DNA from: Lelliottia nimipressuralis
Lineage (GTDB): Bacteria; Pseudomonadota; Gammaproteobacteria; Enterobacterales; Enterobacteriaceae
DNA length: 64,000 nucleotides
Direction: 5' to 3'
Assembly: GCF_004402045.1 (NCBI RefSeq)
Contig: NZ_SOMG01000012.1
Location: 124,001-188,000, forward strand
Shown here: positions 1 through 64,000 of the stretch, one piece after another
How the letters are laid out: each line of letters opens with the position of its first letter
Numbering within the stretch: the stretch's first letter is position 1
The notes under the pieces: model-generated
Told to the model about the DNA's origin: nothing
The model's database searches: none
The model's input: only the letters and a program-made list of their open reading frames with translations
Made by a program: the position numbers and the translations under genes

Positions 1-461
1 GAGATATGGACGAACTACGTTACGGCGGTGAAACTGTTTATCTCCACATTTTTAAAAAAGCAAACTGTTCTTCCGTATATTATTCTTTCATTGTTCTGAG
101 AATTTTATTATCAGAACAGCACCCGATACCCAGGAAGTAGTAAATAAGCCGTAAGTTTCTCACGAGAAAATGCTGATAAAATCATGAAAAATTAAACGCA
201 ACTTATTGATTTATAAAGAACAAAAGTCAAATCATAGCGTTCTCACTTTATTTTCTAAAAGCGCTTGATAACCTGACACCACCTATTTTAAGACTTTTGA
301 TGATGGAAATTATTCACACGTACTGATAAGCAACTATGAATATCAACGTTAACTTTTCGCATTAACGGAATATCCGCATATCGCGGTCACAATAACTCTA
401 TTGAGTTACTAACCTGAAATAATAATGTTCTAACATTTACACACTGAGGAATAGTTTAAAG
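1..461. other. Non-coding AT-rich region upstream of the fimbrial operon
   Basis: I see no convincing gene here. A short frame at 3-140 has no ribosome binding site and unremarkable composition. The stretch is much more AT-rich than the neighbouring coding DNA, as is usual upstream of chaperone-usher operons. It holds two inverted repeats: arms 92-99 and 111-118 (TGTTCTGA/TCAGAACA), and arms 393-398 and 403-408 (TAACTC/GAGTTA). The second lies about 55 bases before the pilin start. A possible -35 element TTGAGT (401-406) overlaps that second repeat; the matching -10 is weak. No fim-switch-type invertible repeat was found. Confidence 0.5.
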
Positions 462-1019
462 ATGAATAAATCCGTCATTGCCATGGGATTATTATTGGCC
501 GCCGTTGCCAGCCCTTCCAGCCATGCGGCAGATCCCGGTAAAGGTGCAGGTCAAATCAATTTCACGGGCACCATTACCGCGAGCACCTGTGATGTCGATA
601 TTAATGGTCAGGGAGGTAACCCAACGATTCAAATGGGCACCATCTCGTCTTCGGCATTTAAAGAAAAAGGGGATGTTGCGGGTATTCACCGCATCCAGAT
701 AGATCTGTCTAACTGCGATACCGCCGTCCTTAAAGAAGCCGGAGCACGATTTGGCGGTGCTTATGATTCTAATGATAACAATCTGCTCGCGCTTAAAACC
801 GGCGGCGACGCCGCAACGGGTTTGGGTATTGAATTCCTGAATGAAGATGGAACCTCTCTGAAACTGGGCGAAAATCCAAATAAATTTATCCCTATTACCG
901 GCGCCGGCACCGCGGGTACGGCCACCCTGCTTTATTCAGCCCGTTATAAATCAACCATTGATACTGTGACCGCCGGTAAAGCAGATGCGGTTGCGGATTA
1001 CACCATTATCTATAAATAA
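462..1019 (+). CDS. Major fimbrial subunit (chaperone-usher pilin)
   Basis: This 185-residue protein is a typical type 1-like pilin subunit. It has a Sec signal peptide (about residues 1-22, ending SSHA-A), then the pilin N-terminal pattern G-x-I-x-F-x-G-T-I-T-x-S-T-C-D. A second Cys (SNCDT, about residue 85) would form the conserved disulfide, and the C-terminal donor-accepting strand ends in a penultimate Tyr (TIIYK). It should be exported, capped by the chaperone encoded next, and polymerised through the usher into the fimbrial rod. Start: the ATG follows GAGGA at 446-450. It is the first gene of a four-gene operon. A strong hairpin directly after the stop would be expected to keep pilin mRNA more abundant than the downstream messages. 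Confidence 0.9.
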   Translation: MNKSVIAMGLLLAAVASPSSHAADPGKGAGQINFTGTITASTCDVDINGQGGNPTIQMGTISSSAFKEKGDVAGIHRIQIDLSNCDTAVLKEAGARFGGAYDSNDNNLLALKTGGDAATGLGIEFLNEDGTSLKLGENPNKFIPITGAGTAGTATLLYSARYKSTIDTVTAGKADAVADYTIIYK

Positions 1020-1033
1020 ATTACTCAACTCAG

Positions 1034-1060
1034 TTCCGGGCTGTGGATAATAGCCCGGAA
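1034..1060 (+). terminator. Intercistronic hairpin after the pilin gene (attenuator/stabiliser)
   Basis: A perfect 9-bp stem, TTCCGGGCT (1034-1042) with AGCCCGGAA (1052-1060), closes a 9-base loop. It is not followed by a U-tract, so it more probably protects the pilin mRNA 3' end or partly attenuates than fully terminates. It ends just before the chaperone ribosome binding site (AAGGA, 1064-1068). Confidence 0.65.
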
Positions 1061-1074
1061 TGCAAGGATGTTTT

Positions 1075-1758
1075 ATGTTAAGGAAACGCTACCTGACGCT
1101 GCTGGCCTTGCTCTTTGGCTCTTGTTTGTCACACGCCAGTGTGACCTTATCGAATACGCGAGTGGTATATAATGCTGACAAGAAAGAGAGCAATATTAAC
1201 GTCAGAAACAATACTGACAGCCCTTTCCTGGTGCAGAGCTGGGTACAGGGCAATGATTCACAGGGAACCAAAGCCCCGTTTATTGTGACCCCACCACTTT
1301 TTCGCCTTGATGGGGGTAAAGCCAATGCGCTACGTATTATCTATAACGGCACCGCGTTGCCGCGGGATCGCGAGTCGCTTTTTTGGCTCAACGTGAAATC
1401 GATCCCGTCCTCCTCAAGAGAGGATGTCAACAAACTGCAAATCGCCGTTAATACTCGGATCAAGTTATTTTATCGCCCTGCGAATTTAGCGGATGAACCG
1501 GGAGAAATTAGCAAGAATGTTCAGTGGTCAGTTGAAAATAACAAACTCATCGTACGCAATAATTCTTCTTATCACATCTCATTTGCGGAGGTGACGATCA
1601 ATAACAAAAAATGGTCAGAGTTTGATCTGTTGGCACCTAAAAGCAGTAAAGCATTCACGCTAAATAATATACTACTGACAAACAACGCAAGCGTACATTG
1701 GAAATATATCAATGATTATGGCGGCAACAGCCAGCTAATAACACAAAAAATAGAATAA
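1075..1758 (+). CDS. Periplasmic fimbrial chaperone
   Basis: PapD/FimC-type chaperone of 227 residues with the ATG at 1075. This start is preferred over the in-frame ATG at 1060 because AAGGA (1064-1068) is correctly spaced for it, and the first ATG lies inside a hairpin arm. Signal peptide about residues 1-21 (SCLSHA-S). The two-Ig-domain body carries the family features: the early strand TRVVYNADKKES, the TPPLFRLDGGKANALRI region with the subunit-binding basic residue, and the signature LFWLNVKSIP. The F1-G1 loop is short, as in rod-forming (FGS-type) systems. It stabilises subunits in the periplasm and hands them to the usher, whose gene starts 36 bases downstream. Confidence 0.93.
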   Translation: MLRKRYLTLLALLFGSCLSHASVTLSNTRVVYNADKKESNINVRNNTDSPFLVQSWVQGNDSQGTKAPFIVTPPLFRLDGGKANALRIIYNGTALPRDRESLFWLNVKSIPSSSREDVNKLQIAVNTRIKLFYRPANLADEPGEISKNVQWSVENNKLIVRNNSSYHISFAEVTINNKKWSEFDLLAPKSSKAFTLNNILLTNNASVHWKYINDYGGNSQLITQKIE

Positions 1759-1794
1759 CGATTTTAACGCAATAACCTCGCAGGGGTATTTTTC

Positions 1795-4287
1795 ATGACT
1801 ATATTTTGGGGCATTCGTCCAGCGCTTTGCTTTGCCTGGATATTACCCAGCGCATTATACGCCAGTGATTATTTCGACCCGGCCTTTCTGGAAACAGGTG
1901 GTGCGCCACGTACCGCTGTCGATCTTTCTCTCTTTGAGAATAAAAATAGCCAGACACCCGGCATTTATCGTGTTGATCTCTTTGTTAACAATAAAATGAT
2001 CGACACGCGTGATATCGCGTTTCGACTCGAAGAGAACGCGCAGCATAAAAATATTCTGGCTCCGTGCCTTAGCAAGGAAACGCTTCAGTCGTTTGGTGTA
2101 AAAACGGGGGCCTTCCCGTTGCTGCAGGATGATACTCAGGGCTGCGCGAAACTGGCGGCGATCCCACAGGCGAGCAGCGAGTTTGACTTCAGTGAGCAGG
2201 CGTTAAGACTTAGCATCCCTCAGGCGGCGCTGGACAGCCAGGCTCACGGCTACATCGATCCCGCACGTCGGGAGCAGGGAATTCCGGGCCTGACGCTCAG
2301 CTACAACTACAGCGGCGCCAGCTGGACCTCAAACAATGGTTCGGGAACCGACAGCCACTATCTTAGCCTGCGTCCGGGTCTGAATGTTGGCCCATGGCGT
2401 TTACGCAATTTTTCGACCTGGAGCAACAGCCAGGGGCAAGCCGGCCGCTGGGAATCAATTTATACCTATCTGCAGCGTGATATCAGCACCCTGAATAGCC
2501 AGCTGATTGTCGGAGATAATAGCTCTACCGCTGAAGTCTTTGATAGCACCCCGTTTCGTGGCGTTCAGCTTTACTCGGATGAGCAGATGCTTCCGGGCAG
2601 CCTGCGGGGCTATGCTCCTGTGATCCGCGGTATTGCCCGTACCAATGCCCAGGTCACTATTTTTCAGAACGGCTATAGCATCTATCAAAGCTATGTACCG
2701 CCCGGTGAATTTGTCATTAACGATCTTTACCTCGGCAGCAGCGGCGAGCTGAAAGTTGTGGTGAAAGAGGCGGATGGCAGCGAGCAAGTCTCTTTAGTGC
2801 CTTACGCCTCGTTAGCGGTTATGCAGCGGGAAGGTCAATTCAAATATGAAGTTATTAGCGGTACCTATCGTTCCAGCAGCAGCGATGCTGAGAATGCCCT
2901 GTTTTCACAAGGGAGCCTGATTTACGGTCTTCCGTGGGAAACCTCGGTATACGGCGGCATGCAGGCCGCCAGTCAATATCAGTCCCTGCTCTTTGGCATG
3001 GGTAAAAACATGGGCGATTTTGGCGCACTGTCCTTCGATATTACCCAGGCCTGGGCAACCACCAGGCAGGCAGAGAAAAACCGGGGCCAATCGCTACGCC
3101 TTCGCTACAACAAAAGCCTGCTGTCTACCGGCACTAACGTTGCGATTGCGGGTTATCGCTACTCGACGTCCGATTACTACACGCTGGGTGAAACGCTGGG
3201 CAGCTACAACTCGCAGAACTGGCTCCCGGAGCGACGCCGTAGCCGTACAGAACTGACGCTAAACCAAAACCTGGGAGAAAGCCTTGGCTATCTCTCCGCC
3301 ATGCTGGTCAGCGAGGACTACCACACCAGCCACAAACGCACGACCTCCGCCACGCTGGGCTATGGCAATAGCTGGAACGGTATCAGCTATAGCCTGAATT
3401 ACAGCCACTATCTGAACGTAACAAAAGAGGATAACCAGCGTCGTTATAACCAGGACAACCTGTTTAGCCTCAGCATGAGCGTTCCGCTGGACAAATGGCT
3501 CCGCTCCACGCGTGCTGGTTATACCTTTTCCGCAGCAGAAAAACGCTCGCCTGGCCACAGCGTTTCCCTTAGCGGCAGTGCCCTTGAGGACAATAACCTT
3601 AACTGGAGCGTACAGCAGAACATCACCTCTGGCAGCCAGACAAACAGCAGCGATGCATCACTCAGCTATAGCGGACGTTATGCGCAGGTTGGCGCCGGGT
3701 ATGGCTATAGCCGGGACGCACAGCGGCTGAATTACAACCTGCGAGGGGGAGTGCTGGTTCACCCGCATGGCGTCACGCTGGCGCAGTCGCTGGGTGAAAC
3801 GGTCGCCCTGGTTGAAGCGCCGGATGCAGCGGGCGTCAGCGTCCGTAACCACGCTGGCGTACGCACCGACTCCCGGGGCTATGCCGTGGTGCCTTACCTG
3901 ACCCCTTATCAGGAGAGCACAATCCAGCTGAGACCCGACACGCTGCCAGATGATGTTGAGCTGGAAAGCAATAGCCATAAAGTTGTTCCCACCCGGGGAG
4001 CCATCGTTCGGGCACGTTTTACCACTGCGGTGGGTAAACGCCTGATGATGACGCTGACAGGTGCGCAGGGCAAACCCGTTCCGTTCGGCGCTATTGTTTC
4101 TCAAAACACAACCAGCAGCATTGTGGGTGATGAAGGGAGCGTATTCCTCACAGGGATGGCGGAAAAAGGGACGTTAGACGTGAGCTGGGGTAAGAAACCC
4201 GATCAGCGTTGCCAGGTTCACTATCAGCTTTCTGGGCAGGAACCCACGATTAGCGGAATTGTGCAGTTAGCGCAAACCTGCAAATAA
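1795..4287 (+). CDS. Outer-membrane fimbrial usher
   Basis: An 830-residue usher of the PapC/FimD family and normal length. After a signal peptide (cleavage near SALYA-S) comes the N-terminal chaperone-binding domain (YFDPAFLE, then GIYRVDLFVNN). A 24-strand barrel region follows with the usher signature FRGVQLYSDEQMLP and APVIRGIARTNAQVTI (about 250-290), the plug, and C-terminal domains containing NHAGVRTDSRGYAVVPYLTPY and the Cys pair near the end (DQRC...AQTC). It is the assembly pore for the fimbria. Start: AGGGG lies 8 bases before the ATG. The tip adhesin gene follows after 26 bases. Confidence 0.96.
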   Translation: MTIFWGIRPALCFAWILPSALYASDYFDPAFLETGGAPRTAVDLSLFENKNSQTPGIYRVDLFVNNKMIDTRDIAFRLEENAQHKNILAPCLSKETLQSFGVKTGAFPLLQDDTQGCAKLAAIPQASSEFDFSEQALRLSIPQAALDSQAHGYIDPARREQGIPGLTLSYNYSGASWTSNNGSGTDSHYLSLRPGLNVGPWRLRNFSTWSNSQGQAGRWESIYTYLQRDISTLNSQLIVGDNSSTAEVFDSTPFRGVQLYSDEQMLPGSLRGYAPVIRGIARTNAQVTIFQNGYSIYQSYVPPGEFVINDLYLGSSGELKVVVKEADGSEQVSLVPYASLAVMQREGQFKYEVISGTYRSSSSDAENALFSQGSLIYGLPWETSVYGGMQAASQYQSLLFGMGKNMGDFGALSFDITQAWATTRQAEKNRGQSLRLRYNKSLLSTGTNVAIAGYRYSTSDYYTLGETLGSYNSQNWLPERRRSRTELTLNQNLGESLGYLSAMLVSEDYHTSHKRTTSATLGYGNSWNGISYSLNYSHYLNVTKEDNQRRYNQDNLFSLSMSVPLDKWLRSTRAGYTFSAAEKRSPGHSVSLSGSALEDNNLNWSVQQNITSGSQTNSSDASLSYSGRYAQVGAGYGYSRDAQRLNYNLRGGVLVHPHGVTLAQSLGETVALVEAPDAAGVSVRNHAGVRTDSRGYAVVPYLTPYQESTIQLRPDTLPDDVELESNSHKVVPTRGAIVRARFTTAVGKRLMMTLTGAQGKPVPFGAIVSQNTTSSIVGDEGSVFLTGMAEKGTLDVSWGKKPDQRCQVHYQLSGQEPTISGIVQLAQTCK

Positions 4288-4313
4288 CCCGTTAATGATT
4301 TAAGGAATTAATC

Positions 4314-5357
4314 ATGAAAAAATTAGCGTTATTCGTTTGCCTGGCCGCAGGTGGATTTATAGGATCGCCTGCCTTTGCCGCTGTAGAAGGGAGCTGCTGG
4401 CCGACATCAACTGTATCAGGCGTGGCGCACAACTTTAATATTATCGAAAACCTGACTGCCGACGACGTTCCCGGCATAACTCAATCACCATGGAAGAATA
4501 AAGGTAATTTTGATGGTATCTGCTTCTGCAGAGACTCCAACGTGGCAGAGAGTATATTATTTCTATTTACAAGTTCTAAACTGGGTTCAGGAGGCGGTAA
4601 ACGTAGCGCAGACTTTATCTATTATCCCCTGGATGTGGACAAGGGTATCAATATCGGCATTAATGTAGCCCTTGGCGGAAAAGATGATTTAAGAACAGTC
4701 CCTGTTGATTTAAGTAACACTGCTGGTGTTGATAATGGGCATATTGAGAAAAATAATTGTGATGATAATAACGATGCTTATCCGTTCGCAACCGGCTCCA
4801 ACGGAACCGTCTCACTAGAATTAACTAAACCGCTTCCTTCGGGCCGTATTGAAATTCCTATGCAGGAATTAGTTACCATTTATGCCAAAAAACAGACAGG
4901 TAGTTTTGACCGCTCCAGGCCCTTTGTTAAACTCAATTTTCAATTGTCAATTGATATTCCACCACAATGCACTATTAATGATGGACAAACCATTAACGTC
5001 CCGTTTGGCGATATCTCAGTAAATGAATTTAAGCCCGAAGCCGCCAAAAAGGAAAAAGACTTTGATATTCACGTCAGTTGCAAAAATCCTGATGATGTCA
5101 GCAAAGTGAGTATTAAATTCCGCACTTCCGATTTTAATGGTTCCGGCTTTATCAAAACCCATAATGATGAAGGGGTTCGCAGCGATTTAGGAATAAAACT
5201 AAAACATAACGGTAATAAAATTGATGGCAGCAGTCCGGCCATTCCGACACAGGAGGGTAATGTCACGATTACAGCAACGCCCGTGCAACAGGGAGAAAAA
5301 TCTCCAGAACCGGGAAAATTTGAAGCCACATCAACCCTGGATTTCGAGTTCAAATAA
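4314..5357 (+). CDS. Fimbrial tip adhesin (two-domain)
   Basis: A 347-residue exported protein (signal peptide to about residue 22, PAFA-A) in the usual last position of a chaperone-usher operon. It is twice as long as a pilin. The N-terminal Cys-containing region (about 23-210, with paired Cys in GSCWP and ICFCRD) would be the receptor-binding domain. The C-terminal part (about 220-347) has the pilin hallmarks: PPQCTINDGQTINVPFGDI and the end TLDFEFK, the strand that enters donor-strand exchange. The ligand cannot be deduced. It is AT-richer than the usher gene, typical of laterally exchanged adhesins. Start: AAGGA precedes the ATG. Confidence 0.82.
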   Translation: MKKLALFVCLAAGGFIGSPAFAAVEGSCWPTSTVSGVAHNFNIIENLTADDVPGITQSPWKNKGNFDGICFCRDSNVAESILFLFTSSKLGSGGGKRSADFIYYPLDVDKGINIGINVALGGKDDLRTVPVDLSNTAGVDNGHIEKNNCDDNNDAYPFATGSNGTVSLELTKPLPSGRIEIPMQELVTIYAKKQTGSFDRSRPFVKLNFQLSIDIPPQCTINDGQTINVPFGDISVNEFKPEAAKKEKDFDIHVSCKNPDDVSKVSIKFRTSDFNGSGFIKTHNDEGVRSDLGIKLKHNGNKIDGSSPAIPTQEGNVTITATPVQQGEKSPEPGKFEATSTLDFEFK

Positions 5358-5397
5358 AGAAAAAACTTAATCCACTAAAGAAACGTCTTATTTCATT

Positions 5398-5427
5398 GCA
5401 ACTCATGGCGCTATAGAAATGAGTTGC
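5398..5427 (+). terminator. Hairpin between tip adhesin and FG-GAP gene
   Basis: A perfect 9-bp inverted repeat, GCAACTCAT (5398-5406) and ATGAGTTGC (5419-5427), with a 12-base loop and an AT-rich stretch (TATTTAAAAA) after it. It could end the fimbrial mRNA or be read through into the next gene, which starts 38 bases later. Confidence 0.45.
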
Positions 5428-5465
5428 CGGGTATTTAAAAATGGATTTGTATAAGGATATATAGC

Positions 5466-7286
5466 ATGAAACTAAAAAGTAAAACGCGTGTAGCACTTTG
5501 CGTTGCAGCCTTATTAGGTACAGGCTTCACGGCATCTCAGGTCATTGCCAGCGATATCGAGCCCTACTCTGCCCCTTTCGCTATCAAAGGTGAAAAGAGT
5601 AAAGACTATTTCGGTATGACAATGACCACGATCGGTAAGTTTTCCGATAAAGACAATGGCACGCATATCGCGGGCGAAGATATTGTGATTACGGCCCCCT
5701 GGGGGGATGATGCGAAAGGGATCGCGTACGTTATTTTCGGGACTTCCGGTGGAAAAACCATGCAGGAAGTGAATAACGTAGGTGAATTCGATCCGCAAAA
5801 CGCGCTTAAAATTATCCACAGTAATAAAGCGAATAAACCGGGCTCAGTCACCACAAAATGGATGGGCGTCGCGGTACGCAAAATTGGGGATATTAACGGT
5901 GATGGATATGACGATTTAGCGATCGCTTCCCACTGGCATGACCAGGTATATATCATCTGGGGCGGGCCACACCACCGCACAGGCGCGCGTCTTTCTAATC
6001 AGATAGACCTCAATGATATCGATAACGGCAACTCTCGCGTGGGCATTCGCATCCGTACGGTGAATGCTTCAGGCAATGCTAATACCGGCGGCTGGTTTGG
6101 TGCTGCAGTAGGGCCAATTAAATATAAAAATTCTGCCGTCGCTAACAAGATGGTCGATCTCGCTATCGGCGATATCGAAGGCACTGGCGGACGCGGTGGC
6201 GCAGTGATTATCTACGGCGCCCAAAAAGCAGGCGACCAGTGGCAGAACATTGATATTAAGCGCAACAATCTGGGCGACTGGGAAATCCCTGCCGCGACCG
6301 GCGCCTATATTCGTCCGCAAATGACCGCTACCAACGGTCCGGATAAACCGCTTAATTACAACCTGGGTCAGCAGATCAGCGATGTGGGGGATATTAACGG
6401 CGATGGCTTCAGTGATTATCTGATAGTCGACCCGGAATCCGTCAATGAAGGCCGCGTTTCCGACAACAGTGGCATTAGCGGACGCGGCACGGCATATCTC
6501 GTCTACGGCAGCAGTTTCAACCAGGGGAATCTCGACATCGCCTCGTTAAACGCCACGCAGGCGACCCGTATCCACGGTATGGGGAACGCTTTCCTTGGCG
6601 GCCAGTCAGGAGGTGGTGAAGGGAATAACGATCATAGCGCGTACACGCAGGATAAGCCCAATAACGGCACCATCACGCCGTTAGGTAACTTCCTGAGTAC
6701 TCACTATAACGCTTTTGCGATTAGCGCCCCTGCCGACATTGGCATCGATAAAAAACGTTCCGGACTGGTCTGGATTATTAAAGGTAAGACCGACGGCAGT
6801 AAGTTGCCATCTTCCCTGTTCCTTGATGCGGCGCACACACGTCTGAACTTCAACAAGAGTTTCAGCGTGCGGGATGGCTATGCTATCTACGCCGACAGAC
6901 CAGGCAGCAAACTGGCAGGGTTCGGGAATAGCATTCTCGGTAATGTGGATCTGAACGGCGACGGCAAGAAGGATCTGGTGATTGGCGATCCAAATGCGCT
7001 GAACTCCAGCGGCACTCAGGTTGGCGCCGTGTATGTGATCAACGGAGGCAAAAGCCTGGATGATTACGCAGATGATGAAGGCATGATCAATATTAGTACG
7101 CTGGTGAGTGAAGGCGTTGCGAAAGTCTACTGGGGTAAAAATCAGTATGAAAAATTTGGCGCCTCTATCGCTGCCGGGAATTTCAATGGCTTTACGCAGG
7201 ATAGTCTCGCCATTGGTTCTTACCGGGATAACAGCTGGACGGGTAAAGTGACCTTCCGCATTGCGGATTACATCATCCCGGATTAA
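5466..7286 (+). CDS. Exported FG-GAP/integrin-alpha-like repeat protein
   Basis: A 606-residue protein with a Sec signal peptide (to about residue 28, QVIA-S). The body contains repeated FG-GAP-type blades: about seven hydrophobic segments of the type G-x-A-Y-V-I-F-G, with calcium-loop motifs D-x-N-x-D-G-x-x-D at GDINGDGYDDLAI (about 141), GDINGDGFSDYLI (about 312) and DLNGDGKKDLVIGDP (about 496). This is the pattern of integrin-alpha N-terminal beta-propellers. Known bacterial FG-GAP proteins are surface or secreted and often bind proteins or sugars. No lipobox, sorting signal or C-terminal beta-barrel is visible, so it is probably periplasmic or passively surface-attached. It sits 108 bases after the tip adhesin on the same strand, with its own AAGGA ribosome binding site, and may be a fimbrial accessory. 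Its exact role is unknown. Confidence 0.8.
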   Translation: MKLKSKTRVALCVAALLGTGFTASQVIASDIEPYSAPFAIKGEKSKDYFGMTMTTIGKFSDKDNGTHIAGEDIVITAPWGDDAKGIAYVIFGTSGGKTMQEVNNVGEFDPQNALKIIHSNKANKPGSVTTKWMGVAVRKIGDINGDGYDDLAIASHWHDQVYIIWGGPHHRTGARLSNQIDLNDIDNGNSRVGIRIRTVNASGNANTGGWFGAAVGPIKYKNSAVANKMVDLAIGDIEGTGGRGGAVIIYGAQKAGDQWQNIDIKRNNLGDWEIPAATGAYIRPQMTATNGPDKPLNYNLGQQISDVGDINGDGFSDYLIVDPESVNEGRVSDNSGISGRGTAYLVYGSSFNQGNLDIASLNATQATRIHGMGNAFLGGQSGGGEGNNDHSAYTQDKPNNGTITPLGNFLSTHYNAFAISAPADIGIDKKRSGLVWIIKGKTDGSKLPSSLFLDAAHTRLNFNKSFSVRDGYAIYADRPGSKLAGFGNSILGNVDLNGDGKKDLVIGDPNALNSSGTQVGAVYVINGGKSLDDYADDEGMINISTLVSEGVAKVYWGKNQYEKFGASIAAGNFNGFTQDSLAIGSYRDNSWTGKVTFRIADYIIPD

Positions 7287-7315
7287 TTCTTACATCACCT
7301 GAATTACAGCAACGC

Positions 7316-7341
7316 TGCCGGGGAAACATCATTCCCCGGCA
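7316..7341 (+). terminator. Rho-independent terminator after the FG-GAP gene
   Basis: A 10-bp stem, TGCCGGGGAA (7316-7325) and TTCCCCGGCA (7332-7341), with a six-base loop followed by ATTTATT. It separates the fimbrial cluster from the convergent yhiN gene. Confidence 0.8.
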
Positions 7342-7343
7342 AT

Positions 7344-8540
7344 TTATTGCGCATTTTGCAGCGCCTGCGCACACGCCCAGGCGCTGGCCCATGCCCACTG
7401 GAAATTGTACCCACCGAGCCAGCCGGTAACGTCCATCACTTCACCAATGAAATAGAGTCCCGGCACGTTGCGGGCTTCCATGGTGCGGGAAGAGAGTTCA
7501 TTCGTATCGACTCCACCCAGCGTCACTTCCGCCGTGCGGTAGCCTTCGGTGCCGTTTGGCTGCACGCGCCAGTTTGTCAGCGTCTCGACCAGCGTTTCCT
7601 GCTCGCGGCTGTTAAGTTGCCTGAGCGACACATCCGGGATCTGCCCCAGCACCTGCAAACATTCCACCAGACGTTTTGGCAGCTGCATTGCCAGCGTGTT
7701 TTTCAGGCTTTGATTAGGGTGTGCCGCACGTTGCTCGTCGAGAAACGCGTCCAGATCGCAATCGGGAAGCAGGTTAACCGTGACAAACTCCCCCGGCTGC
7801 CAGTAGCTGGAAATTTGCAGCACCGCCGGGCCGGAGAGGCCGCGATGGGTAAAGAGCAGATTTTCACGGAACACCGTACCGTCTTCAGCGGTAATCACTG
7901 ACGGAACAGACACCCCGGAGAGTGTCTGGAGCTGTTCCAGCAGCGGTTTATGCAGCGTAAATGGCACCAGACCGGCGCGGGTCGGCAGCACCTTCAGGCC
8001 AAACTGCTCCGCAATCTTATAGCCGAACGGGGAAGCACCCAGCCCCGGCATGGAAAGCCCGCCGCTGGCGATCACCAGGTTATCGGCACTGACGCTTTCA
8101 CCGTTGAGCTGCAGCGTGTAACCCTGTTCATCACGGGCAACCTCCAGCACCTCCGTGCGCAGGCGCATCACCACGCCACCCTTTTCGCACTCGGCTACCA
8201 GCATATCGACAATCTGCTGCGCGGAGTCGTCGCAGAACAGCTGGCCCAGCGTCTTCTCATGCCACGCGATGCCGTGCTTACCCACGAGTTCGATAAAGTC
8301 CCACTGGGTGTAACGCGCCAGCGCAGATTTGCAAAAATGCCGGTTCTGGCTCAGATAAGCCGCGGGCTCTACATACAGGTTAGTAAAGTTGCAGCGCCCA
8401 CCGCCGGACATCAGGATCTTACGACCTGGCTTTTTACCGTTATCCAGCAACAGCACGCGACGACCCGCCTGTCCGGCCATCGCCGCACAAAACATACCCG
8501 CCGCACCGGCGCCAATTACCACGGCATCAAACCTTTCCAC
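7344..8540 (-). CDS. yhiN: YhiN, HI0933-family FAD-dependent oxidoreductase
   Basis: A 398-residue flavoprotein of the HI0933/BaiN family; E. coli YhiN has 400 residues. The GTG at 8540 is chosen because AGAGG lies 8 bases upstream and the dinucleotide-binding motif then begins at residue 6 (VVIGAGAAGMFCA). The longer frame upstream would add an unrelated 42-residue leader. Further features are GRKILMSGGGRCNFTN (FAD contact) and a C-terminal EVMDVTGWLGGYNFQWAWASG-like FAD-binding end, with Ser-Ala where many homologues have Ser-Gly. The substrate is not established in the family. It converges on the fimbrial cluster and is divergent from pitA. Confidence 0.93.
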   Translation of the reverse strand: MERFDAVVIGAGAAGMFCAAMAGQAGRRVLLLDNGKKPGRKILMSGGGRCNFTNLYVEPAAYLSQNRHFCKSALARYTQWDFIELVGKHGIAWHEKTLGQLFCDDSAQQIVDMLVAECEKGGVVMRLRTEVLEVARDEQGYTLQLNGESVSADNLVIASGGLSMPGLGASPFGYKIAEQFGLKVLPTRAGLVPFTLHKPLLEQLQTLSGVSVPSVITAEDGTVFRENLLFTHRGLSGPAVLQISSYWQPGEFVTVNLLPDCDLDAFLDEQRAAHPNQSLKNTLAMQLPKRLVECLQVLGQIPDVSLRQLNSREQETLVETLTNWRVQPNGTEGYRTAEVTLGGVDTNELSSRTMEARNVPGLYFIGEVMDVTGWLGGYNFQWAWASAWACAQALQNAQ

Positions 8541-8768
8541 GTCAAAATCCTCTTGGTTAACTGCCGCGGATTGTAAAGTTTCCTCTGTGGTCACACCAGC
8601 GTAAAAAGATATTACAAAGCCATTCCATTGAAATTTAAAGAATATCCTTTCAGGCACTTTTCCCAAATCAGGTGGTATGTCAAAAAAAGTCTATATTTCA
8701 CTTTGCCCGCCGTGCATTTGTCCTGGATAATGCGCCGCGTTCATGTCCTCAAAATGGCGTAACGTCCT

Positions 8769-10268
8769 ATGCTACATTTGTTTGCCGGCCTGGATTTACA
8801 TACCGGGCTTTTATTATTGCTTGCTCTGGTTTTTGTACTGTTTTACGAAGCGATCAACGGCTTCCACGACACTGCAAATGCAGTCGCAACGGTTATTTAC
8901 ACTCGCGCAATGCGATCGCAGCTTGCGGTTGTTATGGCGGCGGTATTTAACTTTTTTGGTGTTCTCCTGGGCGGACTGAGCGTTGCGTATGCGATCGTGC
9001 ATATGCTGCCAACGGATCTGCTGCTTAACGTTAGTTCTGGCCATGGCCTCGCTATGGTGTTCTCAATGCTGCTTGCTGCAATTATCTGGAACCTCGGTAC
9101 CTGGTATTTCGGCCTGCCTGCATCCAGTTCTCACACCCTCATCGGCGCGATTATCGGTATCGGGTTAACGAATGCCCTGATGACCGGTACATCGGTTGTT
9201 GATGCGTTAAATATCCCGAAAGTACTGGGGATCTTTGCCTCACTCATCGTCTCCCCTATCGTGGGTCTGGTGGTGGCTGGCGGGTTGATCTTCATCCTGC
9301 GTCGTTACTGGAGCAACACCAAAAAACGCTCCCGTATTCACCTGACGCCAGCAGAGCGTGAAAAGAAAGACGGCAAGAAAAAGCCGCCATTCTGGACGCG
9401 TATTGCTCTGATCATTTCCGCTATCGGCGTGGCTTTCTCACACGGCGCGAACGATGGTCAGAAAGGCATTGGTCTGGTGATGCTGGTACTGATTGGCGTC
9501 GCTCCGGCAGGATTCGTGGTCAACATGAATGCTTCCGGCTACGAAATCACCCGTACCCGTGATGCAGTGAACAACGTTGAAACCTACTTCCAGCAGCATC
9601 CCGAACTGCTGAGGAAGGCGACCGGCGTTGACCAGTTAATCCCTTCTCCGGAAGCGGGTGCGACGACTGCACCAGGCGAGTTCCATTGCCATCCGGCAAA
9701 CGCGATTAACGCGCTGGAACGTGCGAAAGGCATGCTGGGTAATATCGAAAGTTATGACAAACTGACCGTTGAGCAGCGTGGTCAGCTGCGTCGCATTATG
9801 CTGTGCATCTCTGATGTGACGGATAAAGTGGCGAAACTGCCTGACGTGAATGCTGACGACCAGCGCCTCCTGAAGAAACTGAAAGGCGATATGCTCAACA
9901 CCATTGAGTACGCGCCAATCTGGATCATCATGGCCGTCGCGCTGGCGCTGGGTATCGGTACAATGATTGGCTGGCGTCGTGTGGCGACCACCATCGGCGA
10001 GAAGATCGGTAAGAAAGGCATGACCTATGCGCAGGGTATGTCCGCGCAGATGACGGCGGCAGTTTCTATCGGTCTGGCAAGCTATACCGGTATGCCTGTC
10101 TCAACGACCCACGTACTCTCCTCGTCCGTGGCAGGTACCATGATTGTTGACGGTGGCGGTCTGCAGCGCAAAACCGTGACCAACATTCTGATGGCCTGGG
10201 TGTTTACCCTTCCGGCATCCATCCTGCTGTCTGGTGGCTTGTACTGGATTTCGCTGAAGCTGATCTAA
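8769..10268 (+). CDS. pitA: PitA, low-affinity inorganic phosphate/metal symporter
   Basis: At 499 residues this matches E. coli PitA in length and almost throughout in sequence. It is an inner-membrane protein taking up metal-phosphate complexes with protons. The two inverted PHO4 signature repeats are visible: [16 protein letters not shown] near residue 27 and [14 protein letters not shown] near residue 222. The central hydrophilic loop (about 250-380) is slightly divergent. Many membrane segments flank it, ending in [11 protein letters not shown]. It is monocistronic, with a strong terminator 22 bases downstream. Confidence 0.98.
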
Positions 10269-10289
10269 TCGGTTGAGTGCGACAAAAAA

Positions 10290-10318
10290 GCGGGTCAGGA
10301 AACTGACCCGCTTTTTTT
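10290..10318 (+). terminator. Rho-independent terminator of pitA
   Basis: Stem GCGGGTCAG (10290-10298) and CTGACCCGC (10303-10311), GAAA tetraloop, seven T residues (10312-10318) and a run of A before the stem. It could act on both strands. Confidence 0.95.
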
Positions 10319-10443
10319 ATGGCTGCTATTTGCCATGAGGTGTTTGATAACATGAGGATTTTCTGAACATTTTTTGCTCAATTTCAAAACACAGAAAAAA
10401 CTATCATGGCGGCCAGAAGATAAATCCAGACAAAGGAGAATGT

Positions 10444-10833
10444 ATGGCTTCTGTCCCTATCTCAGGACCGGGTTCAATCGTTATAGCGAACAATATGCGT
10501 GAGGCACGCCTTAACGGAATGTCACGCAATATGGCCACGCCCTCAACGTATTATTGGTTCTACCAAAAAGTCCGAAATGGCGGTCCCTGGGATTATAAAA
10601 AATTCGACCCTTATTTTGCTGCATTTGGTAACTTCAACTTCGGAGCCGCAGGTACTGCGGCAGGTATCCCTGCAAACATCCTTCTTATGGGCGCAGGCTG
10701 GGCTCAAGGCCGGGCAGGTACCTCAAAACCGGAATGGGGAAAATGGTACGAAAAACCACCTTACGGAGACGACCCAACGGACCAATGCAACATCAGAGAA
10801 GGAATAGAGTATGCCATTCAAAACGGCTATTAA
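10444..10833 (+). CDS. Stand-alone polymorphic toxin, toxin-44 type
   Basis: This 129-residue protein reads as a complete 'bacterial toxin 44' (polymorphic toxin) module with almost nothing else. Family-type motifs are VRNGGPWDYK (about 46-55), FGNFNFGAAGTAAG (about 65-78), ILLMGAGWAQG and PYGDDPTDQCNIREGIEYA near the C-terminus. Such modules usually sit at the C-terminus of large secreted polymorphic toxins or T6SS effectors; here there is no trafficking domain or signal peptide. The enzymatic activity of the family is not certain to me. Start: AAGGAG is 5 bases before the ATG. The 3' end overlaps the next gene by 23 bases, the usual toxin-immunity arrangement. The pair has no counterpart next to pitA in E. 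coli, so it is an acquired cargo. Confidence 0.78.
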   Translation: MASVPISGPGSIVIANNMREARLNGMSRNMATPSTYYWFYQKVRNGGPWDYKKFDPYFAAFGNFNFGAAGTAAGIPANILLMGAGWAQGRAGTSKPEWGKWYEKPPYGDDPTDQCNIREGIEYAIQNGY

Positions 10834-11218
10834 ATGGATTCATCGCCTTGTTACCGTTTCGCTTCTGGTTCTGGTCATTGGATTTCTCTGGTTAAACCAT
10901 CAGCCCAATCAGCGAAATAGCGATGAGCTACAGCGCGTTTATAAATTATCCGATAGCGTCTGGCTCTATATGACCGTGAACAATCAGGGTGGCACAACCG
11001 TACCAACAATCTACCGTTACTATCTCTCGGGGGAGATCGCAGGGAAAGATATCGACATTATCCATCAGCTTGCTATGAAGCATCCTGTCATCGAAGGTAC
11101 AGGCACGATTACCGCAGCCAGTATTGATACAAGCGGGGAAGTGAAAATTGCCTATAGCGGGAAGGTTATTTCGATGGAGAACAATATCTCCAGTCTCCGG
11201 TTCTCAGTTAAACCCTGA
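10811..11218 (+). CDS. Putative membrane-anchored immunity protein
   Basis: A 135-residue protein with no family I recognise. It starts inside the end of the toxin gene with its own AAGGA seven bases before the ATG. An N-terminal transmembrane segment (about residues 14-30, LVTVSLLVLVIGFLWL) precedes a soluble domain of about 100 residues rich in beta-strand (DSVWLYMTVNN, PTIYRYYLSGEI, VKIAYSGKVIS). The positive residues before the segment suggest an N-in orientation with the domain in the periplasm. Position and overlap make immunity to the preceding toxin the obvious inference, and a periplasmic domain would imply a periplasmic target for that toxin. Confidence 0.65.
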   Translation: MPFKTAIKWIHRLVTVSLLVLVIGFLWLNHQPNQRNSDELQRVYKLSDSVWLYMTVNNQGGTTVPTIYRYYLSGEIAGKDIDIIHQLAMKHPVIEGTGTITAASIDTSGEVKIAYSGKVISMENNISSLRFSVKP

Positions 11219-11232
11219 GCCAGATGAAAGAA

Positions 11233-11250
11233 GGCGGGGCTTTCCCCGCC
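11233..11250. terminator. Hairpin between the immunity gene and uspB
   Basis: Stem GGCGGGG (11233-11239) and CCCCGCC (11244-11250) with a four-base loop. On the minus strand it is followed by TTCTTTC, so it may serve mainly as the uspB terminator; on the plus strand there is no T-tract. Confidence 0.55.
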
Positions 11251-11261
11251 TGCTGTGATAC

Positions 11262-11597
11262 TCAGTGCCAAATCATCAATGCAATCATACTGACCACGAC
11301 CAGCCCGCACAGGGCGCTGGTCAAAATGAACTGACGACGCAGGCGCTCGCAACGACGGATAAACTCTTCATCGTGATGATCGCGGTAGCGCTGGTAGTAG
11401 ATATATCCCACCAGACGCATCTGCTTGCTGGGCTGTCCATGCGAGGTGAAGAACCCTCCACCGTCCACATACTGATAAAGCAACGGATCGCAACCACGAA
11501 GTACCACTAACAGCGCACGTAACGATGAGAAGTAGCGCGCCATATTCACTATGCAAACTACGCATAACGCCCAAAACAATGCGACGGTGCTAATCAT
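11262..11597 (-). CDS. uspB: UspB, universal stress protein B
   Basis: A 111-residue protein matching E. coli UspB in length and sequence. The ATG at 11597 has an ideal GGAGG ribosome binding site; longer in-frame extensions are not credible. Two transmembrane segments are visible, at the N-terminus ([16 protein letters not shown]) and the C-terminus ([15 protein letters not shown]). The region between them carries [10 protein letters not shown]. It is an inner-membrane protein known in E. coli to be RpoS-dependent and needed for ethanol resistance in stationary phase. It is divergent from uspA, as in E. coli. Confidence 0.97.
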
Positions 11598-11880
11598 ACA
11601 TCCTCCCCGGCGTCCACCCACGAAGCAAGGCTTCTGAGCTACCGCACCCCAATGCCCTGACAGACAGTTCAGTGAAAGAATGACCAAAATTCGATCCGGT
11701 TCGCGTTTTAATATCCGAACGGCTCATTAAATAGTGTAGGAGATCCGTTAATTTTTTTGCCACAAGGTTAATCGTTATCAACACCAAAGCTTGAAAAATA
11801 TGTTTAACTGGGCCGTAATGAAAGTATCAGACGACGGCATTCTCATTTAGTCATCGATAACTTAAGGAAGGAGTAACACT

Positions 11881-12318
11881 ATGGCTTACAAACACATTCT
11901 CATCGCGGTAGACCTCTCTCCGGAGAGCAAAGTGCTGGTTGATAAAGCGGTATCCATGGCACGTCCCTACAACGCGAAAGTTTCCCTGATTCACGTTGAT
12001 GTGAATTACTCCGATCTCTATACCGGTCTGATCGACGTGAATCTCGGCGATATGCAGAAACGCATCTCGGAAGAGACGCACCACGCCCTGAGCGAACTGT
12101 CCACCAACGCAGGTTATCCGATTACCGAAACCCTGAGCGGCAGCGGCGACCTGGGTCAGGTACTTGTGGATGCGATTAAGAAATATGACATGGACCTGGT
12201 GGTTTGCGGTCACCATCAGGACTTCTGGAGCAAGCTGATGTCTTCAGCGCGCCAGCTGATTAATACCGTTCACGTGGATATGCTGATTGTTCCACTGCGT
12301 GATGAAGAAGACGAGTAA
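11881..12318 (+). CDS. uspA: UspA, universal stress protein A
   Basis: A 145-residue cytoplasmic protein, nearly identical to E. coli UspA (144) through the whole length, beginning [17 protein letters not shown]. It adopts the Usp alpha/beta fold and dimerises. UspA-type proteins lack the full ATP-binding G-x2-G-x9-G(S/T) pattern, and here too the corresponding region ([19 protein letters not shown]) is degenerate. It accumulates on growth arrest and many stresses. The ATG follows AAGGAGTAACACT. The 283-base divergent region to uspB contains its promoter(s), which I did not resolve. Confidence 0.98.
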
Positions 12319-12328
12319 GTGCAAAAAA

Positions 12329-12405
12329 GCCCGGTGGCGCTAACGCTTACCGGGCCTACAAATGGCACTGAACGTAGGCCGGGTAAGGCGAAGCCGCCAC
12401 CCGGC
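12329..12405. repeat. REP/BIME element between uspA and rsmJ
   Basis: Two inverted REP units, GCCCGGTGGCGC...ACCGGGCCTAC (12329-12359) and GTAGGCCGGGTAAGG...CCACCCGGC (12374-12405), the second followed by a T-tract at 12406-12411. It lies between convergent genes and probably also terminates both. In E. coli the dtpB gene occupies this interval; it is missing here. Confidence 0.9.
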
Positions 12406-12409
12406 TTTT

Positions 12410-13162
12410 TTATTCCGGCGTACCCGAATAAATATCAAACCGGTGCCCTTTGGTGGTCACCGCATTGGTCGTGGCAACGTCCGCCAGCGGCGGCGCATAG
12501 TCAGGGCGCTTCACCACCACCCGCTTCGTTGCAAGCTGGCGAGCAGGCTCCAGCAGGCCGTCTGCATCTAAATCAGGTCCCACCAGCGACTGAAACACCC
12601 GCATCTCTTTTTTCACCAGCGCGCTTTTCTGCTTATGCGGGAACATCGGGTCGAGATAGACCACCTGCGGGCGCGGGGTGATATCGGTCAGCGCCGTCAG
12701 GCTGGAGGCATGAATCAGCTGCAGCCGCTCCTGCAGCCACGGGCCAATTTCCGGGTCCGCGTAGCCACGCGTCAGGCCATCATCCAACAGTGCAGCCACC
12801 ACCGGGTTGCGCTCCAGCATCCGCACGCGGCAGCCGACAGACGCCAGCACAAACGCATCGCGCCCCAGCCCCGCCGTGGCATCGACCACGTCCGGGAGGT
12901 AGCTCCCTTTGATGCCGACTGCTTTGGCAACAGCCTCACCGCGACCGCCGCCAAACTTGCGCCGGTGCGCCATGGCGCCGCCGACAAAATCGACAAAAAT
13001 CCCGCCGAGCTTCGGTTCGTCGCGCTTGCGTAATTCGAGATGCGCTGTAGTCATCACCAGCGCCATCGGGTTTTCTTCATCGTGCTCCAGCCCCCAGCGG
13101 GCCGCCAGAACAGATAAGGCGCCGTCTCCGGCGCCTGTTTCATCTACTAAGCAGATCTTCAC
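12410..13162 (-). CDS. rsmJ: RsmJ, 16S rRNA m2G1516 methyltransferase
   Basis: A 250-residue protein from the GTG at 13162, the same length and start type as E. coli RsmJ (YhiQ). It transfers a methyl group from SAM to guanine 1516 of 16S rRNA. The SAM-binding core is clear: [19 protein letters not shown] (about 100), the acidic loop [16 protein letters not shown], and the catalytic-type motif [11 protein letters not shown]. The gene starts 7 bases after the prlC stop and so is the second gene of a prlC-rsmJ operon. Confidence 0.96.
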
Positions 13163-13169
13163 GTAACAA

Positions 13170-15212
13170 TCAGCCTTTGATCCCGTAATGCTCAAGCATC
13201 GCATCCAGCTGAGGCTCGCGGCCGCGGAAGCGTTTGAACAGCACCATTGGCTCTTCAGAACCGCCCCGGGTCAGGATGTTGTCGAGGAACGACTGGCCGG
13301 TTTCGCGGTTGAAGATCCCCTCCTCTTCGAAGCGAGAGAAAGCGTCTGCCGCCAGCACGTCGGCCCACAGATAGCTGTAGTAACCCGCCGCATAGCCGCC
13401 TGCGAAAATGTGGCTGAAGGCATGCGGGAAGCGGCCCCAAGTTGGCCCTGGGATCACGGCGACCTGCTTTTTAATCTCGGCCAGGGTTTCAAGGATTTTC
13501 GCCCCCTGCTCCGGGCTAAACTCGGCGTGCAGGCGGAAGTCAAACAGGCCGAACTCCAGCTGACGCAGGATAAACATCGCCGCCTGGTAGTTCTTGGCCG
13601 CCAGCATTTTATCGAGCAGCTCTTTCGGCAGCGGTTCGCCGGTTTCATAGTGACCGGAGATAAACGCCAGCGCGTCCGGCTCCCAGCACCAGTTTTCCAT
13701 AAACTGGCTCGGCAGCTCGACCGCATCCCACGGCACGCCGCTGATGCCGGCCACGCCTGCAGTTTCGATGCGGGTCAGCATATGGTGCAGACCGTGACCG
13801 AACTCGTGGAACAGGGTGATCACTTCGTCGTGGGTAAACAGCGCAGGCTTGCCGCTCACCGGGCGGTTGAAGTTACAGGTCAGGTAAGCAACCGGCTTTT
13901 GCAAAGATCCATCGGCTTTACGCATCTGGCCGACGCAGTCATCCATCCACGCCCCGCCGCGCTTGTTCTCACGGGCGTAGAGATCGAGGTAGAAGCTGCC
14001 GCGCAGTTCGTTTTTCTCGTCATACAGCTCGAAGAAGCGCACGTCCGGGTGCCAGACGTCGATATCGGTACGCTCTTTCGCGGTGATGCCATAGATGCGT
14101 TTTACCACTTCAAACAGGCCGTTAACGGCTTTGTTTTCCGGGAAGTACGGGCGCAGCTGCTCGTCGCTGATGCTGTAGAGGTGCTGCTTCTGTTTTTCGC
14201 TGTAGTAGGCGATATCCCACGGCTGAAGCTCGTCCACGCCAAACTCCGCTTTGGCGAAGGCGCGCAGCTGGGCCAGCTCTTTTTCACCCTGCGGACGGGC
14301 GCGTTTCGCAAGATCGGTGAGGAAGTCGAGCACCTGCTGCGGGTTCTCCGCCATTTTTGTAGCGAGAGATTTATCGGCGTAGTTTTCAAAGCCCAGCAGT
14401 TGGGCCAGCTCGTGACGCAGTGCGAGAATTTCCGCCATCACCGGGCTGTTGTCCCACTTACCGGCATTCGGCCCCTGATCGGAAGCGCGGGTGCTGTACG
14501 CGCGGTACATCTCTTCGCGCAATGCCTGGTTGTCGCAGTAGGTCATGACCGGCAGATAGCTTGGGATATCCAGCGTTAACAGGAAGCCTTCCTGCTCTTT
14601 CGCTTCGGCCTGCGCTTTTGCCGCCGCCAGCGCGCTTTCCGGCATTCCGGCTAGCTGCGCTTCGTCGGTGATCAGCTTCGTCCAGCCCATGGTAGCGTCG
14701 AGCACATTGTTGCTGTACTGGTTGCCCAGCTCGGAGAGACGCGCGGCAATTTCACCGTAGCGGGTCTGCTTCTCTTTTGGCAGGCCAATCCCGGAAAGCT
14801 CGAAATCACGCAGGGCGTTATCGACGGATTTTTTCTGCGCGGTGTTCAGTTCGGCATAGTGGTCGCCGTCGCGCAGGTCGCGATACGCCTTGTAGAGCCC
14901 TTCATGCTGGCCGACCCAGGTGCTGTACTCAGAGAGCAGCGGCAGGGTTTGTTCGTAGGCTTCGCGCAGTTCCGGGCTGTTTTTTACCGAATTCAGGTGG
15001 CTCACCGGGGAGAAAATACGTCCCAGAACGTCATCCACTTCGGCCAGCGGCTGACACAGATTTTCCCAGGTGTACGGCGCGCCCTGCGCAACCACGTTTT
15101 CTACCGCCGCGCGGCAGTTGTCCAGCGATTGCGTAACGGCTGGAACCACATGCTCAGGGAGGATTTTAGAAAACGGTGGCAACGAAAAAGGCGTCAGTAA
15201 TGGATTGGTCAT
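13170..15212 (-). CDS. prlC: PrlC, oligopeptidase A (M3 metallopeptidase)
   Basis: A 680-residue cytoplasmic zinc oligopeptidase, the same length as E. coli PrlC when started at the ATG at 15212 (MTNPLLTPF). The longer upstream extension is not part of the family. The active site HEFGH is at residues 469-473, followed by GLHHMLTR and the third zinc ligand Glu in the downstream helix ([14 protein letters not shown]). It degrades signal peptides and other short peptides. The first gene of the prlC-rsmJ operon; a heat-shock-like promoter lies upstream. Confidence 0.98.
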
Positions 15213-15263
15213 AAACGCTGTCCTGTTGAATTTGATGAATGAAGCGCGCATCCGGCGCTGTGC

Positions 15264-15288
15264 ATATGGGATCTAGAATGGGGTTAAG
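15264..15288 (-). promoter_or_regulatory. Putative sigma-32 promoter of prlC-rsmJ
   Basis: On the minus strand CTTAAC (15288-15283) is followed after 11 bases by TCCCATAT (15271-15264), close to the sigma-32 consensus CTTGAA and CCCCATNT. The orthologous opdA/prlC-yhiQ operon is known to be heat-shock regulated in enteric bacteria, which supports the reading. Confidence 0.55.
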
Positions 15289-15306
15289 TGTAGAGGATTT
15301 CAATGG

Positions 15307-15325
15307 CCGCGCTTACCGGGCCTAC
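15307..15325. repeat. Single REP half-unit
   Basis: CCGCGCTTACCGGGCCTAC matches one arm of the REP units found elsewhere in the window. It lies in the divergent prlC-rlmJ spacer. Confidence 0.6.
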
Positions 15326-15390
15326 GGGTAATCTGTGCCGTTCTGCTGTAAACTGTGGAAAATCGTCAATTCAGCGGAAAATCATCACCC

Positions 15391-16233
15391 ATGCTCAGTT
15401 ATCGCCACAGCTTCCACGCAGGCAACCACGCCGACGTCCTTAAACATACCGTTCAGAGCCTGATCATCGAATCGCTCAAAGAGAAAGATAAGCCATTTCT
15501 CTATCTGGACACCCATGCGGGCGCGGGCCGTTATCAGCTGAGCGGCGAACATGCCGAGCGCACCGGTGAATATCTTGAAGGCATCGCCCGCATCTGGCAG
15601 CAGGACGACCTCCCTGCCGAACTGGAGCCATACATTGGTGTGGTGAATCACTTCAACCGCAACGGCCAGCTGCGCTACTACCCAGGCTCGCCGCTGATTG
15701 CGCGCCAGCTGCTACGCGAGCAGGACAGCCTCCAGCTGACCGAACTGCACCCGAGCGATTTCCCGCTGCTGCGTTCTGAATTCCAGAAAGATAACCGCGC
15801 CCGCGTGGAAAAAGCCGACGGTTACCAGCAGCTGAAAGCCAAACTGCCGCCGGTTTCACGTCGCGGCCTGGTGCTGATCGACCCGCCGTACGAAATCAAA
15901 ACCGACTATCAGGCGGTGGTGACCGGCATCCACGAAGGCTACAAACGCTTCGCCACCGGAACGTATGCCCTGTGGTATCCGGTGGTCCTGCGCGCGCAAA
16001 TCAAACGCATGATCAAAGACCTGGAAGCGACCGGCATCCGCAAAATCCTGCAAATTGAGCTGGCGGTACGTCCGGACAGCGACCAGCGCGGCATGACCGC
16101 CTCGGGCATGATCGTCATCAACCCGCCGTGGAAACTCGAAGCGCAAATGAACAACGTGCTGCCGTGGCTGCATAAAAAGCTGGTGCCAGCCGGTACAGGC
16201 CACGCGACCGTCCGTTGGATCGTGCCGGAGTAA
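15391..16233 (+). CDS. rlmJ: RlmJ, 23S rRNA m6A2030 methyltransferase
   Basis: A 280-residue protein, equal to E. coli RlmJ (YhiR), started at the ATG at 15391 (MLSYRHSFHAGNHADVLKH). The in-frame ATG at 15355 would add a 12-residue leader not found in the family. It methylates N6 of A2030 in 23S rRNA. Visible motifs are the SAM-binding LDTHAGAGRY and the catalytic DPPY (LVLIDPPYE). The C-terminus GHATVRWIVPE is family-typical. It is followed by gor on the same strand after 71 bases. Confidence 0.97.
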   Translation: MLSYRHSFHAGNHADVLKHTVQSLIIESLKEKDKPFLYLDTHAGAGRYQLSGEHAERTGEYLEGIARIWQQDDLPAELEPYIGVVNHFNRNGQLRYYPGSPLIARQLLREQDSLQLTELHPSDFPLLRSEFQKDNRARVEKADGYQQLKAKLPPVSRRGLVLIDPPYEIKTDYQAVVTGIHEGYKRFATGTYALWYPVVLRAQIKRMIKDLEATGIRKILQIELAVRPDSDQRGMTASGMIVINPPWKLEAQMNNVLPWLHKKLVPAGTGHATVRWIVPE

Positions 16234-16304
16234 TCGCAGCCATCGGTGGAAACTATTGATTTCAGGTATACAATCGCGGCAATTCACGATTAAGGACAAA
16301 AGCT

Positions 16305-17657
16305 ATGACTAAGCATTATGACTACATCGCAATCGGCGGCGGCAGCGGCGGCATCGCCTCCATCAACCGTGCGGCCATGTACGGCCAGAAGTGCGCGCTG
16401 ATTGAAGCCAAAGCGCTGGGCGGCACCTGCGTGAACGTGGGTTGTGTACCGAAAAAAGTGATGTGGCATGCGGCGCAAATCCGTGAAGCTATTCATATGT
16501 ATGGCCCGGACTACGGCTTTGATACCACCATCAACCACTTCGACTGGGATAAGCTGATCGCCAGCCGTACCGCCTACATCGACCGTATTCACACCTCGTA
16601 CGACAACGTGCTGGGCAAGAATAACGTCGACGTGATCCACGGTTTCGCCCGCTTCGTGGACGCGAAAACGATCGAAGTGAACGGCGAGACGATCACCGCC
16701 GATCACATCCTGATCGCCACCGGTGGCCGCCCGAGCCATCCGAACATCCCGGGCGTAGAATACGGTATCGACTCCGACGGTTTCTTCGAGCTGCCTGCCC
16801 TGCCAAAACGCGTTGCCGTTGTCGGCGCGGGTTACATTGCGGTTGAACTGGCTGGCGTGGTTAACGGGCTGGGCGCTGAGGCGCACCTGTTCGTGCGTAA
16901 ACACGCGCCGCTGCGCAGCTTTGACCCGCTGATTGTCGATACCCTGGTCGAAGTGATGAACACCGAAGGCCCAACCCTGCACACCAACGCCGTACCAAAA
17001 GCGGTCGTGAAAAATGCAGACGGCAGCCTGACCCTGGAGCTGGAAGATGGCCGCAGCCAGACCGTCGATTGCCTGATCTGGGCGATCGGTCGTGAACCGG
17101 CGAACGATAACTTCAACCTGGCTGTAACGGGCGTGAAAACCAACGATAAAGGCTACATCGTCGTTGATAAGTTCCAGAACACCAGCGTACCGGGCATTTA
17201 CGCGGTCGGCGATAATACCGGTGCGGTTGAGCTGACCCCGGTTGCCGTTGCGGCGGGCCGTCGTCTCTCCGAGCGCCTGTTCAACAACAAGCCGGACGAG
17301 CATCTGGATTACAACCTTATCCCAACCGTCGTCTTCAGCCACCCGCCAATCGGCACCGTCGGCTTAACCGAGCCGCAGGCGCGCGAGCAGTACGGCGACG
17401 ACCAGGTGAAAGTGTATAAATCGGCGTTCACCGCGATGTATACCGCCGTCACCTCTCACCGCCAGCCGTGCCGCATGAAGCTGGTGTGTGTAGGCCCGGA
17501 AGAGAAAATTGTCGGTATCCACGGCATTGGCTTCGGCATGGATGAGATCCTGCAGGGCTTTGCGGTGGCGCTGAAGATGGGCGCAACGAAGAAAGACTTC
17601 GACAACACGGTGGCAATCCACCCGACGGCCGCGGAAGAGTTTGTGACGATGCGATAA
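16305..17657 (+). CDS. gor: Gor, glutathione reductase
   Basis: A 450-residue NADPH-dependent flavoenzyme that reduces glutathione disulfide, matching E. coli Gor in length. FAD motif [15 protein letters not shown] near residue 10. Redox disulfide [13 protein letters not shown] (Cys42, Cys47). NADPH-binding motif [13 protein letters not shown] with the Arg-rich specificity loop (FVRKHAPLR). Second FAD motif [11 protein letters not shown]-terminal active-site HPTAAEE with the catalytic His. The stop codon lies 12 bases from the convergent aadA stop; this gap marks the left edge of the accessory island. Confidence 0.98.
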
Positions 17658-17669
17658 TGCCGGACGGCG

Positions 17670-18452
17670 TTACGCCAGTTTTTCCTGGATCGCTTTTTTG
17701 ACCTCGCGGACAAATGCCTCAACCTGAGGCATTTTTTCTGCCCAATCCACAGTGACCAACCCGAGATACTCTGCCCGCGCTTCCCCCAGCAGTTTCGCAT
17801 GGGCTTCAGGCAGTTGCGGCTGCAGCCAGGCCGCCGCCTCGTCTTTAGACGCAATCTTACCGGTCTCAACGCTATACCCGATGCGCGCCAGCGTCAGGAG
17901 GATATGTCTCTCGTCACCCTCCAGATCGTCGGCCCCGTTCCACAGCGCGAGGGTCTGGCGAAACGTATGCTGCAGATCGCGTTCAGGAACCGCCTCAAAC
18001 AGCGTGCTGGCCGCTTCTCCCCGCAGGGGGAAGCTGTTCTGACGCGCTTTGGTCAGTAAAATCGCCAGATCGGGGTCGGGCTGCGCCGGTTCGTATTCGC
18101 CGTTTGTAATATCGTCCCGTAGCCATTCTCCAAACTGCAGTTCCCGCACGGGCGGAAATTGCCATGGCACAATCTGCGACCAGACGACAACCGTCACCTC
18201 CAGCGCCCGGTAAACCTCCGACGTGCCGGGCCAGGCCGAAATCCCAAGCAGCTTCTGCATTAAGGTACGCCGTTGTTCATCCCGCAGCGGCGAACGCACT
18301 GTGACCAGCAGGTCAATATCGCTCAGCGGTTTCAGCCCCCCCTCCATCGCCGAACCGTATAAGTGAATCGCCATCAGCTCGCTTCCCAGGATGTTTTCGA
18401 TAAGCGCGCAGGCGGTCTGGATCTGTTTTTGTGCACAGGGGAGTACGTTCAT
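17670..18452 (-). CDS. aadA: AadA-family aminoglycoside 3''/9-adenylyltransferase
   Basis: A 260-residue protein similar along its full length to chromosomal and integron AadA enzymes (about 260 residues). These adenylylate the 3''-hydroxyl of streptomycin and the 9-hydroxyl of spectinomycin. The nucleotidyltransferase motif LYGSAMEGGLKPLSDIDLLV (GS-x10-D-x-D) is intact. The C-terminal part carries ELQFGEWLRDDI, DLAILLTKAR and GDERHILLTLARIGYS, as in AadA. There is no attC site or other cassette feature, so this is a resident chromosomal gene like the cryptic Salmonella aadA. Its start overlaps the stop of the upstream sensor kinase by ATGA (18449-18452), indicating translational coupling. 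Actual resistance cannot be inferred from sequence. Confidence 0.9.
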   Translation of the reverse strand: MNVLPCAQKQIQTACALIENILGSELMAIHLYGSAMEGGLKPLSDIDLLVTVRSPLRDEQRRTLMQKLLGISAWPGTSEVYRALEVTVVVWSQIVPWQFPPVRELQFGEWLRDDITNGEYEPAQPDPDLAILLTKARQNSFPLRGEAASTLFEAVPERDLQHTFRQTLALWNGADDLEGDERHILLTLARIGYSVETGKIASKDEAAAWLQPQLPEAHAKLLGEARAEYLGLVTVDWAEKMPQVEAFVREVKKAIQEKLA

Positions 18453-21400
18453 CCTGGCTCTTCGTCTAACGTCAACTGCTGATTAAATCGGGCCATCTCT
18501 TCCAGCACGCGGTTGACGAGGGATTCAATCTCCTGCCAGCTGCGCTCTGCATTACAGGCCGTTTCCAGTTGTTCACAGGCTTTCTGCAGGGCCGTCATGT
18601 TCATCATCCGCGCCCCGCCGTTGATACGGTGCGCCATACGGCCCACCTTGTCGCGATTTTTCTGCGCGAGCCACTGCGTCAGCTGGCTGGCATCTTCTTT
18701 GTTGACCTCAACCATTTCGGCCTGCAGCGCCCGCGTGGCATCATTCACCAGGTCGGGTTTTGCGCTGCTGGTCGCAAAATAGCGATCCAGCAGCGTCTGG
18801 AGTTTCTCCGCCGTCAGCGGTTTTTCCAGATATTCATTCATCCCGGCATCAATACAGCGCTCTGCCGCTTCTGATCCGCTCATCGCCGTCAGACCAAAGA
18901 CCGGAATCGGCGGCAATCCATTGAGTTGCTCAGTATGGCGGATCTGCTGCGCCAGCTCATAACCGTCCATCTCTGGCATCGTGCAGTCGGTAATAATGAC
19001 ATCATAGCGTTCAGGATTTTGCTGCCACATCGACAGCGCCTCCGCGCCCTGCGTCGCGAGTGACACCCGGTGCCCCCAGGACTCCAGCCGCTGCTGCAGC
19101 GCGCGGCGTGCGGGCGGATAGTCATCCACGCCAAGAATATGCAGGCTGCGCGTCTGTTCGACGGGCGGAGGGGTCAATACTTTGCTGGCAGCTGGCTCGG
19201 CATTGAAGTGAAGACTCACCACGCAGCCCTCATGGGGTTCACTGTCGATACGCACCTCGGCACCTGCAGCCTGCGCCATATACAGGCATGCGGGTAAACT
19301 GAACCCGGTGTCAGTCCACTCAGATTTCAGCGTCACGTGGTGCGCCCGTCCGGCAATCTCATCCAGCAGATGACCGCCAATGCCCTCGCCCCGATCGCAC
19401 ACCTCAATGACCAGCGGGATCGTCGTGGTATTCGGCTCTCTGCTGCCCTCATACACCTCAACGTCAATCTCATGACAGTGAGAATGCTTGATGGCGTTAC
19501 GCAGCAGGCTGGAGAGGATGCGAATAATCAGCAGCGGATCGGTGGTAAAGCGCTCGGTAGAGAGCTCGATCAGCACGTTCAGGGTGATCCCCTTCGCTTC
19601 CGCCTGCTGCCGGTAGAGCGCCACCGTACTGTGGATTAACTGCGGCAGGTGCGTGCTGCGCGTCGTTCCGTTCAGCTGCGGGTTATCGGCACGGAAGACA
19701 TCGAACATATCGCCGATAAGCGAAAGCAGATTGAGGGAGGATTCCCATATCAGGTTCAGGTTTTCATTATGCTCATGCCGCGCATCCAGCGCCTGAAGCT
19801 CCATCTCCAGCAGGCCGGTGATCACGCTGAGCGGGGTACGCACTTCATGCCCCATCGTCTGCATAAAGGCATTCTTGCTGCCTATCGCCTGCTCCAGATT
19901 ACTTTTGGTCTCAGAGAGCTGAGCAATCAACTGCTCTTTTTCGGTGACATCCAGCCAGCCGCCAATCAGGCCGCCAATCTCCCCCTGGCTGTCGTGCCAC
20001 GGCACAACCCAGCCCTGCAGGTAGCGCGTCTGGTCGTTTATCGTAAAACTGTCAGACCAGTTCTGCGGTTGCCCATCCTGCAACGCCTGCTGGTATTTCG
20101 CCTCCAGGTTTGCCAGCACCGCCGGTTCGGCAATGTCGATTGCCGTCACCGGCTGCCCCTGGAAGGCATCGCCCGGCTGGCCGATGGCATCCGCCCAGGC
20201 CTGGTTGTAGCGCAGCAGATGGCCGTTGCGATCGCGGACGTAGAGCGCCACGGGCGAGGCGTCGATCAGTGCCTGGGTAAAACGTAACTGTTCAGTAAGC
20301 TGTTGCTGCAAGACGTTGCCGCGACGCAGCGCGGCGCGCAGATACTGTATCCACAGCCAACACCCTGTCACCACCAGCAGAAGCAATACGCCCCAGACCA
20401 GTGAATTGAGTAATGAACTTTGTGCCCAGGTTTCGCTATTGTCGATGGCCGCTTGTCGCCAGTCACCCGCCAGCTGCATCAATGCCTGCGGTTGCATATC
20501 CGCCAGCGCTTTATTGAGAATATTGATCGGCTGGCTGGTGTCGGTTTGCGCGGCAATAACCACATCAATAGGGGGCACGGGCACCGTCACTGCCAGATGA
20601 AAACGGGTGGGATGGTGGCGCGTGACCAGATAGTTAGCGATAAACTGTGGCGCAATCACACCGCGTATCTCGCCTTTTTTCAGCCGCGCGAGCGCGTCGT
20701 CCATATGGGTCAACGGCACCAGTTTGATCGTGGGATACCAGGTTTCCAGCCAGGGGAGCAGCGGATCGTCGGCCATAATCGCCAGCTTTTCGCCCTTCAA
20801 CTGGGAAAAATCGTCCGGCCGTTTGATCTCCTGATCCATCACCACCACGACGGGCGTGGTGAGCAATGGTGGGGTTATCGCGCTGGACGTTGCGTTTTTT
20901 TGCGCCACGTTGACCTGCTGCCTGAGCACCAGCGCATCCGGGTTATCCCGCTTTAACGCATTCAGTTCGTCGTCGCTACCCGCCATCATGATGGTGAAGT
21001 GAATGTCATACTGCTCGCTAAATTGATTGAGCAAATCGATCACCAGACCCGCAGGCGTTCCGTCTTCCAGAAACGCCAGCGGCCGCTGGCGATTATCAAG
21101 AATGACCTGAATCTGACTATGTTTGCGCAGCCAGTCCTCTTCCTCCTGATCAAGACCCAGCGGGTTCGTCGTGATCACGAAGCTCCGGTTAAGCCCCCAA
21201 CTGGTGGTGATACGCAAACGGCTGGCTAACGGGATATGTTTGAACACCGTGTCGATGGCTTCCGCCAGTTGCGGCAACTGGCGATCCACCCCAAAACTCA
21301 TGTTCAGATTGGGCAGTGCCGGGCTGTAGTGCCAGCGTAGCCCCTGAGCCTGATGATACTGAGTGAGATACTCCGCGCTGGCCCGGTTAATCCACAGCGC

Positions 21401-22006
21401 GTCTATCTGCTTAAACGCCAGCGCGCTGACGGCTGAAGGATACCAGGACTGGAAACGGAGCGTGCTGCCGGGATAGTAACGCCGCAGCGCCGGGCTGGCG
21501 TTGGTATCAGTCATCAGGCCGACGGTCTTAGGGCTCTCTTCGGGTGCGTCATCGGCCCGCTCGCGGGTGGTCATTAAGACCGCCTTATCCAGCAGCCATG
21601 GCGGTGTGGTCACCAGATCGGGGTTTGGCCACAGCTCCGGGTTCCACATCGCTACCATCTGAATGTCATGGCGGCGCAGCGCCTGGAAGGCATCGCGACT
21701 TTGGCTGTAATAGTGGAGTTTGACGTTGACCTTCAGACTATCTTCCAGCAGCGCCAGATAATCAGCCGCAATCCCGTTGAAAATCCCGTGTTCCATCCCT
21801 TCGCTGAGAGGAGGATGCGGCTGTCCCCAGACGCCCACATGAAGCGTCTGATTGTTATTCAACCATTGCTGAACATCATCACTAAACTGAACATGCGGCG
21901 CATTGACCTGCACGCGGCGTTGCAGAGTCAGTTCCTGGGCCTGAATCTGCCCGATACTGCAAAGCAGTAAAAAAAGGCTAATTAACCGGGCAGTGATAAA
22001 ACGCAT
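18449..22006 (-). CDS. BvgS/EvgS-type hybrid sensor kinase with HPt domain
   Basis: An 1185-residue unorthodox kinase. After a signal peptide (to about residue 23) there are two tandem periplasmic solute-binding (SBP_bac_3) domains, about 45-270 and 285-520. These are followed by a transmembrane helix (about 535-557, SLVWGVLLLLVVTGCWLW), a PAS domain (about 575-690) and a HisKA domain with His720 (GHEVRTPLSVITG). Then come a HATPase domain with the N-box SSLLRNAIKHS, a receiver with Asp1007 (IITDCTMPEMDGYEL) and a C-terminal HPt domain with His1126 (MAHRINGGARMM). All phosphorelay residues are present. Such kinases sense periplasmic small molecules and signal to BvgA/EvgA-type regulators; the candidate partner here is the regulator at 27143-27829. 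It is the first gene of a coupled pair with aadA. Confidence 0.93.
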   Translation of the reverse strand: MRFITARLISLFLLLCSIGQIQAQELTLQRRVQVNAPHVQFSDDVQQWLNNNQTLHVGVWGQPHPPLSEGMEHGIFNGIAADYLALLEDSLKVNVKLHYYSQSRDAFQALRRHDIQMVAMWNPELWPNPDLVTTPPWLLDKAVLMTTRERADDAPEESPKTVGLMTDTNASPALRRYYPGSTLRFQSWYPSAVSALAFKQIDALWINRASAEYLTQYHQAQGLRWHYSPALPNLNMSFGVDRQLPQLAEAIDTVFKHIPLASRLRITTSWGLNRSFVITTNPLGLDQEEEDWLRKHSQIQVILDNRQRPLAFLEDGTPAGLVIDLLNQFSEQYDIHFTIMMAGSDDELNALKRDNPDALVLRQQVNVAQKNATSSAITPPLLTTPVVVVMDQEIKRPDDFSQLKGEKLAIMADDPLLPWLETWYPTIKLVPLTHMDDALARLKKGEIRGVIAPQFIANYLVTRHHPTRFHLAVTVPVPPIDVVIAAQTDTSQPINILNKALADMQPQALMQLAGDWRQAAIDNSETWAQSSLLNSLVWGVLLLLVVTGCWLWIQYLRAALRRGNVLQQQLTEQLRFTQALIDASPVALYVRDRNGHLLRYNQAWADAIGQPGDAFQGQPVTAIDIAEPAVLANLEAKYQQALQDGQPQNWSDSFTINDQTRYLQGWVVPWHDSQGEIGGLIGGWLDVTEKEQLIAQLSETKSNLEQAIGSKNAFMQTMGHEVRTPLSVITGLLEMELQALDARHEHNENLNLIWESSLNLLSLIGDMFDVFRADNPQLNGTTRSTHLPQLIHSTVALYRQQAEAKGITLNVLIELSTERFTTDPLLIIRILSSLLRNAIKHSHCHEIDVEVYEGSREPNTTTIPLVIEVCDRGEGIGGHLLDEIAGRAHHVTLKSEWTDTGFSLPACLYMAQAAGAEVRIDSEPHEGCVVSLHFNAEPAASKVLTPPPVEQTRSLHILGVDDYPPARRALQQRLESWGHRVSLATQGAEALSMWQQNPERYDVIITDCTMPEMDGYELAQQIRHTEQLNGLPPIPVFGLTAMSGSEAAERCIDAGMNEYLEKPLTAEKLQTLLDRYFATSSAKPDLVNDATRALQAEMVEVNKEDASQLTQWLAQKNRDKVGRMAHRINGGARMMNMTALQKACEQLETACNAERSWQEIESLVNRVLEEMARFNQQLTLDEEPG

Positions 22007-22151
22007 CGTTTGAATCGTTCCCTGAAAGATGAGAGCTGAAAATAGGCAGACGGGTGCAACCTTAATTTTAGCAACCGCGCGTCATTCTGCATTGTCTGGA
22101 TACCCGTCATAATTTGAGGGAATTTTAGCAATCGGCGGGCTGGCCGGGATT

Positions 22152-22164
22152 AAGGTCGGTCTTG
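22152..22164. promoter_or_regulatory. Putative regulator site, degenerate (island palindrome)
   Basis: AAGGTCGGTCTTG resembles the palindrome AAGACCGGTCTT repeated in this island (10 of 12). It lies in the spacer between the divergent kinase and the 96-residue orphan-domain gene. Confidence 0.4.
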
Positions 22165-22193
22165 TTTTTAAAAACTCTCGTCAGAGGCTTTTT

Positions 22194-22209
22194 ATAAGAC
22201 CGGACTTAT
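22194..22209. promoter_or_regulatory. Putative regulator site ATAAGACCGGACTTAT
   Basis: Near-perfect 16-base palindrome, one mismatch from ATAAGACCGGTCTTAT. It ends 66 bases before the start of the orphan C-terminal-domain gene, a plausible activator position. Confidence 0.6.
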
Positions 22210-22275
22210 TGTCCCCTCTCCCCCAGGAAGGTAAAAACGCAGCAGATTTGCTATGCGTAAACAGGTTCTCAAAAA

Positions 22276-22566
22276 ATGAATAACACATTCCCTGCCCTGG
22301 TCGAGATTGACCTCGGCGATATTTTAATGCCAGGGGAAGAGTCTCTTTTTATCGACGACGACAGTCAGCTGTTACTGATAAAAGGCACACCCGGGCAGCA
22401 AGTCAATCTTTGCGAGCTGCTACCCGCAGAATCGGAGCCCGGAGACTGGATGAAAGCCAGAGGCTCCGTCACAGTGGATGGTGTGCAATATGAGGTTTAT
22501 CACCATTCGGGTAATGAGACGGAGCTGCTCGTACAGACAGGTTTAGACGTTGTCCCTCAGACGTGA
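22276..22566 (+). CDS. Small protein consisting of the adhesin C-terminal (T1SS) domain
   Basis: A 96-residue acidic protein. Its whole length aligns with the last ~90 residues of both giant adhesins of this island. Shared landmarks in order are a hydrophobic/acidic start ending GDIL or NDVL, an acidic stretch with LLLIKGTPGQQVNL (MVQGNKGDVLNL in adhesin B), the LLP motif, a PG(D/N)W motif, V(D/S)GV(Q/E)YEVY and a terminal ELLVQTGLDV (ELLVQNGVTV in adhesin B). In the adhesins this region should include the uncleaved type I secretion signal, so the protein could be secreted alone, or could bind the exporter or the adhesins. It has no N-terminal signal peptide. The ribosome binding site is weak. 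It ends 5 bases from the convergent glycosyltransferase-like gene. Confidence 0.8.
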   Translation: MNNTFPALVEIDLGDILMPGEESLFIDDDSQLLLIKGTPGQQVNLCELLPAESEPGDWMKARGSVTVDGVQYEVYHHSGNETELLVQTGLDVVPQT

Positions 22567-22571
22567 TCGGG

Positions 22572-23831
22572 CTAAGTGATAACCTCAACCTGCACCTCGC
22601 CCGCACGAAAACCGTCGGCGAGGAAGAATGGGATAGGCAATCGCCATTGTCCGTCGCGCACCTCCGCCGTATAGTGATAGCTCTCCCCCTTAATCCGTAG
22701 TGTGGCCGCCTGCTTTTCACCGTCGGCTTTCTCACTCGGTCCCGCCAGCACGGTGAACCCGGCGTTACTGCCAACGTGAAAATGTTCTGCATTCCAGCGA
22801 ATTGGCGGATGCGCAGGCCAGGGCTGAGCATGATGAAACGCAAAGATCTCATCATGATTCAGAATGCTCTGTCGGACCGTAGGCCAGAGCGCCACTTTGA
22901 GGAAATACTGATCGGTAAAGCGTGCGCTCCCCCGGTAGCCTGCCACAAACTGACGCATCATTCCCTCTACGTTCGGGATCGTGCCGCCGCAGCCGCCCCA
23001 CATTCCCGCCAGCAACAGCTCGGTATGGGTGAAGTAGTCGCGCATATGGTGGAAATAAAACGGCGAGCGCAGCCAGGCTTCCACGCAGACCTGCTCCCGC
23101 TCGGAGAGCAGGGAATCGGCGTCACGCACTAAAAAACGCTCGACCTGTGGGTCATCCATCACCAGAAAACGCCACAGGGTTGGGTAGATGTGCTTTTCCT
23201 GGCTCATATCCACCAGCGCGGCTCCCGCCTGCGCCAGCCGCTGCCAGACGTGCTGCGGCACGGTGTCATCCAGATAGACACGACAGCGCCAGGCTGGAAA
23301 CAGCCCGGCGGCGGCCTCAACGTTTTTAATTAAGGTTTCGCAGTAGCGCGGCCGATCGCCATACAGACTGAATGCGATGATGTTCTTTTCGGGGCGATCT
23401 GCCCGGAAAGCCGGCGGTGGCGTCAGGGGCAGCGGCCAGACGGTTCCCTGACGAAAACGCTGGTCAGAAAGGGTCAATGACTCCAGACCATAGGCGCGCA
23501 TTTCATCCTTTTTGCCCATATGGCCGCACAATTCTGCCAGGCCATCGAGCCAGGTTTCTGACGCTTCATGACGGCGGGGCGACTGATAAATCTTACGATA
23601 GACCTTGTATGCCTTGTCATGTTTTCCCTCACGCATCAGGCTCAGGGCGTAATCGCTCTGCACCGACATATTGTGCGGCAGAACAGCCAGCGCTTTTTCG
23701 CAGCAGCGAGAGGCCGTCGCATAATCCGTCGCGGCCATTGCGTGGCGGTACTGCTCCGCCAGCGCAGTAAATGTCTGACGCATTGCGTCGTGTTTTGCAG
23801 CAGAGGAATGAGGAGGAAAGGATCGGCGCAT
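22572..23831 (-). CDS. TPR-containing putative glycosyltransferase
   Basis: A 419-residue cytoplasmic protein without signal peptide. Residues about 17-110 form TPR-like helices (YATASRCCEKALAVLP, SDYALSLMREGKHDKAYKVY). Residues about 125-340 resemble a GT-A-type glycosyltransferase: ENIIAFSLYGDRPRYCETL, a DxD-type motif in FLVRDADSLLSERE (about 238-251), and a later acceptor-side region LLLAGMWGGCGG. The C-terminal ~80 residues (GSNAGFTVLAGPSEK onward) look like a beta-rich add-on. Substrate and donor are unknown. Its place inside an adhesin/T1SS island suggests modification of the adhesins before export, which is an inference only. The start is the first ATG of the frame; its ribosome binding site is poor, and the Met at residue 17 is an alternative. 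Confidence 0.65.
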   Translation of the reverse strand: MRRSFPPHSSAAKHDAMRQTFTALAEQYRHAMAATDYATASRCCEKALAVLPHNMSVQSDYALSLMREGKHDKAYKVYRKIYQSPRRHEASETWLDGLAELCGHMGKKDEMRAYGLESLTLSDQRFRQGTVWPLPLTPPPAFRADRPEKNIIAFSLYGDRPRYCETLIKNVEAAAGLFPAWRCRVYLDDTVPQHVWQRLAQAGAALVDMSQEKHIYPTLWRFLVMDDPQVERFLVRDADSLLSEREQVCVEAWLRSPFYFHHMRDYFTHTELLLAGMWGGCGGTIPNVEGMMRQFVAGYRGSARFTDQYFLKVALWPTVRQSILNHDEIFAFHHAQPWPAHPPIRWNAEHFHVGSNAGFTVLAGPSEKADGEKQAATLRIKGESYHYTAEVRDGQWRLPIPFFLADGFRAGEVQVEVIT

Positions 23832-23895
23832 CGTCCAGGCTCAATAATCAAATAAACGTGCGCATTATTGTCCCCTTCGCCTGTAAAGTAAGCGA

Positions 23896-23909
23896 CAAGA
23901 CCGGTCTTG
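23896..23909. promoter_or_regulatory. Putative regulator site CAAGACCGGTCTTG (perfect palindrome)
   Basis: A perfect 14-base dyad centred 71 bases upstream of the glycosyltransferase start, the cleanest copy of the motif repeated across this island. Size and symmetry suit a dimeric NarL/LuxR-type response regulator. Confidence 0.65.
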
Positions 23910-24064
23910 ATGTTTCCGGCAACCAATGCTGACGTTAGATTTATACCGCAAAAAGCAGGTGAAAATGCACGCTTATATTAGTATTGAGAGGATAGCGTAG
24001 AAATAATAACGTTCCTGACCAGACATTGCGCTTTTTGTTATTAACGATTGCCAGAATAATAACC

Positions 24065-24078
24065 AAGCCTTGTCTTAT
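24065..24078. promoter_or_regulatory. Putative regulator site, degenerate (AAGCCTTGTCTTAT)
   Basis: Matches 11 of 14 positions of AAGACCGGTCTTAT, with an intact right half-site. It lies 71 bases before the second sensor kinase. Confidence 0.4.
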
Positions 24079-24148
24079 AACAATACATGTACCGTTTAAT
24101 CAGAATATCACTTTCAGTACCTTATTCTCAGGAGCGTTATAAAAAGTT

Positions 24149-27091
24149 ATGCGCCACTACCTTCGTCGTTTTTTGCTTCTGGTTCTATTTTTACTCGTGA
24201 TGCCATCGGCGCACAGCGAAGAATATAAGATTCTGATGCGCACCCCTATTGAGGGCATGAGTCGATTGCCGCTCAGCGCGGAGCAGGCAACGCTGCTGAA
24301 GCACAGGCAAAATTTGACGGTGGGTATCACACGCTATGACGCGCCCCCCTTTGGTATGCGCAATATGCGCCATGAATATGAGGGGCTGAGCGCTGACTAT
24401 CTCGGCCTGGTGTCCTGGCAGCTTAATCTGCCAGTGCAGGTCAACATGTACGATTCACCGGAAGAGCTGTGGCAGGCGCTCGCGCGCGGAGATATCGATC
24501 TTATTCCGTCGGTCGCCGCCTTCGAGGCGAATGACGCGTTTGTTTTCTCCACGCCTTATGCCAGCGACAAACCCGTGCTGGGTATTAATGACAGAGACAC
24601 CCAGCCGCTGGCGGAAGATCTTGCCAATACGGATGTGGCGATGGTCAGAGACTACCTGCCGCTTGCGCAGGTGAAAGCGGCGTATCCCAACGCGCGTTTT
24701 CGTCTGTTTGACAGCTACCAGGAAGCGCTCAGCGCCGTGGCCTTTGGGCAGTCACGCGCCTATCTGGGCAACAGCTATTCGCTGAGCCGAAATTATCTCA
24801 ACAATATACACATCGAACGTTTCTCGCGCCTGCCCAACCGTGAAGTCGGTTTCGCGCTCAGCCAGAGTAACCCGCAGCTTAACCAGCTGATCAACGCAAC
24901 CATTCGTGCCGTACCGGAAGAGGAAAAGCTGGATCTCTATCGCCGCTGGCAGCCCGATCGTGTCGATATTGCACAGGGAACCAAGTCCCTGGATTTTACC
25001 GACCAGGAGAAAGCGTGGATCGCGCGTCATCCTGACGTGAGCGTGTTGATCTACAGCCAGGATAATGCCGCACCGGTCTCTTTTATTGATAACAAGGGTG
25101 TGCTGCGCGGGGTCGTGGCGGATCTCTTTTCCGTGGTGTCACTGCGTACCGGGTTGCGCTTTCGTTTTGAGACCGGCGATACCACAGATGACCTGATTGC
25201 TAAGGTCAACCATGGACAGGCAGATATGCTCGCGTCGGTAACGCCAAGCGAAGCGCGCCAGGATCAGATCCTCTTTACGCGCCCCTACTTACGCAGCGCG
25301 TTTTCTCTCGCCACATCGACCTCGCGCAACGATATTCACACCCTGGCCGACCTGCGCGGCAAGCGCCTGGCGCTGGTAAAAAATATTGGCGTCGAACGCC
25401 TGATACGCGAACGTTACCCGGAAATCAAAATTGTACATGTCGGCAATGAGTCGCAGCTGCTTTCGAGCGTCACCAATGGAGATGCTGATGCCGCCGTCGG
25501 TATTCTGGTGATGACGGATTATCAGATCTATACCAACTTCCAGGATAAGCTGAAGGTGGTTGCTATCGTTGGCGATTCACCGGTCTGGGTCTCCTTTGGC
25601 GTAGGGCTGGCAAGTCCGGAGCTACAGAGCATTCTGGATAAAGTGTTGCTGAGTATCTCTCCTATTGAGCTGGAAAATCTGGCGAACCGCTGGCGACCCA
25701 ACGAGCTGGTGGTGGTCGACAGCTTCTGGTATCGCTATCGCGAGGTGCTGATCGCTACCGGCGTCTTCAGCGGCGTACTGGTGCTGTTGGCGCTGGGCTG
25801 GGCGCTCTATTTACGTCGGCAGATTGTGCGTAAAGCGGCACTGCGCAGGCAGCTGAACGAGCAGCTCACCCAGCTGCGCGAGATGCTCACGGAACGTGAG
25901 TCGCTGCTGGCGGAGCTGAGCGAGGCGAAAGATCGCGCCGAAGATTCCAACCGGGCAAAATCGGTGTTCCTGTCAACCATGAGTCATGAGATCCGCACCC
26001 CGATGAACGCGATCATCGGCATGCTGGACATCGTCCTGAAAAAAGGACGCCATGGCGAACACGATCTTCAGGCGCTGGAAGTGGCTTACGACTCGGCAGA
26101 AGGTCTGGTGGGGTTGATTGGCGATATTCTGGATATCTCCCGGATCGAGGGCGGGCATCTCGATTTCAACCCGGAACCCGTGCAGTTCGGAAAACTCATC
26201 GACAACATGATGCGGGTGTTCCAGGGCGTGGCGATTGAAAAGAATATCCAGCTGAATAAAGTCTTCCCGACGGACGCGCTGTATGAGGTTTATGCCGACC
26301 CGCTGCGTATCAAGCAGGTGCTCTCCAACCTGCTGAGCAACGCCATTAAGTTTACCGACCGCGGCAGCGTGACGCTGACCTTATCGCAGCGTGAGGAGCC
26401 CGGCACCGATAACATTCAGTTTGTTATTGAGGTACAGGACAGCGGGATTGGTATTGACGCCAGCCAGCAGGCCGCGCTCTTTAAGCCGTTCAGCCAGGCG
26501 GACAATCGCCGGGCGGGAACCGGCCTTGGGTTATATATCAGCCGTACCATCTGTGAAAGCATGAATGGCACGCTCACGCTCGCCAGTGAAAAACATGTTG
26601 GTACCACCGTCAGGGCGACCTTCTCCCTGCCTAAAGTCACCCGTGTCGTTACGCCATGTGCCCAGCCTGATGAGGAAGATGAAAAGTTACCGGTGCTTAA
26701 CGTGCTGGTGGTGGATGACAATCCGGCAAACCGGATCCTGCTGGCCAAACAGCTGGCCTGGCTGGGACAGCACGCGCATCTGGCTTCCGGCGGCGATGAG
26801 GCACTCAAAATCTGGGCTGATACCGCGTTTGATGTGGTCATCACCGACTGCAATATGCCGGGCATCAACGGCTATCAGCTGACGGGCATGATGCGTAACG
26901 CCGAGCGTGAGCAAGGTCGGGCCCCCACCTGGATTATCGGGTTTACTGCCAATGCGATGCATGAGATTACGGAGCGGTGTTTGCAGGCGGGAATGAATGA
27001 TTGTCTGTTTAAGCCGTGCTCGATTAGCGATCTCGCGACGGCGCTGCGCAACAGTACTTCTACGCTTGCACGGGCCTACAAAGAAGAGTAG
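24149..27091 (+). CDS. BvgS/EvgS-type hybrid sensor kinase lacking HPt
   Basis: A 980-residue membrane kinase. Signal peptide to about residue 24 (PSAHS-E). Two periplasmic SBP_bac_3 domains (about 45-275, and 290-525 starting DFTDQEKAWIARHP). Transmembrane helix about 535-555. A linker coiled coil (RQLNEQLTQLREMLTERESLL) without a clear PAS. HisKA with His613 (MSHEIRTPMNAIIGMLD). HATPase with LSNLLSNAIKFTDRG, DSGIGID and GTGLGLYIS. Receiver with Asp900 (VVITDCNMPGINGYQL). Unlike its relative at 18449-22006 it stops right after the receiver, so it must borrow an HPt domain, perhaps from that kinase. Its last residues and TAG stop lie inside a REP element. It is convergent with the regulator gene at 27143. 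Confidence 0.93.
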   Translation: MRHYLRRFLLLVLFLLVMPSAHSEEYKILMRTPIEGMSRLPLSAEQATLLKHRQNLTVGITRYDAPPFGMRNMRHEYEGLSADYLGLVSWQLNLPVQVNMYDSPEELWQALARGDIDLIPSVAAFEANDAFVFSTPYASDKPVLGINDRDTQPLAEDLANTDVAMVRDYLPLAQVKAAYPNARFRLFDSYQEALSAVAFGQSRAYLGNSYSLSRNYLNNIHIERFSRLPNREVGFALSQSNPQLNQLINATIRAVPEEEKLDLYRRWQPDRVDIAQGTKSLDFTDQEKAWIARHPDVSVLIYSQDNAAPVSFIDNKGVLRGVVADLFSVVSLRTGLRFRFETGDTTDDLIAKVNHGQADMLASVTPSEARQDQILFTRPYLRSAFSLATSTSRNDIHTLADLRGKRLALVKNIGVERLIRERYPEIKIVHVGNESQLLSSVTNGDADAAVGILVMTDYQIYTNFQDKLKVVAIVGDSPVWVSFGVGLASPELQSILDKVLLSISPIELENLANRWRPNELVVVDSFWYRYREVLIATGVFSGVLVLLALGWALYLRRQIVRKAALRRQLNEQLTQLREMLTERESLLAELSEAKDRAEDSNRAKSVFLSTMSHEIRTPMNAIIGMLDIVLKKGRHGEHDLQALEVAYDSAEGLVGLIGDILDISRIEGGHLDFNPEPVQFGKLIDNMMRVFQGVAIEKNIQLNKVFPTDALYEVYADPLRIKQVLSNLLSNAIKFTDRGSVTLTLSQREEPGTDNIQFVIEVQDSGIGIDASQQAALFKPFSQADNRRAGTGLGLYISRTICESMNGTLTLASEKHVGTTVRATFSLPKVTRVVTPCAQPDEEDEKLPVLNVLVVDDNPANRILLAKQLAWLGQHAHLASGGDEALKIWADTAFDVVITDCNMPGINGYQLTGMMRNAEREQGRAPTWIIGFTANAMHEITERCLQAGMNDCLFKPCSISDLATALRNSTSTLARAYKEE

Positions 27092-27117
27092 GCCGGGTAA
27101 GCGCAGCGCCACCCGGC
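27064..27117. repeat. REP/BIME element overlapping the end of the kinase gene
   Basis: Inverted REP arms GCTTGCACGGGCCTAC (27064-27079) and GTAGGCCGGGTAAGC...CCACCCGGC (27088-27117). The kinase stop codon TAG (27089-27091) is formed by the second arm, so the C-terminal ~9 residues are REP-encoded. Confidence 0.9.
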
Positions 27118-27142
27118 AAGAAAAGCGGCTCTCAGTGGAGAG

Positions 27143-27829
27143 TCACAGCAGCTGGTCGTGCCAGAGGAACAGTTCCGGGTCGGTTTTCACGCCCAGCTTT
27201 TTCATCGCGGATTTCTTTTGGCCGCTTACCGTTTTGCGGCTACGGCTGAACTTCTCGGAAATTTGCAGCACCGACATACCGGAAAGGAAAAGGCGTAACA
27301 CCTCCAGTTCCCGCGCCGAGAGCTGATCCAGACGGCCAATGCCGTCGATCACATGTTGTTCATCTTCAACGTCACCGGGTGCAGACGGCTCAGAGATAAG
27401 ATAAAACTCCTTCTCCATGCTTTCAGAGAGGCAAATATGGCCCGCCGCCACCCGGCGCACCGCATCGACCACTTCCGAGGCGTCACGGCTTTTACCGATA
27501 TGCCCGCGCACACCGGCCTTCAGCGCCATACGGACAATGGCGGTATTTTCCAGGGTCGATGAGATCAAAATTTTCAGCCAGGGAAAATTGCTCATCAGCT
27601 GCTTAATCATCGGTAATCCGTCGATGTCTTCATCACCGAGTAAATAATCGAGGATCAGCACATCAATACGGTTGGTACGTAAAAAATTAATCAGGTCAAT
27701 GCGGCTGGCAAAGCTGCCCTTCAGTTCGAAATCCGGCTCCTGGCTGAAAATAATCTCCAGCCCCTTGCGCACAATCGGATGATCGTCGAGTAAGGCGATA
27801 TAAATTTTCTTTCCTGAATACTGATTCAT
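27143..27829 (-). CDS. BvgA/EvgA-type (NarL family) response regulator
   Basis: A 228-residue two-component regulator. The ATG at 27829 (MNQYSGKKIYIALLDDHP) is preferred: GAAGAGAG precedes it and the receiver then begins normally, while the longer frame overlaps the upstream gene. The receiver has the acidic pair Asp15-Asp16 (with His17-Pro18), phospho-acceptor Asp61 (LILDYLLGDEDIDG) and the conserved Lys (GHIGKSRDASEV). The C-terminal LuxR-type helix-turn-helix is LSARELEVLRLFLSGMSVLQISEKFSRSRKTVSGQKK. It is the natural partner of the two BvgS-type kinases and the best candidate to bind the recurrent palindromes. The gene starts 50 bases after the TolC-like gene on the same strand, so it is probably the last gene of the secretion operon. 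Confidence 0.92.
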   Translation of the reverse strand: MNQYSGKKIYIALLDDHPIVRKGLEIIFSQEPDFELKGSFASRIDLINFLRTNRIDVLILDYLLGDEDIDGLPMIKQLMSNFPWLKILISSTLENTAIVRMALKAGVRGHIGKSRDASEVVDAVRRVAAGHICLSESMEKEFYLISEPSAPGDVEDEQHVIDGIGRLDQLSARELEVLRLFLSGMSVLQISEKFSRSRKTVSGQKKSAMKKLGVKTDPELFLWHDQLL

Positions 27830-27879
27830 CTGCACTCTCTTCCTGTGCCTGCTGTGTGGTTCATTATAAAAATGGCTGA

Positions 27880-29340
27880 TTACGGCTTTCTCAGCCACTG
27901 CAATAATGTTCCCGCACTGGCATAACTACGAAAAATAGCAGCGTAAGCGTCAAAGCGGTTGGTGGCTTCTGCGACCTGGTTACCGTAATAATCACTTTCT
28001 GCACTCAGCACATCCAGCAGGGTTCGTTTGCCAAGGTGGTACCATTGATCGAAGAAATCATGGCGAATGCGATCGGATTCAAAGGCTAAGTCGTGGTACA
28101 ACTCTGCGCGCTCCAGCATGCTACGGGCATCCTGATCGGCCGCACGCACGCGGTTATCCAGATCGCGTAACTGTTTTTCAATGGTTTCTCTGCTGGCGTC
28201 CGCACGACGCGCGGCAGAGAGTTCAGCGGCTCGCTGAGAACCGCCGCGGAAAATCGGCCAGCTCACGTTCACGCCCGTCTCCCAGGACTGTTCACGCCCC
28301 AGCTCGTCGCGCCCGGTGCTTTTGCCCACGTTCCAGGTCACCGTCGGGAAGGACGCCGAACGCGCGGCATCCGCATCCGCCAGCGCCGACGCGGTCTCTG
28401 CCTGCGCCTGGCGAATCGTCGGATGCGTGTCGATGGCCGTGAGCTGTGTCGTCAGTTCACCTGGCTTCAGGTTCCAGACGGTCGCCGCTGGCAGGGGCAC
28501 TTTTTTGTCCCCCAGCAGGCGGTTAAGGGTAATTTCAGTATCACGCGCACGTGATACGGCGGTATCCAGCGATGATTGCGCCTGGAGCAGCCGCCCGCGG
28601 GCCTGGGTCAGCTCGCTGCGACGGCCCTGATCGACCTTCACGATCCCATCCAGCATCTCAACCAGCTCGTTCATCCGCGCCACATACTTTTGACTCAGAC
28701 GGATAATCTGGCGCTGCTTGCTCAGTTCGATGAGCGCGCTGCTGACCTGCCAGGCGATATCTTCCGCCTGGGCATCAACGTTATTTCTCGCCGCATCATG
28801 CAGGGCTTCACGGCTTTTAATGGTGTTGCTGGTGCGGCCAAAATCGAGCAGGGTGGTCGCCATATTGACGGTGACCGCCGGACGACTGTCGCTGTAGCGA
28901 TGTTCACCGCCACCAAACTGATAACTTTTAGAGCGGGTGCCGACATCAATTTGCGGCCAGCGCTGGCCTTTGGCTTCGTCAACGTTGGCTTCTGCCGCTT
29001 CCGTATTGTAATTTGCGCCGCGCACTTCGGGGCTGATGCTCAGCGCGGTATTCACCGCATCATTAAACAGAGTGCGGATCTCACCTTCACTGGGCGCCCG
29101 GGCCGTTTTATCGCGTTTCGGCGCGGCGACCGCGCGTGTCACAGGTGCCTGCTCCACTAACGGAGCGGCCGGCGCGGGTGGTGTGGAGGCCATCACCATG
29201 CGAGATTTTACCACAGGGTCCACAGGCGCAAAGGCTAATAAGCCGTCACTATTTGCTGCACTTTTAGCCGATGCCAGGCAAGCCGCGGCCGTCAGCAGCG
29301 CCGCCAGACGGCGCTGCATAAAGATTGAATCACTTTTCAT
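27880..29340 (-). CDS. TolC-family outer-membrane protein of the type I secretion system
   Basis: A 486-residue exported protein: N-terminal signal (about residues 8-25), a Pro/Ala-rich segment (about 50-80), then a TolC/LapE fold of two structural repeats. Typical stretches are NTALSISPEVRGANYNTEAA, GQRWPQIDVG, TLLDFGRTSN and, in the second half, SASFPTVTWNVG and WPIFRGGSQRAAELSAARR, ending VLSAESDYYGNQVAEATNRFDA. It forms the outer-membrane channel for adhesin export. It starts one base after the stop of the adaptor gene, which implies co-translation and a dedicated rather than shared TolC. Confidence 0.93.
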   Translation of the reverse strand: MKSDSIFMQRRLAALLTAAACLASAKSAANSDGLLAFAPVDPVVKSRMVMASTPPAPAAPLVEQAPVTRAVAAPKRDKTARAPSEGEIRTLFNDAVNTALSISPEVRGANYNTEAAEANVDEAKGQRWPQIDVGTRSKSYQFGGGEHRYSDSRPAVTVNMATTLLDFGRTSNTIKSREALHDAARNNVDAQAEDIAWQVSSALIELSKQRQIIRLSQKYVARMNELVEMLDGIVKVDQGRRSELTQARGRLLQAQSSLDTAVSRARDTEITLNRLLGDKKVPLPAATVWNLKPGELTTQLTAIDTHPTIRQAQAETASALADADAARSASFPTVTWNVGKSTGRDELGREQSWETGVNVSWPIFRGGSQRAAELSAARRADASRETIEKQLRDLDNRVRAADQDARSMLERAELYHDLAFESDRIRHDFFDQWYHLGKRTLLDVLSAESDYYGNQVAEATNRFDAYAAIFRSYASAGTLLQWLRKP

Positions 29341-29341
29341 A

Positions 29342-30577
29342 TTAACGCTCGCGGAATGCTTCCTTCGCTTTGAAGATAGGTTTCAACAGATAATCAAGAA
29401 TGGTTTTTTCACCGGTGCGGATTTCGACCGTGGCAATCATGCCGGGAATAATCGGCAGGGATTTTCCGCCCGCCGTCAGCGTGCTGCTGTCGGTCAGGAC
29501 CATCACCCGGTAATAGGTATCATCAGGACGACCCGCGGCGGCTTTGGCGTCATCTTTGAGCGTGTCCGGGCTGACCAGCGAAACCTGCCCTTTCAGACCG
29601 CCGTAAATACCGAAATCGTAGGCGGTGATCTTCACCATCGCCGGTAATCCGGCATGCAGGAAGGCGACGTCAGACGGTTTGATTTTCCCTTCCACCAGCA
29701 GCTGGTCTTCCAGCGGCACGATTTCCATAATGTGTTCACCCGGCTGAATAACGCCGCCGATTGTGGTGACGCGCACGTTTTTCACCGTGCCTTTCACCAG
29801 GGCGGTGATGGTGGTCCGGCTCACCACGTCGGCGCGCCCAGTCAGGCTCTCTTCGGCCTGCACCAGATCCAGCTCCTGGCGAATCAGTTCGGCGTTGGCA
29901 TCCGCCTGGTAGCGGTTACGACGCTCGACAATTTGCGATTGCAGGTCATTCGCCTGACGACGCATACGCAGCAGTTCTACTTCAGAGAGCAGGCCGCGCG
30001 CGGCCAGCGGCTCTGACATGGCAATTTCGTTCTGCGCCAGGCGGTAGCTTTTCTCGAGCGAAGCCACGCCCTCTTCCAGCGCCTGCTTACGGCTGTTGTA
30101 GGCGCGGGTTTCCAGGTCCACTTCGGAAGGATACTGTTTCACGCGGTCGCTAAAGGTCAGCGGCAGGCCGTAGGCTTCAGCACGCAGACGGTTGACGGTC
30201 GCTTCCAGCGCCACCACTTTACGCAGCGTCTCCTGATAGCTGGACTGGGCGCGGGTCGGGTCGATTTTCAGCAGCACCTGCCCCGGCTCAACGATGTCGC
30301 CCTCACGGACGTTCAGCTCTTCGAGAATGCCGCCTTCCAGGCTCTGGATAATTTGCTCACGGCTTTTCGAGACGATTTTCGCGTCGCCTTTGGTGACCTC
30401 TTCCACTTTGGCGAAATGCGCCCAGGTTAAAAACCCGGCGAACACCAGCAGGATCAGCCATAACACCAAGCGTGACTTTGGCGTGGTCTGGGAGAAGAGC
30501 GCCTCCTGAATATCGCTCATCCAGGCGGCATCGCGTGCGGATAATGCCTTGTTATTGTTACGCTTTAAGAATTTCAT
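29342..30577 (-). CDS. HlyD-family membrane-fusion protein of the type I secretion system
   Basis: A 411-residue periplasmic adaptor. A short cytoplasmic N-terminus is followed by one transmembrane segment (about 38-57, LVLWLILLVFAGFLTW), a lipoyl half-motif (EGGILEELNVREGDIVEPGQVLLKID, about 95-120), a coiled-coil hairpin (about 130-255) and the second lipoyl half (VKGTVKNVRVTTIGGVIQPGE). The C-terminal beta-domain has the family end IIPGMIATVEIRTGEKTILDYLLKP. It links the ABC ATPase to the outer-membrane channel. Its start overlaps the ATPase stop by four bases (ATGA, 30574-30577). Confidence 0.95.
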   Translation of the reverse strand: MKFLKRNNNKALSARDAAWMSDIQEALFSQTTPKSRLVLWLILLVFAGFLTWAHFAKVEEVTKGDAKIVSKSREQIIQSLEGGILEELNVREGDIVEPGQVLLKIDPTRAQSSYQETLRKVVALEATVNRLRAEAYGLPLTFSDRVKQYPSEVDLETRAYNSRKQALEEGVASLEKSYRLAQNEIAMSEPLAARGLLSEVELLRMRRQANDLQSQIVERRNRYQADANAELIRQELDLVQAEESLTGRADVVSRTTITALVKGTVKNVRVTTIGGVIQPGEHIMEIVPLEDQLLVEGKIKPSDVAFLHAGLPAMVKITAYDFGIYGGLKGQVSLVSPDTLKDDAKAAAGRPDDTYYRVMVLTDSSTLTAGGKSLPIIPGMIATVEIRTGEKTILDYLLKPIFKAKEAFRER

Positions 30578-32820
30578 GCGCTGGCCTCCACGGGCTGTTT
30601 TCCAGTAGCGGCTTTTGCAGGGGCACTGTCGTTTGCCGGTGCGCCGTTCAGTGCGGCAAGCACCTGCTGTTTAGGACCATCAGCCACAATTTTGCCGTCA
30701 TCAATAATCACCATGCGATCCACCAGCGCCAGCAGCGACGGGCGATGGGTGACCACCACCAGCGTGTGCCCGGCGGTCGCGACTTTCAGGTGTTGTAAGA
30801 ACAGGGCTTCCGTCTGGGAATCCATCGCGCTGGTCGGTTCGTCCAGCAGCAGCAGATTCGGTCGCGCCAGCAGCGTACGGGCCAGTGACACCAGCTGACG
30901 CTGTCCACCGGAGAGGCTGTTCCCCTGCTCGCCCACCGGCATGTGGATCCCGCGTGGATGACGCGCGGCAATCTGATCCAGCCCGGTCAGACGCAGCACG
31001 TGCAGGAATTCATCGGAGGAGGCGTTCTGGCGGCCAATCATGATGTTTTCACGCAGGGTGCCGTAAAACAGACGCGCTTCCTGGCCGACAAAGCCCACGT
31101 TGTTACGCCAGTCGGACGGCTCAATCTGGTTCACATCCAGCCCGCTGCTGAATATTTGTCCTTTCACCGGGGTATAGAGGCGCGCAATGATGCGCAGCAG
31201 GGTCGATTTGCCGCTGCCGATTTTGCCGACAATCGCCACGCGCTCACCCGGTTTGATCGTCAGGTTGACGCCTTTGAGGATCTCCGGGTTAGGCTGCATC
31301 GGCGGTGCCGGGTAGGAGAAGGTCACACCTTTCAACTCAATATCGCCATTCAGCTCAGGCTGTTTGATGTAATCAATGTCGCTGCTGCGATCGGTCGGGT
31401 GCGCCATCAGTCTGTTCAGCGAGCCCAGCGCGGCTTTCGCCTGCTGATAACGCACGGCCAGACCAATCACCTGGCTTAATGGCGCGGTCACGCGACCGGC
31501 CAGCATCACGGTACCGATCAGCGCACCCTGAGTCAGGTTACCGGCATCGATCAGGTATACGCCGGTGACAATCAGCATCACTGTCTGCAACTGTTGCAGG
31601 AAACTCACCGAGTTCATCGCCAGCGCCGAGTAATGTTTTGACGCCGCCGCGCTGGAAGATTGCATGGCGCTGAATTTCTGCCAGCGGCTCTGCATCCAGG
31701 ATTCGCCGCCAACCGATTTCAGGGTTTCCATACCTTCAATGGATTCAATCAGTACGCCCTGCTTTAACGAGGCTTCCTGCAGGCTGGCTTTCATCACCTT
31801 CGCCAGCGGCCACTGGATCAGCAGGCTGACAATCAGGATCATCGGCAACATCAGCATTGGAATAATGGCCAGCGAACCGCCGATGGCAAAAATAATGCCG
31901 ATAAACAGCAGCACGAACGGCAGATCGGCAATGGTCGCCAGGGTGGCGGAAGAGACGAAGTCACGCACGGATTCAAACTCGCGCAACTGGTTGGCAAACG
32001 AGCCGGACGAGGCCGGTTTATGCTCCATTTTTACCGCCAGCGACTGACGGAACAGGACGCTACCGACAATCAAATCCGCTTTCTTTCCGGCGGTATCAAG
32101 CAGATGCGCACGCACTGTACGGGTGATGGCCTCAAAGACCATCGCCACCAGCACGCCAATCGCCAGCGACCAGAGCGTGGTAAACGCCTGGTTAGGGATA
32201 ACGCGGTCATACACGTTCATGGTAAAGAATACCGTGGCCAGCGCGAGCACGTTTACCAGCACCGACGCCAGCGCCGCACTGCGGTAGTAGCTGCGATAGC
32301 GCCACAGGGTACTGAACAGCCAGTGACCTTTTGGTTGCGGCGGCGCGATATCGCTGACCCGGCTGTCAATGCGCGCCGTCGGTTTCGCCGCAATGGCATA
32401 GCCGACATACAGCTCGCTAAGCGCCTCATGGTTCAGCTCAACCGGCTCATCGCCCACTTCCGGCATGATCAGGGAGTAGAACAGATCCCATTTATCCTCA
32501 GCATTTTTACGACGCTCGCGCGCAAGCAGCACCATGCCGCCCGCACCTTTGCGCAGCAGAATCATGGGGAAAACCTGCTCGGGCAGTTCAGCGCTGTTAC
32601 GCTTGATGAGCCCCCCGGTGATACCGGCGTTTTTGAGCGCATCAAGCGCTAAAGAGGGTGTGAGAGTTTGTTCGACAGGCAGACCAGCCAGCAAGACATC
32701 GTCGCTCTTACCCAGACCATAATGCTCAGACAGCCAGGCAATGCTTCTGAGCAGAGAGTCGTCATTAAGTCGGGTATCACGGGCGATGGTGTGCAGCTGT
32801 TCCTCCTGGGTATTGGCCAT
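30574..32820 (-). CDS. Type I secretion ABC transporter (LapB/HlyB type)
   Basis: A 748-residue inner-membrane permease-ATPase starting at the ATG at 32820 (MANTQEEQL); the ATG four codons upstream is an alternative. The N-terminal ~140 residues form a C39-like domain without a catalytic Cys, as in exporters that do not cleave their substrate. Six-helix membrane domain about 160-450. The nucleotide-binding domain has Walker A GKIGSGKST (about 532-540), signature LSGGQRQ, Walker B LLLLDEPTSAMD and the H-loop VVTHRPS. It powers export of unprocessed large substrates with C-terminal signals, that is the two adhesins and possibly the 96-residue protein. First gene of a tight ATPase-adaptor-channel-(regulator) operon. 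Confidence 0.96.
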   Translation of the reverse strand: MANTQEEQLHTIARDTRLNDDSLLRSIAWLSEHYGLGKSDDVLLAGLPVEQTLTPSLALDALKNAGITGGLIKRNSAELPEQVFPMILLRKGAGGMVLLARERRKNAEDKWDLFYSLIMPEVGDEPVELNHEALSELYVGYAIAAKPTARIDSRVSDIAPPQPKGHWLFSTLWRYRSYYRSAALASVLVNVLALATVFFTMNVYDRVIPNQAFTTLWSLAIGVLVAMVFEAITRTVRAHLLDTAGKKADLIVGSVLFRQSLAVKMEHKPASSGSFANQLREFESVRDFVSSATLATIADLPFVLLFIGIIFAIGGSLAIIPMLMLPMILIVSLLIQWPLAKVMKASLQEASLKQGVLIESIEGMETLKSVGGESWMQSRWQKFSAMQSSSAAASKHYSALAMNSVSFLQQLQTVMLIVTGVYLIDAGNLTQGALIGTVMLAGRVTAPLSQVIGLAVRYQQAKAALGSLNRLMAHPTDRSSDIDYIKQPELNGDIELKGVTFSYPAPPMQPNPEILKGVNLTIKPGERVAIVGKIGSGKSTLLRIIARLYTPVKGQIFSSGLDVNQIEPSDWRNNVGFVGQEARLFYGTLRENIMIGRQNASSDEFLHVLRLTGLDQIAARHPRGIHMPVGEQGNSLSGGQRQLVSLARTLLARPNLLLLDEPTSAMDSQTEALFLQHLKVATAGHTLVVVTHRPSLLALVDRMVIIDDGKIVADGPKQQVLAALNGAPANDSAPAKAATGKQPVEASA

Positions 32821-32937
32821 TGAGGATTCCATATTTCGCGTGTTCCTGGTTGTTAAAAGTCAGTTAAATCAAAAAGATAAATTAACTTTCTGAGATGAAT
32901 TAGGAATATTCTGTCACGCGGAATGGTCTTGCCTTAA

Positions 32938-32951
32938 TGAGACCTGTCTCA
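32938..32951. promoter_or_regulatory. Putative regulator site TGAGACCTGTCTCA upstream of the secretion operon
   Basis: A dyad with 6-base arms (TGAGAC/GTCTCA) and central CT, a variant of the island palindrome, 118 bases before the ATPase start. A half-site GGTCTTG lies next to it at 32925-32931. Confidence 0.55.
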
Positions 32952-32999
32952 ATGGAACTGCTTATTTTTTGTCACGAAAAAGGAATGAGTGGGGGTTTT

Positions 33000-33097
33000 G
33001 CCCGGCGGCGCCGCGCTTGCACGGGCCTACAATGAATGTCGTAATAGATTGATAATATTGGTGATTGTAGGCCGGGTAAGCGCAAGCGCCACCCGGC
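33000..33097. repeat. REP/BIME element downstream of the OmpA-like gene
   Basis: Inverted units GCCCGGCGGCGCC...ACGGGCCTAC (33000-33030) and GTAGGCCGGGTAAGC...CCACCCGGC (33067-33097) separated by 36 AT-rich bases. It separates the adhesin transcription unit from the secretion operon and probably ends the former. Confidence 0.9.
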
Positions 33098-33118
33098 AAG
33101 AGTCGCTGAAAGGTAACA

Positions 33119-34024
33119 CTATTTTTGTGCTTGTGCCGACACGTCCTGGTCGCCGCTCACGCGCACCACAACACGACGGTTCGGCGCATTGCAGGCAATC
33201 AGGGCTTTTTTACTGGATGCCGCGCAGTCGTTCACCACGGGCTCACTGCTGCCCACGCTGGAGGCACTCATCAGGCGAGCCGGAAGACCGTTTTCAGCCA
33301 GCATGGTGCGGACAGTCTGCGCACGCTTCAGACCAAGGGCATAGTTGCTGCGATCGCTGCCAATGGCGTCCGTGTGGCCGATCACCTGGATCTGCTTGAG
33401 TTCAACGTTTTCACGTTTGATCGTCGTCACCAGATCTTTCACCGCCTGATGGCCCTGGGCAGAAACGCCTTTCTCGCTGGACTGACCGAAGCGGAACATC
33501 ACATCACCCGAGAGGGTGTAATCTTTGTACTGCGGCGCAAGGTTCTTACAGGCCTCTACGCTTGAGGCACGGGACAGCACGTGAGTCTGCTCACGCAGGC
33601 CAGCGAGATCCTTTTCCGCCTGCTCGCGGGTACGGGCTTCCGGCACCGCGTTCAGCGTGTGGCTGACGCGTACGAAGTAGGTCTGACCGCCGCTCATCTC
33701 GACGTTGTAGCCCTGCTCTTTGCCGCGATATTCCGGCGCATCGTTCTGATAGGCGCCCAGATTGTGCTTACCCGGTGCCAGACAGAAGGTCGTAAAACCG
33801 CCCGGCAGCAGCGCGTCGTGGAACTCGTTATCGACATAGATATGCGCCGCGCCGCCTGTGGTGTTGCTGGCGTCACGGTAGTAAACCACCTGCGTCTGCG
33901 TCTGGCCGACGGGGGCGACAGGCTGATACGTCTTACCAAAATTCTCCGCCGCCAGCGCCGGGTGAATAACAAATGCGGAGGTGGTAAACAGCGCCGCGAA
34001 TAAAGAGGTCTTGAAAAAAGTCAT
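33119..34024 (-). CDS. OmpA-family peptidoglycan-binding protein of the adhesin locus
   Basis: A 301-residue exported protein with a signal peptide to about residue 25 (PALA-A). The N-terminal half (about 30-160) is a beta-rich domain with VYYRDASNTTGGAAHIYVDNEF and the C-P-G type turn LAPGKHNLGAY. The C-terminal OmpA domain (about 170-290) has VMFRFGQSSEKG, VIGHTDAIGSDRSNY and NRRVVVRVSG, the residues that bind diaminopimelate in peptidoglycan. Similar OmpA-like genes accompany T1SS/Bap adhesin loci in other gammaproteobacteria, where they may brace the exporter or adhesin against the cell wall. It follows adhesin B by 46 bases with a GGAGG ribosome binding site. Confidence 0.88.
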   Translation of the reverse strand: MTFFKTSLFAALFTTSAFVIHPALAAENFGKTYQPVAPVGQTQTQVVYYRDASNTTGGAAHIYVDNEFHDALLPGGFTTFCLAPGKHNLGAYQNDAPEYRGKEQGYNVEMSGGQTYFVRVSHTLNAVPEARTREQAEKDLAGLREQTHVLSRASSVEACKNLAPQYKDYTLSGDVMFRFGQSSEKGVSAQGHQAVKDLVTTIKRENVELKQIQVIGHTDAIGSDRSNYALGLKRAQTVRTMLAENGLPARLMSASSVGSSEPVVNDCAASSKKALIACNAPNRRVVVRVSGDQDVSAQAQK

Positions 34025-34036
34025 AAATCCTCCATG

Positions 34037-34056
34037 GGCCTCCCCGAAAGGAGGCC
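34037..34056 (-). terminator. Intercistronic hairpin between adhesin B and OmpA-like gene
   Basis: Stem GGCCTCC (34037-34043) and GGAGGCC (34050-34056) with a six-base loop. There is no T-tract, so partial attenuation or mRNA stabilisation is more probable than full termination. Confidence 0.5.
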
Positions 34057-34070
34057 TGGAAAAGTTTAAG

Positions 34071-37000
34071 TTAGTGATTATTCACGTTGACGGTGACGCC
34101 GTTCTGCACCAGCAGTTCCACGTCCAGATTTTCCATCTGGTACACCTGGTACTCGACGCCAGACACCTTGACGTTACCTGCGTTAGTCCAGTTACCCGGA
34201 TCGCTGTTGTCAGGCAGCAGGTCGTTCAGGTTCAGCACATCGCCTTTATTCCCCTGCACCATCAGCTGTTTATTGCCGTCGGCGATAAACATGTCTTTCT
34301 CAGCGTGGGTCAGCACGTCGTTCACGTTGATATTCAGCACATCCGCTTTGCCGTTGTTCATATCAATCGTTGAAACCTGCTGATCTTTGCCGACCAGCTT
34401 GCTCAGATCGATGCTGTCCTTCGCGTCGCCCGCTAACGTCAGCGTATGATTGACGGCATCATATCCTTCGGTTGCCTGGCCAACGTGCTCAACGCCTTTC
34501 TGCTCTGTCGATGCATCCTGCTTAGACGCGTTATCGTCTTCGTTCTGAGCCACAACAGGCGCTTTTGCCGGTTTGTTTTCCTCGCTGGTCACACGCTGTT
34601 CTTCATGAACAGGCTGGGTGTTTTCCTCAACGCTGAAGGAACGCATACTGCGGCTATTGCGCAGCAGCATGCCATCAACAGTGATCGGTACCCCGTTGTA
34701 TGTGTGAATGCTGGTATCCGCGACATCTACAACGGTAAACACTGCCGCAAAGCCGTTGCCGTTCCCTGGAGCAGACAATCCGATAGCACGCCACTGCGCC
34801 AGCGTTAAGGTAACGGTCCAGGTACCATCATCCAGCACCCGCCCGGTTGTACCTGCCAGCGTAGGCGTCAAACCGCCTCTCAGGCTGACAGTATGGCCCG
34901 GAATCCCTCCCACACCTTTAACCGTAATCACTTCACCGACGACATCAAAGTACCCACCACCGCTGACGCTGGTGATCAGGAAGTTTTCAGGCGACCAGGT
35001 TTCCACGGTCACATAACGCTGGGCACCTAACGCACTGCTGTTGCCTGCGGTATCAATCTGCTTGGCACGGAAATACCAGGTGCCATCAGGCAACGCCGTT
35101 GGAATTTCCAGACTCCAGGTACCATCTGCTTTGGCCGTGGTGGTGTAGATAATGTTCTTACCGCTTGTCCATCCAGACCCAGTCGTTGGACCCGCCAGCC
35201 AGATCTCGATCTTCGCACCCGCTTCCGCGCCGTTACCGGTGATGGTCGGACGGTTGTCGTTGGTCTTCTCTGCGTCAACCAGGTTACCGACCTTGCCGCC
35301 CGCAACGTTATCGACGACTGCTGTAATGACAGGTGCAGCCGCGACCGTATCAACCACAACATAGTGCTGGTTACCCAGAGCGCTCTTGTTGCCCGCCTGG
35401 TCAGTCTGATTGGCACGGAAGTACCAGGTGCCATCCTGCAATGCCTTCGGAATTTCCAGGCTCCAGGTACCGTCCGCTTTGGCGGTGGTGGTATACACGA
35501 GGTTGTTATTACTCCACCCCTGATTACCCAGCGCCAGCACGATTTCGATCTTCGCGCCCGCTTCCGCACCGTTACCGGTGATGGTCGGACGGTTGTCGTT
35601 GGTACGCTCCCCGTCAACCAGGTTACCGACTTTACCGCCCGCCACGTTATCAGTAATAACCGTTACGTTCGGTGCGGCCACCACGGTATCCACGGTAATC
35701 GCGAAGTTGGTGGAGTTCACCGAACGGTTCCCGGCTTTATCAACAGAGTAAGCCTGGAAGTTATACGTCTGGTTATAGTTGGTCGTCAGCGGGAAAGACC
35801 ATTGTCCATTCGCACCCGCAGTGGTTGAACCATGAACCCCACCGTTTGCCGGGTTGATGATATACACCACGCTGCCCGCTTCCGCCGTGCCGCGTAAATC
35901 CAGCGTTCTGTCGTTGGTTACGCCACCGTTACCCACCAGACCGTTATACACGCCCCCCTGAACATCATCCCAGGAGCCAGTAATCACTGGCGCGTTATTG
36001 ACCGTATCAACCGTAATTGCAAACTTCGCAGAATCTGCCGAACGGTTGCCAGCCGGATCGACAGAGTACGCATGGAAGTTGTATTGCTGGTTGTAGTTAG
36101 TCGCGATCGGGAGCTTCCAGCTACCATTTGCATCCGCCTTCACGGAACCCGCAACAGTGCCATAGTTATCGATGACGATGTACACCACGCTACCCGGCTC
36201 AGCGGTACCACGCAGTTCTGGTGTCTTGTCGTTCGTCACGCCACCATTCGCCACCAGGCCGTTATACACGCCACCCGCAACATCGTCATACGCACCGGTA
36301 ATCACTGGTGCGGCATTGACCGTATCCACATTCAGTGAATAGGTCGCCGATTTACCGGAAACGTTGCCCAAATCGTCTTTGGCAATGGTGTAGAACATAT
36401 GTGGGCGACCCGCAGCAGTATCCGCGACCGAACGCGACCAGCTCCAGTTACCCTTAGCATCAGCTTTTACTGTATCCAGCACGCCGTCGTTATAGGCGTT
36501 GTAGATATAGATAATGCTGTTCGCTTCCGCCGTACCGCGCAGTTCCATACTGCCGTCATTGCTCAGCCCACCGTTCGGTACCAGTCCGTTGTAGATGCCG
36601 CCTTCCACGTTATCGTACGCGCCCAGAATGACCGGCGTGGCCGCTTTCGTGTCGACTTCCAGACCGTAATGGTTGGATTCACCCGACAGGTTTCCCGCCT
36701 GATCCTGCGCCTTCACAAAGAAGTTGTGCTGCGTATCAGACAGGGTTGGTGAGGTCCATTTCCAGTCGCCATTTGCATCGGCATATACCGAACCAACCGG
36801 CACATTGCTACCCGGAACGTAAATTTTCACCAGACTGTCTTTCTCAGCGGTACCACGCAGCTCTGGCGTGGTGTCGCGTGAGCGGCTGCCGTCAGCGATC
36901 AGCGTGTTCGCATCGTCATACATGCCTGTAATAGCCGGCGCGTTTGGTGCTTCGGTATCAATAGTCAGATTCCACGCTGCCGTTGGCGCGCTCTTCACGC

Positions 37001-39818
37001 CGGTCGGGCTCTGGAATACCGCCGTCAGAGACAGCTCAGTGCCGTTGTTCTGCTGTGGCAGCGTATAGTTCCAGGTATTCGCTGGCCCTACGGTGACGGA
37101 GTCAATCAGTCGGGTACCGTCGTAAATGAAGACCACATCACCTGCCACACCTTTACCGTACAGGGTCGGCGTGGTGTCATCCGTCACGCCCGGGTTCGCG
37201 AGATCGCCCTGAATCGTCCCCACGTCATCCGCGACGCGGTCCAGAGAACCTGTCGGGATACGGGTATCCAGCGTCAGCTCGAACGGCGCGGTTTGCGCAC
37301 TCTCACCTGCGCCTGCGTCTTCGCTGGCGGTGATCTTATAGGTTGCATCCGCAGTCAGTGCCGGGTTAAGGGTGTACTGCCATTCACCGGTCACGGCGTC
37401 AGCGCGCACGCTGTCGATGTATTTGCCATCAACATACACTTTCACCAGGGCACCCGCCGTCGCACGGCCCACCACTGTAGGGGTCGTGTCGTCGGTGTGG
37501 CTACCGCTGCCCAGATTGCCGGTGATGTCACCCTGATCGTCCACAACGTGGCTGATGGAAACACCGTTATGGCTGGTATCCACGATGAAGTGGATCGGAG
37601 CAGACTCTGGGCCGACGTTACCGGCTTTATCTTCAATCGAGACTTTCCAGGTGTAGTCGCCATCCACCAGCGCCGGGGCCGGGGTATAGCTCCAGTTACC
37701 CTTATCGTCTACCGGGACGCGCACGATGGTGCCGTTACCCAGATCGATAATCGCGGTACCGTTCGCTTCACCCTTACCACGGTAGGTTGGGGTGTTGTCA
37801 TCGGTGGTGTCGTCATTGGCGATGAGACCCGGCGTGCCGAAGTCGTCCCACAGTTCAATGTCGGTAGCTGCCAGCGGATCAACGGAATCGACAATAATCA
37901 CCCACTCGCCGGTTTCCGGGCTACGGTTGCCTGTCACATCTTCTGCAACCGCGCGGAAACGGTGCTCGCCCTGCGCCAGATCGGCGTCGAACTCAATGGT
38001 CCAGCGACCACCCGTCACCACGGCGCTGCCGATCGGGTTCGGGTTAGTGCCATCGTACAGATAGACCGTGGTGCCATCCTGTGCGGTACCGGTAATGGTC
38101 GGGCGCGCGTCGTTCGTGATACCGCCGTTCTGTATCGTACCCAGATGTGCATCAACGTCGTCGATCACGTCAGTGATGGCCGGTGCCGTTGGAATACCGC
38201 CCGCCAGCAGGTCAAATGAGAAGGCGTCAGACGGCTCGGAACGCAGCCCTGCTTTATCCTGCGCCACAACGGTGACATCGTAATGGCCGTTGGCCAGGCC
38301 CAGCGCTGGCGTCCAGGTCCAGACCCCGGTAGCGGCGTCAGCGGTCACAGAGTCAACGGTTTTCCCGTTCACGATGATGAACACCAGGCTGCCCTTCTCG
38401 GCAGTACCGGTAAAGTCCGGGGTGCTGTCGTCAGTAATGCCGCCGTTGGCGATATTGCCGGTCTGCTGACCCGCATCATCAAACACGGTATCGATCGTCG
38501 GTTTTGCCGGCGGCTGAGTATCGACGATAAAGCCGATGGGGTCAGACGGTTCGCTGGCATTACCCGCCGGGTCACTAATGACCACCACGGCTTCATGCTC
38601 ACCGTCTTTCAGTGGGTTTTCCGGAGTCACTTCCCATTTACCGTCGTCACCGACAATCGCGGTGCCCACGACTTCGTCGTCAACAACCAGTTCAACGGTA
38701 TCGCCAGGCACGGCGCCTTCGCCGCTGAATACCGGCTTCGTGTCATCCGTGGTGTCACCGTTGTGAATAGGGCCGACAACCGGACCCTGATCGTCCTCAA
38801 CGTCACCAATGATCGGTTTGTTTGGCGCGTCGGTATCGATAACCAGCTTCCACGGTGCGGTCGGCGCGCTTTCCACCCCGGTCGGGCCACGGAATACGAC
38901 GCTCACATCCAGCGCAGTGCCGTTCGTCTGCTCAGGCAGGGTGTATTCCCAGCTGCCATCGGCACGTACGGTGGTCGAATCGATGATGTCACTGCCGTTG
39001 CGAACGTAGACGATATCCCCAGGACGGCCAGTGCCGTGCAGGGTTGGGGTGGTGTCATCGGTCACACCCGGGTTCGCCACGTCGCCCTGGTAGCGGCCTT
39101 CATTGTCTTCAATACGATCGAAAGAGCCGGTCGGCACGACGGTATCAACGGTCAGCAGGAACGGACGCGTCGGCGCAGGGATCTCACCTGGACCGCTGTA
39201 TTCACCTGCGGTGATTTCGTAAGTTTTACCGGATTCCAGCGCCGGGTTGATCTCAATCGCCCACTCGCCGGTTACCGGGTCAGCAGTCATCGAGCCAACC
39301 GGGTTACCGTCCACATACAGGGTCACCACAGAGCCAGGCGTCGCCGTCCCGACGATAACCGGGTTCACATCATCCGTGCTACTGCCGCTCGCCAGCGGGT
39401 TAGTCAGCGTACCGGTGTTATCTTCAGCGTGGCTGATGGAGACCGCGTTACCCACCGTGTCAATCGTGAAGCTGATTGGCGGAGTAGAGGGACCGCGGTT
39501 GCCCTGTGCGTCTTCCAGGGAAACAGACCAGGTATAAGACCCGTCCGCCAGCGCAGGCGCTGGGGTCCAGCTCCAGTTACCGGTTGAATCAACCGGTACG
39601 CGAACGCTCTGGCCGCCACCGAGGTCGATCACCGCCGTCATGCCCGGCTCACCCTTACCGCTAAAGGTTGGGGTGTTATCTTCGCTCGGATCGCCGTTGT
39701 TAATTTCACGCGGGAACTGGTAGTCGTTCCACAGTAAAACGTCTGTAGGCAGCGGGGGCAACGTCGCCATTGCGGCGATATTTTCGGTATTGTTGTTCGA
39801 AGTAATGGTCTTTTTCAT
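34071..39818 (-). CDS. Giant Ig-repeat type I-secreted adhesin B (BapA-like, no N-terminal prefix)
   Basis: A 1915-residue acidic protein from the ATG at 39818 (MKKTITSNNN; GGA seven bases upstream). After only ~18 residues it consists of about 16 bacterial Ig-like repeats of ~95-110 residues. Most have the pattern DD-x(5-8)-G-x(3-6)-NGG-x-T-(D/N)D-x-x-P-x-x-x-G and end in an FxxxVDT linker. Repeats 4-9 match repeats 4-9 of adhesin A in the same order; repeats 11-15 form a separate family (for example GVYNGLV, VAGGKVGNLVD). A disordered charged linker (about 1715-1770) leads to the C-terminal domain ending ELLVQNGVTVNVNNH, the presumed T1SS signal. No Cys is visible. It has no prefix or hydrophobic region like that of adhesin A, so it may be released rather than retained on the surface. 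Confidence 0.92.
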   Translation of the reverse strand: MKKTITSNNNTENIAAMATLPPLPTDVLLWNDYQFPREINNGDPSEDNTPTFSGKGEPGMTAVIDLGGGQSVRVPVDSTGNWSWTPAPALADGSYTWSVSLEDAQGNRGPSTPPISFTIDTVGNAVSISHAEDNTGTLTNPLASGSSTDDVNPVIVGTATPGSVVTLYVDGNPVGSMTADPVTGEWAIEINPALESGKTYEITAGEYSGPGEIPAPTRPFLLTVDTVVPTGSFDRIEDNEGRYQGDVANPGVTDDTTPTLHGTGRPGDIVYVRNGSDIIDSTTVRADGSWEYTLPEQTNGTALDVSVVFRGPTGVESAPTAPWKLVIDTDAPNKPIIGDVEDDQGPVVGPIHNGDTTDDTKPVFSGEGAVPGDTVELVVDDEVVGTAIVGDDGKWEVTPENPLKDGEHEAVVVISDPAGNASEPSDPIGFIVDTQPPAKPTIDTVFDDAGQQTGNIANGGITDDSTPDFTGTAEKGSLVFIIVNGKTVDSVTADAATGVWTWTPALGLANGHYDVTVVAQDKAGLRSEPSDAFSFDLLAGGIPTAPAITDVIDDVDAHLGTIQNGGITNDARPTITGTAQDGTTVYLYDGTNPNPIGSAVVTGGRWTIEFDADLAQGEHRFRAVAEDVTGNRSPETGEWVIIVDSVDPLAATDIELWDDFGTPGLIANDDTTDDNTPTYRGKGEANGTAIIDLGNGTIVRVPVDDKGNWSYTPAPALVDGDYTWKVSIEDKAGNVGPESAPIHFIVDTSHNGVSISHVVDDQGDITGNLGSGSHTDDTTPTVVGRATAGALVKVYVDGKYIDSVRADAVTGEWQYTLNPALTADATYKITASEDAGAGESAQTAPFELTLDTRIPTGSLDRVADDVGTIQGDLANPGVTDDTTPTLYGKGVAGDVVFIYDGTRLIDSVTVGPANTWNYTLPQQNNGTELSLTAVFQSPTGVKSAPTAAWNLTIDTEAPNAPAITGMYDDANTLIADGSRSRDTTPELRGTAEKDSLVKIYVPGSNVPVGSVYADANGDWKWTSPTLSDTQHNFFVKAQDQAGNLSGESNHYGLEVDTKAATPVILGAYDNVEGGIYNGLVPNGGLSNDGSMELRGTAEANSIIYIYNAYNDGVLDTVKADAKGNWSWSRSVADTAAGRPHMFYTIAKDDLGNVSGKSATYSLNVDTVNAAPVITGAYDDVAGGVYNGLVANGGVTNDKTPELRGTAEPGSVVYIVIDNYGTVAGSVKADANGSWKLPIATNYNQQYNFHAYSVDPAGNRSADSAKFAITVDTVNNAPVITGSWDDVQGGVYNGLVGNGGVTNDRTLDLRGTAEAGSVVYIINPANGGVHGSTTAGANGQWSFPLTTNYNQTYNFQAYSVDKAGNRSVNSTNFAITVDTVVAAPNVTVITDNVAGGKVGNLVDGERTNDNRPTITGNGAEAGAKIEIVLALGNQGWSNNNLVYTTTAKADGTWSLEIPKALQDGTWYFRANQTDQAGNKSALGNQHYVVVDTVAAAPVITAVVDNVAGGKVGNLVDAEKTNDNRPTITGNGAEAGAKIEIWLAGPTTGSGWTSGKNIIYTTTAKADGTWSLEIPTALPDGTWYFRAKQIDTAGNSSALGAQRYVTVETWSPENFLITSVSGGGYFDVVGEVITVKGVGGIPGHTVSLRGGLTPTLAGTTGRVLDDGTWTVTLTLAQWRAIGLSAPGNGNGFAAVFTVVDVADTSIHTYNGVPITVDGMLLRNSRSMRSFSVEENTQPVHEEQRVTSEENKPAKAPVVAQNEDDNASKQDASTEQKGVEHVGQATEGYDAVNHTLTLAGDAKDSIDLSKLVGKDQQVSTIDMNNGKADVLNINVNDVLTHAEKDMFIADGNKQLMVQGNKGDVLNLNDLLPDNSDPGNWTNAGNVKVSGVEYQVYQMENLDVELLVQNGVTVNVNNH

Positions 39819-39904
39819 ACAATTTTCCAAATGAATTCTGTTTATGTTCTGGTCTAAAAGCTTCCGGAGGCTCCGGTTCAGGAGCCTCACTTTCCTGGCA
39901 TCAA

Positions 39905-42900
39905 TTAATGGTTCTGTAGCGTGACCGTGACTCCCATCTGAACGAGGATCTCGGTATTCAGGCTATCCATCTGATAAGACTGATACTCCACTCCCCCAAC
40001 ATTCACCGTCCCGCCATCGGTCCAGTTCCCCGGGTCCATACCGTTCGGCAGCAGGTCGCTCAGATTCACCGTGTCGCCCGCGTCGCCCTTCACCATCATT
40101 TGGTTGAAGTCGTTGTCGTGGAACAGGTTCTGCGTGGCGTTTTCCAGCACATCACCCGCGCTCAGCGTCAGGGTGTTGTTGCCTGTTCCCGTAATGTCGA
40201 ACACTTCCACTGACTGGACAGGATGGGTCAGCGCGCTCAGGTCGAGGTGCTGATCCGCCCCCAGCAGCTTCAGCGTGTCGGTGCCTTCGCCACCCTGAAT
40301 CACCGCGTCGGTCAGGCTGGTCACATCCGCAACCTGATACAGGTTGTCCGCCGCGTCGCCGTACCAGACATCGCCCAGGTTATCCGCCAGGAACTCGCCT
40401 GGGGTGACGGTTTTCGCCGTTCCGCTTACCACCAGGTTATCGATGCTGAAGCCAAACCCGGAGCTGGTCGCCTGTTCCTCGTGGTGGATCTCCATCCGGT
40501 AAACCGGCGTATCATCCGGGCTGGTAAACGACACCGGGACGTTACGGTTAGGGAGGAAGGCGCTCACCGACTGAGATCCAATCTCCTTGCCGTTAATGTC
40601 GTAGAACGTCACCACCGTCGACGGGCCGGCAAAACGCGGGTTGAAAACGAAATCGATCGTTTTAGCGCCATACTGGAAGTCAACAAACATGCTGGCTTGC
40701 ATCCCGGTATCCGTTGAGGTGCTGTACAAATACAGGCTGTTGGTGCTTCCCGTCCCGATGACCTGTTTGTCGAATTCATAATCCGCCGTGCCGGTATCCG
40801 GAGTGTGGGAGAAACGCATCCCGTGCACCCATGCGCCCGCATTAATGTCCGCGAACTCCGTATCGTCTTCGAAGCTATTGGTACTGGTGAACGCGCTGGT
40901 GCGGTAGCTTGAGCTGTTACCCGCCGCGTCAACAATCGCCGCGCCCACCGGAATATCGGTGTAGCCGCCCGGTGGCAGACTCAGGGTCACGTTGCCGTTA
41001 GCGATGTCGGCGGCCGTCAGCGTATGGGTCACGGTAATGTCGCCGCTCTTCACCAGCACGGTGTCGCCCTCGACAATCCCGCTGCCCGGCAGCGTCACCG
41101 TCACGTCGTTACCGCTGCGCACCACGTCGGTCGGCTCATCCGGCGCCACCTGATCCAGCACCACCTTCTGCGAGGATTCGGTGTAGTTCCCGGCGATATC
41201 GACCACGCGCGTCAGGACAGTCCAGTCCGCGCTATGCCCCTGGCCATCGACAAACGCCCATTTGTCGCCGTCAACCATGGCTTCCAGCCAGGTTTTCCCA
41301 CCGTCAGTGGAGACCAGCACTTTCCCGCCCGCTTCCAGCGGGGCCGAAAGATGGCCGCTGACCAGGCTACCCACCTGACCACTGTTGGTGATGAAGTCGT
41401 TGCCGTTGACACCGGAGTCATGGGTCATCGCATCGACCACCGCGTTGCTGGTTGGCGCGTCGGTATCAATGATGATTTTCCATTCCGCCGACGGCGCGCT
41501 TTGTACGCCGGTCGGGCTCTGGAATACCGTTTTCAGCGCCAGCTCGGTACCGTTGTTCTGCGCAGGCAGGGTGTAGTTCCAGGTGTTACCCGGCCCTACG
41601 GTCACGGAGTCGAGCAGCGTGGTGCCGTCGTAAATAAACACGACATCACCCGCGACGCCGGTCCCGTGCAGGGTTGGCGTGGTGTCATCGGTCACCGCCG
41701 GGTTCGCCAGGTCGCCCTGCACCAGCCCTACGTCATCCGATACGCTATCGAATGAGCCAACCGGTACGCGGGTATCCAGCGTCAGTTCAAACGGCGCCGT
41801 CTGCGCGCTGTCACCGGTGCCGGTATTTTCACTGGCGGTGATCTGGTACGTCCCATCAGCGGTCAGCGCCGGGTTGAAGGTGTATTTCCACGCACCGGTA
41901 GCCGGGTCAGCGATCACGGTGTCGACAAACTTGCCGTCCAGATACACTTTCACTTCAGCACCAGGCGTCGCGCGGCCCACAACGGTAGGTGTCGTGTCAT
42001 CGGTATGGCTGCCGCTGGCCAGATTGCCCTTCAGCGCCCCTTCATCGTCTTCCACGTGGCTGATAGACACGCCGTTGAGGCTGGTGTCCACGATGAAGTG
42101 GATCGGAGCAGACTCCGGGCCGACGTTACCGGCTTTGTCTTCAATCGAGACTTTCCAGGTGTAATCACCGTCCGCCAGGGCCGGTGCCGGGGTATAACTC
42201 CAGTTACCGCTGCCATCTACCGGCACGCGCACGGTGGTGCCGTTCCCCAGATCGATGATCGCGGTACCGTCAGGTTCACCCTTACCACGGTAGGTTGGGG
42301 TGTTGTCGTCGGTGGTGCCGTTATCCGCAATAATGCCCGGCGTGCCGAAGTCGTCCCACAGCTCAATATCCGTAGGTGCCAGCGGATCAACGGAATCCAC
42401 AATAATCACCCACTCGCCGGTTTCCGGGCTGCGGTTGCCCACGGCGTTTTCCGCGACCGCGTGGAAGCGGTGCTCGCCCTGTGCCAGTGCAGTGTCGAAA
42501 TCGATAGTCCAGGTGCCACCCGTAACCACAGCGCTACCGATCGGCGTCGGGTTAGTGCCGTCGTACAGGTAAATCGTCGTACCGTCCTGACCCGTACCGG
42601 TGATGGTCGGTTTGTCGTCGTTCGTGATGCCACCCTGCTGTACGGTACCAACATGAGCATCGACATCGTCGATAACGTCCGTGATCGCCGGAGCAGGAGG
42701 AATACCGCCTGCCACCAGTTCAAACGCGAACGCGTCAGACGGTTCAGAACGCAGACCTGCCTTATCATCGGCAACCACTTTCACATCGTAGTGGCCGTTC
42801 ATCAGCGCCGGAGATGGCGTCCAGGTCCAGTTGCCTGTCGGGTCAGCGGTAACGGAATCCACTTCCTTACCGTTAACGATGATGCGCACTACGCTGTTTT

Positions 42901-44812
42901 TCTCAGCGGTACCGGTAAAGGTCGGAGTACTGTCATCGGTGATATCGCCGTTGGCCAGATTGCCCGTTTTCAGGCCAGCATCATCAAACACGCTGTCAAT
43001 CGTCGGTTTTGCCGGCGGCGTGGTGTCTACGATGAAACCGATCGGATCGGACGGCTCGCTGTCGTTACCCACCGGATCGGTGATCACCACAACCGCTTCA
43101 TGTTCGCCTTCCGGCAGCGGTTTCTCAGGCGTTACTTCCCACTTACCGTCATCGCCGACAATCGCGGTACCGACGACTTCATCGTCAATAATCAGACGCA
43201 CAGTGTCGCCTGGCGTACCGTTGTCGCCACTGAATACCGGCTGGGTGTCGTCGGTGGTATCACCATCGTGTATAGGACCCACAACCGGTCCCTGGTCGTC
43301 TTCAACGTCACCAATGACCGGCTTGTCAGGGCCTTGCAGATCAACGATAAATTCGAAATCATCAGACGGTTCGCTGGCGTTGCCTTCTGGATCGGTAATC
43401 ACCACTTTCCCGGTGTGGCTGCCTTCCGGCAGCGGTTTCTCAGGCGTCACTTCCCACTTACCGTCGTCACCAACGATCGCGGTGCCGACCAGTTCATCGT
43501 CCACGATCAGTCTGACGGTATCGCCAGGCGTGCCGTTTTCACCGCGGAACGTCGGCTGCGTATCGTCAGTCGCGCCGCCGTTCTGGATTGGGCCCACCAC
43601 GGTACCGGCGTCATCTTCCACTTCCCCGATGATCGGTTTTTCTGGCGTCACGATAAATTTGAAGTCATCAGACGGTTCGCTGTCGTTCCCGGCCGGATCG
43701 GTAATGATCACCTTCCCGGCGTGGCTGCCTTCCGGCAGTGGTTTCTCAGGCGTCACTTCCCATTTGCCGTCTTCACCGACGATAGCGGTACCGACCACTT
43801 CGTCGTCAACGATCAGGCGTACGGTATCGCCAGGCGTGGCACCTTCACCGTGGAAGACCGGCTGTTTATCGTCAGTCGCATCGCCGTTATGGATTGGGCC
43901 CGTTACCGCGCCAACGTCGTCTTCCACTTCGCCAATGATCGGCTTAACAGGCGCTTCAAGATCGACGGTGAAATCAAAAGAATCGCTCGGCGCGCTGGTG
44001 CGACCATCCGGGCCTTTACCGATCAGCACAATGCTGTGGTCGCCGTGCGCCAGCGGGGTTTCCGGCGTCCAGGTCCAGGTGCCGTCTGCGCCCACACGGG
44101 TTTCGCCGAGCTTGACGTTGTTTTCCCAGAACTCAACGATATCGCCCGCTTTGCCTTTACCGCTAAACGTTGGCGTGGCGTCATCGGTCACGCCGTTTTG
44201 TGGGATCGAGCCGGTTTTCGTGCCGAAATCGTCGTGCACGTCGGTCAGTTCAGGGGTGGTGACAGGCGCAACGGTGCCTTTTTTGTCTCCGCCATCGTCA
44301 CGGTTATGACGAATGATGGCGCCCAGGCCCACCAGCGCACCAATCCCGGCTAACGCACCCAGCGCCAGCAAGGCAGGAGAGAATGCGGTACCCGCAACGG
44401 CCAGACCGTCCAGGCCCGCAATGGCACCTGCACCCAGCGCCTGAGCGGAGGATTCGCCATCCAGCAGGAATGCAGCTTTGTGGTCGTCGTCGCCGTCAGT
44501 GGCAATGTACTCATGCCATTGACCATCTTCGCCTTTACCGACCAGCTCACCTGGGTTATCGAAATAGTCTTCAATGATCAGCTGTGGCTGATCCTCGTCA
44601 GTGCCTTCCAGCATGACGAACAAGTCTTTGCCTACGCGTTTCAGCGTAATGTTTTCTGGCGCGACGCCATTTTCCCCTTCAGCAAGAATGTATTTTGCAT
44701 TCGGGATGGCTTTGATTTTGACAGCACTGCCAACCTTTTCACTGCGCAGAACGTCAGCTTTGACAATCGTATCTTTATCAACGACTGCAATATTTACTGG
44801 CTTGAGAGTCAT
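39905..44812 (-). CDS. Giant Ig-repeat type I-secreted adhesin A (BapA-like)
   Basis: A 1635-residue protein from the ATG at 44812 (MTLKPVNIAVVDKD). Layout: a BapA-prefix-like domain (1-120), a Gly/Ala-rich hydrophobic segment (125-167, then RHNRDD), about ten Ig-like repeats from residue 185, and less regular Ig-like domains. A beta-sandwich region at about 1312-1461 resembles a carbohydrate-binding or lectin fold (MFVDFQYGAKTIDFVFNP, VVTFYDINGKEIG, GFGFSIDNLVVSG). The C-terminal domain (about 1480-1635) contains DNLYQV, ADVTSLTDAVIQGGEGTDTL and the end EILVQMGVTVTLQNH. The prefix and hydrophobic stretch probably hold the protein in the exporter at the surface, as in LapA/SiiE-type adhesins. 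I found no clear LapG-type di-alanine cleavage site. It leads a transcription unit continuing into adhesin B (86 bases) and the OmpA-like gene. Confidence 0.93.
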   Translation of the reverse strand: MTLKPVNIAVVDKDTIVKADVLRSEKVGSAVKIKAIPNAKYILAEGENGVAPENITLKRVGKDLFVMLEGTDEDQPQLIIEDYFDNPGELVGKGEDGQWHEYIATDGDDDHKAAFLLDGESSAQALGAGAIAGLDGLAVAGTAFSPALLALGALAGIGALVGLGAIIRHNRDDGGDKKGTVAPVTTPELTDVHDDFGTKTGSIPQNGVTDDATPTFSGKGKAGDIVEFWENNVKLGETRVGADGTWTWTPETPLAHGDHSIVLIGKGPDGRTSAPSDSFDFTVDLEAPVKPIIGEVEDDVGAVTGPIHNGDATDDKQPVFHGEGATPGDTVRLIVDDEVVGTAIVGEDGKWEVTPEKPLPEGSHAGKVIITDPAGNDSEPSDDFKFIVTPEKPIIGEVEDDAGTVVGPIQNGGATDDTQPTFRGENGTPGDTVRLIVDDELVGTAIVGDDGKWEVTPEKPLPEGSHTGKVVITDPEGNASEPSDDFEFIVDLQGPDKPVIGDVEDDQGPVVGPIHDGDTTDDTQPVFSGDNGTPGDTVRLIIDDEVVGTAIVGDDGKWEVTPEKPLPEGEHEAVVVITDPVGNDSEPSDPIGFIVDTTPPAKPTIDSVFDDAGLKTGNLANGDITDDSTPTFTGTAEKNSVVRIIVNGKEVDSVTADPTGNWTWTPSPALMNGHYDVKVVADDKAGLRSEPSDAFAFELVAGGIPPAPAITDVIDDVDAHVGTVQQGGITNDDKPTITGTGQDGTTIYLYDGTNPTPIGSAVVTGGTWTIDFDTALAQGEHRFHAVAENAVGNRSPETGEWVIIVDSVDPLAPTDIELWDDFGTPGIIADNGTTDDNTPTYRGKGEPDGTAIIDLGNGTTVRVPVDGSGNWSYTPAPALADGDYTWKVSIEDKAGNVGPESAPIHFIVDTSLNGVSISHVEDDEGALKGNLASGSHTDDTTPTVVGRATPGAEVKVYLDGKFVDTVIADPATGAWKYTFNPALTADGTYQITASENTGTGDSAQTAPFELTLDTRVPVGSFDSVSDDVGLVQGDLANPAVTDDTTPTLHGTGVAGDVVFIYDGTTLLDSVTVGPGNTWNYTLPAQNNGTELALKTVFQSPTGVQSAPSAEWKIIIDTDAPTSNAVVDAMTHDSGVNGNDFITNSGQVGSLVSGHLSAPLEAGGKVLVSTDGGKTWLEAMVDGDKWAFVDGQGHSADWTVLTRVVDIAGNYTESSQKVVLDQVAPDEPTDVVRSGNDVTVTLPGSGIVEGDTVLVKSGDITVTHTLTAADIANGNVTLSLPPGGYTDIPVGAAIVDAAGNSSSYRTSAFTSTNSFEDDTEFADINAGAWVHGMRFSHTPDTGTADYEFDKQVIGTGSTNSLYLYSTSTDTGMQASMFVDFQYGAKTIDFVFNPRFAGPSTVVTFYDINGKEIGSQSVSAFLPNRNVPVSFTSPDDTPVYRMEIHHEEQATSSGFGFSIDNLVVSGTAKTVTPGEFLADNLGDVWYGDAADNLYQVADVTSLTDAVIQGGEGTDTLKLLGADQHLDLSALTHPVQSVEVFDITGTGNNTLTLSAGDVLENATQNLFHDNDFNQMMVKGDAGDTVNLSDLLPNGMDPGNWTDGGTVNVGGVEYQSYQMDSLNTEILVQMGVTVTLQNH

Positions 44813-44927
44813 GTTTAAATTCTCGTGTAAATAATCGATCTGTGTCCGCGCAACGCGCCAGACGCACTTCCATACGGGATACATTCCCTGGCTGACGCTA
44901 TCTTCCCGGCTGGCAAGTTTTGGCTTA

Positions 44928-44956
44928 ATAAGACCTGTCGCAAACCGGTCTTATAT
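44928..44956. promoter_or_regulatory. Tandem putative regulator sites between adhesin A and the LuxR gene
   Basis: ATAAGACCTGTCGC (44928-44941) directly abuts AAACCGGTCTTATAT (44942-44956). Each is a copy or strong half of the island palindrome, and together they form a larger dyad with ATAAGACC and GGTCTTAT ends. They lie in the 288-base divergent region, 116-144 bases from either start. Confidence 0.6.
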
Positions 44957-45100
44957 GTCTCAGGAGGGGGAAAGTGGCACTGTCATCTGACGGTATATGG
45001 ACGCCAGAAAATAATGGCGAAGATAAAGACAAGTCTTAGTCAACTTTTTTTTGCGTGGATGGAAAATGACATTTTTGTCACTCAATCAGGACAATCAGGA

Positions 45101-45724
45101 ATGTCAGATAAAAAAGTCATTCTCATGGATGCCAGTTCATTACTCCGGACAGGCATCCAGGGTTTATTAGCAGAACACGGTTATCAGACAGCGGCACAAT
45201 TCCTCACGATTGAGGCAATGCTCAGCGCGTTGCCGATGTTACAGGCTGACCTGATTATTATGGAGCATCTGCAACAGAGCCCCGATGTTTTCTCTCAACT
45301 GGTACATATAAGAAAAGCCTACCCTGATATTAAGGTTCTTATTTTGTCTTCGTCCTCCAGCGATTTTCATATTCAGTTGAGCCGACGGGCCGGTGCATCA
45401 GGCTATATAAATAAAAACAGTTCGTTAGAGAAAATCATTAGTACCGTCAACAAAATCACATCCGGTGGATATTGCTATGGCTCAGAGCTATGGCAACACC
45501 ACGCCCGGTATCCCCGGGATGCATCACTGTTATTATCGCTGTCGCATATTGACATCTGTATTTTGCGCTATATTTCTGCGGGCTACAGCAATCAAATTAT
45601 CGCCTCGATGCTGAATATGAATAATAAAAAAGTGAGCGCGTATAAGCAGCGCATCATGGCAAAATTTAAAATGACCCGTCTGGCGGAGCTGGTGGATCTG
45701 GCAAAACGGAATTATCTGTACTGA
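45101..45724 (+). CDS. LuxR-type regulator with Glu at the phospho-acceptor position
   Basis: A 207-residue NarL-like protein from the ATG at 45101 (MSDKKVILMDASSLLRTG; AGGA nine bases upstream), rather than the first ATG of the frame at 45014. The receiver is degenerate: the usual acidic pair is reduced to Met9-Asp10, and the phospho-acceptor position is Glu55 (ADLIIMEHLQQ) instead of Asp. The switch Ser (LILSSSSS) and Lys (YINKNSS) remain. The C-terminal helix-turn-helix is HIDICILRYISAGYSNQIIASMLNMNNKKVSAYKQ. A Glu can mimic phospho-Asp, so the protein may be constitutively active or respond to other inputs. Divergent from adhesin A with shared palindromic sites, it is a good candidate for a local regulator of the island. 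Confidence 0.85.
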   Translation: MSDKKVILMDASSLLRTGIQGLLAEHGYQTAAQFLTIEAMLSALPMLQADLIIMEHLQQSPDVFSQLVHIRKAYPDIKVLILSSSSSDFHIQLSRRAGASGYINKNSSLEKIISTVNKITSGGYCYGSELWQHHARYPRDASLLLSLSHIDICILRYISAGYSNQIIASMLNMNNKKVSAYKQRIMAKFKMTRLAELVDLAKRNYLY

Positions 45725-45853
45725 ACGCCGGATGGCGCCCGGACGACGCCATGTTCGGGCTTATTTACATAATTCGTTGCAAACGAATGCTCCGAAAATA
45801 GTGATCTACCGCACATTTCCCTCCCCATCTACCGAAGCGAATGTCTACGCTTA

Positions 45854-45880
45854 TAAGACGCCCGGATAAACCTGTCTTTT
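45854..45880. promoter_or_regulatory. Split copy of the island palindrome upstream of treF
   Basis: ATAAGAC (45854-45860) and ACCTGTCTTT (45871-45880) reproduce the outer half-sites of the tandem arrangement at 44928-44956 with a ten-base spacer. It ends 28 bases before the treF start codon. Confidence 0.4.
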
Positions 45881-45908
45881 GAACACACAACCGGAGGTCC
45901 TTATCACC

Positions 45909-47558
45909 ATGTTCAACCAGAAACTACAGGCTACCGAGAACATCGAGTTCGAGATTGCAGAAGAGCTGCGCTACGAGACCGATCCCTGCGAGTTAAAACT
46001 GGATGAGATGATCGAGGCGGAGCCGGAACCGGAGATGATTGAAGGGCTGCCCGCGTCGGATGCGCTGACGCCCGCAGACCGCTATCTTGAACTGTTTGAA
46101 CACGTGCAGTCGTCGCGGCTGTTCGCGGACAGCAAAACCTTTCCCGACTGCGCGCCGAAGATGGACCCGCTGGATATCCTGATCCGCTATCGTAAGGTCA
46201 GACGCCACCGGGATTTCGACCTGCGCCAGTTTGTGGAGAACCACTTCTGGATGCCGGAAACGTACGGCTCAGAATATGTCTCCGACCCGGGCCAGTCCCT
46301 GAAAGAGCACATTGATAATTTGTGGCCCGTGCTGACGCGCGAGCCGCAGGATCATATTCCCTGGTCTTCCCTGCTGGCGCTGCCGCAGGCTTATATCGTT
46401 CCCGGCGGACGATTCAGCGAGACCTACTACTGGGATTCGTACTTCTCCATGCTGGGGCTGGCGGAGAGTGGCCGTAACGATCTGCTGAAGTGTATGGCGG
46501 ATAACTTCGCCTGGCTGATTGAGCGCTACGGGCATATCCCCAACGGCAACCGTACCTATTATCTCAGCCGCTCTCAGCCGCCGGTCTTTGCGCTGATGGT
46601 GGAGCTGTTTGAAGAGGACGGGGTGCGCGGTGCGAAACGCTACCTTGAGCACCTCAAAATGGAGCACGCCTTCTGGATGGACGGCGCGGAGTCGCTGCTG
46701 CTTAACCAGGCTTACCGCAGTGCGGTGCGTATGCCGGATGGCTCATTGCTGAACCGCTACTGGGACGACCGCGATACGCCGCGCGACGAATCGTGGATTG
46801 AGGATGTGGAGACGGCCCGCCATTCCGGTCGTCCACCGAACGAAGTGTATCGCGATCTGCGCGCGGGTGCGGCCTCCGGTTGGGATTACTCCTCCCGCTG
46901 GCTGCGCGAGCCGGGCCGGCTTGCCAGCATTCGCACCACGCAGTTTATCCCTATCGATTTGAACGCCTTCCTGTTCAAACTGGAAAGCGCTATCGCTAAC
47001 ATCTCGGCGTCGAAAGGAGATAAAGAGACGGCAGACCTGTTCCGCCAGAAAGCCAGCGATCGCCGGGCCGCGGTGAACCGCTATCTGTGGGATGACGAGA
47101 GCGGCTGCTACCGCGATTACGACTGGCGACGCGAAGAACAGGCCCTGTTCTCGGCAGCCAGCATTGTGCCTCTGTACGTTGGCATGGCGACCCATGAGCA
47201 GGCCGAGCGCTTGTCTGATGCCGTCAAATCGCGGCTGCTGACGCCGGGCGGGATTCTGGCAACCGAGTACGAAACTGGCGAGCAGTGGGATAAACCCAAC
47301 GGCTGGGCACCGCTGCAGTGGATGGCGATTCAGGGGTTCAAGCAGTATGGCAATGACTCGCTGGGTGATGAGATTGCCTGGAGCTGGCTGCATACGGTGA
47401 ACCATTTTTATAAGACGCATCATAAGCTGATTGAGAAGTACCACATCGCCAGCAGTACGCCGCGCGAAGGGGGCGGGGGTGAGTATCCCCTGCAGGATGG
47501 CTTCGGCTGGACCAACGGCGTGGTGCGCCGGCTGATTGGGTTGTATGGGGAACCTTGA
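45909..47558 (+). CDS. treF: TreF, cytoplasmic trehalase
   Basis: A 549-residue glycoside hydrolase family 37 enzyme that splits trehalose into two glucose molecules. The length equals E. coli TreF when started at the ATG at 45909 (MFNQKLQ; GGAGG upstream). The trehalase signatures are intact: [15 protein letters not shown] and [12 protein letters not shown], with the Gly-rich end [15 protein letters not shown]. The N-terminal ~60 residues are acidic and lack a signal peptide, distinguishing it from periplasmic TreA. In E. coli treF is RpoS-controlled and flanks the acid-fitness region; here it marks the right edge of the accessory island. Confidence 0.98.
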
Positions 47559-47576
47559 GTGGGGTGCGGTCTGATC

Positions 47577-47597
47577 CCCTCTCCCGGTGGGAGAGGG
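47577..47597. terminator. Hairpin repeat CCCTCTCCC-GGT-GGGAGAGGG between treF and the HEPN-like gene
   Basis: A perfect 9-bp stem (47577-47585 and 47589-47597) with a GGT loop between two convergent genes. The same hairpin with similar leading bases (GGGTGCGG.CTGAT) occurs after kdgK, so this is a dispersed repeat used as a terminator. Confidence 0.75.
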
Positions 47598-47605
47598 AGA
47601 ATCGA

Positions 47606-49195
47606 TCAGCGGATCACTTCATAAATGGCAGTCTGAATAGCCTGCCATTTTTTCGTCTCTGAGCCCGGTTGTGCCTGGGCACGGCGTTTCGCCATATCGG
47701 CATCATGCTGCTGGCGTTTCACCACGGCAGGCACGGTGCAGAAGGCTTTAAGATACTCTTTACGTACTGAGGTCAGAGACTCGCCGTTTGACATGGCGTG
47801 GCTGAGCGTGTTGATGAAGCGTCGACACGGCTTCTCTTCCACCATGTTCTGCCGGTAGCGTAACATTAGCTCCAGCACATCGTCATAGCCTGCCGACATC
47901 GCCTCTTCGGTCCAGGAGAGCTGCCAGTCCATACCGCCCTGCAAAAAGAGCTGCGCCACGCGGGTATCGTTGCGGTTAATAGCCGAGCGGAAGTTATTCT
48001 CGTCCCAGGTCACGCCCATGCGCGTTAGCGTCTCACGCGAGGAAGGCGTCTCGCGCATTTCCTGTGGAGGCGCCGTTTCTGCAACGCTGACGGTCGCAGG
48101 CTGCGGTTTGCTGCTGGTCACCAGCCAGAATCCCCCCGCCACGATGGCAATCACCATGACGCCAACCGCCCCCCATAACGCACCGGAAATGAGCTGCTCG
48201 CGTTGTTCGGGAGTGCGCGGCGCGCGCTGGGTCGGCTTTTCAATGGTGTCACGGACTTCAAACAAATCCCCGCCGGTGACCCGATCCATTTTCTGCGCTT
48301 TTTCCCAGAAAGTGTGTAACTCGCTGGCATCCACCGCCATAAAACCGGCCGGGTTGACGCGCGTTCTGCCCTCTTCAAACGCGCGTTGAACCGGTCGCGC
48401 GATCTGCGTGTAGTAGTTATCCAGCAGCTGAATTTGCGCCGAACTTAACGTTTTCTGAACGGTAATGTTGTTGCGGATTTGCCGAATGTCGTCGAGGAAG
48501 GTTTGCAGGGTTTTACGCGGTTCAACCAGCAGCGTCAGCATGGACGGATCGCTGAACAGCGAAGCGTAATAACGGCTGAACTCTTTTTTATCCACCAGCA
48601 TCTGCGCCAGTTCACTGAACATCATGCCGCTCAGGACATCGTTGATCTCGCCGAGTTTCAGCCAGCGTCTTACGCGGTCAGCGTTGAACAGGGTCTTCAG
48701 ATGATTATTCAGCCGCACCTGATCGGGCCAGGCCTGCTGGATGAGCCCTTTTATCATCAGCTCTATCGCGCGTACCTGCTTTTGCGCCTGCTGCTGCTGA
48801 AGTTCGCTTCCCGGTGCCAGATCGGTGCTGTAGGTCAACAGCGGCTGCTGCAGGCGAAGATGTTCCAGCGCGGTCACAAAGCGCATCGCCGCAATAAGCT
48901 GGTTTTCACTCACATCCTGTCCGCTTTCATACTGCGGTACGCGCTGCTGCAGCAGGCGCAGCTGGAGCGTAAATTCCGACATCTCGGCATCATTCAGATT
49001 GAGCGTCTTGGCAACGGCACCCCAGCCTCCCAGGGCTAATCGCGCGCTGTCCAGCTGTTCCAGGAACCAGCGTGGATCTTTGCCCTCAGAAGCATGTACA
49101 TTCAGAAGAAGCAAAATTTCCACCGACGCATGGCGAATGACCGCCAGACAGTGTTCAAACTGTTCGCGAATATGATGTGATGTGCTGAGAGTCAT
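47606..49195 (-). CDS. Membrane protein with HEPN-like N-terminus and ankyrin-like C-terminus (STY4199 family?)
   Basis: A 529-residue protein. The N-terminal ~330 residues are helical and predicted cytosolic (HIREQFEHCLAVIRHASVEILLLLNVHA, helical hairpins rich in Leu/Gln). A single transmembrane segment lies at about 337-360 (GALWGAVGVMVIAIVAGGFWLV). After a Pro/Thr linker the C-terminal domain contains an ankyrin-like unit (NFRSAINRNDTRVAQLFLQGG, DDVLELMLRYRQN) and ends in a basic tail. I believe it belongs to the enteric family annotated as STY4199 HEPN-domain proteins, but recognition is from memory only. Function is unknown. The RNase-type R-x4-6-H HEPN motif was not securely located. 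Divergent from the GNAT gene. Confidence 0.6.
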   Translation of the reverse strand: MTLSTSHHIREQFEHCLAVIRHASVEILLLLNVHASEGKDPRWFLEQLDSARLALGGWGAVAKTLNLNDAEMSEFTLQLRLLQQRVPQYESGQDVSENQLIAAMRFVTALEHLRLQQPLLTYSTDLAPGSELQQQQAQKQVRAIELMIKGLIQQAWPDQVRLNNHLKTLFNADRVRRWLKLGEINDVLSGMMFSELAQMLVDKKEFSRYYASLFSDPSMLTLLVEPRKTLQTFLDDIRQIRNNITVQKTLSSAQIQLLDNYYTQIARPVQRAFEEGRTRVNPAGFMAVDASELHTFWEKAQKMDRVTGGDLFEVRDTIEKPTQRAPRTPEQREQLISGALWGAVGVMVIAIVAGGFWLVTSSKPQPATVSVAETAPPQEMRETPSSRETLTRMGVTWDENNFRSAINRNDTRVAQLFLQGGMDWQLSWTEEAMSAGYDDVLELMLRYRQNMVEEKPCRRFINTLSHAMSNGESLTSVRKEYLKAFCTVPAVVKRQQHDADMAKRRAQAQPGSETKKWQAIQTAIYEVIR

Positions 49196-49342
49196 TATTT
49201 TCCTTAAGTGACAACGAATACATCTGAATGGGCACGTGACGGCCGTTTTTCTTTTTATTTATACGAGGTTAACCATACCTGACTTTCTGTTGAAATAAAG
49301 TGACAACCCTAAAATCATTTAAAAAGTGTCAGGAGAATCTGA

Positions 49343-49882
49343 ATGCCTGTTTTAATCACCCCCCGCCTTCACTGCTCGCCTCTGCAGGAACAGGACTGGC
49401 CCTTTTTTCTGGCGTTGCAGCAGCACCCAGACGTCATGCGCTTTGTCGCGGAAGACCGCCCCGTCGCCGCCATCCGCGAGGCGTTTGATGCCCGTCTGAC
49501 GCCCTGGACGCCAGGCAGCGCACACTGGCTGTGTCTCATCGTACGTGATGCCCTCTCCCGGGCTCCGCTGGGCGTCACCGGGTATATTCATCGGGAGGAG
49601 GACTGCGCTGAAGTGGGTTTTCTTTTCGCACCCGAGGCGCAGGGAAAAGGCTACGGCTTCGAATCCCTGCAGGCGCTTTGCCGCTATGCCTTTGAAGAAG
49701 GAGGTATACGCCGACTCACCGCCACCGTCACGGCGGGGAATATCGCCTCAAGACGTTTGCTGGAAAAAGCCTACTTTTGCCTGGAAGGGGAATTACGTGA
49801 GAGCTATTTCCTCGCGGGGCGCTGGCATAATGACTGGTTATTTGGCTTATTACGGCAGGAATATCTGAATAACCATTCCTGA
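49343..49882 (+). CDS. GNAT-family N-acetyltransferase (RimJ/RimL-like)
   Basis: A 179-residue acetyltransferase. The start at 49343 has AGGAGA eight bases upstream. The N-terminal ITPRLHCSPLQEQDW resembles RimJ/RimL and spermidine acetyltransferase-like members. The acetyl-CoA-binding motif is GFLFAPEAQGKGYGFESLQAL (about 93-113), and the conserved VTAGNIASRRLLEKAYF segment (about 132-148) follows. The C-terminus ends RWHNDWLFGLLRQEYL. The acceptor, a protein N-terminus or a small amine, cannot be deduced. Confidence 0.88.
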   Translation: MPVLITPRLHCSPLQEQDWPFFLALQQHPDVMRFVAEDRPVAAIREAFDARLTPWTPGSAHWLCLIVRDALSRAPLGVTGYIHREEDCAEVGFLFAPEAQGKGYGFESLQALCRYAFEEGGIRRLTATVTAGNIASRRLLEKAYFCLEGELRESYFLAGRWHNDWLFGLLRQEYLNNHS

Positions 49883-49914
49883 TCAACAGCCATTTGGCGG
49901 ATATTTCTCGGCCA

Positions 49915-49952
49915 TCGTTTCCTCTACAGTGTCGCGACTTAAGAGGAAACGA
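49915..49952 (+). promoter_or_regulatory. 11-bp inverted repeat sequestering the ribosome binding site
   Basis: TCGTTTCCTCT (49915-49925) and AGAGGAAACGA (49942-49952) pair perfectly around a 16-base loop that itself contains the palindrome GTCGCGAC (49931-49938). The GAGG ribosome binding site of the next gene (ATG at 49955) lies in the right arm. It could hide the site in mRNA or act as a DNA operator. Confidence 0.6.
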
Positions 49953-49954
49953 AT

Positions 49955-50293
49955 ATGAAAGGTCATGCGCTGAAAATATCTTCTGCCGCCATTGCGTTAA
50001 TTAAAAAACATCAGGGTCTTTCGCTGGAGAAATACCGTGACGAAAATGGATTATGGGTTATCGGCTATGGACATGCGATCCGCGAGAGGGAAAAATTCTG
50101 CGGCCTTATTACGCCCCTGCAGGCGGAATATTTACTCCAGGAAGATATTCAGCTGTGTGAGACGCTGCTGCGGGAAATGTGTATACGCCCATTAACCCAA
50201 CAGCAGCATGACGCGCTGGTAATGATGATATTCAGTTCTGAAGAGGCACCTTCACCCCAGAAAGCGAATTTTCAGGCCATCGCCCGGGTATAG
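49955..50293 (+). CDS. Lysozyme-like (GH24) protein with degenerate catalytic triad
   Basis: A 112-residue protein related to phage T4/lambdoid lysozymes (usually 150-165 residues). The conserved block is LIKKHQGLSLEKYRDENG followed by LWVIGYGH, then ITPLQAEYLLQEDI and PLTQQQHDALVMMIF. The family triad Glu-Asp-Thr occurs as E in KxxEGxxL, D in YxDxxG and T in WTIGYGH. Here the Glu is Gln (HQGL) and the Thr is Val (WVIGYGH); only the Asp is kept. The C-terminal helices are missing. It has no signal peptide or SAR segment. This suggests a domesticated, catalytically inactive fold used for binding or regulation, or a decaying remnant. It converges on yhjB and overlaps it by 22 bases. Confidence 0.75.
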   Translation: MKGHALKISSAAIALIKKHQGLSLEKYRDENGLWVIGYGHAIREREKFCGLITPLQAEYLLQEDIQLCETLLREMCIRPLTQQQHDALVMMIFSSEEAPSPQKANFQAIARV

Positions 50294-50874
50294 AACATGG
50301 CAGCCTGCGTTCTGTTTTTCACGTCCAGCCGCCGGAAAAGCGCTTCGAGGTGCGCTTTTACCGTGGCCGCACTGATGTTGAGATTGCGTCCAATCTCTTT
50401 GTTTGACTCCCCCGCCGCCAGCAGTTTTAACACCTCCCGCTGGCGCTCGCTTAACGCTAATAACGCCTCTGGGGACGACGGTTGTTTGATCCACTCTCCC
50501 GGAAAACAGACCATCCCTCTGGATACCGAGTCCAGCACGGCGGAAAAGCGCTCGGGGCTGGCGTTTCGGGGAATAATGGCCATGACGTTTCGCTGCCGCA
50601 ACTGCTCCACCCATCTGGCCTCTTTTTTCGCCAACACCATCACCACGCGTATCGCCGGAAAGCGATGCATGAGCGCTTCCAGCAACGCGGTCTCCTCGTT
50701 CTGAATTAAATTCCCGTCAATCAGGACGATAGCAGACGGCGAAGCGGATACCTGAGCCCATAAATCTTCTGCCTGACCGGTCCCTGTCATATTTATTTCC
50801 GGAATGAGCTTCTGCAGACTGTGTATCGCTCCATGAATAAATATTGACTGCCTGTCAAACATGATTACTCGCAT
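50272..50874 (-). CDS. yhjB: YhjB, LuxR/FixJ-type response regulator
   Basis: A 200-residue protein, the same length as E. coli YhjB, starting at the ATG at 50874 (MRVIMFDRQSIFIHG). The degenerate receiver has a single acidic residue at position 7 instead of an Asp pair, but keeps an Asp at the usual acceptor position (AIVLIDGNL). The C-terminal DNA-binding domain is LSERQREVLKLLAAGESNKEIGRNLNISAATVKAHLEALFRRL. Target genes are unknown. No cognate kinase is adjacent. Confidence 0.93.
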   Translation of the reverse strand: MRVIMFDRQSIFIHGAIHSLQKLIPEINMTGTGQAEDLWAQVSASPSAIVLIDGNLIQNEETALLEALMHRFPAIRVVMVLAKKEARWVEQLRQRNVMAIIPRNASPERFSAVLDSVSRGMVCFPGEWIKQPSSPEALLALSERQREVLKLLAAGESNKEIGRNLNISAATVKAHLEALFRRLDVKNRTQAAMFYTRAMA

Positions 50875-51047
50875 CGTTTTTCTCCCTCTGAGAATAGCGA
50901 AGGGGGATTCTACAGAGGCTGTATTTAAGAAAAAACTCAACGAATGGAGACGTTACAAATCCCCCCGGGTTCTTTATATCTGTCAGTATTTAGACACATT
51001 CACGTTAAGGATTTCCTTAAGAGGTTCCTTCCCCTTAAGCGTATGCA

Positions 51048-51806
51048 TCACAGGAACATCCCACCTGATACTTCAATACGTTGCGCATTCATCCAGCCCA
51101 GTTTATCGCTGAGCAGCGCCGCAATGGCATCGCCAATATCGTCCGGCAGCCCCACCCGTCCCAGCGCCGTCTGCGCAGCCAGCATCTGATTCAGCTGCGT
51201 ATCGTCGCGAACGCGTCCGCCGCCAAAGTCCGTTTCTATCGCACCGGGCGCAATGATATTGACGGCTATCCCGCGCGCGCCCAGCTCTTTCGCCTGGTAA
51301 CGCGTCAGCACTTCCATCGCCCCCTTCATGGCCGCGTAGGTCGCTGAGCCCGGCTGGGTAAAACGGGCCAGCCCGCTGGAGACGTTGAGGATCCGCCCAC
51401 CGTCATTCAGCAAGGGCAACAGGCGCTGCGTCAGGAAGAAGGGGCCCTTGAAATGGATGTTTAACGCCTCATCAAACTGGGCTTCCGTCGTGTCGGTATA
51501 GGGCGCGTATAACCCCGTCCCGGCATTGTTTAATAAATAATCAAAGTTTTCACGCTGCCAGACCGTCTTAAGGGTTTCCTGAAGCTGCCGGGCAAAATGA
51601 TCGAAACTGGCAACATCCCCGACGTTGAGCTGTAATGCCGCTGCGTTAACGCCTTTTGCCTGAATTTGGTGTACAACTTCCAGCGCTTCCTGCTGGCTAC
51701 GGTTGTAGGTCAGGATAATTCCGGTGCCGTCTGCCGCCAGCTTTAAAGCAGCGTTTTTACCCAGTCCACGGCTACCACCCGTCACTAATGCGATACGTTC
51801 AGTCAT
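51048..51806 (-). CDS. Short-chain dehydrogenase/reductase
   Basis: A 252-residue classical SDR from the ATG at 51806 (MTERIALVTGGSRGLGKN). The ATG one codon upstream is nearer to GAGG than is normal. Features are the cofactor motif TGGSRGLG, the NNAG motif (LLNNAGTGLYAP), catalytic Ser in LNVSSGLARF and the catalytic Tyr-x3-Lys in SATYAAMKGA, with the PGAIETD segment. The substrate is unknown. It is divergent from the LysR gene with a 119-base spacer, the usual arrangement of a LysR regulator with its target. E. coli K-12 has no such gene beside yhjC, so it is an addition to the backbone. Confidence 0.92.
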   Translation of the reverse strand: MTERIALVTGGSRGLGKNAALKLAADGTGIILTYNRSQQEALEVVHQIQAKGVNAAALQLNVGDVASFDHFARQLQETLKTVWQRENFDYLLNNAGTGLYAPYTDTTEAQFDEALNIHFKGPFFLTQRLLPLLNDGGRILNVSSGLARFTQPGSATYAAMKGAMEVLTRYQAKELGARGIAVNIIAPGAIETDFGGGRVRDDTQLNQMLAAQTALGRVGLPDDIGDAIAALLSDKLGWMNAQRIEVSGGMFL

Positions 51807-51925
51807 CATAAACCTCGTTTTGGCTGTTATGGAGATTGAGAAAGAGCTTATTAGGTGATAGAAAATCAATAAAGAGGGTTTAAAACGCTTCACTGTTTCA
51901 ACAGAGACAACAATGAGCTTCGTCT

Positions 51926-52825
51926 ATGGATAAAATTCACGCAATGCAGTTGTTTGTCCGCGTCGCGGAGCTGGAGAGTTTTTCCCGCGCGGCAGAAACA
52001 TTAACCCTGCCAAAAGGCAGCGTTTCACGGCAAATTCAGGCCCTGGAAAACCGGCTTGGCACCCAGCTCTTGCACCGCACCACGCGGCGCGTCAGCCTGA
52101 CGCAGGACGGCATGGTCTATTACGAACGGGCAAAAGATCTGCTTTCAAACCTTGATGAACTCGACGGTATGTTTCAGCACGATCCCTCCAGCATCAGCGG
52201 ACGGCTCCGCGTGGATATGCCCGTTGGCGTTGCGCGAAATTTAGTCATCCCCAAACTGCCTGCTTTTCTGCAGCACTATCCGGGCATTGAGCTGGAACTC
52301 AGCAGCAGCGATCGTCTGGTGGATGTCATCCGCGAAGGGTTTGACTGCGTTGTGCGCGTCGGCACGCTGAAGGATTCGGGGCTTATCGCCCGTCAGCTGG
52401 GCAAGCTGTCGGTGATAAACTGCGCCAGCCCGGATTATCTGGCGCGTTTTGGCTACCCGGAAACGCTGGACGATTTAGGCTCCCACGCCGTTATTCACTA
52501 CGCCGCCACGCTGGGAAGCCGCCCGCAGGGCTTTGAATTTTATAACGGCAGTACGACACAGTGGATAAAAACGGGCGGGGTATTAACCGTTAACAGCACA
52601 GAAACCTACCATGCAGCCTGCCTTGCCGGACTGGGCATCATTCAGGTTCCGCGCGTGGGGGTGCGTGATTCTCTGCGGGCGAAAAAACTGGTTGAGATCC
52701 TCCCACAATACCGGGCTGAGCCAATGCCTGTTTCCCTGATTTATCCTCACCGACGTAACCTCTCCCGTCGCGTACATCTGTTTATGGAGTGGCTTACCGA
52801 ACTCACAAAAGCTTACGTGGATTAG
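51926..52825 (+). CDS. yhjC: YhjC (RcdB-like), LysR-family transcriptional regulator
   Basis: A 299-residue LysR regulator aligning along its length with E. coli YhjC. The N-terminal helix-turn-helix is AMQLFVRVAELESFSRAAETLTLPKGSVSRQIQALENRLG. The effector-binding region follows from about residue 90, with the family-typical stretch NCASPDYLARFGYP. In E. coli the protein (named RcdB) is reported to influence csgD. Here its most direct candidate target is the divergent SDR gene. Confidence 0.9.
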   Translation: MDKIHAMQLFVRVAELESFSRAAETLTLPKGSVSRQIQALENRLGTQLLHRTTRRVSLTQDGMVYYERAKDLLSNLDELDGMFQHDPSSISGRLRVDMPVGVARNLVIPKLPAFLQHYPGIELELSSSDRLVDVIREGFDCVVRVGTLKDSGLIARQLGKLSVINCASPDYLARFGYPETLDDLGSHAVIHYAATLGSRPQGFEFYNGSTTQWIKTGGVLTVNSTETYHAACLAGLGIIQVPRVGVRDSLRAKKLVEILPQYRAEPMPVSLIYPHRRNLSRRVHLFMEWLTELTKAYVD

Positions 52826-52875
52826 TCGCAAGCTATAATTCAATAACATCCAGCCAAACGAAAAGGAAAAGACGC

Positions 52876-53901
52876 GTGACGCCGGAAAACAACCCGCAAC
52901 GACCCACCCAACATTTAGAGTATGATCCCATCAAAAAGATGGAAACCGAGCCAGAAGAGGCCAAATCGCCAGGCACCGCCGGCAAAGCGCTGGGAACCGT
53001 CACCGGCATAGTCGCGAGAATTCAGCAGTTCCCCGTGGTGGCGCATCTGATCCGTGCGACCGAGCGCTTTAATGACCGCATGGGGAACCAGTTTGGTGCC
53101 GCCATCACCTATTTTTCTTTCCTGTCGATGATCCCGATCCTGATGGTGTCATTTGCGGCGGCCGGCTTTGTGCTCGCCTCCCACCCGACGCTGCTGCAGG
53201 ATATCTTCAATAAGATCCTGAATAACGTCAGCGACCCGACCCTTGCCAGCACGCTCAAAAGCACCATCAATACCGCCGTTCAGCAGCGTACTACGGTCGG
53301 TATCGTCGGTTTGCTGATTGCCCTTTACTCCGGCGTTAACTGGATGGGCAACCTGCGCGAGGCCATTCGCGCCCAGTCGCGCGATGTCTGGGAGCGTAAG
53401 CCACAGGACCAGGAGAAAATTTGGGTTAAGTACCTCCGCGACTTTATTTCGCTGATTGGCCTGCTGGTCGCCCTCATCGTGACGCTCTCCATTACCTCCG
53501 TGGCAGGCTCGGCGCAGCAGATGATTATCTCTGCACTCTATCTTGATTATATTGAGTGGCTGAAACCTGCCTGGCGCGGCATTGGGTTGGCCATTTCCAT
53601 CTTCGCCAACTACCTGCTGTTCTTCTGGATCTTCTGGCGCTTGCCCCGTCATCGCCCGCGTAAAAAGGCGCTGATCCGCGGCACGTTGATTGCGGCGATC
53701 GGCTTTGAAGTCATCAAAATCGTGATGACTTACACTCTGCCGTCACTGGTGAAATCCCCTTCTGGCGCGGCGTTTGGCTCGGTGCTGGGGCTGATGGCGT
53801 TCTTCTATTTCTTCGCCCGTCTGACCTTGTTCTGCGCGGCGTGGATTGCCACGGCCGAGTACAAAGATGACCCACGGATGCCGGGCAAAACGCACCGGTA
53901 A
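52876..53901 (+). CDS. yhjD: YhjD, inner-membrane YihY/BrkB-family protein
   Basis: A 341-residue integral membrane protein. The GTG at 52876 is chosen because AAGGA lies 8 bases upstream and the length then agrees with E. coli YhjD (337); the longer frame from 52789 overlaps yhjC. A variable hydrophilic N-terminus (about 55 residues) is followed by the well-conserved core HLIRATERFNDRMGNQFGAAITYFSFLSMIPIL and about six transmembrane helices. In E. coli a yhjD mutation permits growth without Kdo on lipid A, which points to a role in lipid or LPS transport. The C-terminus DDPRMPGKTHR is family-typical. Confidence 0.95.
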   Translation: MTPENNPQRPTQHLEYDPIKKMETEPEEAKSPGTAGKALGTVTGIVARIQQFPVVAHLIRATERFNDRMGNQFGAAITYFSFLSMIPILMVSFAAAGFVLASHPTLLQDIFNKILNNVSDPTLASTLKSTINTAVQQRTTVGIVGLLIALYSGVNWMGNLREAIRAQSRDVWERKPQDQEKIWVKYLRDFISLIGLLVALIVTLSITSVAGSAQQMIISALYLDYIEWLKPAWRGIGLAISIFANYLLFFWIFWRLPRHRPRKKALIRGTLIAAIGFEVIKIVMTYTLPSLVKSPSGAAFGSVLGLMAFFYFFARLTLFCAAWIATAEYKDDPRMPGKTHR

Positions 53902-53909
53902 TCCCACTC

Positions 53910-53931
53910 TCGGGCTGAAATTTCAGCCCGA
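53910..53931 (+). terminator. Terminator hairpin of yhjD
   Basis: Palindrome TCGGGCTGAAA (53910-53920) / TTTCAGCCCGA (53921-53931). The GC-rich stem is followed by ATCATCATTT, a moderate T-tract. Confidence 0.7.
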
Positions 53932-54161
53932 ATCATCATTTCAGCATATAAATCCAGCCCGTAACTTTTATTTAACCAAAAACCAGTTTTATTGACTGAT
54001 ATCTAAAAACTGTGAAGCATTTCATAGACGAGTTTTGGCTGGACTGAAAATTATCCGCTTTTTGTTGCTTTTATCGCCAGCGCGAGGCTTTGTTACAGAT
54101 TGAAATGTCGCTTTTGCTATGCGTAATATGGCCTTTCGTTCGACAAAAATAAGAAAATATT

Positions 54162-55484
54162 ATGCAAGCAACAGCCACCACACTCGACCCGGGAACGGAA
54201 AACGTTCCGGTAAACTCGCGCAATAAAGTTGTCGTCGCATCGCTGATTGGCACCGCCATTGAGTTCTTCGACTTTTATATTTATGCCACCGCTGCGGTCA
54301 TCGTCTTCCCGCATATCTTCTTCCCGCAGGGTGACCCGACGGCGGCCACGCTGCAGTCTCTGGCCACCTTTGCTATCGCGTTTGTGGCGCGTCCGATTGG
54401 TTCAGCGGTCTTTGGTCACTTTGGCGATCGCGTTGGCCGTAAAGTGACGCTGGTGGCTTCGCTGCTGACCATGGGTATTTCCACCGTGGCGATCGGCCTG
54501 CTGCCGACCTATGAAACCATCGGTATTCTGGCACCGGTCCTGCTGGCGCTGGCACGTTTTGGTCAGGGTCTGGGCCTGGGCGGTGAATGGGGTGGCGCGG
54601 CGCTGCTGGCCACCGAGAACGCCCCGGCGCGTAAACGCGCGCTGTATGGTTCATTCCCGCAGCTTGGCGCACCGATTGGCTTCTTCTTTGCGAACGGGAC
54701 GTTCCTGCTGCTCTCCTGGCTGCTAACGGATGAGCAGTTCATGAACTGGGGCTGGCGTATCCCGTTTGTGTTCTCTGCCGTGCTGGTGCTGATTGGCCTG
54801 TACGTCCGCGTTTCCCTGCATGAGACTCCTGTTTTCGCGAAAGTTGCCGCGGCGAATAAACAGGTGAAAGTGCCGCTGGGTACGCTGCTGACCAAACACG
54901 TCCGCGTGACCGTGCTGGGCACATTTATCATGCTGGCAACCTACACGCTGTTCTACATCATGACGGTTTACTCTATGACGTTCAGTACCGCCGCCGCGCC
55001 GGTTGGGCTGGGGCTGCCGCGTAACGAAGTGCTGTGGATGCTGATGATGGCAGTGATCGGGTTTGGTGTGATGGTACCGATTGCGGGTCTGCTGGCGGAT
55101 AAGTTTGGTCGCCGCTCAAGCATGATTGTGATCACCACGCTCATCATTCTGTTTGCCCTGTTCGTCTTCCCACCGCTGCTGGGATCAGGTAGCCCGGCGC
55201 TGGTCATGGCCTATCTGCTGATTGGCCTGAGCCTGATGGGGCTGACCTTTGGTCCGATGGGTGCGCTGCTGCCGGAGCTGTTCCCGACGGAAGTGCGTTA
55301 CACGGGCGCGTCGTTCTCCTACAACGTTGCCTCTATTCTGGGCGCGTCCGTTGCGCCGTATATCGCTACCTGGCTGCAGGCGAACTATGGTCTGTTCTAT
55401 GTTGGCGTCTATCTGGCGGCCATGGCGGCGCTGACGCTGATTGCGCTGCTGCTGACACATGAGACTAAGCATCAGGCTCTGTAA
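54162..55484 (+). CDS. yhjE: YhjE, MFS transporter of the metabolite:H+ symporter family
   Basis: A 440-residue inner-membrane transporter of the same length as E. coli YhjE. Twelve transmembrane helices are evident. Family motifs include the first-helix IGTAIEFFDFYIYATAAVI, the loop 2-3 motif GHFGDRVGRKVTL and the matching loop 8-9 motif GLLADKFGRRSSM. MHS-family members carry organic acids, osmolytes or similar metabolites with protons; the YhjE substrate is unknown. The gene has a 260-base upstream region and ends at a REP element shared with the convergent yhjG. Confidence 0.95.
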   Translation: MQATATTLDPGTENVPVNSRNKVVVASLIGTAIEFFDFYIYATAAVIVFPHIFFPQGDPTAATLQSLATFAIAFVARPIGSAVFGHFGDRVGRKVTLVASLLTMGISTVAIGLLPTYETIGILAPVLLALARFGQGLGLGGEWGGAALLATENAPARKRALYGSFPQLGAPIGFFFANGTFLLLSWLLTDEQFMNWGWRIPFVFSAVLVLIGLYVRVSLHETPVFAKVAAANKQVKVPLGTLLTKHVRVTVLGTFIMLATYTLFYIMTVYSMTFSTAAAPVGLGLPRNEVLWMLMMAVIGFGVMVPIAGLLADKFGRRSSMIVITTLIILFALFVFPPLLGSGSPALVMAYLLIGLSLMGLTFGPMGALLPELFPTEVRYTGASFSYNVASILGASVAPYIATWLQANYGLFYVGVYLAAMAALTLIALLLTHETKHQAL

Positions 55485-55490
55485 GCTAAT

Positions 55491-55545
55491 GCCGGGTGGC
55501 GGCTACGATTCAAATGTAGGCCGGGTAAGCGCAGCGCCACCCGGC
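55491..55545. repeat. REP/BIME element between yhjE and yhjG
   Basis: Inverted units GCCGGGTGGCGGCTAC (55491-55506) and GTAGGCCGGGTAAGC...CCACCCGGC (55516-55545) between convergent genes, probably serving as a bidirectional terminator or mRNA stabiliser. Confidence 0.9.
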
Positions 55546-55561
55546 AATAACAGGCCGCACC

Positions 55562-57604
55562 TTATTTCTTCATCTGCGACAAAATATTCCGACACTGATT
55601 CGCTTCGCCTTCTGACGGCGAAATCAACGCCAGCAGCGCTGCGGCTGGGGTGACCAGCGTCGCGAGGGCTGCAGCTACCGCACCACGCGCAATCAGCGGG
55701 CCAGGCTTCACGCCCGCCTGCGGATTTTTGAAGGTTCCGCGCACATAAAGCGGCGAGCGCAGGGTAATGATACGAACCCCCTTACTTTCCGGGTCAATCG
55801 TCAAATCAAGCTGCTCCGAGGCCATGCTGGCGGTACCGGTCACGTTAATGACCGCATTTTCCGTGTCGAAGGCGAAAATCTGCGGACGCGCCACGCCGTT
55901 GACCAAATCCAGATTGGCCGCCGCGCAGTTCACCCGCACCTCATCATCACCGAAGATTTGCCCGATAACATAGTTACCCACGTTCAGGCCCAGGATCTCC
56001 ATCAGGTTGCGGCTCACCAGCCCGTCGTTCATCAGCAGTTTGAGGTTGCCATTACTGCTTCCCAGCAGGGCCGCCACGGAATTCCCCACGCCGCGGATGT
56101 CGGCATCACCGTTCATTTCACCGAGGGTTTTCTGCATCAGCTCCACGTTGGGCATCAGTTCTTTCAGCTTGAGCCTGCGGGCCTGAATTTCGGCTCGACC
56201 CTGCATCGGCTTCTTATCGCCTTCGAGGTGAATGTTCGAAGAAATCGTCCCGCCCGCCATGCCAAACTTCAGCGGCTGCAGGCGCAGGTCGGCATTTTTG
56301 AGGAGGATATGGGTCGAAAGATTGCTGATTGGCAGAGAACTGCCATGTTCAATTTTTCCGCCCTTGAAGCGCACGTCCGCGTCCATCACATCCCACTTGT
56401 CCGTCTCAAAGCGGTCATAGGGCAGCACTTTCCCGGCCGGCTGGAGATCTTTCTTCACCTCTTTCGACTTCGTGCCTTTACCGGAATCAACGCCAATCAG
56501 CGGGCCCAGGTCGGCCAGCCGCAGCTGGCGGGACTCGACATCCCCTTCCAGTTTCGGGCGCGGTTTTCCGGTGGTGTAGGTCAGCGAGCCGTGGATGTCG
56601 CTGTCGCCGATGCGGCCGTTAAAATCCCGGTAGTCAAAAACAGACGATTTTTCGGTGTCGATTTTGGCGACCAGATGCCCGTCCGTTTCGAACGGTGGGG
56701 TATCCGGCAGCAGTACACCGGTCAGATCATACAGCTCGCCCAGCGAATCACCGGCAAATTTGAGCTGCAGGTCTACGCCGCCCATGTTCATCGGGTCGTT
56801 GACCGTCCCCACGAACGCCACGCGGGTGTTCCCGGAACGGAAGTCCGCCTGCACCGGGAACGGCGTGCCTTCGCTCCGGAGCGCCAGCATGCCGCCCATT
56901 TTCCCTTTTCCGCTTAGCGGCTGGCCGTTGTAACGCCCTTTTGCCGTCAGGCCGAATACATAGTCACCCACGTTGGCGGTGTCGCCTTTCGCTTTGGTGC
57001 CCGTGACCTCGCTAAACGGCAGCGGCTTGCCCAGCGGATCGACCAGGATCTCCACATCCGCTTTGCTGACTTTATCGTCGATGGCGATCCGCCCGCGATC
57101 GAAGAGAATATTGTCGAGACGGAATGACCAGGAAGAGGGCTGGGCATTCGGATCTTTTTCGCTATCGCTGGCAAGGTTAAACGTCCAGTTGTTGTTTTTT
57201 TCTGAGAGGCGGATCAGGCGCGCATCGGGCTGCTGAAGTTTGATCCACGGCAGATAGACCGTTTTGGTGAAGAGCGCGAGCGGAGCCAGCGTGGCTTCAA
57301 CCCGCGGCAGATGAACCATTGTGACGTCGGGAATATCCGGCGGGTTACCGAGAATGATGTCGTCGGCATGGACGTGTGGCCAGGGGATCCAGCTTCGCCA
57401 GCCGGGCTCCTCTTTCTGACGCTCCCACACCACCCCTAAATCACCGCGTATGGCGAAGGGGCGATTCAGTTCGGTTGAGACTTTCTGGTTGATGGTCGGC
57501 TTAAGACGGTTCCAGTCAAACGTCGCAATAATGATGACGACGACCACGATCAACAACAAGAAAATCCCTGCTGTCCAGGAGATTACCCTGGTTGTTTTAG
57601 TCAT
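55562..57604 (-). CDS. yhjG: YhjG, AsmA-family inner-membrane protein
   Basis: A 680-residue AsmA-like protein; E. coli YhjG has about 690. One N-terminal transmembrane helix (about 8-28) is followed by the family-typical DWNRLKPTINQKVSTELNRPFAI, then a long periplasmic region of beta-repeats (repeating groove, chorein-like fold). The AsmA C-terminal region includes ARRLKLKELMP, NGDADIRGVGNSVAALLG and the final DLTIDPESKG and LRSPLYVRGTFKNPQ. AsmA-like proteins are thought to move phospholipids between membranes. It precedes pdeH's 3' end on the same strand with a 66-base spacer. Confidence 0.93.
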   Translation of the reverse strand: MTKTTRVISWTAGIFLLLIVVVVIIIATFDWNRLKPTINQKVSTELNRPFAIRGDLGVVWERQKEEPGWRSWIPWPHVHADDIILGNPPDIPDVTMVHLPRVEATLAPLALFTKTVYLPWIKLQQPDARLIRLSEKNNNWTFNLASDSEKDPNAQPSSWSFRLDNILFDRGRIAIDDKVSKADVEILVDPLGKPLPFSEVTGTKAKGDTANVGDYVFGLTAKGRYNGQPLSGKGKMGGMLALRSEGTPFPVQADFRSGNTRVAFVGTVNDPMNMGGVDLQLKFAGDSLGELYDLTGVLLPDTPPFETDGHLVAKIDTEKSSVFDYRDFNGRIGDSDIHGSLTYTTGKPRPKLEGDVESRQLRLADLGPLIGVDSGKGTKSKEVKKDLQPAGKVLPYDRFETDKWDVMDADVRFKGGKIEHGSSLPISNLSTHILLKNADLRLQPLKFGMAGGTISSNIHLEGDKKPMQGRAEIQARRLKLKELMPNVELMQKTLGEMNGDADIRGVGNSVAALLGSSNGNLKLLMNDGLVSRNLMEILGLNVGNYVIGQIFGDDEVRVNCAAANLDLVNGVARPQIFAFDTENAVINVTGTASMASEQLDLTIDPESKGVRIITLRSPLYVRGTFKNPQAGVKPGPLIARGAVAAALATLVTPAAALLALISPSEGEANQCRNILSQMKK

Positions 57605-57670
57605 TTTTTATCCCCTTTCCTGATGACCTGTCCTGTAAAACTATAGTCCAGACAAAGGGAAGCGGGCTTA

Positions 57671-58444
57671 TCAGAGGGTCGTTATCACGCTATCGAGGCG
57701 ATCCATGGGTACCGGGCGAGAGAGGAAATAGCCTTGCGCCGCGGCGGCGGGAGAGTTTTGCACATCACGCCACTCTTCCAGCGTCTCCACGCCTTCAACA
57801 ATCACGCCCTGGCAATAGCGGTTCATCAACTGTAATAACAGCGTAAAGAGATTCCGCCCTTCCGGGGTCTGACGCAGCATAATGAACAGATCGCGGGCCA
57901 CTTTAATGTAGTCGTAACGCACTTCACTCAGGGCAGAGAAGTTCGCCATGCCGGTGCCAAAGTCATCCAGCCACAGCGGGCCAAATTCGCACATCGACGC
58001 AAACGAGGAGTCCTGCGGCAGGCGGACATGCTCCACCAGCTCAAAGCGCATCCACGGTAGGGTGGCGATCAGCTCCTGCAAGGTCGCGTTCTGACGCAGC
58101 GCCAGCAGGGTTGGACCATCGACGTTGACCGAGGCGAGGATATCGTGCTGTTCGAAAAAGGACTGCTTCGTCGCCAGCATACGGAGCTGCTCTTCCAGCA
58201 CATCCAGACGCTGGCGAACGGCCACCTCGGCAAAATAGCGATCAGGTGCGATACGCTGAGAAGGGTTTGATGGATGCGTCACAACGGTCAAAATTTCAAT
58301 GGCCATCAGTCGACCATCGGTTCGATAGATCGGCTGATAGGTGTACGCACGCTCACATTGCAGCCAGTAGCGATGCTCCTGCAAGTTCTCAATACTTGCC
58401 TCAGGCGTAGTGCTCAGCCGCTGGATAACCTGCTCTGACTTCAT
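57671..58444 (-). CDS. pdeH: PdeH (YhjH), cyclic-di-GMP phosphodiesterase
   Basis: A 257-residue stand-alone EAL-domain enzyme, length and sequence as E. coli PdeH. The metal/substrate motifs are present: MAIEILTVV (variant of the EAL motif, as in PdeH), ASVNVDGPT, FELVEHVRLP, WLDDFGTGMANFSAL, DYIKVARDLF and VIVEGVET. It hydrolyses c-di-GMP and keeps motility high by lowering YcgR activity. The perfect sigma-28 promoter upstream agrees with its membership of the flagellar regulon. Confidence 0.97.
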   Translation of the reverse strand: MKSEQVIQRLSTTPEASIENLQEHRYWLQCERAYTYQPIYRTDGRLMAIEILTVVTHPSNPSQRIAPDRYFAEVAVRQRLDVLEEQLRMLATKQSFFEQHDILASVNVDGPTLLALRQNATLQELIATLPWMRFELVEHVRLPQDSSFASMCEFGPLWLDDFGTGMANFSALSEVRYDYIKVARDLFIMLRQTPEGRNLFTLLLQLMNRYCQGVIVEGVETLEEWRDVQNSPAAAAQGYFLSRPVPMDRLDSVITTL

Positions 58445-58491
58445 TTCAGATGTCCTGTTGTTGGGATGGCCTTTCTGGACTCGTCAAAGGA

Positions 58492-58518
58492 TTATCGGCG
58501 CGACAATTGAGAACTTTA
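58492..58518 (-). promoter_or_regulatory. Sigma-28 (FliA) promoter of pdeH
   Basis: On the minus strand TAAAGTTC (58518-58511), an 11-base spacer, then GCCGATAA (58499-58492). This matches the FliA consensus TAAAGTTT-N11-GCCGATAA with one difference, 47 bases before the pdeH start. Confidence 0.92.
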
Positions 58519-58590
58519 TGTTCAATTCACCGGGAAAATGAAATTAAGATGACAGAAATGGGCAGGAATACGCGCTGGCTCAAATAAAAT

Positions 58591-58609
58591 AATGGAACGT
58601 TGTTTTAAT
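58591..58609 (+). promoter_or_regulatory. Putative KdgR operator upstream of kdgK
   Basis: AATGGAACGTTGTTTTAAT resembles the KdgR box (AATGAAAC-N2-TGTTTCATT type) and lies 65 bases before the kdgK start. kdgK belongs to the KdgR regulon in enteric bacteria. Confidence 0.6.
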
Positions 58610-58673
58610 ATAGTTGACCGGTTAATTCACTCAGCGCACACTGCTGATAATTCTTCTGTTCAGGTTCACGACT

Positions 58674-59603
58674 ATGTCCAAAAAAATTGCCGTGATTGGC
58701 GAATGCATGATTGAGCTGTCACAAAAAGGCGCGGAAGTTAGCCGCGGATTTGGTGGCGATACGTTAAACACATCCGTTTATATTGCCCGTCAGGTTACGC
58801 CTGAGGCGCTCACCGTGAACTACGTTACCGCCCTCGGCACGGACAGCTTCAGCCAGCAAATGCTGGAGGCCTGGCAGAGTGAACATGTTGAAACGTCGCT
58901 GATCCAGCGTATGGAAAACCGCCTCCCGGGGCTTTACTACATCGAAACCGACAGCACCGGCGAGCGCACGTTTTATTACTGGCGTAACGAAGCCGCAGCC
59001 AAATTCTGGCTGGAGAGCGACGCGGCCGCTGGCATCTGCGAAGCGCTGGCGACATTTGACTATCTTTATCTGAGCGGGATCAGTCTGGCGATCCTGAGCC
59101 CCACCAGCCGTGAAAAGCTGCTCTCGCTGCTGCGCGAATGCCGTGCAAACGGCGGGAAGGTTATTTTTGATAACAACTACCGTCCGCGCCTGTGGGCCAG
59201 CAGCGAAGAGACGCAGCAGGTCTATCAGCAGATGCTGCAATGCACTGACATCGCCTTCCTGACGCTCGACGACGAAGACGCCCTGTGGGGTGAGAAGCCG
59301 GTTGATGAGGTGATTGCACGCACGCAGGCGGCTGGCGTAAGCGAAGTGGTGATTAAGCGCGGTGCGGATTCATGCCTGGTCGCAGTGGCGGGTGAAGCGG
59401 TGGTTGACGTCCCGGCGGTGAAGCTTGCCAAAGAGAAAGTGATTGATACCACGGCGGCGGGTGATTCATTCAGCGCGGGCTATCTGGCGGTTCGTCTGAC
59501 GGGCGGTACCCCGGAAGCGGCGGCACAGCGTGGGCACCTGACGGCCAGCACCGTTATTCAGTATCGCGGGGCGATTATTCCGCGTGAAGCGATGCCTGCT
59601 TAA
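58674..59603 (+). CDS. kdgK: KdgK, 2-keto-3-deoxygluconate kinase
   Basis: A 309-residue PfkB-family kinase, the same length as E. coli KdgK. It phosphorylates 2-keto-3-deoxygluconate to KDPG in hexuronate and pectin-derived sugar breakdown. Visible features are the substrate-side GGDTLNTSVYIARQ (about 28-41), FDNNYRPRLW, and the ATP/catalytic motif DTTAAGDSFSAGYL with the catalytic Asp (about 258-271). It is monocistronic, with its own hairpin terminator. Confidence 0.97.
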   Translation: MSKKIAVIGECMIELSQKGAEVSRGFGGDTLNTSVYIARQVTPEALTVNYVTALGTDSFSQQMLEAWQSEHVETSLIQRMENRLPGLYYIETDSTGERTFYYWRNEAAAKFWLESDAAAGICEALATFDYLYLSGISLAILSPTSREKLLSLLRECRANGGKVIFDNNYRPRLWASSEETQQVYQQMLQCTDIAFLTLDDEDALWGEKPVDEVIARTQAAGVSEVVIKRGADSCLVAVAGEAVVDVPAVKLAKEKVIDTTAAGDSFSAGYLAVRLTGGTPEAAAQRGHLTASTVIQYRGAIIPREAMPA

Positions 59604-59633
59604 GTAGGGTGCGGGCTGATGCCCTCACCCTAA

Positions 59634-59654
59634 CCCTCTCCCGGTGGGAGAGGG
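59634..59654. terminator. Terminator hairpin CCCTCTCCC-GGT-GGGAGAGGG after kdgK
   Basis: A 9-bp stem (59634-59642 and 59646-59654) with a GGT loop followed by AATTTTC. It is the same dispersed hairpin as after treF, and lies between convergent kdgK and yhjJ. Confidence 0.85.
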
Positions 59655-59666
59655 AATTTTCATTCA

Positions 59667-61160
59667 CTACTGCCCCTGCGGAATATCCGTCGCGTCCGGG
59701 TGTAAATCATCAGCCGTGGCGGCCTGCGCCGGCTGCGACGCAGTAGCCATAATGGAATCCCAGGTTGTCTGAAGTTCCTTCATGTCATATTCCGGCTCGC
59801 CCTTCGGTTGCAGGAGGATTAAAGCCATCTCCTGCGACAGCTGCTGACGGAGGTCCTGATTGAGCATGTCGACGGTCAGACCGTTCAGGAAGTCCTGACG
59901 AAGCTTCTGGTACTGTTCCGGCGCAATGTCCACTACCTGATTCTGCAGGGAGCGAATACGCTGGCTGATCAGAATGTCGGTATCGGCGCGAGCGTAGGTC
60001 GCAAAAAGCTTCTGCAGCTCGAGTTTTTTCTGAGCCACAAGCGCGTTGAATTCCTCTTCGGAAAGCCCTTCTTTACGCACTTTTGCCAGCTCTTTCGCGA
60101 CCACACCCAAATTCGCATTCAGCTTATCGCCAGGCGATTCAACATTAATGGCGCATTGCGCACGCTGGAACAGCACGCGGCAGTCAAAGCCAAGGCCGAT
60201 ATTCTTCACGTTGTTCTTACTGAGCGTCTGCTGAACATGCCAGAACAGCGCTTCACGCGCCAGATCGGCACGCCAGTAGCGCAACATCGCCGCGGACTCA
60301 CGGATTGGCTGCCAGGCGTTATCCCACATCACAGAGAGGCGGTCCTGGCGCACGGTGTCCGTCATAATGCTGACAGGCTCTGCACGCAGTGGGGAGAGCG
60401 TCGGGACAGGGGCTGGCGATTCACGCTTGCCTTTTAGATCACCAAACGCTTTGTTGATCTGCTCAACCACCGCGCGGCTGTCCACGTTACCCACCACGAT
60501 CAGCGTCATCGCGTCCGGGGTGTACCATTTCTGGTAGAACGATTTTACCTGTTCGGCGTCCACGGGCTGTTTCAGCGGTTCGGCTGGATCGTGCCCCAGT
60601 AACGTCGAGCCTTTCAGGCGGTAACGCCACCAGCCCTCTTTGGTATCCCCAGGCCAGGTCGCCACCATGTCACTGTTGCTCAACGCATAGTTGACGGTGT
60701 CTGGTGTAATCGCCAGATTGCCAGAGGCATCGGAGAGATACGTCAGCGCTTCTTTAAGCAGATCGTTACGGTTATTAGGCAGGCTCAGGTTAAACATGGT
60801 GTAGTCATATGAGACAACAGCAGGTGGAAGTGGGCGTTTCGGATCGATGGCCTGTTGCCAAAGCGAACGCACCTGAACCGCTTGCAGGCTGCCGCTCTGA
60901 GTGAGCGCCAGCCGGGGAATAAAGTGACTGAAACCGGTTTGCTGGGTGCTTTCCGTGAGGGAGCCGGTATTAACAGACAGACGGATTTCAATACGGTCAC
61001 TGGGACGTTGCGGAGTGGCTAACACCTGCCACTGAAAACCGTTCGCTAATGTCCCTTGTTGCCAGGCCGGGTCTGGCTGGAGCGCATCTGCCTGCACATA
61101 ACTGGCTGCTGCCATCATCAGCAAACCGCCGGTTAAGAGTCGAATTTTTGTGCCCTGCAT
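59667..61160 (-). CDS. yhjJ: YhjJ, periplasmic M16 peptidase-like protein (inactive site)
   Basis: A 497-residue exported protein of the insulinase/M16 fold, with a signal peptide to about residue 24 (SYVQA-D). The zinc motif HxxEH of active members is replaced: the aligned segment reads GFSHFIPRLAL, with neither the Glu nor the second His, as also in E. coli YhjJ. The second M16 domain is recognisable by QKWYTPDAMTLIVVGNVD. The function is unknown; a non-catalytic chaperone or partner role is likely. Confidence 0.93.
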   Translation of the reverse strand: MQGTKIRLLTGGLLMMAAASYVQADALQPDPAWQQGTLANGFQWQVLATPQRPSDRIEIRLSVNTGSLTESTQQTGFSHFIPRLALTQSGSLQAVQVRSLWQQAIDPKRPLPPAVVSYDYTMFNLSLPNNRNDLLKEALTYLSDASGNLAITPDTVNYALSNSDMVATWPGDTKEGWWRYRLKGSTLLGHDPAEPLKQPVDAEQVKSFYQKWYTPDAMTLIVVGNVDSRAVVEQINKAFGDLKGKRESPAPVPTLSPLRAEPVSIMTDTVRQDRLSVMWDNAWQPIRESAAMLRYWRADLAREALFWHVQQTLSKNNVKNIGLGFDCRVLFQRAQCAINVESPGDKLNANLGVVAKELAKVRKEGLSEEEFNALVAQKKLELQKLFATYARADTDILISQRIRSLQNQVVDIAPEQYQKLRQDFLNGLTVDMLNQDLRQQLSQEMALILLQPKGEPEYDMKELQTTWDSIMATASQPAQAATADDLHPDATDIPQGQ

Positions 61161-61387
61161 GTGAACCCCTGATCAACATTCCTGGTTAAAAAAGAGTGTC
61201 TCGCGACGCGCTTCACTCTTAAAGATGACGATGAAAACACGTCGATTAGACCGCGCGTTCGGCAAAACGTCACGGTCAGAAGTGAAATATACCCAAAAAA
61301 AATCTTGTCGAATTATGACAGGTACGAACAGTTATTATGCGCAGGAGCCCGCATCCCGACAAGGGAATACGGGCATTTGTGACAAGA

Positions 61388-62713
<1,326 letters not shown>

Positions 62714-62806
62714 TTATGGTTAACCTGCGGCTTTAAAATAACACCCACATAACAGGACAGAAATAAACTCAGTTCAAATTTGAAACACAAATGTTAAGAA
62801 CTTTGA

Positions 62807-62826
62807 GCTGGCTCGCACAAGCCAGC
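62807..62826 (-). terminator. Hairpin after pdeK
   Basis: Stem GCTGGCT (62807-62813) and AGCCAGC (62820-62826) with a six-base loop just downstream of the pdeK stop. The T-tract on the minus strand is poor (TCAAAGTTCTT). Confidence 0.45.
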
Positions 62827-62833
62827 AACAAAA

Positions 62834-64000
62834 TTACACGTTTGCGTGATTCTCACTGCCAGAAAGGTATCGTTCTTCAAAGACATCCGAAGGTACAGCA
62901 GGCGCAAAAAGGAAGCCCTGCCCGCTCTCCACGCCCGCCTCTGCCAGCCAGCTGCGTTGCGCTTCGGTTTCAATCCCCTCGGCAATAAGATGCAGATTGA
63001 GACTGCGCGCCATCTGGATAATCGCCTGCACCATGCTGCTGTCACCCGGCAGGCCGTCGACAAACGCTTTATCAATTTTTAATACATCCACCGGCAGGGT
63101 TTTCATGTGCTGGAGCTGGCGCAGCCCGGCGTATCCCATGCCAAAATCGTCCAGCGCAATGCGAATGCCGGCGTTACGCAGCGGCTTCAGAATCGCGACT
63201 GCCTCATTGGGGTCGTCAATGCGTCGGCTCTCTGTTACTTCCAGGGTCAACGTATCAGGCTTGATCCGGTAACGGTGGATCAGCTCCAGCATCTCTGAAA
63301 CCATGGTCGGGTGCATGAGCTGCAGGGCAGACAAATTGACCGACAGCGGCAGCGTCACGCCACGCCCCTGCCAGGCGGCAAGCTGACGGCAGGACTCTTC
63401 CAGTATCCAATAGCCGACAGTGACCATCAGGCCGCAGGACTCAATGCGCTCAATCAGCCCCTCCGGCAGCTCCCATGAACCATCCGGCAGCTGCACGCGC
63501 AGCAGCGCCTCGGCGCTTTTCACTTCTCCCGTCAGCAAATTCACCTGCGGCTGTAGCCAGAGGGCAAACTGGTGGTTATCCAGCGCGGTCAGGATGTCGC
63601 TCTCTTCCGTCAGGCGCTGCTGCGCCTTTTCCATCTCTTCCGGTTCGAAGAACTGAATTTGATTTTTTCCTTTGCGCCGGGCGGTGAACGCCGCCGAGAA
63701 CGCGCGCCGATAAAGCTGTTCCGCCGTTAAATCGCCATAGTACATCGCGATACCGATACTGGCGCTTGGACGAAGCTGGATACCCTGAATGGGCAGCCGC
63801 TCATTAATGACAGTGAGTACTTGCTGACCTAATGTGATCGCATGCCATGGCTCTTTCACGCCGTTGGCGATCACCACCAGGTCGTAACCGCTGACCTGGG
63901 TCAGCACCATGCGTGGGGCAAGGACAGACTTCACTTTTTCCACCAGGGTCAGCAGCAGCATTTCGCGCTGGCTCTCCTTGAGTACACCCGCCGTGTCCTG
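62834..64000 (-). CDS. pdeK: PdeK/HmsP-type GGDEF-EAL c-di-GMP phosphodiesterase, C-terminal part
   Basis: Partial: the frame stays open to the right edge, so the N-terminus (sensor and start of the GGDEF domain) lies outside the window. The visible 388 codons contain the end of a degenerate GGDEF domain ([30 protein letters not shown]) and a complete EAL domain: [73 protein letters not shown] and the [10 protein letters not shown] end. Catalytic EAL residues appear intact. It matches YhjK (PdeK; HmsP in Yersinia), which also lies next to dctA in E. coli and counters biofilm formation. Confidence 0.94.

Follow-up and report, generated by a model that had tools for sequence, protein, structure and literature searches.

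In the Bvg system, a kinase-regulator pair switches adhesion genes, and the island described here, which occupies 28 kb of a 64,000-nt stretch of DNA (the window), resembles Bvg in its arrangement. Class II activators, including LuxR of Vibrio fischeri and others, act at about -42. In the Rcs phosphorelay of enterobacteria, the sites of RcsB usually lie upstream of the -35 region (PMC5651002). The island carries a recurrent palindrome, most probably the switch by which a regulator of its own turns on this mobile adhesin-secretion island. The genes concerned are:

18449 to 22006, minus strand: HK1, an EvgS/BvgS-like hybrid kinase with receiver and HPt domains
22276 to 22566, plus strand: orphan-domain gene, in which the C-terminal ~92 residues found in the island adhesins occur as a free-standing copy
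22572 to 23831, minus strand: gene earlier labelled a glycosyltransferase, for which only TPR matches were found
24149 to 27091, plus strand: HK2, an EvgS/BvgS-like hybrid kinase with a receiver domain and no HPt match
27143 to 27829, minus strand: RcsB-like response regulator, last gene of the secretion operon and proposed binder of the palindrome
27880 to 32832, minus strand: type I secretion genes (outer-membrane factor, HlyD-type adaptor, ABC transporter)
33119 to 44884, minus strand: OmpA-family protein and two Ig-repeat adhesins (B and A), behind the adhesin A promoter, with which they probably form an operon
45101 to 45724, plus strand: LuxR/FimZ-like protein, in which Glu55 replaces the phosphoacceptor Asp

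The start of luxR is more likely ATG 45101 than the upstream ATG 45014, since the AGGA preceding the former is kept in all seven islands that were compared and the latter is not. The palindrome was found as seven 16-bp sites at seven island promoters, those of HK1, the orphan-domain gene, the 22572-23831 gene, HK2, the secretion operon, adhesin A, and luxR. The candidate operators are:

22150 to 22165, minus strand: HK1 promoter, ACAAGACCGACCTTAA; -10 TAAAAT at 22122-22127, spacer 22 bp
22194 to 22209, plus strand: orphan-domain gene promoter, ATAAGACCGGACTTAT; -10 TAAAAA at 22232-22237, spacer 22 bp
23895 to 23910, minus strand: promoter of the 22572-23831 gene, TCAAGACCGGTCTTGT; -10 GACAAT at 23867-23872, spacer 22 bp
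24063 to 24078, plus strand: HK2 promoter, CCAAGCCTTGTCTTAT; -10 CAGAAT at 24101-24106, spacer 22 bp
32937 to 32952, minus strand: secretion operon promoter, TTGAGACAGGTCTCAT; -10 CAGAAT at 32908-32913, spacer 23 bp
44928 to 44943, minus strand: adhesin A promoter, TTGCGACAGGTCTTAT; -10-like GAAGAT at 44900-44905, spacer 22 bp
45024 to 45039, plus strand: luxR promoter, TAAAGACAAGTCTTAG; -10 GAAAAT at 45062-45067, spacer 22 bp
44942 to 44957, no strand assigned: extra half-site CCGGTCTTAT adjoining the adhesin A operator, absent from two of the seven orthologous islands (G014 and G022)

A search of the window with ATAAGACNNGTCTTAT, allowing up to three mismatches, returned eight matches, compared with 1.08 (sd 1.11) expected from 100 shuffles, none of which reached eight. 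The six island sites that the preliminary description had placed at 22152, 22194, 23896, 24065, 32938, and 44928 are all present. Its list of targets was right for the island promoters it named, but missed HK1, towards which the 22150-22165 site is oriented, so that this kinase too has an upstream site, and overlooked the site before luxR. The supposed tandem at 44928-44956 comprises one full site for adhesin A and the extra half-site. That description noticed no copies elsewhere in the window; weak matches lie at 5376 and 47410.

Each site in the window lies 22 bp (23 at the secretion operon) from a -10-like hexamer. The -10 score was maximal at a spacer of 22, a result reached by 10 of 20,000 random shifts in the window and by none of 20,000 across the seven island-bearing genomes; in one promoter of these (orfX in G010), the hexamer is one base nearer to the site. 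With this gap, the site is centred near -42.5, the position typical of class II activators, and the fixed distance, with the site in the place of the -35 box, is that of a class II activator-dependent promoter. A search 15-19 bp from the -10 hexamers of the seven promoters found no -35 hexamer with more than four of six letters. A protein centred at -42.5 could also block RNA polymerase, and the same regulator might thus bind the sites but repress by covering the -35 region; such repression is quite unlikely, as the poor -35 match in every promoter suits dependence on an activator.

The island was sought in 61 genomes and found in seven, all Enterobacter, leaving 54 without it. Sites and spacing are retained in all seven, so the motif is not lost from orthologous islands, and positions G5, C7, C12, and T13 are invariant in the 49 promoter copies. 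On its own, the 16-bp consensus is not uncommon: allowing up to three mismatches, it matches 18 places in the genome, versus 23 for a reversed control. What makes the sites specific is the weight matrix together with their constant distance to the -10 hexamer. The matrix places the seven sites within the island and found nothing of equal strength in 400 kb sampled from that genome. With the composite score, whose matrix was trained on the island itself, 10 positions in the island reached at least 18, compared with none in the remaining window and none in the 400-kb sample. When one promoter at a time was left out, the held-out sites ranked 4 to 14 of 127,912. All 48 model matches in the seven island genomes fall inside the island. 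The shared footprint, the fixed promoter geometry, and the strong local enrichment thus support the proposal of an operator that belongs to a local regulon.

Matches other than the seven sites were assessed as well. The copy at 45854-45880, proposed earlier to serve treF, is not a regulon member, because it precedes treF in genomes without the island: among 30 treF loci read of 60 matched, 24 came from such genomes, and TATARGACGCCCGGAWAAACCTGTCTT was identical in 16 of these, had one or two changes in three, and had diverged in five. The match at 5376, upstream of an FG-GAP gene (5466-7286) and a possible further site, has a composite score of 15.4; its region is present in three of 61 genomes, all three island-bearing, and its right arm is lost in G014. 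The strongest match seen outside the island, C1:810410 (L007), is comparable to the island sites; it overlaps a stop codon, extends into a hairpin-like repeat, and is retained in G047 and G018, both without the island, and was not counted as a regulon member. Extra matches in six island-free genomes were taken as chance, since all fall in one homologous coding stretch, covered by a 145-aa ORF in three of the four loci with listed ORFs; the fourth has its listed ORF on the opposite strand of the same gene. The conserved DNA considered as a leader before adhesin A is the start of the ORF (ATG 44884), and Rfam gave nothing at the gathering threshold over 17000-49000. An E. coli megablast of 22001-47000 returned only a 48-bp piece, on five plasmid records. 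Among the literature matches listed, no paper concerned this island or motif, which is weak evidence.

The regulator encoded at 27143-27829 has Pfam matches over cut-off to Response_reg (52.9 bits) and GerE (44.5 bits), the receiver domain and helix-turn-helix of the NarL/FixJ type (RcsB branch). In the alignment, its phosphoacceptor pocket (DD, D, S/T, K) is intact, as LLDDH, LILDY, ISS, and IGK. It is neither an RcsB ortholog (NCBIfam equivalog score 89.9 bits, cut-off 235) nor an EvgA ortholog (50.6 bits, cut-off 251), and its nearest solved relatives are RcsB chains (2.5e-21). The recognition helix reads RSRKTVSGQKKSAMKKLG in the island regulator and RSIKTISSQKKSAMMKLG in RcsB, and the island half-site has AAGA in common with the RcsB site TCTAAGA (PMC5829831). 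That overlap would also suit control of the island by chromosomal RcsB through RcsB-box-like sites. Such control is highly improbable: C7, invariant in the island copies, is not required in the RcsB half-sites TTAGGAA and TCTAAGA; genomes without the island gave only 13 weak model matches, in 12 of the 54; and such sites are found again next to genes for homologues of the island regulator.

In other genera, the motif reappears next to regulator homologues whose recognition helix is almost identical. At all seven loci with the helix RSRKTVSGQKQ(S/A)AL, the matrix built from Enterobacter detects sites upstream of relevant genes; G087b, another secretion locus in G087, is left out of this count. 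For G080 and G298, the -10 score once more peaks at a spacing of 22/23 bp (2 of 20,000 shifts), and G298 has two good sites (38225 and 5841) away from homologues of island genes. At the four g131 loci, no site is followed by a convincing -10 at 22/23 bp, and that of G415 is only the fourth best of its 40 kb; G080b, G298b, and G128a, with nearly the same helix, have no site above 9.5.

These loci bear on the LuxR/FimZ-like protein, which might, if active via its Glu, bind the palindrome, either by itself or paired with the regulator in a heterodimer. RcsB has the heterodimer partners BglJ, MatA, and RcsA, and LuxR-type partners are known (PMC5651002). The luxR promoter has its own site, LuxR and the regulator co-occur in the same seven genomes, and Glu55 is retained in all seven islands. 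Binding by LuxR is nevertheless unlikely. G080 and G298 keep the motif, while their LuxR shows 25-28% identity, has an altered helix, and carries Asp in the place of Glu; the four g131 loci have the site, but no luxR or secretion match at E<=1e-10 within the 40 kb read; and the sites show no consistent asymmetry. Because the motif follows the regulator into genera in which LuxR has diverged or was not found nearby, the regulator is favoured over LuxR. Of the two binders named in the preliminary description, a BvgA-type regulator and the Glu55 LuxR protein, the evidence thus points to the former, which is RcsB-like rather than BvgA-like.

The palindrome is therefore read, with good probability, as the operator for the RcsB-like response regulator that the island itself encodes, acting by class II activation at seven promoters. 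HK1 and HK2 would phosphorylate the regulator through the one HPt, and a dimer, probably phosphorylated, would bind TAAGACNNGTCTTA-like DNA centred near -42.5 and, sitting where the -35 box is missing, recruit RNA polymerase. The predicted targets are both hybrid kinases, luxR, the secretion operon, the adhesins, and two further genes. As the last gene of the secretion operon is the regulator itself, positive feedback is expected, and the island would switch on as a self-reinforcing unit. An uncharacterised 28-kb island would thereby become one predicted regulon with a named regulator and seven promoters, each with a stated site and start, and the matrix could be used to seek the same regulon in other enterobacteria.

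A more tentative suggestion is that the island regulator belongs to an enterobacterial RcsB-like branch in which small changes in a single helix alter the operator and the 22-bp promoter layout is preserved. In site sets chosen after looking, AAGAC accompanies Arg at the position of RcsB I179 (C at base 7 in 27 of 36 half-sites from 18 sites), and AAGAG accompanies Leu at that position (G at base 7 in 8 of 10 half-sites from five sites in G008 and G128b). In G087 and G236, a His/Ala-Gly helix is paired with CCRGGACNNGKCCTGG, and a -10-like hexamer lies 22 bp away here too; this pairing is suggestive only, since matches with up to three mismatches (3 and 3) were not above shuffles (2.5 and 2.1). 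If true, these regulators, of which some lie in adhesin islands, would carry a readable recognition code with them, and the apparent pairing of variant helices with variant operators would make the DNA choice of RcsB-type proteins directly testable.

Compared with known systems, the island is a local regulon of a familiar type that can be tested. Like BvgAS and EvgAS, it has EvgS/BvgS-like hybrid kinases with SBP_bac_3 domains; unlike them, it has two kinases, one without HPt, and its regulator is not an EvgA ortholog and is not counted as lying beside a kinase gene in the window. The sites resemble those of RcsB homodimers in the half-site AAGA, and the helix is nearly the same, but the regulator has Gly for S184 and Arg for I179, and the operator adds an invariant C after AAGA. 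Unlike the Rcs phosphorelay, the regulon is local to the island, with EvgS-like kinases in place of RcsC/RcsD. As with class II activators, the palindrome occupies the -35 place at a fixed distance to the -10 hexamer, and, at starts that are here predicted from sequence, this arrangement differs from known cases in being applied across a whole secretion-adhesin island.

The palindrome family recurring at the promoters of the ~28-kb adhesin-secretion island (17670-45768) proved to be real, with 8 matches at up to three mismatches in the window against 1.08 expected, a count reached in none of 100 shuffles. Reading both strands around every site yielded seven 16-bp sites, one per island promoter.

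Candidate operators at the island promoters
22150, minus: site, promoter of HK1 (hybrid kinase)
22194, plus: site, promoter of the orphan-domain gene
23895, minus: site, promoter of the "glycosyltransferase" gene
24063, plus: site, promoter of HK2 (second hybrid kinase)
32937, minus: site, promoter of the secretion and response regulator genes, abc-hlyD-oep-rr
44928, minus: site, promoter of adhesin A
45024, plus: site, promoter of luxR

The preliminary description had placed palindromes at the island promoters correctly, but its list lacked the luxR site and left the one at 22150 unassigned to HK1. It was also right about a site at the promoter of 22572-23831; for this gene, which it labelled a glycosyltransferase, TPR models were the only matches. 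The orphan-domain gene (22276-22566), which has its own operator copy, duplicates the C-terminal part of the island adhesins as a gene of its own (41% identity to adhesin B over 92 residues, and 39% to adhesin A over 94); a lone secretion-signal domain produced by itself is odd.

At six promoters in the window, 22 bp separate the 16-mer from a -10-like hexamer (TAAAAT, TAAAAA, GACAAT, CAGAAT, GAAGAT, GAAAAT), and at the secretion operon a 23-bp spacer is followed by CAGAAT. The layout is kept in the other island genomes with small changes, such as a TAAAAA one base nearer at orfX of G010. A sigma-70 -10 matrix was scored at every spacer, with significance taken from 20000 random shifts. The score peaked at a spacer of 22 both in the window (mean 2.05, next best -0.69; reached by 10 shifts) and across the seven island genomes (2.25, next -0.70; reached by none). 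No promoter matched a -35 hexamer at 15-19 bp in more than four of six letters. Judged from the hexamer position, the palindrome would be centred near -42.5, the position of class II activators.

The preliminary description would have abandoned the operator if the motif were equally common elsewhere in the genome, and in its loosest form the motif would fail that test, because the consensus by itself is far from unusual, turning up 18 times in the genome at up to three mismatches, versus 23 for a reversed control. The weight matrix, however, discriminates the island sites: when each promoter was left out in turn, the held-out site ranked 4 to 14 of 127,912 positions by its 16-mer, and 4 to 12 once the -10 was included. 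Composite scores of at least 18, from a matrix trained on the island itself, were found at 10 island positions (the seven sites, three of them on the other strand too), and nowhere in the remaining window (best 15.4) or in stretches totalling 400 kb from elsewhere in this genome (best 17.7). A sequence-only model, built from 24 site sequences and scoring 104-150 candidates per genome, gave 8 matches at E<=10 in its own genome, all within the island, and, among 61 genomes, 48 in the seven island genomes, every one inside the island; these counts include training sites. The 54 genomes without the island gave 13 weak matches (best E 0.138) spread over 12 genomes, six of them being one homologous coding stretch. 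A comparable place outside the island, C1:810410 of the source genome (matrix 18.6 + 1.2), was missed by the model scan and is kept in two genomes without the island (G047, G018). This near-perfect site (L007:1501-1544), with TATACT at 22 bp, lies between hydrolase-like and regulator-like genes, and in G014 its region is close to the island luxR. A weaker copy with a -10 at 22 bp (5376-5391) precedes an FG-GAP gene outside the island, in a region present in only three of 61 genomes, all island-bearing.

Among 60 genomes from its genus, seven have the response regulator (27143-27829) at 83-100% identity. Its nearest named loci are those of Enterobacter genomosp. O (98%) and E. chuandaensis (97%), which assigns the window to an Enterobacter genome; the LuxR protein was found in the same seven (of 61) at 66-100%. 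The island was read in all seven. The preliminary description had called for a look at orthologous islands, and there the motif is kept: the seven sites stand out as footprints in the intergenic alignments, and G5, C7, C12 and T13 are invariant over 49 promoter copies. Kinases, adhesins and LuxR of the G014 and G022 islands are only ~70-80% identical to those of the window. An extra half-site (44942-44957) is absent from the G014 and G022 islands. The palindrome is conserved and most probably the operator of a local regulon. In adhesin A, the opening ~25 codons (44812-44884) have near-identical DNA in all seven islands, and the remainder of the gene is far more variable.

The proposed membership of treF was rejected. 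The half-site pair before this gene (45854-45880) falls beyond the island and is part of native treF DNA; 30 of 60 matched treF loci were read, and in the 24 from genomes without the island the pair occurs letter for letter as TATARGACGCCCGGAWAAACCTGTCTT in 16, with 1-2 changes in 3 and diverged in 5. The island is flanked by gor and treF. These are adjacent in three of four island-free genomes read there, the fourth (G036) having a 240-aa ORF in between; 17670-45768 is absent from all four, and in many island-free genomes similarity to the window restarts at ~45768. The G014 and G022 copies of the island are placed elsewhere, with no treF beside them within the 40 kb read.

The Enterobacter-island matrix was applied to 20 loci carrying homologues of the regulator, kinases or secretion genes, of which G008 alone is not from another genus. 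The top site within 40 kb at G080 is found 101 bp before abc and has CAGAAT at 22 bp; hk1 has two more upstream of it. G298 has sites in front of abc and luxR and one shared by rr and hk1, and two further good sites (38225, 5841) are without explanation. In each of the four g131 genomes, the divergent region between rr and hk1 contains a site that ranks first within 40 kb in three and fourth in G415. These sites lack a convincing -10 at 22/23 bp, and the 40 kb read gave neither a luxR nor a secretion match at E<=1e-10. All seven loci with the helix RSRKTVSGQKQ(S/A)AL have a site of at least 11.4 upstream of a relevant gene; random sets were as good in 0 of 4000 trials for G080, G080c, G356, G190 and G289, and at 0.03 for G298 and 0.065 for G415. 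At six hand-chosen promoters of G080 and G298 (using 27551 of the two G080 hk1 sites), the -10 score again peaked at 22/23 bp, a value reached by 2 of 20000 shifts. Evidence to the contrary is that no site exceeded 9.5 at three loci with nearly the same helix (G080b, G298b, G128a), that no significant match was found at four with other helices (G087, G008, G128b, G236; p 0.18-0.24), and that the g131 sites have the weak -10 noted above. Nothing exceeded 8.2 at six loci lacking such a regulator (G247, G437, G331, G394, G311, G435).

Two binders had been proposed, and the evidence favours the response regulator over LuxR. Sequence comparison suggests that the motif tracks the former better, because of these cross-genus loci and the divergence of LuxR in G080 and G298 (just 25-28% identical, helix changed). 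The luxR gene is a predicted target; its product, with Glu at the acceptor place in all seven islands, may be a partner. The site-carrying secretion operon ends with the regulator gene, which overlaps the genes before it, and both kinase genes likewise carry a site, so positive feedback would be expected. An HPt domain is present in HK1 and none was matched in HK2, and HK2 may therefore pass phosphate via HK1. The two EvgS-like kinases (18449-22006, 24149-27091) have this one HPt domain between them; G087 likewise has one kinase shorter than the other (984 versus 1201 residues). Overlapping the HK1 end by 4 bp is a gene (17670-18452) that encodes an AadA C-terminal (nucleotidyltransferase) domain and would be expressed from the HK1 promoter; it occurs in G002, G003 (part) and G010, and was not found in the parts of G014, G022 and G040 that were read. 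At the HK2 end, a 48-bp stretch (27072-27118), possibly a terminator, is 93.8% identical to a segment of five E. coli plasmid records, where no feature is annotated.

The most interesting lead of the analysis is that helix and operator may vary together. Homologues with Leu at the helix position where the island regulator has Arg and RcsB I179 (G008, G128b) have TTGAGAGTGSTCTTGT-like sites, with G at base 7 in 8 of 10 half-sites, versus C in 27 of 36 in the Arg group. In G087 and G236, whose helix has HK(Q/R)AGM, CCAGGACGCGGCCTGG and CCGGGACCGGTCCTGG separate divergently oriented genes; a -10-like hexamer stands 22 bp away on either side in G087 and on a single side in G236. These variants are a lead, because the sets were picked after looking and matches at up to three mismatches were no commoner than in shuffles.

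Among solved structures, the island regulator is closest to RcsB (2.5e-21), and its score is far under the RcsB equivalog cut-off. Its recognition helix, RSRKTVSGQKKSAMKKLG, aligns with RSIKTISSQKKSAMMKLG of RcsB. In the reported RcsB-DNA structure, the A, G and A of TCTAAGA are read by K180 and S184 (PMC5829831). The island regulator resembles RcsB in this helix and in retaining K180, but differs by Gly at S184 and Arg at I179, and its sites differ by the C at position 7, directly after AAGA, in 49 of 49 copies (position 3 is free, A in 34 and G in 15); the Arg may contact the G paired with C7. The operator would be of a kind already known, that of an RcsB-like class II activator, and, as far as the literature listings searched go, is new as a member of it.
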